Virus record (IMG/VR): IMGVR_UViG_3300023108_001523
Span: 1 to 26,597 of that record
Source: a virus
Reading direction: 5' to 3' (one strand)
DNA: 26,597 nucleotides
In this document: piece by piece, positions 1 to 26,597 of the stretch
Position numbering within the stretch: position 1 is the first letter of the stretch
Layout of the letters: every line of letters begins with the position of its first letter
The notes under the pieces: model-generated
Told to the model about the DNA's origin: nothing
Database searches by the model: none
Seen by the model: only the letters and a program-made list of their open reading frames with translations
Program-made: the position numbers and the translations under genes

Positions 1-785
1 TTGATGTAGACACTTCAGAAGAAAAACTACTTAAACTTAATATGTCAATGATTGATGACGTTGCTAAAACTATTAGTGTGTTTATGGCAGACTATAAGGC
101 AATGCCAGAAGAAGACCGTCCTAAGGTACTGTTTGTTATTGATAGTTTGGGTATGTTGCTAACACCTACAGATGTTGATCAGTTTAACAAGGGTGATATG
201 AAAGGTGATATGGGTCGTAAGCCTAAGGCATTAACTTCACTTGTTCGTAATACAGTTAATATGATTGGTTCTCACAATGTAGGACTTGTATGTACTAACC
301 ACACATATGCATCGCAAGATATGTTTGATCCAGATGATAAAATATCAGGTGGTCAAGGATTTATCTATGCATCTTCAATTGTTGTAGCAATGAAAAAACT
401 AAAACTAAAAGAAGATGAAGATGGCAACAAGATCAGCGAAGTGCGAGGTATTCGTGCAGGCTGTAAAGTTATGAAAACACGTTATGCTAAACCGTTTGAG
501 GGTGTGCAGGTAAAGATTCCATACGAAACAGGTATGAATCCTTATAGCGGACTACTTGAACTGTTTGAAGCAAAAGGTGTTATTGAAAAACAAGGCAATC
601 GTCTTAAGTATACAACACTTGACGGCGAAGAACTATTAGAATATCGCAAAAATTGGAAAGGCGATTTACTCGATAAGGTTATGTCAGATTACCTCGAAAA
701 AGAAGCTTCTGTGGTAAATATCGACAACACTGACGAAGAAGCAGTGCAGGATAACCTTGACGAGGAAATTGTAGCCAATGAATGA
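1..785 (+). CDS. uvsX: UvsX RecA-like recombinase, C-terminal part (5' end outside window)
   Basis: The reading frame is open from the window edge (first full codon at base 3), so the N-terminus with Walker A is missing. The visible part carries a Walker B-like strand (LFVIDSLGML), a central GDMGRKPKALTSLVRN segment, VGLVCTNHTYASQDMFDPD (RecA motif 4 region, ending in the DNA-binding loop), and a GGQGFIYASS stretch. These match the T4 UvsX family. UvsX forms filaments on single-stranded DNA and drives strand exchange for recombination-dependent replication and repair. The acidic C-terminal tail (many D/E after about residue 215 of the visible part) is also typical. The stop overlaps the next ATG, and a UvsY-like gene follows two genes later, which supports the call. 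Confidence 0.93.
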   Translation, partial: DVDTSEEKLLKLNMSMIDDVAKTISVFMADYKAMPEEDRPKVLFVIDSLGMLLTPTDVDQFNKGDMKGDMGRKPKALTSLVRNTVNMIGSHNVGLVCTNHTYASQDMFDPDDKISGGQGFIYASSIVVAMKKLKLKEDEDGNKISEVRGIRAGCKVMKTRYAKPFEGVQVKIPYETGMNPYSGLLELFEAKGVIEKQGNRLKYTTLDGEELLEYRKNWKGDLLDKVMSDYLEKEASVVNIDNTDEEAVQDNLDEEIVANE

Positions 786-1017
786 AGAACAAATAGCTGA
801 AGTTTGGATGTGCTTTAAAGAATACCTAGATAAAAAACATATGGAAGCAGCAGCCGAAAAGTTTGTCGACTTATGCGCAGATTATGGAATAAGTGATCAA
901 TCATTTAAAGAAGTCCTTGGTAATGATAGTGTATTAGACGAAGCTATCTATTACTACTTAGAAATTGAATCTATTGATTATGATGCTGACGAAAATGACG
1001 AGGATTGGGATTACTAA
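778..1017 (+). CDS. Small acidic conserved phage protein, unknown function
   Basis: 79 residues, very acidic towards the C-terminus (YDADENDEDWDY end), with no cysteine-rich, membrane or enzyme motif that I recognise. The ATG lies 8 bases inside the end of uvsX, with a GAGG Shine-Dalgarno-like sequence just upstream (about 761-764). Its stop TAA shares a base with the next start (TAATG), so it sits in a coupled uvsX-ORF-uvsY string. The position suggests a recombination-associated accessory protein, but that is inference from location only. Confidence 0.75.
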   Translation: MNEEQIAEVWMCFKEYLDKKHMEAAAEKFVDLCADYGISDQSFKEVLGNDSVLDEAIYYYLEIESIDYDADENDEDWDY

Positions 1018-1472
1018 TGGGATGGTACTCAGAGATATCTAGAGATATTTCAAAAATTCCTGATGCAATATTACATTTTGAAAAAGAGATGACAGATGCT
1101 CGTCAAGAATGTAAGCTAGTTGGTAATGTAGAAAAATCAGCTGCTGCTATGCCCGGTATTGTTGAACATCGTTTTAATCAATTACAAGAAATAGAAGCTA
1201 TACTAAACTATTTGAATATTGAGCTACGCAGGTTGCGTAGCTCATATTTTAAAAAGTATCTTGAAAACTATCAACGAGCTCTGTCTAGCCGCGATGTTGA
1301 AAAATATGTTGACGGCGAAGCAGATGTTGTTGACTATGAAAAAATTATTAACGAATTTGCACTAATGCGTAACAAATGGTTAGGTGTACTCAAAGCACTT
1401 GATCAAAAGCAATGGCAAATTACTAACGTTGTAAAACTAAGAGTAGCAGGTATGGAGGATGCCACTCTTTGA
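1017..1472 (+). CDS. uvsY: UvsY-like recombination mediator
   Basis: 151 residues from the ATG at 1017, which overlaps the upstream TAA as TAATG. An in-frame TTG at 1005 is possible but less likely. The protein is helical and charged, with a basic middle (YLNIELRRLRSSYFKKYLENYQRAL) and a C-terminal half (RNKWLGVLKAL, then VVKLRVAG). This layout resembles T4 UvsY, which loads UvsX onto Gp32-coated single-stranded DNA. Length (T4 UvsY is 137) and position after uvsX fit. The similarity is a remembered pattern, not an alignment. The gene contains a perfect hairpin at 1220-1244, listed separately. Confidence 0.62.
   Translation: MGWYSEISRDISKIPDAILHFEKEMTDARQECKLVGNVEKSAAAMPGIVEHRFNQLQEIEAILNYLNIELRRLRSSYFKKYLENYQRALSSRDVEKYVDGEADVVDYEKIINEFALMRNKWLGVLKALDQKQWQITNVVKLRVAGMEDATL
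1220..1244. repeat. Perfect 11-bp inverted repeat with 3-nt loop inside the uvsY-like gene
   Basis: TGAGCTACGCA (1220-1230), loop GGT, then TGCGTAGCTCA (1234-1244): every base of the arms pairs. On the plus strand it is followed by TATTTT (1245-1250), giving the form of an intrinsic terminator, although it lies mid-gene (encoding about residues 69-76). Confidence 0.9.
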
Positions 1473-2134
1473 TTTTTCATACAGCCACTGATCCTATCTA
1501 TTATAATACATTTTATCATTTTTATAGTCATACTATAAAAAAATTTTATCCTAAATGCGAATTGTCTTTGCATTATGTAGGACTAAATCTTCCACAAAAT
1601 AATAATATTAATTTTATTACAAATACACATATAACCTTTGAAGATATAAAAAATACTTATAAATCAGATAATTCTAATGCAAGAGGTTTTTATGCACTTG
1701 CAAGATGGTTTAGTATTCCAGAAGCAGAACAAAATGTTGTAGTTTCTGATGTAGACATAATTGCAATTAAAAAAATAAACCAAGAAAAAATAAACGAGTT
1801 GTTTAAAACTAACCACGCAATTAATATTACACGAACTAAAAAAGACGGTACTGAAGGCGGAATGGCAATGTTAATTTTACGGAGTGATATTATTGCCGAT
1901 ATTAACAAAGTAGCATTATCGGTACTAAAAAATAAATTACAGTGGGATTCAGATGTACAAGTAAGAACTCATATATACGATAATTATAATGTAGCCCAAC
2001 TTCCGGAAATGCACGTTTTTGGAAAAAGATCTAACTACAAAACATTTGATAATACACACAGGAGTTTTGCTATTCGTAAAGGTAACATTCAAAGAAAAGT
2101 TGTAAGTTTACAAACAGCAATTGATAATCTATGA
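1469..2134 (+). CDS. Glycosyltransferase-like protein (GT-A type, DxD motif)
   Basis: 221 residues. The start is TTG at 1469, overlapping the previous TGA stop. GGAGG at 1454-1458 gives a good Shine-Dalgarno 10 bases upstream, which supports this non-ATG start. The N-terminus (FHTATDPIYYNTFYHF) looks like the first strand and helix of a GT-A fold. RGFYALARWFSIPEAE at about 72-87 precedes VVSDVDIIAI (DVD at 94-96), the expected metal-nucleotide-sugar site. It probably transfers a sugar during surface glycan or virion glycan synthesis. Acceptor and donor cannot be read from sequence. First gene of the polysaccharide island. Base composition is distinctly AT-rich. Confidence 0.68.
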   Translation: MIFHTATDPIYYNTFYHFYSHTIKKFYPKCELSLHYVGLNLPQNNNINFITNTHITFEDIKNTYKSDNSNARGFYALARWFSIPEAEQNVVVSDVDIIAIKKINQEKINELFKTNHAINITRTKKDGTEGGMAMLILRSDIIADINKVALSVLKNKLQWDSDVQVRTHIYDNYNVAQLPEMHVFGKRSNYKTFDNTHRSFAIRKGNIQRKVVSLQTAIDNL

Positions 2135-2844
2135 TAACATACATAATTAGATTAGAAGAAAATGAACACTCTTGTAGAATGGCCCAGGAGTGTTTTGAAC
2201 AAGCAAAAATACACGGACTAAAACCAAAATATTTTAAAGCAATAAACGGTAAAGATTGGAAAAAGCATTATTATGCAACTGGCATACAACCTAAAAGAAA
2301 ATTTAAAAAAGGAAAACTAGGTGTCCGCGGATGCTTTTTTAGTCACTATTATCTGTGGCTAGAATGTTTGAAGCAAGGTGAACCTATGTGTATACTAGAA
2401 CACGATGGATATATTTTACGTCCTTTCGGTAATACTATTTGCGATCAATTTGAAGACGTTTTAAAATTAGACAGATTAGATCCTTATAGCAAAAAATACA
2501 ATCAACTACTTGACGAAGAAAAAGATACAGAACTACAGATAGAAAAATATGTAAACCAAAGTCCAAAAAATCCCTATAAGATTGGTACAGGAAATTACTT
2601 CAAAGGAGCATATGCTTACATCTTAAAACCAGAAGGTGCCCATAAACTTATAAAACATATTAGACAACACGGGCACGTAACAGCTGACCAACAAATAGGT
2701 GATTGGGTGTTAAACACAAATACTACAGTACCAAGTCTAGCAAGATTGCACCCTTTTTATAGTATAGGCGACAATATAAAAACACATAGTTTGACACAAG
2801 GACTAGAAGGAACAATAGATGATGCGAAACTTGTTAGAAAATAG
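2131..2844 (+). CDS. Glycosyltransferase family 25-like protein (LPS glycosyltransferase)
   Basis: 237 residues. It begins ITYIIRLEENEHSCRMAQECFEQA, the GT25 opening in which a strand is followed by name-and-number residues. It continues with GCFFSHYYLWLECL (the conserved GC-SH segment, about residues 67-80) and CILEHDGYIL, the equivalent of the family's LEDD acidic motif. GAYAYILKPEGAHKLI (about 159-174) and ADQQIGDWV complete the pattern. GT25 enzymes add sugars such as galactose to LPS or glycoprotein. The variant acid motif (EHD rather than EDD) is notable, but one key acid pair remains. The ATG overlaps the preceding stop by 4 bases. Confidence 0.8.
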   Translation: MITYIIRLEENEHSCRMAQECFEQAKIHGLKPKYFKAINGKDWKKHYYATGIQPKRKFKKGKLGVRGCFFSHYYLWLECLKQGEPMCILEHDGYILRPFGNTICDQFEDVLKLDRLDPYSKKYNQLLDEEKDTELQIEKYVNQSPKNPYKIGTGNYFKGAYAYILKPEGAHKLIKHIRQHGHVTADQQIGDWVLNTNTTVPSLARLHPFYSIGDNIKTHSLTQGLEGTIDDAKLVRK

Positions 2845-3442
2845 ACAAGACTACATATGGCCAAAGACTGATACAAAGTGTTGGAATTATATGTTGACAC
2901 ACGCCGACTTACCGCAAAAAATTTGTGCATTGGTAGATCAAAAAAACGTTATTGTACAGGCAGGCGGCAATGCAGGATATTATGTAAAAGAATATGCAAA
3001 ACACTTTAAATGGGTATACACATTTGAGCCAGAACCTCTTAATTTTTATTGTTTGACACAAAATGCAGATACACAAAATGTATTCAAGTATCAAGCTTGT
3101 ATCGGAGACAAAAGAGGACTAGTTGACTTACATATTAAAGAAGGCAATAGAGGAAAAAACTATGTGCGCGGCATTGGCAAAATACCAACTATGCTCATAG
3201 ATGATTTAGGCCTAGAAGAATGTAATCTAATACATTTAGATATAGAAGGTTATGAATATTTTGCACTAAAAGGTGCAGTTAATACAATAAAAAAATGCAA
3301 ACCTATTGTTGTTTTAGAATTTTTTGATAAGTGTGCAACTAGATTTAATTATACCTTAGAAGACTTAGAAAACTTTATGCACTCATTAGGCTATAAATTG
3401 TTTACAACTTTTGAAGAAGAAAGAGTTTATAAGCCTATTTAA
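2819..3442 (+). CDS. FkbM-family methyltransferase
   Basis: 207 residues. The SAM-binding glycine-rich loop reads VIVQAGGNAGYYVKEYAKHF (about 44-63), where the family usually has DVGAN-G. The acidic residue ending strand 2 is in YTFEPEP (about 69-75). IHLDIEGYEYFALKGA (about 138-153) is the signature FkbM motif. FkbM enzymes O-methylate sugars or related substrates, and here probably a glycan made by neighbouring genes. Two in-frame ATGs (2819, 2822) lie behind AAGGA at about 2807-2811. The 3' end overlaps the convergent sulfotransferase gene by 8 bases. Confidence 0.82.
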   Translation: MMRNLLENRQDYIWPKTDTKCWNYMLTHADLPQKICALVDQKNVIVQAGGNAGYYVKEYAKHFKWVYTFEPEPLNFYCLTQNADTQNVFKYQACIGDKRGLVDLHIKEGNRGKNYVRGIGKIPTMLIDDLGLEECNLIHLDIEGYEYFALKGAVNTIKKCKPIVVLEFFDKCATRFNYTLEDLENFMHSLGYKLFTTFEEERVYKPI

Positions 3443-4073
3443 ATGTATACTTGAATACATCAATATCTTTTTCGTAAACTTTCTCTACAAGTTTTATAGT
3501 ATCTGTATTATATAGACTACGCCAATCAAAGCTTTTGTGTGTGGATACATTTTTCTTAGGCAACGTAAGATTAAAATGGTTAGTAAAATCTCTTCCTAGT
3601 GTTTCAAATCTAAATATTTTATCAACACTGTCAATATTGTCTATCCAGTCTATTTGATTATCCTTTAACGAAAACCAAGTAAAGTCCCAAGGTTTTTCTA
3701 TGTAATCAGGAAGCCATTTATGGAAGTTTTGCATTGAACTGTATTCGTCTGCAATAATTTTTTGATCATTTACAACTTTTTTGACAGGAACATTTTTTGC
3801 AAACCTTTTCAAACTAAGCTCTAAAATTCTCCGCCTAAATGTATACCAACTTACTATTCTATGCCAAGGATTTCTTACAACAGTAAACTTAAAATAATGA
3901 TCAACATCTTTGAAGTTTAATGCATCTTGAAGAGTACTATGATAATTTTGATTTTTTGTTCTACTGTTCGGAATTAATACTTTTTCACCTGCAAAACTGT
4001 TTATTACACTTGCGCCTGCGGTTTTAGGTATATGAATAAAAACTATCTGCTGGGTAGGTAATATATAACTCAT
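3435..4073 (-). CDS. Sulfotransferase (Sulfotransfer_2-like), minus strand
   Basis: 212 residues from the ATG at 4073; the frame could extend to an ATG at 4100 (nine more residues). FIHIPKTAGAS near the N-terminus is the 5'-phosphosulfate-binding loop. FTVVRNPWHRIVSWYTFRRR (about 83-102) is the 3'-phosphate motif with the expected RNP and serine. These enzymes move sulfate from PAPS to a sugar or tyrosine hydroxyl. I prefer the 4073 start because CTAAATA (4085-4079, minus strand) lies exactly five bases upstream, the same spacing as the plus-strand promoter at 4100. It is the only minus-strand gene in the island. An APS-kinase-like gene at 16368 could supply PAPS. Confidence 0.85.
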   Translation of the reverse strand: MSYILPTQQIVFIHIPKTAGASVINSFAGEKVLIPNSRTKNQNYHSTLQDALNFKDVDHYFKFTVVRNPWHRIVSWYTFRRRILELSLKRFAKNVPVKKVVNDQKIIADEYSSMQNFHKWLPDYIEKPWDFTWFSLKDNQIDWIDNIDSVDKIFRFETLGRDFTNHFNLTLPKKNVSTHKSFDWRSLYNTDTIKLVEKVYEKDIDVFKYTFK

Positions 4074-4078
4074 AAATT

Positions 4079-4086
4079 TATTTAGC
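4079..4086 (-). promoter_or_regulatory. T4-like late promoter (GCTAAATA) for the sulfotransferase
   Basis: Minus-strand GCTAAATA at 4086-4079 followed by five bases and then ATG at 4073. By T4 late-promoter geometry (-13 to -6) the first transcribed base would be the A of that ATG. No Shine-Dalgarno is present. The C in place of A at the second position departs from the T4 consensus TATAAATA. Confidence 0.5.
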
Positions 4087-4099
4087 AGTAATATACGCA

Positions 4100-4107
4100 T
4101 ATAAATA
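4100..4107 (+). promoter_or_regulatory. T4 late promoter (TATAAATA)
   Basis: An exact match to the T4 late -10 element, followed by CCAGT and then ATG at 4113. With the T4 spacing the +1 base is the A of the start codon, so the transcript would be leaderless. It is divergent from the late-like promoter at 4079-4086. Confidence 0.7.
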
Positions 4108-4112
4108 CCAGT

Positions 4113-4874
4113 ATGAAAGTTGTTTTAGTTACTGGAGGATTCGATCCTCTACACTCGGGTCATATTGATTATTTCAAAGCAGCACGAGAATTAGGTGATC
4201 ATTTAGTAGTCGGAGTTAATAGCGATGCTTGGTTAACAAGGAAAAAAGGAAGACCATTTATGCCGTTTGAAGAACGTTGCGCTATTATAAGAGAAATAAA
4301 ATGTGTAGATGAAGTTATAGGATTTAATGACGAAGATGATACAGCAAATAACGCAATCTTTAGAGTATTGTCTACTAAAGGCAGCCAAACAAAAGTAATA
4401 TTTGCAAACGGGGGAGATAGAACTAGAATTAACATACCGGAGATGAAATATACAGATGTTGAATTTGTTTTCGGTGTAGGCGGTGAAAACAAAGCAAACT
4501 CAAGCAGCTGGATACTAGACGAATGGAAAACACAAAAGACTGAACGTGATTGGGGATACTGGCGTGTACTCGATTATAAACCTGAAAAAGGTTATAAAGT
4601 AAAAGAACTTGTAATTTATCCTGGTAAAGGACTTAGTGACCAAAAACATTTCAAGCGTTTAGAAGAATGGAAAATACTAGAAGGTGTTGTCAAAATGGAT
4701 ACAGAATATAACGGGTTACAAGATAGTTTGCATCTGAAACCAAGTACAATGACGTACACAATTGGAAAAGAAGTTTGGCATAAAGCATCAAATCCTGGAG
4801 ACACAAATGCACACGTACTCGAAGTGCAATGGGGTGACGAGTGTATAGAAGAAGATATAGAAAGGCGTGATTAA
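4113..4874 (+). CDS. Nucleotidyltransferase-cupin fusion (RfaE/TagD-like plus mannose-6-phosphate isomerase type II-like)
   Basis: 253 residues in two domains. Residues 1-135 are a cytidylyl/adenylyltransferase Rossmann fold: GGFDPLHSGH at 8-17 with the HxGH nucleotide-binding motif, VVGVNSD at 32-38, and an NKANSSS segment near 126-132 in the place of the family's ISST-type helix. Residues about 147-250 match the cupin that follows GDP-mannose pyrophosphorylase in ManC-type proteins: WGYWRVLDYKPEKGYKVKEL, then YPGKGLSDQKHFKRLEEW (170-186). It probably activates a sugar or polyol phosphate and may isomerise or epimerise a related sugar. No Shine-Dalgarno is visible. A late promoter abuts the start. 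Confidence 0.82.
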   Translation: MKVVLVTGGFDPLHSGHIDYFKAARELGDHLVVGVNSDAWLTRKKGRPFMPFEERCAIIREIKCVDEVIGFNDEDDTANNAIFRVLSTKGSQTKVIFANGGDRTRINIPEMKYTDVEFVFGVGGENKANSSSWILDEWKTQKTERDWGYWRVLDYKPEKGYKVKELVIYPGKGLSDQKHFKRLEEWKILEGVVKMDTEYNGLQDSLHLKPSTMTYTIGKEVWHKASNPGDTNAHVLEVQWGDECIEEDIERRD

Positions 4875-5548
4875 TGAAAGTATTTGTAGGATATGACACA
4901 AGAGAAGATATAGCGTATCAAGTTTGTAAGCATAGTATTCTAAACAAGCAACCGGATGCAGATGTGCGTCCATTAAAACAGCAAGAACTAAGAGATGCAG
5001 GATGGTATACACGCAGTCTGGATAAACTTGCTAGTACAGAATTTACATTCACACGTTTTCTTATTCCTGAACTAACTAACTTTAAAGGTTGGGCATTGTT
5101 TATGGACTGCGATATGATCTTAACTACAGATATAAAAGAACTGTTTGATCAAGCAGACGACAAGTATGCAGTAATGTGTGTACAGCACGATTACACACCT
5201 AAAGAAGGCACAAAGATGGATGGACAAAAACAAACTATCTACCCACGTAAAAACTGGTCAAGTGTAATGTTGTTTAACTGTGCGCATCCTAGCAATGCAA
5301 AACTTACAATGGATCTAGTAAACGATCCAGAAATCAATGGAGCCTACTTGCACAGATTTAGTTGGTTAAAAGATGAAGAAATTGGAGAATTGGATCACAC
5401 TTGGAATTATCTTGTTGGTGTTTATGACGATGTAGAAATGCCAAAATTAATACATTATACTGAAGGAGGACCGTGGTTCGAAAACTATAGGAATTGCGAA
5501 TTTAGCAATCTATGGAAACAAGAACTAGCGGATATGATGAATGGGTAA
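4874..5548 (+). CDS. Glycosyltransferase, GT8-like
   Basis: 224 residues. MKVFVGYDTREDIAYQVCKH is the GT8 opening, with the aspartate that contacts the nucleotide. FTRFLIPEL (about 59-67) and ALFMDCDMILTTDIKEL carry the DxD metal site at 78-80. HYTEGGPWFENY near the C-terminus matches the family's HxxG-P segment. It should transfer a sugar from a UDP- or similar donor within the island's pathway. Starts at an ATG that shares a base with the preceding TAA stop, behind AGG in the upstream gene's end. Confidence 0.8.
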   Translation: MKVFVGYDTREDIAYQVCKHSILNKQPDADVRPLKQQELRDAGWYTRSLDKLASTEFTFTRFLIPELTNFKGWALFMDCDMILTTDIKELFDQADDKYAVMCVQHDYTPKEGTKMDGQKQTIYPRKNWSSVMLFNCAHPSNAKLTMDLVNDPEINGAYLHRFSWLKDEEIGELDHTWNYLVGVYDDVEMPKLIHYTEGGPWFENYRNCEFSNLWKQELADMMNG

Positions 5549-6362
5549 TAAAGTTGCAGCTATAGACAGTACTGGCGGTAATAATTATTTCAAAAAAGGT
5601 TGGGATTATGATCCTTACCTAACAGCTTTTCTAGAAGGAGTACCAGAGGAAAAGTTAGAATCAAATTGGGAAAACGAAGAAGAAACTGATCACACTCTTG
5701 TAATTAGAGGTTTAGGTGGTGGAAGTCAAAAGGCTATAAAAAGCTGTTGGGCATCTGGTAGAGAATTTTATGCTATAGATACAGGATATTTTGGTAATCA
5801 TATTAAGCATAAAATTTGGCATAGAATAACAAAAAACGCAGTTCAAAATATGGGACCTATTATTCCTAGGCCAGCTGACAGAATCAAATTATGTAATTAT
5901 GAATATAAACCTATTATGCCTGGCAGAAAGATAATGATATGTCCCCCAAGTGACAAAGTTATGAATTTATTTGGGCAAGGCACAGCAGAAGAATGGACAA
6001 CTAATATTGTAAAAGAAATAAAAAAACTTACTGATCGTCCAATTGAAATACGTATGAAACCTATTAGAGCAGAACGTGTAACTACAAACACAATACAAGA
6101 TGCTTTAGCAGATGACGTACATTGTTTAGTAACATACAATAGTATTGCTGCTACTGAAGCATTAATGGAGGGAAGAGCAGCAATTACATTAGGCCCTAAT
6201 TCGGCACAATTAGTGTGCGAAACAAAATTAGAAAATATAGAGAATCCAAAAGTTCCTGATAAAGATGAAATGATGGCATATATGTGCCATCTAAGTTATT
6301 GCCAGTTTACTGAAAGAGAAATGCGTAGTGGATTTGCTTGGAGAGTAATCAATGCAATGTAA
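5541..6362 (+). CDS. GT-B-like surface-polysaccharide protein, paralogue 1 of 3
   Basis: 273 residues. The C-terminal half holds IKKLTDRPIEIRMKPIR (about 155-171), then CLVTYNSIAATEALMEGRAAI (about 194-214) and a final QFTEREMRSGFAWRVI. The same three blocks, in the same order, occur in the genes at 6372 and 8142, so these three are paralogues. The pattern of a histidine/lysine-P-R block followed by an S-x-A-x-E-A-hydrophobic-G-P/R-A block resembles the nucleotide-binding half of GT-B glycosyltransferases and capsule-export-type proteins. No catalytic assignment is possible. Overlaps the previous gene by 8 bases. Confidence 0.6.
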   Translation: MGNKVAAIDSTGGNNYFKKGWDYDPYLTAFLEGVPEEKLESNWENEEETDHTLVIRGLGGGSQKAIKSCWASGREFYAIDTGYFGNHIKHKIWHRITKNAVQNMGPIIPRPADRIKLCNYEYKPIMPGRKIMICPPSDKVMNLFGQGTAEEWTTNIVKEIKKLTDRPIEIRMKPIRAERVTTNTIQDALADDVHCLVTYNSIAATEALMEGRAAITLGPNSAQLVCETKLENIENPKVPDKDEMMAYMCHLSYCQFTEREMRSGFAWRVINAM

Positions 6363-6371
6363 GGAAATAAA

Positions 6372-7304
6372 ATGAGCTTAAAAGTAGCATCTTATTTAAT
6401 GGGTATACCTCCAGGTAATACAAATCCAGAAAAGCCTAAAATTATTGTTAATTTTATAGAAGGTGTATGGCGGTGCGGAGATGAAGGTGAAATAGTTTGT
6501 GACTACGATCCAGTAGATTGCGATGTAGCAGTAGTGCAAGGTTTTGTTCACGAAAACAGTAAACGTAGTCCACATTTACAATTAAGGAAAAATGTATTTG
6601 AGAGACAAGAAAAACTTGGAAAACGTAGTATTATTGTAGACAGTAATTTATTCTTATATGCTGATCCTGGAAATTCAAATAAATTTTTACGTTATAGTTA
6701 TGATGGCATTTTTCCTGATACAGGTGAATACTGCAATGAAGTACCTGATCCTAAACGCTGGCAACTTATAAAAGACCGTCTTGGTATAAAAATGAAACCC
6801 TACAAATTCCACGGCGGCGACATTGTAATTTGCTGTCAAAGAGACGGTGGCTGGAGTATGAGAGGCAGTGCTTTAATGCCTTGGCTAGTCAAGACAATTA
6901 CACAGATAAGAAAAGTGAGTGATAGAAGAATTGTTGTAAGATTTCATCCTGGTGATAAAGGAGCACTAAATCATAAACGTATGTTGGTTAGATATAGATT
7001 ACCTAATGTTATTATAAGTAATCACGCAAACATATTATCCGATTTTGCAAATGCGCACTGTGTAATAAATTATAATAGCAGTCCGGCAGTTGCAGCAGCA
7101 ATAGAAGGAATACCTACTATTGTATTAGATCCTGCAAGAAGTCAGGCAGCAGAAGTGTCACATCATAAACTTGCTGAAATAGAAAATTTAAGAGAATTCG
7201 ATAGAGAAACGTGGATACATAAAATGGCACAAATGCATTGGACACTAGACGAATTAAAGGACGGAACAGCGTGGAGACATTTAAGAAAATGGGCCAAGAA
7301 ATAA
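6372..7304 (+). CDS. GT-B-like surface-polysaccharide protein, paralogue 2 of 3
   Basis: 310 residues, the longest of the three paralogues. Shared blocks: IRKVSDRRIVVRFHPGDKG (about 177-195), INYNSSPAVAAAIEGIPTIVLDP (about 233-255), and WTLDELKDGTAWRHLRKW at the C-terminus. The N-terminal part (CDVAVVQGFVHENSKRSPHLQLR, IIVDSNLFLY) looks like a first Rossmann domain that recognises an acceptor. AAGGAAATAAA just before the ATG provides a Shine-Dalgarno. Probably a glycosyltransferase or polysaccharide-modifying enzyme, role inferred only from fold-like blocks and context. Confidence 0.62.
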   Translation: MSLKVASYLMGIPPGNTNPEKPKIIVNFIEGVWRCGDEGEIVCDYDPVDCDVAVVQGFVHENSKRSPHLQLRKNVFERQEKLGKRSIIVDSNLFLYADPGNSNKFLRYSYDGIFPDTGEYCNEVPDPKRWQLIKDRLGIKMKPYKFHGGDIVICCQRDGGWSMRGSALMPWLVKTITQIRKVSDRRIVVRFHPGDKGALNHKRMLVRYRLPNVIISNHANILSDFANAHCVINYNSSPAVAAAIEGIPTIVLDPARSQAAEVSHHKLAEIENLREFDRETWIHKMAQMHWTLDELKDGTAWRHLRKWAKK

Positions 7305-8152
7305 TAGTAATAACAACCTTTCATCCAGAAGGAATGAAAGTATACGGACAACGTTTTATAGATAGTTTTGCTCAAAATGTTGCAAAAGGTATCAAATTAG
7401 TAGTTTATGCAGAGGATTGTATTCCAGTAAATCCTGATCCAAATCAAATTACTATACTCGATGCAAAACAAGAATTACCAAAACTAAATGCTTTTAAAGA
7501 GCGTTGGAAAGATGATCCTAAAGCAAATGGTATTCCGCCCGATCATATAAAAGCAAAACGTCCGCGAGACTGGCATAAAGATTTTAAATGGCACGCTATA
7601 CGTTTTGCAAATAAAACATATGCTGTATTTGATGCTTGTGCAAAAAACTACGGAACAGGTAGATGGATTGTTTGGATGGATGCAGACACATATATACATA
7701 GTCCTTGGAGCTTTAAACAGTTTGAAGAACTACTACCGTATAACAATTGGTTAACATATGTTGGCAGAGGTAAAGGATCACAAACTTGGCCTGAGTGTGG
7801 ATTCTACGGTATTAATATGAATCATCCTGTTGGTTGCAGTTTTGTAGAAGAATTTGAACGTATGTATGAAGATGCAGACAATGGTATCTTTACCCTAGAA
7901 GAATGGCACGACAGCTATGTGTTTGGAGAATTATTGAACAATGATTTTGCAGACTTCAAGGATACTGCATTAGATTACAGTGCTAACATATACAATAAAA
8001 CTGCCAAGACCGGCGGCGGAGGACATCCATTAATTAATAGCGCACTAGGTAAATGGATGGATCATATGAAAGGTGATCGAAAGTTCGAAGGGCATAGCAA
8101 AAAGAAAGACCTAATGGCAGAAAGAACAGAAGCTTATTGGAATGAAATTTAG
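7289..8152 (+). CDS. Glycosyltransferase (GT-A, DAD motif)
   Basis: 287 residues from the ATG at 7289, which overlaps the previous gene by 16 bases; an upstream in-frame TTG at 7238 would lie deeper in that gene and is less likely. EIIVITTFHPEGMKVYGQRFIDSF is a GT-A first strand. RWIVWMDADTYIHSPW (DAD at 131-133) is the metal and nucleotide-sugar site. PECGFYGINM is a probable acceptor-side loop, and the late GGGGHPLINS segment supplies a histidine expected near the active site. Role in glycan assembly is inferred from the motifs and the surrounding genes. Confidence 0.72.
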   Translation: MGQEIIVITTFHPEGMKVYGQRFIDSFAQNVAKGIKLVVYAEDCIPVNPDPNQITILDAKQELPKLNAFKERWKDDPKANGIPPDHIKAKRPRDWHKDFKWHAIRFANKTYAVFDACAKNYGTGRWIVWMDADTYIHSPWSFKQFEELLPYNNWLTYVGRGKGSQTWPECGFYGINMNHPVGCSFVEEFERMYEDADNGIFTLEEWHDSYVFGELLNNDFADFKDTALDYSANIYNKTAKTGGGGHPLINSALGKWMDHMKGDRKFEGHSKKKDLMAERTEAYWNEI

Positions 8153-8996
8153 TTTATGGACTGATTATGGTGCGCTTAATAGTAGACCAGTTTTTGATGC
8201 ATTTGCTTATAGTATTATGGGTGCTGGCCATAGTGTTTCTTATAACACTCGGGATTGTGATATTAATGTTATCTGGAGTGTTCTTTGGAATGGGAGAATG
8301 TCTAAGAACAAGTCAATCTGGGATGAGAGTATTGAAAAAAATAAACCAGTAATCGTACTTGAAGTAGGCGGCATACAACGAGGCACTACTTGGAAAGTAG
8401 GACTTAATGGTATAAACAAAGATGCATACTTTGGCGAATTGAACAATACTAACCATCGTGCCAGTGCGTTTGGAATGAGTTTGAAACCTTGGCGCAAAGA
8501 TGGAGAATACATACTTATTTGCGGACAACATAACAAGAGTTTACAATGGCAAAATATGCCTAGTATGAGTAATTGGTTCTTGGATACATATGACCAAATA
8601 CGTAAATATACTGATAGGCCTATAATATTCCGTCCGCATCCTAGATGTAGACTAGAACACATAGAACGTGGATTACGAAATGTGATAAGGCAAGAGCCAA
8701 AGCACATTACAGGTACATACGATAACTTTGATATGGAATTTGATAACGTTTGGGCTACTATAAGTCATAGTAGTAATCCAGGATGCCAGTCTATTCTTGC
8801 TGGTGTTCCTGCATTTGTAAGTCCTTCTTCTCTTGCCTATGATGTAGGCAATAACATAGAATTCATACACGATATAGAAAATCCTGTAATGCCAGATAGG
8901 ATACAATGGCGTAACGATTATGCCTGGACTGAATTTACAATAGAAGAAATTAAACACGGTTTACCACTTAATAGATTGACATCTAGGATATTTTAA
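8142..8996 (+). CDS. GT-B-like surface-polysaccharide protein, paralogue 3 of 3
   Basis: 284 residues. It shares IRKYTDRPIIFRPHPRCR (about 150-167), ISHSSNPGCQSILAGVPAFVSP (about 206-227) and a C-terminal EFTIEEIKHGLPLNRL with the genes at 5541 and 6372. The third block keeps its position but loses the AWR core. EYILICGQHNKSLQW begins the second Rossmann domain. Starts inside the previous gene (11-base overlap) and is the last gene of the island. Between its end and the next gene lies a near-consensus sigma-70-type promoter. Confidence 0.6.
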   Translation: MKFSLWTDYGALNSRPVFDAFAYSIMGAGHSVSYNTRDCDINVIWSVLWNGRMSKNKSIWDESIEKNKPVIVLEVGGIQRGTTWKVGLNGINKDAYFGELNNTNHRASAFGMSLKPWRKDGEYILICGQHNKSLQWQNMPSMSNWFLDTYDQIRKYTDRPIIFRPHPRCRLEHIERGLRNVIRQEPKHITGTYDNFDMEFDNVWATISHSSNPGCQSILAGVPAFVSPSSLAYDVGNNIEFIHDIENPVMPDRIQWRNDYAWTEFTIEEIKHGLPLNRLTSRIF

Positions 8997-9004
8997 GCTA
9001 TACT
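8976..9004 (+). promoter_or_regulatory. Sigma-70-like promoter fused to start codon of the 9011 gene
   Basis: TTGACA (8976-8981), 17-base spacer, TATACT (8999-9004), then six bases and ATG at 9011. The usual +1, seven bases after the -10, is the A of ATG. The -35 lies inside the end of the previous gene. No Shine-Dalgarno is present within 20 bases of the start. Confidence 0.75.
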
Positions 9005-9010
9005 TAATAT

Positions 9011-10162
9011 ATGAATAATATAGCTACAATAGAAGATTTACTAGAACTATCAGCAGGACTTATACAAGGACCAGAAATTTCTCTTGATAACTCTGATATA
9101 ACAATAATGCACAGTATTGCTAGGCAGGTATTCAAAGGTACAGCATTAACAGATAGACAGTTTATGTTAATGCAAGAAAAACTTGAAAAATACAAAACAC
9201 AATTTGTAAATTTAGATTGCGACTTTGATTATGCTGTAAAAGAGCTTAGACAACCTTTAAGAGAAATAGATCGAAGCAAATACATAAAGATAGTCGGTGA
9301 CGAAATAAAAATTAGATTTCCATTTAGAAAATCAGAAATAATGGAGATTAATAGTATCAGCTATCAGTGTGATGATTATAGGCACAGCAAAGGTACGCAC
9401 GAGCATTGGTTCGGATATACAGAAAGAAACGTGCTTGCTATATTAGACAGCTTTTCTAATAAAAGTTTTGAAGTTGATAAAGAACTTTTAAATTTGTATG
9501 ATGAATTATGTGCTATTAGGGAACACCCAGAAAATCATTTAAGTGGACTTTTTGACGGCAAGCTATTGAATGTACACAAAAACCTAGAACCTTATATTAC
9601 AAACAAAAACAAAATAAATTTGATAGATAAAAAATTCAAATACGGATTTTCTTTTGTAGGAGAAATACAACCCACCACACTAGAAGAAAAAATTGCTACT
9701 AGAGCAAGGCCTACGTATGTAAGTAAGCCTTCTGTTGAAACTAATAGTCAAATTTTTCAAGCTTTGTGGAATTTAGATAGATTTCCTATAATTGTATTAC
9801 TTGAAGAAAAATCTGCAGAAGTACAGCTTTATGAGTGTATTAGCTACTTTAGAGATATTTTAGAGCCTGAACAACAAAGTGTACTGTTTAGACAAGAAGG
9901 CCAAGACTCAAGTTTTAATCAATTAATACACGATAGAAAGTTGAACAATTGGGTTGACAAGACAACAAAAATAGTGTATATTAGTACTAATAAACTTCCG
10001 AAGTTGTTAGTCAACAACGAATGGATACCTACAACTGCATTCTGCTATAATAGTAGAATAGATCGTTTTGTTGACAGTTATGTTACACATAACTGTGACT
10101 TAGTTGTATATAGAGAAGAGGATATAAGTCCAATAAGAAAGTATTCAAGATACTATGGCTAG
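9011..10162 (+). CDS. Conserved marine T4-like phage protein next to UvsW, unknown function
   Basis: 383 residues. Recognisable only as a protein type I recall beside uvsW in marine T4-like phages: ITIMHSIARQVFKGTALTDRQ (about 30-50), ELRQPLREIDRSKYIK (about 78-93), KGTHEHWFGYTE (about 125-136), RFPIIVLLEEKSA (about 258-270), and TKIVYISTNKLPK (about 317-329). The alternating hydrophobic strands in the second half (IIVLLEE, KIVYIST, DLVVYREED) could be a degenerate P-loop or helicase-like fold, but I see no Walker A. It is probably co-transcribed with uvsW, whose ATG lies inside its last codons. Function in replication or repair is inference from context. Confidence 0.8.
   Translation: MNNIATIEDLLELSAGLIQGPEISLDNSDITIMHSIARQVFKGTALTDRQFMLMQEKLEKYKTQFVNLDCDFDYAVKELRQPLREIDRSKYIKIVGDEIKIRFPFRKSEIMEINSISYQCDDYRHSKGTHEHWFGYTERNVLAILDSFSNKSFEVDKELLNLYDELCAIREHPENHLSGLFDGKLLNVHKNLEPYITNKNKINLIDKKFKYGFSFVGEIQPTTLEEKIATRARPTYVSKPSVETNSQIFQALWNLDRFPIIVLLEEKSAEVQLYECISYFRDILEPEQQSVLFRQEGQDSSFNQLIHDRKLNNWVDKTTKIVYISTNKLPKLLVNNEWIPTTAFCYNSRIDRFVDSYVTHNCDLVVYREEDISPIRKYSRYYG
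9954..9982 (+). promoter_or_regulatory. Possible internal sigma-70-like promoter ahead of uvsW
   Basis: TTGACA at 9954-9959, 17-base spacer, TATATT at 9977-9982, inside the coding region of the 9011 gene and about 170 bases before uvsW. Good match, but AT-rich coding sequence can produce such matches by chance. Confidence 0.35.
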
Positions 10163-11618
10163 TTGCAAATTAATAATTGAAGACGAAGTAAACATCAAGC
10201 TAGAAGGATTAGAAGTTGACGTCCGTCGAAAGCTTTCTAATGCCCTCAAGTTTGAAGTGCCTTACGCACGTTATATGCCACAGTATAAACTAGGACGTTG
10301 GGACGGCAAGGTTGCTTTCTTTGGTATTGGCGGTACTGGCTACGTTAATCATCTTGATACTATTACACAAGTACTTGCTAAAAACAACGTCCAAATAGTT
10401 GACATCGAAGATAGACGTCATCCTATACAACTAGACTTGCAACCAATTACGGAACGCTATTGGGCAGACCAAGGTGTTCATTGGCCCAAAGGTCATCCGG
10501 CAGAAGGTGAAGAAATTATTCTGCGTGACTACCAAGTCGAAGCAATCAACAACTTTCTAAAAAACCCACAGAGCTTGCAAGAGATTGCAACAGGTGCAGG
10601 TAAAACTATTACAACTGCAACACTGTCACATATAAGTGAGCCGTACGGACGTAGTCTTGTAATTGTGCCTAACAAATCACTTGTTACACAAACAGAAGAA
10701 GACTACATTAATTGTGGGTTAGACGTAGGGGTGTACTTCGGAGACAGAAAAGAGTTAGGTAAGACTCACACTATATGCACTTGGCAGAGCTTGAATATTC
10801 TGGATAAGAAGTTCAAAGACGGCAGTGCAGTACTAAGCCTTGCAGAGTTCTTAGAAGGTGTAAGCACTATTATTGTTGACGAAGTACACCAAGCGAAAGC
10901 AGAAGTTCTTAAAAACTTGCTTACACGTAACCTACGCAATGCACCAATACGTTGGGGACTAACTGGTACAGTACCTAAAGAACGTTTTGAGTTTGAAAGC
11001 ATACACGCAAGTCTTGGTCCGGTTATTGGACAAATCAGTGCTAAAGAATTACAAGACAAAGGTGTGCTATCGCAGTGTCACGTAAACATTGTACAACTAA
11101 TGGACACTGTAGCACACAGCAATTATCAAGAAGAATTAAAATATCTAGTTACAAATAAAGATAGAATAGAATATATAGGCAAACTACTTAATACAGTAAA
11201 AGAATCAGGCAACACTCTAATACTTGTAGATCGTATTTCAGCAGGAGAAGCACTACAAGAACTTATACCAGGAAGTGTATTTGTAAAAGGCGATGTAAAA
11301 TTAAAGGACAGAAAGGAAGCATATGACGAAATTAACGAAGGAACAAATCACGTGGTCATTGCTACGTATGGCGTTGCTGCCGTCGGCATTAATATCCCTC
11401 GTATTTTTAATCTTGTTCTTATAGAACCAGGCAAGTCATTTGTAAGAGTAATCCAATCAATAGGTAGAGGCGTTAGAAAGGCAAAGGACAAAGACTTCGT
11501 GCAAATATGGGATCTTACAAGCACTTGTAAGTTTGCGAAGCGGCACCTTACCCAAAGAAAGAAATTTTATAAGGAGGCGCAGTACCCATTCACAATAGAA
11601 AAAGTGGATTGGAATTAA
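10155..11618 (+). CDS. uvsW: UvsW-type SF2 DNA/RNA helicase
   Basis: 487 residues, close to T4 UvsW (about 500). An N-terminal non-helicase domain (1-115) contains YMPQYKLGRWDGKVAFF, the small UvsW-specific domain. Then come the SF2 motifs: RDYQVEAINNFL (Q-like), EIATGAGKTITTATL with Walker A (ATGAGKT at 145-151), IIVDEVHQAKA (DEVH at 242-245), WGLTGTVPKER (motif III), and VIQSIGRGVRKAKD (motif VI arginines). UvsW branch-migrates recombination intermediates and unwinds R-loops, switching T4 from origin-dependent to recombination-dependent replication. The ATG overlaps the previous gene by 8 bases. Confidence 0.95.
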   Translation: MASCKLIIEDEVNIKLEGLEVDVRRKLSNALKFEVPYARYMPQYKLGRWDGKVAFFGIGGTGYVNHLDTITQVLAKNNVQIVDIEDRRHPIQLDLQPITERYWADQGVHWPKGHPAEGEEIILRDYQVEAINNFLKNPQSLQEIATGAGKTITTATLSHISEPYGRSLVIVPNKSLVTQTEEDYINCGLDVGVYFGDRKELGKTHTICTWQSLNILDKKFKDGSAVLSLAEFLEGVSTIIVDEVHQAKAEVLKNLLTRNLRNAPIRWGLTGTVPKERFEFESIHASLGPVIGQISAKELQDKGVLSQCHVNIVQLMDTVAHSNYQEELKYLVTNKDRIEYIGKLLNTVKESGNTLILVDRISAGEALQELIPGSVFVKGDVKLKDRKEAYDEINEGTNHVVIATYGVAAVGINIPRIFNLVLIEPGKSFVRVIQSIGRGVRKAKDKDFVQIWDLTSTCKFAKRHLTQRKKFYKEAQYPFTIEKVDWN

Positions 11619-12125
11619 ATGAGAATATTAACTTTAGACAATGAGTGTTTCAACTTAGATGATTTACCTGAACAAATAGAAGACGATGTGCGCTTTAGTG
11701 TACTTGATAATTCGGATCCAAAAAATCCAGATTTCTTTTTTGTTCCTTTAATCTTTCTTGAATCATTTAGTGCACCTGCAATGGTGTTGAAGATAGGCGA
11801 TAATGAAATTACTATGCCTGTTGACTGGTCAATAGCTGTTGGCTGTTCCGAAAGTGGTAACGACATAGAAATATTACCTTTAACGAGTATTAACGATAGA
11901 GGCTTTGAAGCATTTTTGTTTAATCCTCTAACAAGTTTTAAAACAGATTTTCAACTGATTACTATAGAAAATTTTTACACTGATGTGAAATGGTACTTTC
12001 CAAAAATGAAAAACGGACAATTGCTTAGTGTACCTGTTACCGATAAAAAGGATCCTATGTGTGCATTTTTTGTAAAAGATATAAGTCGCCAATGTGAAGT
12101 AATTGAATATTCTTTGCTAATGTAA
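11619..12125 (+). CDS. Conserved hypothetical protein downstream of uvsW
   Basis: 168 residues, acidic, rich in beta-strand-forming stretches (FFFVPLIFLESFSAPAMVLKIG, WSIAVGCSESGNDIEILPL). No enzyme motif recognised. It begins directly after the uvsW TAA with no gap, so it is almost certainly translated from the same message by re-initiation. The GFEAFLFNPLTSF segment and the final CEVIEYSLLM are its most distinctive parts. Confidence 0.72.
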   Translation: MRILTLDNECFNLDDLPEQIEDDVRFSVLDNSDPKNPDFFFVPLIFLESFSAPAMVLKIGDNEITMPVDWSIAVGCSESGNDIEILPLTSINDRGFEAFLFNPLTSFKTDFQLITIENFYTDVKWYFPKMKNGQLLSVPVTDKKDPMCAFFVKDISRQCEVIEYSLLM

Positions 12126-12143
12126 ACAAAAAGAGACTAATGT

Positions 12144-12392
12144 ATGGAATGGCTTAACAAACTTTTAAATGTCAAAGACAAAGACTTAGGATTAGATGCT
12201 GATTTACCGCCAGTAGATGAAAAACCAAAAGTTGTAGATGTAATGAAAGATGATGTTGACCCTGCAGAGGTAACAATCGAGAATGCATATAAAACTAGAT
12301 GGATATGGTATCATACAATACTTGCCATTGAAATTATGTTTACTAACATATTATTGGTAGCAATTTTGTTAGTAATAGCATTTAAATTATAA
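12144..12392 (+). CDS. Small single-pass membrane protein
   Basis: 82 residues. Residues 1-52 are hydrophilic and acidic. From about 57 to 80 runs one long hydrophobic helix (HTILAIEIMFTNILLVAILLVIAF) ending in a lysine. No signal peptide, so an N-in/C-out or reverse orientation is undetermined. AAAGAGA seven bases upstream is a plausible ribosome site. Function unknown; small membrane proteins are common in T4-like accessory regions. Confidence 0.65.
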   Translation: MEWLNKLLNVKDKDLGLDADLPPVDEKPKVVDVMKDDVDPAEVTIENAYKTRWIWYHTILAIEIMFTNILLVAILLVIAFKL

Positions 12393-12402
12393 GGAGAACA
12401 AA

Positions 12403-12765
12403 ATGAAAGCAGGAAAGATTTGGGGACAGACTGAACTTATCCACGCTAACGGTGTTTTAGAGTTTCACCGTATTGAATACAAAGCAGGTTATAAGTGTTC
12501 AGAACACGAACACAGATTTAAATGGAACGGATTTTTTGTTGAATCAGGCAAGATGATTGTACGTGTTTGGCAAGACGATCAAGGACTAGTAGATGAAACT
12601 ATTCTTGAAGCAGGTGACTTTACACAAGTAAAGCCTGGCAAAATTCATCAGTTTGAAGGCTTAGAAGACGGTGTAGCATTTGAACTATACTGGGCTGAAT
12701 TTAATCACGACGACATTGTACGAAGAACAAGTGGAACGCAAGTTGGGAAATCTAAAACCAAATGA
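12403..12765 (+). CDS. Cupin-fold protein, single domain
   Basis: 120 residues. HEHRFKWNGFFVESGKMIVRVW gives cupin motif 1 (H35, H37 as metal ligands, with ESGKM in the usual E-GxM position), and AGDFTQVKPGKIHQFEGLED gives motif 2 (PGxxH, H82). Such small cupins are often sugar-nucleotide epimerases, isomerases or sensors. Being directly upstream of kdsA suggests a role in sugar metabolism. A strong AAGGAGAA lies six bases before the ATG, one of the few full Shine-Dalgarno sites here, so this gene may be efficiently translated. Confidence 0.82.
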   Translation: MKAGKIWGQTELIHANGVLEFHRIEYKAGYKCSEHEHRFKWNGFFVESGKMIVRVWQDDQGLVDETILEAGDFTQVKPGKIHQFEGLEDGVAFELYWAEFNHDDIVRRTSGTQVGKSKTK

Positions 12766-13009
12766 AGCACTAATATACGAACGTGTAGATGGTGTTGTAT
12801 ATGCTCGTTATAGAGATGCTCCGCATAATTTAATACCAAGATGGATTGTAGGCGGAGATCCAGGAGCGGTTTCTAGAGCCCAAGGCAATCTAATACACTA
12901 CGGCGAATGGCAAAATTTATGTGACCTATGTGAAGAAAATGAAACATTAAAAAAACAAATGGATAAGCTGGTTACAACATATTGGTTAATAAAGGATACT
13001 AAAGAATGA
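12731..13009 (+). CDS. Small conserved hypothetical protein
   Basis: About 92 residues from GTG at 12731 (an upstream TTG at 12680 would give 109 and a larger overlap with the cupin gene). ALIYERVDGVVYARYRDAPH (about 13-32) and RWIVGGDP look like a small mixed alpha/beta domain, followed by a charged helix (ENETLKKQMDKLVTTYWL) that may be a short coiled coil. No function recognised. Its stop overlaps the kdsA start by 4 bases, so it is coupled to the KDO genes. Confidence 0.55.
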   Translation: MERKLGNLKPNEALIYERVDGVVYARYRDAPHNLIPRWIVGGDPGAVSRAQGNLIHYGEWQNLCDLCEENETLKKQMDKLVTTYWLIKDTKE

Positions 13010-13791
13010 AAATTATTGCAGGCCCTTGTCAACACGAGACACTAGAACAAAGTTTAGAGATTGCACAGGAATGTAAACGTGTATGTGATAAGCTAGGTAT
13101 TGAATATTATTTCAAAGCAAGTTTTGACAAAGCAAACCGAACAAGTATTACAGGTGTACGTGGAGTAGGTCTTGCTAAGACAATGCAAGACTTTCGAAGT
13201 ATGAAAGAACAAATCAAAGGTTTAAAAACTTTGACAGACGTCCACGACACAGGACAGATTGTAACTCTGAATGCCTGGGGAGATGCAGTAGATGTGTACC
13301 AAATTCCTGCTTTTTTATGTCGCCAAACCGACTTGATACAAACAGCTTGTAGCAGCGGAAAAATTGTAAATATCAAAAAAGGACAATTTTTAGCACCTTG
13401 GGATGTTGAAGGTATATTGAGTAAGTGCTACGGTGCAAGCAAAGATAAGCCTGAAATTTGGATTACAGAGAGAGGAACTAGTTTTGGATATAATACTTTG
13501 GTTGTTGATTTCACCGGCATTAACTATATGCTTGATAACTTTGATTGTGATGTGGTTTTGGATGCCACGCACAGTGTACAAAAGCCAGGTGGCAACGGAA
13601 GTAGTAGCGGCGGGAATAGGAATTATGTTCCTGGCTTATGTCGTGCAGGTAGTGCTTTGGGTGTTAGGAATTTCTTTTTAGAGGTTCACGCTGACCCAGA
13701 CAATGCACCAAGTGACGGACCTAATATGTTACGACTAGAAGACTTTGAAAGGACAGTGCGTGAAATTATCAGCTATTCTTATACCGGCTAG
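13006..13791 (+). CDS. kdsA: 3-deoxy-8-phosphooctulonate synthase (KDO-8-phosphate synthase)
   Basis: 261 residues (E. coli KdsA is 284). Condenses phosphoenolpyruvate with arabinose-5-phosphate to make KDO-8-phosphate for LPS inner core. The family signatures are nearly intact: IAGPCQHE at 4-11, FKASFDKANRTS (about 36-47), TDVHDTGQI, VYQIPAFLCRQTDLI (about 96-110), VNIKKGQFLAPWDV, TERGTSFGYNTLVVD (about 154-168), DATHSVQKPGG (about 186-196), and HADPDNAPSDGPNML near the end. The stop lies 32 bases inside kdsB. The KDO-8-P phosphatase is not seen in this window. Confidence 0.96.
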   Translation: MKIIAGPCQHETLEQSLEIAQECKRVCDKLGIEYYFKASFDKANRTSITGVRGVGLAKTMQDFRSMKEQIKGLKTLTDVHDTGQIVTLNAWGDAVDVYQIPAFLCRQTDLIQTACSSGKIVNIKKGQFLAPWDVEGILSKCYGASKDKPEIWITERGTSFGYNTLVVDFTGINYMLDNFDCDVVLDATHSVQKPGGNGSSSGGNRNYVPGLCRAGSALGVRNFFLEVHADPDNAPSDGPNMLRLEDFERTVREIISYSYTG

Positions 13792-14452
13792 ATACGGAAG
13801 CACTCGCTTCCCAGGAAAGCCGCTTACAATGCTAAACGGCAAAACAATGATACAAACTGTAGCAGAAAAATGTAAAGATTTTGGCTATGATACATATGTA
13901 CTCACAGACCATAAGCTAATTGCACAGGCAGCACAAGCATCAGGCGTAGGCGTTTATATAGATACTTCTGATTACGAAAACGGCACAGAAAGATGTGCAG
14001 GTGCAGTATACAGTCGCAAGTTTGACGATTATGATTATTTTATTAATGTACAAGGTGATATGCCAGACGTAACACAAGAGATGGTTGAAAAGTGTGAATT
14101 CAGTCTAGGCAATCACTATCAAGTTAGCACAGTGTACACAGATATGCCAGAAGAAAAACAAAACGATCCTAGCTCAGTAAAAATGGTACGTGGCGGAGAC
14201 TCTGCACTATGGTTTGGTAGAGGTATGACGGGTTACGGTTTATGGCACTTGGGTGTATATGGTTACACTAAGAATGCACTGCAATGCTACAACCATATGC
14301 GTATTGAAAAAGAAGAACGTGTTGAAAAATTAGAACAACTGCGTTGGTTAAAAAACGGTTGGCAAATTGGTTGTTTGAGTGTACAATTTAATGGTACTGA
14401 GATTAATACTCCTGAAGATGTAGAGACGTGGAATGCCCAACAAACACATTGA
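13760..14452 (+). CDS. kdsB: CMP-KDO synthetase (3-deoxy-manno-octulosonate cytidylyltransferase)
   Basis: 230 residues from GTG at 13760, with AAAGGA (13748-13753) at good spacing. It activates KDO with CTP before transfer to lipid A. ILIPARYGSTRFPGKPL at the N-terminus is the nucleotide-binding loop. YVLTDH, NGTERCAGA (family SGTDR) and FINVQGDMPDV (family VQGDEP) follow. The methionine in GDMP instead of GDEP is unusual, while the metal-binding aspartate is kept. EINTPEDVE near the C-terminus is the expected closing motif. Paired and overlapping with kdsA. Confidence 0.93.
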   Translation: MKLSAILIPARYGSTRFPGKPLTMLNGKTMIQTVAEKCKDFGYDTYVLTDHKLIAQAAQASGVGVYIDTSDYENGTERCAGAVYSRKFDDYDYFINVQGDMPDVTQEMVEKCEFSLGNHYQVSTVYTDMPEEKQNDPSSVKMVRGGDSALWFGRGMTGYGLWHLGVYGYTKNALQCYNHMRIEKEERVEKLEQLRWLKNGWQIGCLSVQFNGTEINTPEDVETWNAQQTH

Positions 14453-14900
14453 CTTGTTTAAAGAAATGATTCCTGCGCTGGATGGCGGAATGCGTGAACT
14501 GTATGACGCAGCAGGTGAAGATGGACAAAAAGAAATCAAAGGCGACTTATGGAACCTCAATAGGTATATGAGTAGTGTTAAAGGCTCACGTGAAAAACAA
14601 GAACTTGCTGTGTTTAAAACAAACGAATACTACAACAAGAATTGGGCAGTACTAGGCAACAAAGAAGCAAAACTACAGTGGTACTTGTTATGTCAATGCG
14701 GTAACACAGGCAAAAGTGAATTTCATCCTTGGATAGGTTTTAAGAAAAAAGGTGCTGACAATAGCAAAGGTGTAAAACTACTAGAAAAAATTTATCCAAA
14801 TATGAAACAAGATGAGATAGAGCTACTTGCAAATTTATCTACAAAAAAAGAACTTAAACAATTAGCAGAGGAGCACGGAATTGAAGGCTTCAAAATATGA
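14433..14900 (+). CDS. Probable clamp-loader small subunit (gp62-like)
   Basis: 155 residues. The layout of NEYYNKNWAVL (about 65-75), KLQWYLLCQCGNTGKSEFHPWIGF (about 80-103), an EKIYPNMKQDEIELLANL stretch (about 118-135), and a final STKKELKQLAEEHGI resembles the small clamp-loader subunit of marine T4-like phages. T4 gp62 ends in a comparable KQLKKLALEW. Gp62 works with gp44 to load the sliding clamp. Neither gp44 nor gp45 is in the window, and position after kdsB is unexpected, so the call is tentative. Overlaps kdsB by 20 bases. Confidence 0.5.
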   Translation: MPNKHIDLFKEMIPALDGGMRELYDAAGEDGQKEIKGDLWNLNRYMSSVKGSREKQELAVFKTNEYYNKNWAVLGNKEAKLQWYLLCQCGNTGKSEFHPWIGFKKKGADNSKGVKLLEKIYPNMKQDEIELLANLSTKKELKQLAEEHGIEGFKI

Positions 14901-15688
14901 CCAAGCTACTAACCTTTGGATGCAGTTTAACAAGATATCATTGGCCAACTTGGGCTGATATATTAGGGTTTCATTTTGATAACTTCCAAAACTGGGCAAA
15001 TAGAGGCGCAGGCAATAAACAAATATTTGAAAGATTTTCTGAAGCAGTATTAAAAAATCAATTAAATTCCAATGATGTCATTATAATACAATGGACCGAC
15101 TATCACAGATTTGATAGGAAATACGACGATGCAAGTATGCACGAAAGCTGGTACCAAGGTGGTAATTTATTATTAGATACTGATATAGATCCGACAAAGA
15201 TTTTTATTGCACGTAAATTATGGGACGAACAAAGTTATATACTACACACTTGGAATTATATTCACGCTGCTACAGCAATTGCAAAAAATTTGAAATGCAA
15301 AGTTTTTATGACATCTAGCATAGATTTACACCAAGACTTAACTGGAGATTTATCAATATATCAAAATGTAGTCGAAGACGGTAACTGGATAGATACTAAT
15401 TTATATACTTGGTGCATAGATAATCATAAAGATAAATTAACAACGTTTGCTGGTGCAGGTGATTGGACAAACAAAAGTAAAATTATACAAGATCAACACC
15501 CTACACCTATAATGCATTACTATTGGTTAGAAAAGTCTATTGCACCTTTGCTTGAATTAAATTTAGATAAACAGTTTGCAGACGTTATGCAAACTGTCGT
15601 TGAAGATACGACAGACTTTTATAGTATAGGGCAAGCAATAGAAAATGCAGGCTACAATACAAATCAATTTTATCAACGAGGGTACTAA
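14897..15688 (+). CDS. SGNH-hydrolase-like protein
   Basis: 263 residues. LLTFGCSLTRYHWPTWADIL places a serine in an SGNH block I-like position (about residue 10). NRGAGNKQIFERF (35-47) fits blocks II/III with the GxGN turn. QDQHPTPIMHYYW (198-210) gives an Asp-x-His in place of the usual DxxH. Members of this group act on acetylated or acylated sugars, and a glycan de-acylation role would fit the neighbourhood, but the catalytic spacing differs from classical SGNH enzymes. The start overlaps the previous stop by 4 bases (ATGA). Confidence 0.58.
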   Translation: MTKLLTFGCSLTRYHWPTWADILGFHFDNFQNWANRGAGNKQIFERFSEAVLKNQLNSNDVIIIQWTDYHRFDRKYDDASMHESWYQGGNLLLDTDIDPTKIFIARKLWDEQSYILHTWNYIHAATAIAKNLKCKVFMTSSIDLHQDLTGDLSIYQNVVEDGNWIDTNLYTWCIDNHKDKLTTFAGAGDWTNKSKIIQDQHPTPIMHYYWLEKSIAPLLELNLDKQFADVMQTVVEDTTDFYSIGQAIENAGYNTNQFYQRGY

Positions 15689-16371
15689 TGTCCGAAAAGC
15701 CATTTACTTGTGAATACTGCGGTAGCGGATATGTAAGAGAAAAAACGCTTGCAGCCCATATGTGCGAAAAGAAACGCAGGGCTTTACAAAAAGATGAAAA
15801 ACGTGTGCGACACGGATTTTATGCCTTTCAAAGATTTTATAAATTAAGTGCAGGCGCAAAGAAAGAAAAAACATATGAAGAATTTTGCAACAGTCAATAC
15901 TACAACGCATTCGTCAAGTTCGGTTCGTTTATTAGTAATGTGCGCCCTTTATATCCTGAGCGTTACATTGATTATGTTGTCACTAGTGGAGTAAAACTTG
16001 ATCATTGGTGCAGAGATGCATTGTATGAAAAATATGCATTAGACTTTATATTAAAAGAAGATGTAACTACAGCACTTGAACGTAGTGTAAAAACAATGAT
16101 GGAGTGGGCAGAAGACAAAAGTGCTCCTTGGAATCATTACTTTTTGTACATAAGTCTTAACAAGGCAGTGTGGGATATAAAGGACGGTAAGATATCACCG
16201 TGGCTCATACTTAATTGTGCAAGTGGAAAAGAAATGCTAAGTAAGTTTAATGATGAACAACTAGAACTTGTATATCACGTGATCAACCCTGAACATTGGG
16301 CAATGCGCTTTAAGAGACTGCCCAACGATGTTCAACTTGTAAAAGATGTTGTAAAGGAATCTAATTTATGA
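15688..16371 (+). CDS. C2H2-type zinc-finger protein conserved in marine T4-like phages
   Basis: 227 residues. The N-terminus FTCEYCGSGYVREKTLAAHMCEKKRR is a compact zinc knuckle or finger (C8, C11, H24, C26) followed by a basic run. The rest is helical and aromatic: YNAFVKFGSFISNVRPLYPERYIDYV (about 73-98), LDHWCRDALYEKY, and ALERSVKTMMEWAED. A vague similarity in the middle to T4 gp59 (helicase loader) crossed my mind, but it is not strong enough to assign. Probably binds DNA or RNA. GAGGGTACTA before the ATG supplies a Shine-Dalgarno. First of a coupled set running to 18488. Confidence 0.75.
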   Translation: MSEKPFTCEYCGSGYVREKTLAAHMCEKKRRALQKDEKRVRHGFYAFQRFYKLSAGAKKEKTYEEFCNSQYYNAFVKFGSFISNVRPLYPERYIDYVVTSGVKLDHWCRDALYEKYALDFILKEDVTTALERSVKTMMEWAEDKSAPWNHYFLYISLNKAVWDIKDGKISPWLILNCASGKEMLSKFNDEQLELVYHVINPEHWAMRFKRLPNDVQLVKDVVKESNL

Positions 16372-16817
16372 AAATATTAATTATGGGTCTGCCCGGAGCA
16401 GGCAAAACTTGGCTTGCCGAAAGGTTGCAAAAACACTTAAATGACTGTGCGTGGTATAATGCAGATGAAGTGCGTAAAATGGCAAATGACTGGGAATTTA
16501 GTGAAGAAGCTAGAATACGTCAAGCTCGTAGAATGCGTAACCTAGCAGATTACGAAAAAGGATGCGGGCGTACTGTTATTTGTGATTTTGTATGTCCTAC
16601 TGATCTTACTAGACATATTTTTGAAGCAGACGTTGTTGTATGGGTAGATACAATTTCTGAAGGAAGATTTGAAGATACAAACAAAATGTTTGAAGAACCG
16701 AAAACTTTTGATTTTAGAATTATAACACATCTAAAGGAAGAAACCGGAGACGTGGAAAGATTAGCAAATGCAATACAACAGATCAATATTTTAGAGACTG
16801 AAATAATAGCAGTATAA
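16368..16817 (+). CDS. Adenylylsulfate-kinase-like P-loop kinase
   Basis: 149 residues. MKILIMGLPGAGKTWLAERL carries Walker A (GLPGAGKT, 7-14). YNADEVRKMANDWEFSEEARIRQARRM, with its D-x-x-R and DW-FS-eaR elements, matches the APS kinase (CysC) substrate region, followed by VICDFVCP where CysC has an S-P-like segment. APS kinase makes PAPS, the donor of sulfotransferases such as the one encoded at 3435-4073. The protein is shorter than typical CysC (about 200) and lacks an obvious complete lid, so a related small-molecule kinase is possible. AAAGGA upstream and a 4-base overlap with the previous gene. Confidence 0.7.
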   Translation: MKILIMGLPGAGKTWLAERLQKHLNDCAWYNADEVRKMANDWEFSEEARIRQARRMRNLADYEKGCGRTVICDFVCPTDLTRHIFEADVVVWVDTISEGRFEDTNKMFEEPKTFDFRIITHLKEETGDVERLANAIQQINILETEIIAV

Positions 16818-17038
16818 TGGAAGATCGTGTAAGCAAGAAACGTCATTTAGCAAAAGCAATAACCTGGCGTTTGATAGCAAGTTTGACAACAGCAGCAATA
16901 GCTTTTTTATTTGGATTACCACCTAAAGCAGTAGGCGCTGTATTTGTTATAGATTTAATAATAAAGTTTATAATGTATTACGTACACGAGCGTATATGGT
17001 ATAAACACATTCGTTACGGAGTAAAAGATGAGTTTTGA
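16817..17038 (+). CDS. DUF2061 small membrane protein
   Basis: 73 residues. KKRHLAKAITWRLIASLTTAAIAFLFG and AVGAVFVIDLIIKFIMYYVHERIWYK are the DUF2061 signature with two transmembrane helices (about 16-34 and 40-60). Function is unknown; as I recall, DUF2061 proteins are sometimes found near or fused to APS-kinase-type genes, and here the gene overlaps the APS-kinase-like stop by one base (TAATG). That neighbour relation suggests a membrane role linked to the kinase product, an inference only. Confidence 0.85.
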   Translation: MEDRVSKKRHLAKAITWRLIASLTTAAIAFLFGLPPKAVGAVFVIDLIIKFIMYYVHERIWYKHIRYGVKDEF

Positions 17039-17441
17039 TTGGAAAAAGCCTACTGCGCAAATGCTGGGCAGATGGCAACCGTGGCACGATGGTCACACAG
17101 CACTATTTAAAAAAGCACTATTAGAAACAGGTCAAGTATGTATTATGATTCGAGATGTCGGAGGTATTGTAGGTCAAGATGCTGGCGGCGGCCGCACAGT
17201 AAAGCAAGATGATAACCCGTTTGATGTGGAAACAGTAACACAGAATATTGTACAAGGATTAGCAAATCAAGGCTTTACAGAAGGCGAAGAATATGTTATA
17301 ATGTTTGTACCAAACATAGTTGACATTAGTTATGGTCGCGGCGTAGGTTATACATTTACACAACACGACTTGGGTGAAGAGATACACAATATTAGTGCAA
17401 CACAGATAAGAGCACAGTTGAGAGAAGAAGGCAAGTTATGA
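17028..17441 (+). CDS. Nucleotidyltransferase (HxGH superfamily)
   Basis: 137 residues. GRWQPWHDGHTALFKKAL (14-31) is the HxGH nucleotide-binding motif. YVIMFVPNIVDISYGRGVGY is a substrate-side segment. HNISATQIRAQLREEGKL closes the protein with the ISxTxIR motif shared by NMN, phosphopantetheine and glycerol-phosphate nucleotidyltransferases. It could act in NAD salvage, in activating a sugar alcohol, or with the adjacent kinase; the true substrate cannot be seen. GGAG nine bases before the ATG, and a small overlap with DUF2061. Confidence 0.82.
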   Translation: MSFDWKKPTAQMLGRWQPWHDGHTALFKKALLETGQVCIMIRDVGGIVGQDAGGGRTVKQDDNPFDVETVTQNIVQGLANQGFTEGEEYVIMFVPNIVDISYGRGVGYTFTQHDLGEEIHNISATQIRAQLREEGKL

Positions 17442-17935
17442 ATTTAGTTTACTATCCAGATCCGTTTTTAGACAAGCAAGTTGCAGAAGTTGATTTAGAA
17501 AACCCTACATTTGACCCTGCTGAACTAAAAAAAGAAATGGTAGACTTAATGTTATCTAGTAATGGTATTGGCCTGAGCGCAAATCAAGTTGGTTTAGATG
17601 CACAAGTATTTGTTATGGGCGACAGCTTAGAGAATAGTACTATTTGTATTAATCCAACTGTTCTACAGTATACATCAGAAACTATTTTAGATGTTGAAGG
17701 ATGTCTAAGCTTTCCTAATATTTTTGTCAAAGTAAAACGTCCAAAAGAAATACTTGCAAAATGGTACAATGAGAATTTAGAAGAACAGGTTGTAAAAATT
17801 GAAGGGTATAGTGCAAAATGTTACTTACACGAATGGGATCATTTACACGGCATAACGTTTAAAGATCGTGTATCAAAAATAAAATGGGATATGGCTACAA
17901 AAAAAGCACGTAAATTGGAGAAGCATCTTGCCTGA
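17438..17935 (+). CDS. def: Peptide deformylase
   Basis: 165 residues. All three metalloenzyme motifs are present: GIGLSANQVG (43-52, family GxGLAAxQ), EGCLSFP (87-93, metal ligand C89) and HEWDHLHG (131-138, metal ligands H131 and H135, catalytic E132; family HExDH). Removes the formyl group from nascent protein N-termini; marine phages carry such genes probably to speed maturation of phage or photosystem proteins. It starts four bases before the end of the previous gene. Its end overlaps the TTG start of the next gene. Confidence 0.96.
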   Translation: MNLVYYPDPFLDKQVAEVDLENPTFDPAELKKEMVDLMLSSNGIGLSANQVGLDAQVFVMGDSLENSTICINPTVLQYTSETILDVEGCLSFPNIFVKVKRPKEILAKWYNENLEEQVVKIEGYSAKCYLHEWDHLHGITFKDRVSKIKWDMATKKARKLEKHLA

Positions 17936-18488
17936 TATTGATATCGACTTTGCAGATCGCAGTGTTATACTAGACAAGATACAACACCGTGTGGCAAAAT
18001 TAGATACAGATAAGAAACACAATACAGGAATTTATGTAACAGAAATTCCACATAATCCTATTGACAACTTATCAACAATCGAACATAAAACAGCAGAAGA
18101 TAGAGGCTATTTTAAATTAGATTTTTTAAATGTAAGCATTTATAAAAACGTTAAGAGTAACGAACATCTACAACAACTTATGGATAAGGAACCATTATGG
18201 GATTTATTAACAGAGCCAGAATTCAGCAACAACTTATTTCACGTAGGCGAACACAGTACAATTCTACAGCAAACGAAACCCAAATCAGTAGAACAACTAG
18301 CAGCAGTCCTAGCGATGATACGTCCTGCGAAGAGGCATCTTGTCAACGAAACTTGGCAAACGATACTAACAGAAGTTTGGAAAAAACCCGAAGACGGTAG
18401 CTATTACTTTAAGAAAGCACACGCAATAAGTTACGCAATGGCTGTAGTAATACATATGAATTTATTGTGTGAAGAATTTACTACTTAG
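17928..18488 (+). CDS. Miniature DnaE-like (C-family polymerase palm) protein
   Basis: 186 residues starting at TTG 17928, with GGAG eight bases upstream and overlapping the deformylase stop. The protein begins exactly at MPDIDIDFADR, the DnaE motif with two catalytic aspartates (D3, D5). KHNTGIYV (30-37) corresponds to DnaE KHAGGVVI. GYFKLDFLNV (60-69) carries the third catalytic aspartate (D65). SVEQLAAVLAMIRPAKRHL (120-138) and FKKAHAISYAMAV (161-173) match DnaE landmarks. The PHP domain, the glycine-serine-rich loop and most of the fingers are absent. It is conserved in marine T4-like phages as I recall. Function unknown: a minimal polymerase, or a regulator using a palm fold. Confidence 0.85.
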   Translation: MPDIDIDFADRSVILDKIQHRVAKLDTDKKHNTGIYVTEIPHNPIDNLSTIEHKTAEDRGYFKLDFLNVSIYKNVKSNEHLQQLMDKEPLWDLLTEPEFSNNLFHVGEHSTILQQTKPKSVEQLAAVLAMIRPAKRHLVNETWQTILTEVWKKPEDGSYYFKKAHAISYAMAVVIHMNLLCEEFTT

Positions 18489-18849
18489 GTTTTCTTACTA
18501 GCTGTACACTTCTGCGCTTTACACGCTTTACAGCTAAATTATTGAGATTAACAACAGGTCCAATTGTTATCTTAACATCTTTAGAGTTCATTGTAACTAT
18601 AGAATATTTAAATTGGTCCATTTCTTTTCTTAGAAATATATTAATAGGAATGAGTCTATTTGACTCCCACCACCATATATCTCCTAATTCTAAAAATTGA
18701 CTTTGTTCTTTTTTTGATTTTAAATCTGTGTAAACATACATTGATGTTACTGTTTGATCCTGATTAATGATGATACCGATATATTCGTTACCCCCATAAG
18801 TAACCACACTTAAGAACGGAAAATTTTCTTGTATATCTTTTGTTAACAT
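18481..18849 (-). CDS. Conserved hypothetical protein, minus strand
   Basis: 122 residues. FPFLSVVTYGGNEYIGIIINQ and FLELGDIWWWESNRLIPINIFL are distinctive. The C-terminus is basic (LAVKRVKRRSVQLVRKPK), suggesting nucleic-acid or phosphate binding. I recall similar proteins with the WWWESNR block in marine T4-like phages but no function. Its stop overlaps the convergent mini-DnaE stop by 8 bases. Its start diverges from the virion protein gene. No clear promoter or strong ribosome site is visible ahead of its ATG. Confidence 0.78.
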   Translation of the reverse strand: MLTKDIQENFPFLSVVTYGGNEYIGIIINQDQTVTSMYVYTDLKSKKEQSQFLELGDIWWWESNRLIPINIFLRKEMDQFKYSIVTMNSKDVKITIGPVVNLNNLAVKRVKRRSVQLVRKPK

Positions 18850-18857
18850 TTTATTCC

Positions 18858-18865
18858 GATAAATA
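18858..18865 (+). promoter_or_regulatory. T4-like late promoter (GATAAATA)
   Basis: GATAAATA followed by CATT and the ATG at 18870. By T4 late geometry the transcript would start at or one base beside the A of the ATG. No Shine-Dalgarno is seen. Fits late expression of a virion protein. Confidence 0.65.
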
Positions 18866-18869
18866 CATT

Positions 18870-19655
18870 ATGCAACTAACACCTAGATATTTAGTCTCAA
18901 ATTTAACCAAGCTTCGTTCAAATGAAAGCGGATTCATAGTGGAGTATAGACCAGTGTACAGTAGACAATTACAAGTTTTTAAAGGCATAGATAATGTCTT
19001 AGATTTTAGATTATATAACGCAGATCAGCGTCCAATACCAATGACAAATTATACTCCCAAGTTTGTTGCATACGATGAAAATCAAGTGTTAGTAATCGAA
19101 AAGGACGGAGTTGTGCAAGACGACGGTTCGAGCGAAATCAAAGGCAAGTTCAGTGTTACTATAACAGAAAATGAATTACTTAATATAAAGCAACAATTTC
19201 TTTCCTATAACATTTATTTGGTTGATGCAGATAGCAATAAAGTATTGACATACAATCATAGTAATTTTGACAACGATGCAACAATTTATGTAAATGCAAA
19301 AACATTTCCTGGACCTCTTGCAACGTATCAAGTTACACAATTTGAACAAACAGAAGTAGGTACAGATCAGTGGATATCAGAAACAATTGATGCTCAACCT
19401 GGTATAAACGGTAATGAAGCACTACATACCGCAGCGGCGTATACTAGTTCTTATGTAGGTAATATAGTAGTACAAGCAACACTAGATAATCAAGTAACCG
19501 AAAGCACTAACTGGGCAGACATTGCAACAATGACATTCAGCGGTACAGAAACAGAACCGTTACCAGTAAATTTCAACGGTGTGTTTAGTCATTTACGATT
19601 CAAAGCAAATTCAAATCCTGCTGATAAAATTACAAAAATTTTAGTAAGAAATTGA
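18870..19655 (+). CDS. Probable virion structural protein
   Basis: 261 residues from the ATG at 18870; the frame also contains an earlier TTG at 18840, rejected because it lies upstream of the late promoter. Beta-rich sequence with a repeating strand-turn pattern (IVVQATLDNQVTESTNWADIATMTFSGTETEPLPVNF) and a final LVRN. This resembles tail or baseplate-associated proteins of marine T4-like phages, where a beta-sandwich C-terminal domain binds ligands. No transmembrane or signal segments. The late promoter abutting the start supports a structural role. The following intergenic 35 bases hold the primase promoter. Confidence 0.65.
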   Translation: MQLTPRYLVSNLTKLRSNESGFIVEYRPVYSRQLQVFKGIDNVLDFRLYNADQRPIPMTNYTPKFVAYDENQVLVIEKDGVVQDDGSSEIKGKFSVTITENELLNIKQQFLSYNIYLVDADSNKVLTYNHSNFDNDATIYVNAKTFPGPLATYQVTQFEQTEVGTDQWISETIDAQPGINGNEALHTAAAYTSSYVGNIVVQATLDNQVTESTNWADIATMTFSGTETEPLPVNFNGVFSHLRFKANSNPADKITKILVRN

Positions 19656-19684
19656 TTGACATAAATTAGCAACTACGCTATAAT
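19656..19684 (+). promoter_or_regulatory. Consensus sigma-70 promoter fused to the primase start codon
   Basis: Perfect TTGACA (19656-19661), 17-base spacer, perfect TATAAT (19679-19684), then six bases and ATG at 19691. The expected +1 is the A of ATG. No Shine-Dalgarno is present. The promoter follows directly on the end of the structural gene. Confidence 0.85.
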
Positions 19685-19690
19685 AATACT

Positions 19691-20692
19691 ATGAGTGTAG
19701 TAGCCGAATCAGTTCTGACATACCTGCCTGCTAAGAGGAAACAAACTCCTAGCGGCTGGCTATCATTCAATGCGCCCTGTTGCCATCACAACGGCCACTC
19801 AGCTGATAATAGAGGCCGAGGAGGACTAATAAGCAATCCTGACGGAGGTGTAAGTTATCATTGTTTTAACTGTGGTTTCAAAGCCTCGTGGCAACCTGGG
19901 CGTAACTTTTCACACAAGATGCGAAGGCTCTATCAATGGATGGGAGCGCCTGACGATATAATCAACAAGGTGGCACTTGATGTGATGCGAGAGAACGAGG
20001 GCGTTGAAGCACTAGAACGTATTGCTCAACTGCCCACGTTCGACTCTGTACCGTTGCCAGAAGATGCTGTTAGACTTGCAGACTATCAATGGGCAGAGCC
20101 AGGTACTATACCAGAGCGTATGGTAAATGTGTTTCAGTATATGCTAGAACGCAATCTACGTATAGACGACATTGACTATCATTGGTCACCTAGTTTAGGT
20201 TATCGTGATAGGCTTATTATTCCTTTCTATTATGAAGGTAGAATAGTAGGCTGGACTGCTCGTGCTATCACACCAGATAAGAAGCCTAAATACTTAACAG
20301 AAGTGCAACCTGGCTATGTGTTTAACCTAGACGAACAACGACATAACAAAGTATTTGCTATTGTTTGCGAAGGACAAATAGATGCACTACACGTAGAAGG
20401 ATGTGCGCTAGGAGGCAGTGAAATATCTGACCAACAATCACTGCTGCTAAATAAGCTACAGAAGGAAATAATTGTTGTACCTGATAGAGACAAAGCTGGC
20501 AGCAAATTAGTAGAGCAAGCTATTGAACTAGGATATTCTGTTTCAATGCCTGAATGGGCAGATGATATTAACGATATAGGAGATGCAGTACAACGTTATG
20601 GTAGATTGTATACGTTACATAGTATTGCTACACAATCAGAAGAGTCGCCTTTGAAAATAAGACTGAGAGCAAAAAAATGGTTCACAAAATAA
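19691..20692 (+). CDS. gp61: DNA primase (T4 gp61-like)
   Basis: 333 residues, matching T4 gp61 (342). An N-terminal zinc-binding domain has candidate ligands in CCHHNGHS (30-37) and YHCFNCGFKAS (57-67). The TOPRIM-type core follows: FAIVCEGQIDALHVEG (acid E in VCEGQ) and IIVVPDRDKAGSKLVEQA (DxD). It synthesises RNA primers for lagging-strand replication in complex with the gp41 helicase encoded three genes downstream at 21990. Preceded by a consensus promoter with no leader, so it is likely an early gene. Confidence 0.92.
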   Translation: MSVVAESVLTYLPAKRKQTPSGWLSFNAPCCHHNGHSADNRGRGGLISNPDGGVSYHCFNCGFKASWQPGRNFSHKMRRLYQWMGAPDDIINKVALDVMRENEGVEALERIAQLPTFDSVPLPEDAVRLADYQWAEPGTIPERMVNVFQYMLERNLRIDDIDYHWSPSLGYRDRLIIPFYYEGRIVGWTARAITPDKKPKYLTEVQPGYVFNLDEQRHNKVFAIVCEGQIDALHVEGCALGGSEISDQQSLLLNKLQKEIIVVPDRDKAGSKLVEQAIELGYSVSMPEWADDINDIGDAVQRYGRLYTLHSIATQSEESPLKIRLRAKKWFTK

Positions 20693-20814
20693 AAAAGATC
20701 CTAAAAAAGATATGGAGTTGGATTGCTTGGCCGTACTATAAGATAAAAGAAGAAATTGCTTATAGACGTAAAATTAAGGAACTCAAGAAAAGAGATCCAT
20801 TTATATATAAATGA
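20677..20814 (+). CDS. Small basic conserved protein (45 aa)
   Basis: 45 residues from the ATG at 20677. Highly basic and aromatic: KIKKILKKIWSWIAWPYYK, then YRRKIKELKKRDPFIYK. The closing ELKKRDPFIYK-type ending is one I recall from small proteins of marine T4-like phages. Amphipathic helix likely; it may bind membrane or nucleic acid. The ATG lies inside the primase end (16-base overlap) and its stop overlaps the next ATG as ATGA. Confidence 0.7.
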   Translation: MVHKIKKILKKIWSWIAWPYYKIKEEIAYRRKIKELKKRDPFIYK

Positions 20815-21017
20815 TAGAAAACTTAGGACCATACCAAGTATTAAGTTACTATACTCAAACGTTCTCTACGCCTAAAGTAGATACAGAAATTCACGTGCGT
20901 CATATCAAAGAAAGAGGACAAACAAGAGTTGAAGAAGTTGTCTTTACTTCCTACAATTCAAAAGGTCAAGAAGTAAAACATAATCCACATATGCCAAAGG
21001 TAGATATTATTGTATGA
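20811..21017 (+). CDS. Small conserved hypothetical protein (68 aa)
   Basis: 68 residues with beta-strand periodicity (TEIHVRHIKERGQTRVEEVVFTSYNSKG). No motif recognised. It is coupled at both ends by four-base overlaps (ATGA) with the 45-residue protein and the carbamoyltransferase, so it belongs to the primase transcript. Confidence 0.68.
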   Translation: MIENLGPYQVLSYYTQTFSTPKVDTEIHVRHIKERGQTRVEEVVFTSYNSKGQEVKHNPHMPKVDIIV

Positions 21018-21982
21018 TTATTTGGGGAATGGTTGGTAACAGTCACGATGCTAGCCTAGGAATTTTTAAAGGTGACAAACTGCTATGGGCAAGTCTATCA
21101 AAAGATTTCTCAGGCATTGCTAATGACCCTAATCATAATAAAGAACAGATTGCATATGCCCTAGACAAATACGGAGTACCTGAGCAAGTTATATGGTACG
21201 AACGTCCCCTATTAAAAACACTACGTCAGCTGTATGCAGGCCAGGGTTGGTTACTTAAAGAAAATAATATACGTAGTTATCTAAAGCAATATAATATATG
21301 TTGTCCCATTTTGTATACCCAACACCATCTTTCACACGCTGCTTATGCTTATTACACTCAGCCCTATGACGATTGTGCTGTTATATGCTTAGACAGTATT
21401 GGAGAATTTGAGACCCTGACCATATGGCACGGCAAGAACAATCGACTTAAGAAGATACATTCACAAGGGTATCCACATAGCCTAGGACTTTTCTACAGTG
21501 CTATGACACAACGTATGGGGTTACAAGCACAACGTGACGAATATCTAGTGGCACAGTATGCAGAAAAAGGTAGCAAAGAAAGACTGTTCAAAGTAATGTG
21601 GGATGAGATTATATCAATGCAAGGCTTAGGTGTAGACCCTAAAGTTACCCTACACGAAAATTTACACAGGGGATGCAATTGGTGGCGTCCTGGGTTGTGT
21701 AGCCAGCAGGATATATACGATATAGCAGCAACCACCCAAGCAATATTTGAGTACTGTTTAATGAACCTAAGTGAATGGGCTCGCAAAGAAACAGGTAGCT
21801 CTAACATAGCATTAGCAGGTGGCGGCGCACTTAATAGACAGGCAGTTGAAAAAATTAAACCACGTTGGAATAATGTATGGGTTCCTACTAATCCTGGTGA
21901 TCCGGGATCGTGTATCGGTGCAGTATTAGCAAAGACAAAACAAAAAACAACACTTGACAATATATGGTATCAGAAAGTATAA
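21014..21982 (+). CDS. Carbamoyltransferase (NodU/CmcH family), N-terminal domain only
   Basis: 322 residues, about half of typical NodU/CmcH proteins (550-600). The ASKHA/Kae1-like fold motifs are visible: WGMVGNSHDASLGIF (4-18), TQHHLSHAAYAYYTQPYDDCAVICLDSIGE (about 99-128, metal-binding HxxxH), SLGLFYSAMTQRMG, and NIALAGGGALNRQAVEKI (about 265-282). It should use carbamoyl phosphate and ATP to make a carbamoyl adenylate and carbamoylate a sugar or nucleoside. The C-terminal domain is missing, with the next gene's promoter starting in its last codons. Host glycan decoration or DNA modification are both possible targets. Confidence 0.85.
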   Translation: MIIWGMVGNSHDASLGIFKGDKLLWASLSKDFSGIANDPNHNKEQIAYALDKYGVPEQVIWYERPLLKTLRQLYAGQGWLLKENNIRSYLKQYNICCPILYTQHHLSHAAYAYYTQPYDDCAVICLDSIGEFETLTIWHGKNNRLKKIHSQGYPHSLGLFYSAMTQRMGLQAQRDEYLVAQYAEKGSKERLFKVMWDEIISMQGLGVDPKVTLHENLHRGCNWWRPGLCSQQDIYDIAATTQAIFEYCLMNLSEWARKETGSSNIALAGGGALNRQAVEKIKPRWNNVWVPTNPGDPGSCIGAVLAKTKQKTTLDNIWYQKV

Positions 21983-21983
21983 T
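21954..21983 (+). promoter_or_regulatory. Sigma-70-like promoter fused to the gp41 start codon
   Basis: TTGACA (21954-21959), 18-base spacer, TATAAT (21978-21983), then six bases and ATG at 21990. Same six-base -10 to ATG distance as at 9011 and 19691. The promoter overlaps the final codons of the carbamoyltransferase gene. No Shine-Dalgarno is present. Confidence 0.8.
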
Positions 21984-21989
21984 TACAAT

Positions 21990-23417
21990 ATGACAAGACA
22001 AAATACAGATTACGGTTATGATATACAAAAAGTATATCTTGAAATGATGTTAACAGATGCAGAGTCGTTTGTTCGCTGTCAGGCTGTGTTTAATCCAGAC
22101 ACGTTTGACCGAAAGTTGCAAGCACCTGCAAAATTTTTAAATGATTATGTAACAGAACATAATGCACTTCCTACATTTGAAATGATTAATGCTGCTACAG
22201 ACAGCAACTTAAAAGACCCAGGGCAACTACAGGAGAATCATTATGACTGGCTACTTCAGGAGTTTGAAACATTCTCCAGACACAAGGCTTTGGAAGCGGC
22301 CATCCTTACTAGCGCAGATCTGTTGGAAAAAGGGGAGTATGGTCCGGTTGAGGATTTGGTTAAGAAAGCAGTACAGATTGGTTTGCAAAAAGATCTAGGT
22401 ACAGACTACTTTGCAGATCCTAGAAGTAGACTAGAAGCAATCAAAGACAAAAACGGACAAGTAAGCACAGGTTGGCCGGCACTAGATAAGAAACTGTTTG
22501 GTGGCTTTAACAGAGGTGAGCTTAATATCTTTGCAGGTGGTTCAGGTTCGGGTAAGAGTTTGTTCTTGGCTAACTTGGGCGTGAACTGGGCACTAGCAGG
22601 TATGAACGTAATTTACTTGACATTTGAGCTTTCAGAGAATCTAGTTAGTATGCGGCTTGATTCAATGACTACAGATATTCCAAGTCGTGATGTTTTTAAG
22701 AGCATTGACGATGTTGAAATGAAAGTAAAGATGATTGGCAAAAAGTCAGGTGCATTCCAGGTCAAGTATATGCCCACTGGCAAGAACGCAAATGACATTA
22801 GAAGTTATTTGAAAGAATATGAGATCAAAACAGGCAAGAAGGTAGACGTATTGCTTGTAGACTATTTGGACTTGATGCATCCGATAGCAGCTAAGATTAG
22901 TGCAGAGAACTTGTTTGTTAAAGACAAGTATGTGTCAGAAGAACTACGTAACTTGGCTATGGAACTGAACTGTTTGTTTGTAACAGCATCGCAGTTGAAC
23001 AGGAGTTCGGTTGAAGAGATTGAGTTTGATCATTCGCATATCTCAGGTGGTATTTCAAAGATCAATACAGCAGATAACTTAATCGGTATCTTTACAAGTA
23101 GAGCAATGCGTGAACGTGGACGCTATCAAATACAGCTAATGAAGACTAGAAGTTCAAGTGGCGTTGGACAAAAGATCGACTTAGAGTTTGATGTAGACAG
23201 TTTGCGTATTAGAGACTTAGGAGAGGATGAAGAGTATCAAGAGTTTAACAAACGTAAGTCAACCGTGTTTGATCAAATCAAACGCAGTAGTGGCGCACCT
23301 ATAGAAGAAGGACAACAACGAGAAGATCCAACTGAGGGTGATACTGTAGGTAAAATACGTGCCCAAACAGATTCAACAAAACTAAGACAATTTCTCAATA
23401 ATTTAGGAGACGAATAA
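21990..23417 (+). CDS. gp41: DnaB-like replicative helicase (T4 gp41-like)
   Basis: 475 residues from the ATG at 21990 (T4 gp41 is 475). An upstream TTG at 21954 is in frame but lies in the promoter -35, so it is rejected. N-terminal helical domain 1-130, then GWPALDKKLFGGFNRGELNIFAGGSGSGKSLFLANL, including Walker A GGSGSGKS at 183-190, VDVLLVDYLDLMH (Walker B, about 285-297), LFVTASQLNRSS (about 331-342), and an arginine-rich MRERGRYQIQLMKTR. The hexamer unwinds the replication fork 5'-3' and partners with the primase. The C-terminal tail is acidic and polar. Confidence 0.94.
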   Translation: MTRQNTDYGYDIQKVYLEMMLTDAESFVRCQAVFNPDTFDRKLQAPAKFLNDYVTEHNALPTFEMINAATDSNLKDPGQLQENHYDWLLQEFETFSRHKALEAAILTSADLLEKGEYGPVEDLVKKAVQIGLQKDLGTDYFADPRSRLEAIKDKNGQVSTGWPALDKKLFGGFNRGELNIFAGGSGSGKSLFLANLGVNWALAGMNVIYLTFELSENLVSMRLDSMTTDIPSRDVFKSIDDVEMKVKMIGKKSGAFQVKYMPTGKNANDIRSYLKEYEIKTGKKVDVLLVDYLDLMHPIAAKISAENLFVKDKYVSEELRNLAMELNCLFVTASQLNRSSVEEIEFDHSHISGGISKINTADNLIGIFTSRAMRERGRYQIQLMKTRSSSGVGQKIDLEFDVDSLRIRDLGEDEEYQEFNKRKSTVFDQIKRSSGAPIEEGQQREDPTEGDTVGKIRAQTDSTKLRQFLNNLGDE

Positions 23418-23425
23418 ATCTCGAT

Positions 23426-23433
23426 GCTAAATA
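23426..23433 (+). promoter_or_regulatory. Possible late promoter (GCTAAATA) ahead of the large DnaE-like gene
   Basis: GCTAAATA matches the variant seen ahead of the sulfotransferase. T4 geometry puts +1 at 23439, one base into the palindrome at 23438-23455. A conventional leader of about 48 bases with AAGAGG at 23476-23481 then leads to ATG 23487. Confidence 0.4.
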
Positions 23434-23437
23434 CTCT

Positions 23438-23455
23438 TGCGCAATGTATTGCGCA
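23438..23455. repeat. Perfect palindrome in the leader of the DnaE-like gene
   Basis: TGCGCAAT, GT, ATTGCGCA. As RNA it would fold as GCGCAA / UUGCGC with a UGUA loop. It has no T-run after it, so it is not a typical terminator. It lies in the 69-base gap between gp41 and the DnaE-like gene. Confidence 0.85.
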
Positions 23456-23486
23456 CTAGGCATACAAAGACAAGCAAGAGGCTAAA

Positions 23487-25133
23487 ATGGCAACAGATTT
23501 AGAAAACATACAAAGGCTATTAGATAGATTTATTAGGCCTGTCCCACCCGGACCCGAATATCAAAATCGTCTGGCAGAAGAATTTGAGCTCATCCTGAAC
23601 CAGCGTTTCACTGATTACTTCCTTCAAATTTGTGACATCATTGACCTAACCCAAGACCTTACTCATATGACTAGAGGTTCGGCGGGTTCAAGTCTTGTGT
23701 GCTACTTGTTGGGTATTACAGATGTAGACCCAATTGAGTGGAACATACCTGTGGCACGGTTTATGAATCCTTTAAGGGACGACCTGCCCGATGTTGATAT
23801 AGACTTTGAACATTGGCGTCAAACAGAAGTAATGGAACGCATTTTCAAAAAGTGGCCAGGCAAAACGGCAAGGTTAAGCAATTACGTGACCTATAAGGAG
23901 AAGTCAGCCCGCCGAGAAGCTGCAAAGCGACTCGGAGCCACAGGTAATTTACCACGCAACTTTACATATGAATCAGTAGGAGTTGATCCTACAGAAGCGA
24001 AGCGTATAGAACGCAAGCTCATAGGCAAGAAGCGAGCAATATCAAAACACTGTGGAGGCATCGTAATGTTCACTAGGCAATTACCTAAATCACTAATATC
24101 ACAAGACAACCAAATACTACTTGACAAACACGAAGTAGAAGACCTTGAACACCTCAAGGTAGACATACTTGCAAACCGTGGACTATCACAACTACTAGAG
24201 ATAGATCCTGACACTGCATTGGCGGATTATCCTGCATACGACGACCGTACAGCAGCCTTACTAGCTAGAGGCGATGTACTAGGCGTAACACAAGGAGAAA
24301 GCCCTGCTATGCGTAGATTATTTAGAGCTATACAACCTACGTCAGTATATGACTGTGTGTTTGCAACAGCAATGATAAGACCAGTTGCTATGAGCGGCAG
24401 ACAAAAGGCCGCAGTATTTCAAGACTGGTCACAAGAAGCAGTACAAGACTCGATAGTATTCGAAGACGATGCTATTGATATTATATCAAACATTATCGGC
24501 GTTGATATGTATGAAGCTGATATGTATAGGAGAGCATTTGCTAAAAAGAACGATGAAAAGATACTTGAATTTGTTGAAAGGCTGGGCAACAACCCACGCA
24601 AAGCAGAAGCTATGGCAGCCCTGCAAGAACTCAGCGGCTTTGGTTTATGCAGAGCTCACGCAGTTAATCTTGGACGGCTCATATGGGCCTTGGCCTACTG
24701 CAAAGCACACAAACCAGAAGAATTCTGGAGAGCAAATCTCCGACACTGTCAAGGCTCCTACAAACCGTGGGTATATCAATGCGAAGCGCATCGCAAAGGA
24801 ATAGACACCAAACCAGGATGGTGGCAACAGGGATTTATTCCCGGCTGCGGAGTAAGATCAAACTTCCTTGAACGTGTGGACTTTGCAGGTGTTATTGCCA
24901 ATGGTAGAGTATTCCGTGGTCGTGGCAATCGTTGGGTAACATTCCTTACATTGGGCACCGACTACGGTGAATACATAGACGTAACAATACAACGTCCGTT
25001 TGCATATCGTGACGGAGATGTAGTTGTAGGTTCAGGTTCGATACGCCATTCAAACAATTCAGACTACATACAGTGTACAGATCAAAAACTTTATACACTG
25101 GGAGAATGGTACAAACGTGTTGAGAACGATTAA
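23487..25133 (+). CDS. DnaE-like C-family DNA polymerase core without PHP domain
   Basis: 548 residues; bacterial DnaE is about 1,160. TRGSAGSSLVCYLLGITDVDP (62-82) matches the glycine-serine loop of DnaE. LPDVDIDF (100-107) carries the two catalytic aspartates (D102, D104; E. coli D401/D403). SKHCGGIVMFT (186-196) matches KHAGG. EHLKVDILANRGL (221-233) has the third aspartate D226 (E. coli D555). RAIQPTSVYDCVFATAMIRPV, MYRRAFAKKNDEKI and CRAHAVNLGRLIWALAYCKAHKPEEFW follow the DnaE fingers order. GNRWVTFLTLGTDYGEYIDVTI (480-501) looks like the OB fold. The N-terminal PHP domain is absent. AAGAGG ahead of the ATG. Confidence 0.88.
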   Translation: MATDLENIQRLLDRFIRPVPPGPEYQNRLAEEFELILNQRFTDYFLQICDIIDLTQDLTHMTRGSAGSSLVCYLLGITDVDPIEWNIPVARFMNPLRDDLPDVDIDFEHWRQTEVMERIFKKWPGKTARLSNYVTYKEKSARREAAKRLGATGNLPRNFTYESVGVDPTEAKRIERKLIGKKRAISKHCGGIVMFTRQLPKSLISQDNQILLDKHEVEDLEHLKVDILANRGLSQLLEIDPDTALADYPAYDDRTAALLARGDVLGVTQGESPAMRRLFRAIQPTSVYDCVFATAMIRPVAMSGRQKAAVFQDWSQEAVQDSIVFEDDAIDIISNIIGVDMYEADMYRRAFAKKNDEKILEFVERLGNNPRKAEAMAALQELSGFGLCRAHAVNLGRLIWALAYCKAHKPEEFWRANLRHCQGSYKPWVYQCEAHRKGIDTKPGWWQQGFIPGCGVRSNFLERVDFAGVIANGRVFRGRGNRWVTFLTLGTDYGEYIDVTIQRPFAYRDGDVVVGSGSIRHSNNSDYIQCTDQKLYTLGEWYKRVEND

Positions 25134-25566
25134 AGCAAACGAACAATATTTGATAGACGATGATCCTGTGCGCCCACATATACCTTTTGAACAACGGGTG
25201 CGCAACGGAAGAACTGTGTGGATATTAGAAGGCACAGACGGTGCTGTTCGAAGTGTAGTGTGTACAGCACTGTGTGACAGAGTACCACAGAACGAACAGG
25301 ATCTAGATTGTGTAGGTGAAGATGTATGTGTGTTCTACACTGTTTGGAGTTATGATCGAGGTGCAGGTAGAGACATCATATTTGGCGCTCAACGTGCTAT
25401 TAGTGAACGTACACCTAGTGTGAGCCGTTGGGTAACACTATCACCTCTAACTGAAATGGCAGAACGCTTTCACATACGCAACGGAGCACACTTTGTGGAT
25501 CGAAATGAACTGTGTCAAAATTTTGAATATCCTGCGATAAATAATACACAAGGAGAACCAGTATGA
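25117..25566 (+). CDS. Conserved phage protein, possibly GNAT-like
   Basis: 149 residues from GTG 25117 (a TTG follows at 25120), overlapping the DnaE-like gene by 17 bases. VCVFYTVWSYDRGAGRDIIFGAQRAI (about 69-94) and SRWVTLSPLTEMAERFHIRNGAHFVDRNELCQNFEY (about 104-139) have the strand-helix-strand rhythm of acetyltransferases, with TLSPLTEMAERFHIRNGA resembling the end of a GNAT fold. The canonical acetyl-CoA Q/RxxGxG/A loop is imperfect (RGAGRDI). I would treat acetyltransferase as a guess. GGAG is 13 bases upstream. Confidence 0.6.
   Translation: MLRTIKANEQYLIDDDPVRPHIPFEQRVRNGRTVWILEGTDGAVRSVVCTALCDRVPQNEQDLDCVGEDVCVFYTVWSYDRGAGRDIIFGAQRAISERTPSVSRWVTLSPLTEMAERFHIRNGAHFVDRNELCQNFEYPAINNTQGEPV
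25536..25543 (+). promoter_or_regulatory. T4-like late promoter (GATAAATA) for the small structural genes
   Basis: GATAAATA inside the end of the preceding gene. T4 geometry predicts +1 near 25549, just before AAGGAG (25550-25555), leaving a leader of about 14 bases before ATG 25563: the shortest that still contains a Shine-Dalgarno. Confidence 0.55.
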
Positions 25567-25757
25567 CTGAAATGACAACACTATTTGTTACTGATCGACA
25601 CAAAGCAACGTTCCGTATACAAGTGCCCACACAGTTGGCAACCTTTCCACTAGATGAAGAATCCGCAGCAGAACCCCTATTGGAAACGCTAGAACCAGAT
25701 GTTCGTGCAGCAGTTGTGAGTGCTAAAATTCGTTGTCTCAAGGAGGCAAACCGATGA
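25563..25757 (+). CDS. Small acidic hypothetical protein
   Basis: 64 residues. TTLFVTDRHKATFRIQVPTQ is strand-rich, followed by an acidic helical tail (EESAAEPLLETLEPDVRAAVVSAKIR). Strong AAGGAG eight bases before the ATG, behind a likely late promoter. The next gene starts inside its last codons (4-base overlap). Function unknown; late expression would fit a virion or assembly component. Confidence 0.65.
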   Translation: MTEMTTLFVTDRHKATFRIQVPTQLATFPLDEESAAEPLLETLEPDVRAAVVSAKIRCLKEANR

Positions 25758-26077
25758 ACGGACGACTGAGTGCTGTTGATGTTGCAGCAGCAAACACAGC
25801 AGAAACTGTGTATGAAGCACCCAATGACATAAAGTATGCCACAGTGAGCGTGAGTGTTTGCAACAGAGGTCCTGCCACAGCTCAAATCACTATTTCAGGA
25901 AGTACCACAGACAACACCATTGATGTAGCAAACATCATAGAGTATGCTGTAGAAATCCTTCCCCACAATACACTAGAACGCACAGGCATCATTGTGCCAC
26001 AAAGCGAATTCCTAGTAGTAGAATCAACCACAGCAGACATATCAGTTGTTGTAATGGGCGCGGAAGTACCTCAATAG
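25754..26077 (+). CDS. Probable small virion structural protein
   Basis: 107 residues from ATG 25754, with a perfect AAGGAGG at 25740-25746; an in-frame TTG at 25733 lies upstream of that site and is rejected. LSAVDVAAANTAETVYEAPNDIKYATVSVSVCNRGPATAQITIS has the alternating strand pattern of a beta-sandwich, repeated through LERTGIIVPQSEFLVVESTTADISVVVMG. Similar SAVDLAA-T-TTVYTVP proteins occur as virion components in marine T4-like phages as I remember them. Last plus-strand gene before the structured non-coding stretch. Confidence 0.68.
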   Translation: MNGRLSAVDVAAANTAETVYEAPNDIKYATVSVSVCNRGPATAQITISGSTTDNTIDVANIIEYAVEILPHNTLERTGIIVPQSEFLVVESTTADISVVVMGAEVPQ

Positions 26078-26086
26078 CGCGAAGCG
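26078..26086. repeat. GAA-triloop mini-hairpin 1
   Basis: CGC GAA GCG: three GC pairs closing a GAA loop and containing GCGAAGC (26079-26085), a 7-mer known from biophysics to form an exceptionally stable DNA hairpin. It begins on the base after the stop of the preceding gene. Confidence 0.8.
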
Positions 26087-26095
26087 TTTAAGCCC

Positions 26096-26112
26096 AAAAA
26101 ACGGCGAAGCCG
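26096..26112 (-). terminator. Probable intrinsic terminator for the minus-strand gene, containing mini-hairpin 2
   Basis: On the minus strand, CGGC-TTC-GCCG (26112-26102) is followed directly by TTTTTT (26101-26096). On the plus strand the same bases contain GCGAAGC (26104-26110). The stem is short (4 GC pairs) but the U-run is well placed. Confidence 0.6.
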
Positions 26113-26133
26113 CCTGCGCTAGAGCTACAACAG

Positions 26134-26144
26134 CCGCGAAGCGG
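26134..26144. repeat. GAA-triloop mini-hairpin 3
   Basis: CCGC GAA GCGG, four GC pairs, again containing GCGAAGC (26136-26142). It runs directly into the next inverted repeat. Confidence 0.8.
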
Positions 26145-26179
26145 TAAACGCTTTTACGCCAGAAAATACAGCGTTTACC
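26143..26179. repeat. Perfect 10-bp inverted repeat
   Basis: GGTAAACGCT (26143-26152) and AGCGTTTACC (26170-26179) around a 17-base loop. A related GCGTTTAA lies at 26084-26091. Could be a terminator stem, a protein-binding site or part of a larger cruciform with mini-hairpin 3. Confidence 0.85.
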
Positions 26180-26317
26180 TACAGCAAAAAACACTACTAG
26201 CCCACTACAACGATACTATACGCACATACACAATCAATTTTCTCTCAACCATAGCGACAGACTGAAAACAATGCGCTGCAATGCCCCTACAACATAGATT
26301 AGCAAAAAGATGAGTCT

Positions 26318-26539
26318 TTAGACATCAACCACAATGGGTTTAAATGACTTTGAGTCTGATAATACTAGTAGTGCTACAAGTTGATCCCTTGACGATTCAA
26401 ACTCTAGTTCTGTCGCGCTTGTTTGATAACACTCTATACCGTGATCGCAGTATAAGTCTATGGTAGCACAGTATGTGACTGACTCTTTGAGCGTTTGTGT
26501 TCTTGGCTCTGGATCGTATATGAGTTTTATTTTATACAT
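26318..26539 (-). CDS. Small hypothetical protein, minus strand
   Basis: 73 residues from ATG 26539 (an in-frame TTG two codons earlier is less likely). MYKIKLIYDPEPRTQTLKESV opens with a strand and a loop. The middle (TYCATIDLYCDHGIECYQ) has three cysteines. The C-terminal half is acidic. No family recognised. Upstream on the minus strand CTGACA, 15 bases, TATTAT, then five bases and ATG gives a weak echo of the leaderless promoter layout. A plausible terminator for this gene is at 26096-26112. It is alone on its strand here, so I rate it as probable only. Confidence 0.5.
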   Translation of the reverse strand: MYKIKLIYDPEPRTQTLKESVTYCATIDLYCDHGIECYQTSATELEFESSRDQLVALLVLSDSKSFKPIVVDV

Positions 26540-26597
26540 AAGCAATAATAGTAGTGCGCACAGTGTGTCAGCTAGTTTGCAGAATGTATGTTAGCTA

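Follow-up and report, generated by a model that had tools for sequence, protein, structure and literature searches.

Do promoters that end only four to six bases before a start codon give rise to mRNAs without a leader, and if so, in which genes and to what end? The question is raised by a virus record of 26.6 kb, which we analysed whole (26,597 nucleotides, here called the window). Its replication genes comprise a UvsW-like helicase, a gp61-like primase, a gp41-like helicase and pieces of a DnaE-type polymerase. A DNA-level search with the window found no named relatives. By helicase and primase, the nearest cultured kin are the jumbo T4-like phages PA5oct, Agrobacterium phage Atu_ph07, Sinorhizobium phage Phosso and the enterobacterial jumbo phages. 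Our overall reading, in which we have high though not complete confidence, is that the sequences encode real, gene-specific leaderless mRNAs made from two promoter classes.

Six promoter-like elements end next to start codons

A preliminary description had placed six promoter elements directly before start codons, three of them sigma-70-like and three resembling T4 late promoters. By direct reading of the sequence, we found all six at the claimed coordinates and spacings. They and their genes are as follows.

3435..4073, minus strand: sulfotransferase-family protein (Pfam Sulfotransfer_2), beginning at 4073 or alternatively at 4100, where a further ATG lies upstream
4079..4086, minus strand: late-like element GCTAAATA, 5 nt before the ATG at 4073, the weakest of the six (direct reading)
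4100..4107, plus strand: T4-late-like element TATAAATA, 5 nt before the ATG at 4113 (direct reading)
4113..4874, plus strand: cytidylyltransferase-like / mannose-6-phosphate isomerase-like protein, predicted leaderless (Pfam CTP_transf_like and MannoseP_isomer)
8976..9004, plus strand: sigma-70-like promoter, TTGACA (8976-8981), 17 nt, TATACT (8999-9004), 6 nt, ATG at 9011 (direct reading)
9011..10162, plus strand: 383-aa protein, predicted leaderless (nothing matched in Pfam or PDB; phrog_21015, a family of unknown function, matched weakly)
18858..18865, plus strand: T4-late-like element GATAAATA, 4 nt before the ATG at 18870 (direct reading)
18870..19655, plus strand: late gene for a virion structural protein-like product, predicted leaderless (phrog_14467, virion structural protein)
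19656..19684, plus strand: sigma-70-like promoter, TTGACA (19656-19661), 17 nt, TATAAT (19679-19684), 6 nt, ATG at 19691 (in a 35-bp intergenic gap)
19691..20692, plus strand: DNA primase, T4 gp61-like with Toprim, predicted leaderless (phrog_47 DNA primase; Toprim_2; homologs)
21954..21983, plus strand: sigma-70-like promoter, TTGACA (21954-21959), 18 nt, TATAAT (21978-21983), 6 nt, ATG at 21990 (direct reading)
21990..23417, plus strand: replicative helicase, T4 gp41/DnaB-like, predicted leaderless (phrog_19; DnaB_C; 80 relatives)

As had also been stated, a Shine-Dalgarno (SD) sequence is absent at all six starts and present in the window sequence at 6372, 12403, 23487, 25563 and 25754, and the relatives show the same division between leaderless starts with no SD and other genes that carry one. 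Start codons were assigned from a simple ORF caller together with homology; those at 18870, 19691 and 21990 are backed by dozens of homologs that start at or near the same place, and those at 4113 and 9011 by 5 and 11 rows of the comparisons below. At the minus-strand site, the ORF has a further ATG upstream at 4100, and none of the 3 distant homologs found retains the promoter; the 4073 candidate is the sole one of the six without comparative support.

The best-matching sites lie where chance would not put them. Five sigma-70-like sites in the window match at least 11 of the 12 consensus bases, and for three of the five the gap to a gene start is exactly 6 nt (P ~6e-9 under random placement); the two perfect sites are both at that distance. 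The window holds 10 T4-late-like sites, three of them 4–5 nt before a gene start (P ~6e-7). Weak sites from a generic promoter scan, in contrast, are not commoner than in shuffles at positions 1-13500 and only modestly commoner beyond, so that such a scan is unusable by itself. The strong matches are thus beyond chance, unlike the weak ones.

Each promoter class keeps its own distance to the start codon

We fetched 80 helicase relatives and compared their start regions, the related loci totalling 1.09 Mb, and used four large phage contigs (199-358 kb) to count spacings in both classes. Sequences of relatives share ancestry and their counts are not independent events; with that reading, the TATAAT-to-ATG distance in the 1.09 Mb peaks at 6 nt (60 cases), followed by 7 nt (26) and 5 nt (14), while every other distance up to 20 nt has 0–7 cases. 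Permuted hexamers gave no peak of that size. In the four large relatives and the window together, the sigma-70 −10 box occurs 23 times at 6 nt against a background of 4.75 per position; for late elements, the count at 4–5 nt is 37, against 0.9 per position. Both classes are seen in each of the four contigs. Late elements are nearly absent at 6–15 nt and show a second, leadered mode at 16–33 nt.

The base before the start codon carries a further signal. Bacterial RNA polymerase has a preference for a pyrimidine at −1. Such a base precedes 49 of 54 leaderless starts in the four large genomes, compared with 160 of 352 SD-led starts there (P 9e-11). Among the homologs, it is found in 51 of 52 non-redundant leaderless primases and in 24 of 24 cases of the late structural gene. 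This excess is as expected for a site of transcription initiation. At the primase site, sequence information sits in the −35 box, the −10 box and the T at −1, with the spacer at background.

In T4, the late element TATAAATA occupies −13 to −6 relative to the start point (PMC1524935), which independently predicts a 5-nt gap to the ATG. Each class sits at its own distance, the one that its polymerase needs, which agrees with +1 at the A of the ATG; both class spacings place the predicted +1 at or beside that A. Late sites with a 4-nt gap require a one-base shift of the start point. A gp55-like match was found in all four large relatives searched (E 1.6e-6 to 7.6e-8), the window itself being a fragment.

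We infer from these sequences that start points lie at the ATG and that the resulting leaderless mRNAs are translated. Host RNA polymerase with the main sigma factor would transcribe the helicase, the primase and the 9011 gene from the A of the start codon, and polymerase carrying a phage gp55-type late sigma factor would do the same at 4113, at 18870 and probably at 4073. An mRNA that has neither leader nor SD would have to be read by initiation at its 5′-terminal AUG. The two classes, serving replication and late genes alike as first described, are very probably leaderless, and their class-specific spacings are kept in relatives.

Another account is that scarce intergenic space pushes promoters onto start codons and that the lack of a leader is itself without function. 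Intergenic gaps around the candidate genes are indeed only 0–35 bp, and the helicase promoter at 21954..21983 overlaps the 3′ end of the upstream coding sequence together with its stop codon. However, crowding would give a broad range of short leaders, whereas leaders here are either missing or at least about 10 nt long, lengths in between being rare, and this scarcity of intermediate lengths argues against simple compaction. Space saving alone, one of the purposes initially suggested, also leaves the sharp placement and the −1 pyrimidine unexplained. Moreover, T4, Syn9 and the enterobacterial jumbo phages are also compact and yet leadered: leaders are present at the corresponding genes or promoters in T4, in the first 50 kb of Syn9 and in the enterobacterial jumbo phages. 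We consider crowding a possible but doubtful cause.

Leaderless placement is conserved in certain genes

We then compared the same genes across relatives, with row counts for each gene that include the window, and PA5oct where it matches. For the primase, 63 of 70 rows have a leaderless sigma-70 start, among homologs of 34–82% identity (the window itself apart) that include PA5oct, and the promoter spacing is 6 nt in 50 of those 63. The 9011 gene has such a start in 10 of 11 rows, and in 4 of 5 rows of the cytidylyltransferase-like gene at 4113 the late element stands 5 nt before the ATG, the window included in both counts. For these three genes, the fixed spacing was not lost in kin, the very loss that the preliminary description had set against its own proposal. 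Across the homologs compared, exact promoter placement is kept in certain genes despite long evolutionary divergence.

Constancy within a gene holds for these three but not for the helicase and the 18870 gene, which alternate between leaderless and leadered forms. The helicase has a leaderless sigma-70 start in 39 of 80 rows, and the structural gene has a late element at 4–6 nt in 27 of 64; most of its remaining rows carry the same late element further upstream, behind a short leader that often then has an SD-like sequence. On the helicase tree, the helicase requires at least 16 changes between the two forms and the structural gene at least 13, which indicates repeated switching and a trait that varies gene by gene. 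The primase count on the same tree is 7, owing to rows in which the −10 box did not pass the strict rule, although by eye several of these rows still look leaderless.

Other genes are almost never leaderless: the UvsW-like helicase in 0 of 26 rows, the peptide deformylase in 0 of 15 and the polymerase in 1 of 16. The idea that all phage genes are leaderless is therefore rejected, and the rule initially read in early and late genes does not extend to the whole genome: most starts are SD-led, and the leader is missing from certain genes only. The predicted leaderless genes are a conserved minority beside an SD-led majority.

Could the elements be no working promoters at all, the genes being translated from read-through messages or by coupling, with the adjacency of −10 box and ATG due to coincidence or shared coding? 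The genes are closely packed on one strand. Moreover, 14 of the 39 leaderless helicases (the window is not one of them) have a TATAAT that doubles as the codons for a W-Y-N motif ending the upstream protein, and its conservation there may be driven by the protein. The primase promoter, however, is intergenic and is conserved together with its −35 box while the spacer drifts; both classes lie at the spacing required by their own polymerase, and the −1 base is biased as it is at initiation sites. We regard this explanation as highly improbable.

The arrangement extends beyond close relatives

In the cultured Pelagibacter phage HTVC008M, a gap of exactly 5 nt separates 11 late elements from gene starts, many of which belong to structural genes. 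At its gp48 gene, 16 of 19 non-redundant relatives retain the 5-nt gap, with identities as low as about 41%, and the three most divergent have leaders. In PA5oct, a late site precedes a structural gene by 5 nt, and the primase reads TTGACA-17-TATAAT-6-GTG with the GTG in frame, which suggests a corrected start codon for that gene. In a sample of perfect sigma-70 promoters from IMG/VR, the distance to gene starts peaks at 6–7 nt, and the genes concerned include some that look, when named by eye, like primases, a clamp loader, a UvsW-like helicase and a polymerase. This peak indicates that the arrangement is not confined to the clade of the window.

Relation to known leaderless genes

Leaderless phage mRNA has a classical example in lambda cI, transcribed from the sigma-70 promoter PRM. 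Unlike that single repressor gene, the genes described here form a conserved set with replication and structural functions. The lambda origin of leaderless mRNA is mentioned in PMC3160421, where Zheng et al. (2011) describe TA-led bacterial genes, which are leaderless and have a −10-like signal next to the ORF. In Deinococcus-Thermus, the −10 region is likewise adjacent to ORFs, in D. radiodurans at about one third of genes and with no −35 box required (PMC12340547). The hallmark of TA-led genes, a −10-like signal about 10–12 bp upstream of the start codon, is present in the window and in relatives; as in those genes, the hexamer replaces the SD, leaderless translation is deduced and orthologs switch forms. 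Unlike TA-led genes and those of D. radiodurans, the phage trait belongs to a few conserved genes, its sigma-70 class has strong −35 boxes, and a second, late-sigma class stands at a spacing of its own.

The late class has the T4 promoter motif (TATAAATA, used with gp55), including the CTAAATA variant known from Aeh1 (PMC1524935), and relatives have a gp55-like gene. In T4, however, the NATAAATA motif lies mostly 23–29 nt before the ATG and never at 4–5 nt, which is a main mode here, with no SD. A leader with an SD downstream of the late promoter, a habit of T4 and not a defining trait, is absent at 4113 and 18870 in the window. In pelagimyophages, late promoters could not be found with the methods used for cyanophages (PMC7029224), and placement of promoters directly against start codons may explain that failure. 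A paper on the jumbo phage AR9 describes phage transcripts in general as often leaderless (PMC5312081). For T4-like phages, pelagiphages and jumbo phages, the open-licence literature on leaderless mRNAs yielded no report of the present pattern. Leaderless genes as such are known; what appears to be new is a conserved, two-class leaderless form in marine T4-like phages.

What the missing leader may do

A large phage with leaderless mRNAs in its infection programme has a precedent in the Thermus phage phiYS40, whose middle and late mRNAs are leaderless and for which more IF2 and less IF3 have been reported (PMC3594737). By analogy, the phage would alter the host's translation machinery and its leaderless genes would exploit that state, as the preliminary description had entertained. 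A phage peptide deformylase gene at 17438 (Pfam) could be counted in favour, although deformylase serves SD-led genes too. A search of eight relatives, several of which are fragments, gave no IF3 homolog, and most late and replication genes remain SD-led. The host of phiYS40 is rich in leaderless genes and its initiation factors are reported to change, whereas here the transcription system is T4-like and no such evidence was found; the suggestion of altered host translation factors has thus gained no support, and we consider it improbable. A search for RegB nuclease, which would spare SD-less messages, gave no match, but neither did its control search, so that this negative carries no information.

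The purpose that we judge likeliest, and propose only tentatively, is a timing switch in which an SD-less ORF would stay silent in read-through messages, and only transcripts starting with its own AUG would be translated into the protein. A start without an SD would be usable mainly at a 5′ end, and the same AUG inside a read-through message would have no ribosome-binding site, so that expression of the gene would depend on the firing of its own promoter. Promoter class alone would then decide when a leaderless protein is made. The late structural gene (18870..19655) adjoins the primase on its 5′ side, on the same strand and across the 35-bp gap, with no terminator predicted between them, an order that fits such a switch.

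In marine T4-like phages, HTVC008M among them, two promoter classes would thus stand at a leader-removing spacing before the same genes over long divergence. Leaderless and SD-led forms of the same genes occur in close relatives, a natural experiment that makes the role of leaderless translation directly testable. If the timing switch is real, it would let early replication genes directly follow late structural genes with no terminators in between.

Shared sequence at promoters of predicted leaderless genes

The helicase promoter (window 21954-21989) overlaps the 3′ end of the upstream carbamoyltransferase-like gene, and in some clades of relatives (L032-L061) the extended -10 TGGTATAAT doubles as the codons for the C-terminal W-Y-N of the carbamoyltransferase-like protein. 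The late element of the virion structural protein-like gene lies between two genes:

18849-18870, 20-bp gap between divergent genes, containing the late element of the plus-strand gene

Where relatives carry TTCCTATAAATA in this gap, its reverse complement reads as a Shine-Dalgarno-like AGGAA for the minus-strand gene.

Gene content of the window

The predicted leaderless gene at 9011-10162 (+) adjoins a UvsW-like gene and encodes a conserved 383-aa protein; searches of Pfam and PDB returned 0 matches, and its sole PHROG match was weak, to a family of unknown function. Two separate DnaE-type polymerase pieces are present, each with a PDxDIDF motif:

17928-18488, piece 1, 186 aa
23487-25133, piece 2, 548 aa

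In Sinorhizobium phage Phosso, an annotated short DnaE-like fragment adjoins the same minus-strand gene as in the window. Two further genes may concern sugars:

13006-14452, DAHP_synth_1-family gene, then CMP-KDO synthetase-like gene

The first reads like a KDO-8-phosphate synthase and the second, named by eye only, like a CMP-KDO synthetase. Together, the pair suggests that the phage could manipulate lipopolysaccharide sugars.

Predicted leaderless starts in other phages

In PA5oct (MK797984, locus L145:18944), the GTG annotated as the primase start is directly 3′ of TATAAT and would lie outside a transcript from that promoter; an in-frame GTG 6 bases downstream of the annotated one fits better. 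Across a sample of IMG/VR contigs (L158-L277), the distances of perfect sigma-70 promoters near ORFs peak at 6-7 nt before the ATG. Consequently, phages far outside this group may also commonly have leaderless genes.

Follow-up and report, generated by a model that had tools for sequence, protein, structure and literature searches.

Genes in the window

The DNA analysed, called the window below, is a 26,597-base IMG/VR virus record, a fragment from a marine giant phage. Its features are collected in Table 1. The ORF under study starts with ATG and its 548-residue product is referred to as P. The first-pass annotation of the window had placed P directly after gp41, and the gp41 gene does stop 70 bp upstream of the P start. 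Two C-family-like proteins of unequal completeness had also been proposed for this one window; both were confirmed, the larger (P) with conserved catalytic residues. The smaller, the product of the ORF at 17928, is referred to as C and opens at PDIDIDF, so that it was correctly described as being without the RGS loop.

By sequence, C fits the definition of the C-half of the split minimal Pol III alpha, an enzyme that Iyer et al. (2021, PMC7824862) have already described for group 2.2 jumbo phages. Below, N denotes the separate RGS-loop half (phrog_11127) and PolB a B-family polymerase (PF00136). N proteins stop shortly past their GRGSS loop, just ahead of the point where C starts. The family of C, phrog_11778, matched 63 phage records, and 57 of the 60 matches listed were in records of at least 284 kb. 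A structure model of the C-half matched Pol III alpha weakly (best E 2.4e-3). From uvsW the window runs on to C, the short convergent ORF, a structural protein gene, primase and gp41, an order that it shares with PAC2, 121Q, CBB and RaK2 according to their annotations. The short ORF convergent to C is conserved in exactly this position, across a range that extends from RaK2-like phages as far as marine contigs. A peptide deformylase gene (17438-17935) overlaps the start of the C gene by 8 bases at its 3' end, and a Nol-like carbamoyltransferase gene (21014-21982) lies between primase and gp41, as it does in most but not all related loci.

The remainder of the window includes a block of the sugar- or surface-modification type (1469-8996) with glycosyltransferases of families 25 and 8, an FkbM methyltransferase, a sulfotransferase and a cytidylyltransferase fused to a mannose-6-phosphate isomerase C-terminal domain. 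At 13006-14452 the gene for a protein of the DAHP synthase I family precedes that for a CTP_transf_3 cytidylyltransferase, and the two look like a phage-borne pair of KDO-8-P synthase and CMP-KDO synthetase, names that we infer.

Table 1. Positions of P, its motifs and the neighbouring replication genes in the window.
Feature	Position	Strand	Evidence
UvsW helicase, upstream border of conserved replication block	10155..11618	+	synteny
C: half of split minimal Pol III alpha that binds Mg and template (C-terminal), phrog_11778	17928..18488	+	PHROG 5.9e-63, alignment
Conserved short ORF after C, convergent, phrog_11637, no function given	18481..18849	-	PHROG, synteny
Primase, gp61/DnaG-like	19691..20692	+	Pfam, PHROG
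Replicative helicase, gp41/DnaB-like, direct neighbour of P	21954..23417	+	Pfam, PHROG
P: C-family (Pol III alpha-like) DNA polymerase, PHP-less, one chain, 548 aa	23487..25133	+	Pfam, PHROG, AlphaFold model
RGSAGSS phosphate/NTP loop, P residues 63-69	23673..23693	+	R63 G64 S65 S68 S69 invariant, 30 sequences
PDVDIDF, P residues 101-107, catalytic Asp pair D102, D104	23787..23807	+	alignment
KVDIL, P residues 224-228, third catalytic Asp D226	24156..24170	+	alignment
MIRPV fingers landmark, R298 P299	24372..24386	+	alignment
OB fold, C-terminal, P residues 460-540	24864..25106	+	model, SSB/PriB-like, Z up to 8.8

Fold and active site of P

P belongs to the C-family (Pol III alpha) polymerases. 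It has a Pol-beta-like palm, a thumb, fingers and, at its C-terminus, an OB fold, but no PHP domain. It matched DNA_pol3_alpha (E 3.9e-43) and DNA_pol3_finger (PF17657, E 8.2e-15) in Pfam and phrog_405, 'DNA polymerase', in PHROG (1.6e-68). At a threshold of E 0.001 its sequence matches in the PDB were Pol III alpha structures only (9 distinct sequences, best 9.8e-34). An AlphaFold model built from 30 relatives had a pLDDT of 79.6 and a pTM of 0.78, with residues 304-324 poorly modelled, and its residues 1-445 superimposed on residues 312-842 of the Pol III alpha structure 5lew with Z 31.2 and an rmsd of 4.7 over 425 aligned residues. No PHP domain was found in P by Pfam or in the modelled fold, and alignments to other alphas begin past the PHP domain. 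As the model alignment starts from residue 312 of 5lew, P begins where PHP ends and keeps palm, thumb, fingers and OB. The tandem HhH/clamp-binding region is probably absent as well: P gave no Pfam HhH match, about 15 residues separate fingers from OB in the model and no conserved C-terminal motif was seen.

The Pfam matches, alignment and model together bear out the first-pass description of a large ORF with an RGSAGSS loop, a DVD pair, a third aspartate, fingers landmarks, an OB-like end and no PHP. Further motifs are HCGG (188-191) and CRAHA (388-392). In alignment with E. coli DnaE the catalytic aspartate columns match, the DnaE residues being 401, 403 and 555. Loss of catalytic residues from most homologues of the large protein had been named as an outcome that would count against the annotation; no such loss was found. 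The RGSA, PD.DID and third-aspartate columns are invariant in 85/85 near-full-length P sequences (more than about 500 aligned residues, with the window and W01, a 484-kb record described below, included and a few contigs present twice), and R63, G64, S65, S68, S69, D102, D104, D226, R298, P299 and H391 are invariant in 30/30 diverse P sequences. The dN/dS of P, against six relatives over 541 codons, was 0.060-0.096, and purifying selection on P, as read from these codons, is strong.

Occurrence of P, C, N and PolB

P belongs to a wide marine jumbo-phage family that often adjoins gp41. With the alignment as scan query at least 570 relatives of P were found, and with the P of W01 alone as query none. 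In 171 loci chosen because gp41 (more than 400 aa matched) and P were both visible, a set that shows the position of P rather than its frequency and in which some loci share a contig, P lay downstream of gp41 in 169 (111 on the same strand, 58 on the opposite) and upstream in 2, with gaps of 13 to 5,001 bases. The linkage is not universal: one clade, whose identity to the P of the window is about 56% (L312, L316, L323, L348, L368, L379 and others), has no gp41 nearby, and in contig G081 P and gp41 are about 40 kb apart. C was present in all 34 P-carrying loci that showed both uvsW and gp41. A pattern scan of 84,980 species genomes for a cellular origin of P, with a reach limited to close relatives, found no relative.

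The main co-occurrence set comprised 33 records, each searched with the four families. All 12 long C-bearing records, namely the named phages W02-W11 and the IMG/VR contigs G011 and G013 (about 236 kb each), contain C, N and PolB, and none of them contains P. A second PF07733 match in CBB (W06) was weak (E 5.8e-4), contained three stops and fell below the cut-off, and was not counted as P. W01 (LR756508, 484 kb) contains P and pieces of a B-family polymerase, and the family searches gave neither a separate N nor a separate C in it. Ten P-carrying contigs of 42-155 kb had C in 10/10, N in 0/10 and PolB in 0/10. Ten other C-bearing contigs (G012, G014-G022) had no N, P or PolB in their sequenced part; from G012 (262 kb) it is precisely the N-PolB region that is missing. 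Beyond the main set, 19 more P-carrying contigs of up to 183 kb gave a separate C in 6 and no N or PolB, 16 more gave no N or PolB, and another 6 gave no N. N was thus found in 0/51 P-carrying contigs by PF07733 search (10+6+19+16) and PolB in 0/45 P-carrying IMG/VR contigs of up to 183 kb, the contigs compared stopping short of the N-PolB region in both cases. None of the records searched showed N alongside P.

These zeros must be read against the genome map. The synteny of G011 and G013 implies a circle of about 348 kb in which C is followed downstream, after about 122 kb, by N and then, about 28 kb further along, by PolB; in G011, gp41 is at 66 kb, N at 183 kb and PolB at 211 kb. When the P-carrying contigs G001, G077, G096, G097 and G098 were compared with G011, none extended into the N-PolB region, and the absence of N and PolB from P-carrying contigs is therefore uninformative. 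Among N-carrying contigs PolB was present in 10/18, while C (0/38) and P (0/18) gave zeros that are likewise uninformative. As to whether gp43 is encoded, the window has none, and the B-family polymerase is in W02-W11, G011, G013 and W01.

A gp41 tree of 62 rows placed 10 P-minus rows inside P-plus clades, and at least 4 changes of P state are forced by its starred branches; L098 was too short and was dropped, leaving 10 of 11 P-minus rows. The P-minus rows were drawn through the C query, so that all of them have C by construction. An ancestral P that was then lost several times would be the simplest history, the change count alone being compatible with gain as well as loss. A palm tree of 256 columns resolved three separate clades, one of P (10 rows), one of the split pairs (9) and one of PHP-bearing alphas (6), whose long branches meet; 7 of the 9 C-half ORFs carried extra N-terminal residues, and there was no DnaE2 row. 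P nests in neither the split group nor the PHP-bearing alphas. Given the three clades, P does not look like N and C fused back together, or like a recent paralogue of the split genes.

Role of P and comparison with known polymerases

From the gene, its fold, the conserved residues and the distribution we infer, at a probability of roughly 0.6, that P is a standalone accessory polymerase, probably active as one chain, beside a B-family replicase and gp41. A single chain of P would provide the whole active site, with RGS loop, DxD pair and third aspartate, and P would need no C protein, the partner of C being the separate N-half. Most likely P assists the B-family replicase of the phage by short-range synthesis at or behind the fork, alongside the T4-like helicase gp41, whether to extend primers, to fill gaps or to bypass lesions. 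The missing PHP domain implies that P lacks built-in proofreading and a PHP-bound exonuclease; given the complete C-family active site, no PHP-linked exonuclease and probably no clamp region, single-chain short-range synthesis is the best-supported activity. The absence of P from close relatives and the presence of P with PolB in W01 suggest the accessory role, and its absence from all 12 long records with N, C and PolB, together with repeated loss as the simplest reading of the gp41 tree, indicates that P is dispensable. The evidence for an accessory role is that of distribution, and the close linkage of P to gp41 would be compatible with a replicase as well.

Since PolB was found in none of the 45 P-carrying contigs, P could be the replicase there, though the five compared contigs miss the N-PolB region. 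P would then have replaced the B-family gp43 as main replicase of the P-carrying marine phages, with C, with or without N, as a remnant or helper, and the short distance between P and the helicase gene gp41 in the 171 loci would fit. This is considered unlikely because the PolB gene of relatives is close to N and distant from gp41, in a region that the compared contigs do not reach, because W01 has both P and PolB, because close relatives with PolB such as G011 have no P and because P has no PHP domain and no evident clamp-binding region.

P might instead be a lesion-bypass polymerase specifically, of the DnaE2 kind. Inactivation of the PHP domain in DnaE2, with few exceptions, is described in PMC12926913, and P has neither PHP nor an exonuclease of its own; it nests in no group of the palm tree, however, a tree without a DnaE2 row, and this narrower assignment is rather doubtful.

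The first-pass annotation had suggested that P and C might work as two subunits or else that one might be a translesion polymerase and the other a regulator. A single heteromeric polymerase, in which P gives C its missing RGS loop or replaces N, would be consistent with the constant presence of C where uvsW and gp41 are visible, with the failure to find N and P in one record (the compared P-carrying contigs do not cover the N-PolB region) and with the Asp triad, which by alignment C retains in P-carrying phages. The retained triad suggests that the N-half, or a substitute doing its job, is still present. P has a complete triad of its own, however, and the RGS-loop half of C is a third protein, N, in 12/12 long P-less records; with a dedicated N in relatives, P as supplier of the loop is possible but unneeded. 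The two families also proved to be distributed independently, the outcome that had been named as counting against the proposal: W01 has P without C, and P-minus lineages with C lie within P-plus clades. The pairing of P with C is thus improbable. Similarly hard to credit is a more radical scheme in which P displaced both gp43 and the N-half; the replicase of a T4-type replisome (gp41, gp61, UvsW) would then be a C-family enzyme without PHP, and the orphaned C-half would remain as its partner or regulator. That P is an inactive regulator, for which nothing but the missing PHP domain speaks, is very improbable given the invariant catalytic residues and the low dN/dS.

If the backbone is as in relatives, a phage carrying P as a standalone accessory polymerase would have three polymerases, since it would add P, a C-family enzyme of one chain without PHP, to a B-family replicase and to the C-family enzyme that is split over two genes. 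Such a series would be a natural one in which to ask how small a working Pol III alpha can be and why a T4-like replisome would recruit one, and at 548 residues P is a handy, compact C-family polymerase for expression and testing. The split halves, PF07733 in marine jumbo phages and short Pol III alphas in other phages are already known; the open-licence literature searched did not describe, for phages bearing the C-half, a Pol III alpha that is a single chain, lacks PHP and is linked to gp41. P shares the Pfam domain PF07733 with the marine jumbo-phage cluster PGC_A, 51.9% of which has it according to Weinheimer and Aylward (2022, PMC9123017).

P resembles the Pol III alphas of bacteria and phages in its order of palm, thumb, fingers and OB and in having all catalytic motifs. 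Unlike them (E. coli DnaE, 1160 aa; phages Ss1, 931, Mildred21, 1095, and billy, 1035 aa) it has 548 residues and no PHP domain, and the short stretch between fingers and OB in the model would leave no room for a tandem HhH/beta-binding domain. Other short forms, known from weak or partial matches, also seem PHP-less when judged by their length or by the geometry of the profile match: phrog_11165 (782 aa), phrog_21652 (476 aa) and BFVD viral Pol III alphas of 525-606 aa (for example those of Cellulophaga phage phiST and Bacillus phage G). In BFVD, Corynebacterium phage P1201 (A7IYC9/A7IYD0) and Pseudomonas phage PA5 (A0A1J0MHX0/A0A1J0MHX4) each have two Pol III alpha pieces, and split alphas may thus have arisen elsewhere too. 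With the split alpha of Iyer et al., P has in common the C-family palm, RGS loop and Asp triad, the lack of PHP and its occurrence in jumbo phages that are T4-like and encode a B-family polymerase. It differs in uniting RGS loop and Asp triad in a single chain, in having a thumb, fuller fingers and an OB fold, in forming a separate clade and in being absent from the 12 long records that hold the split pair.
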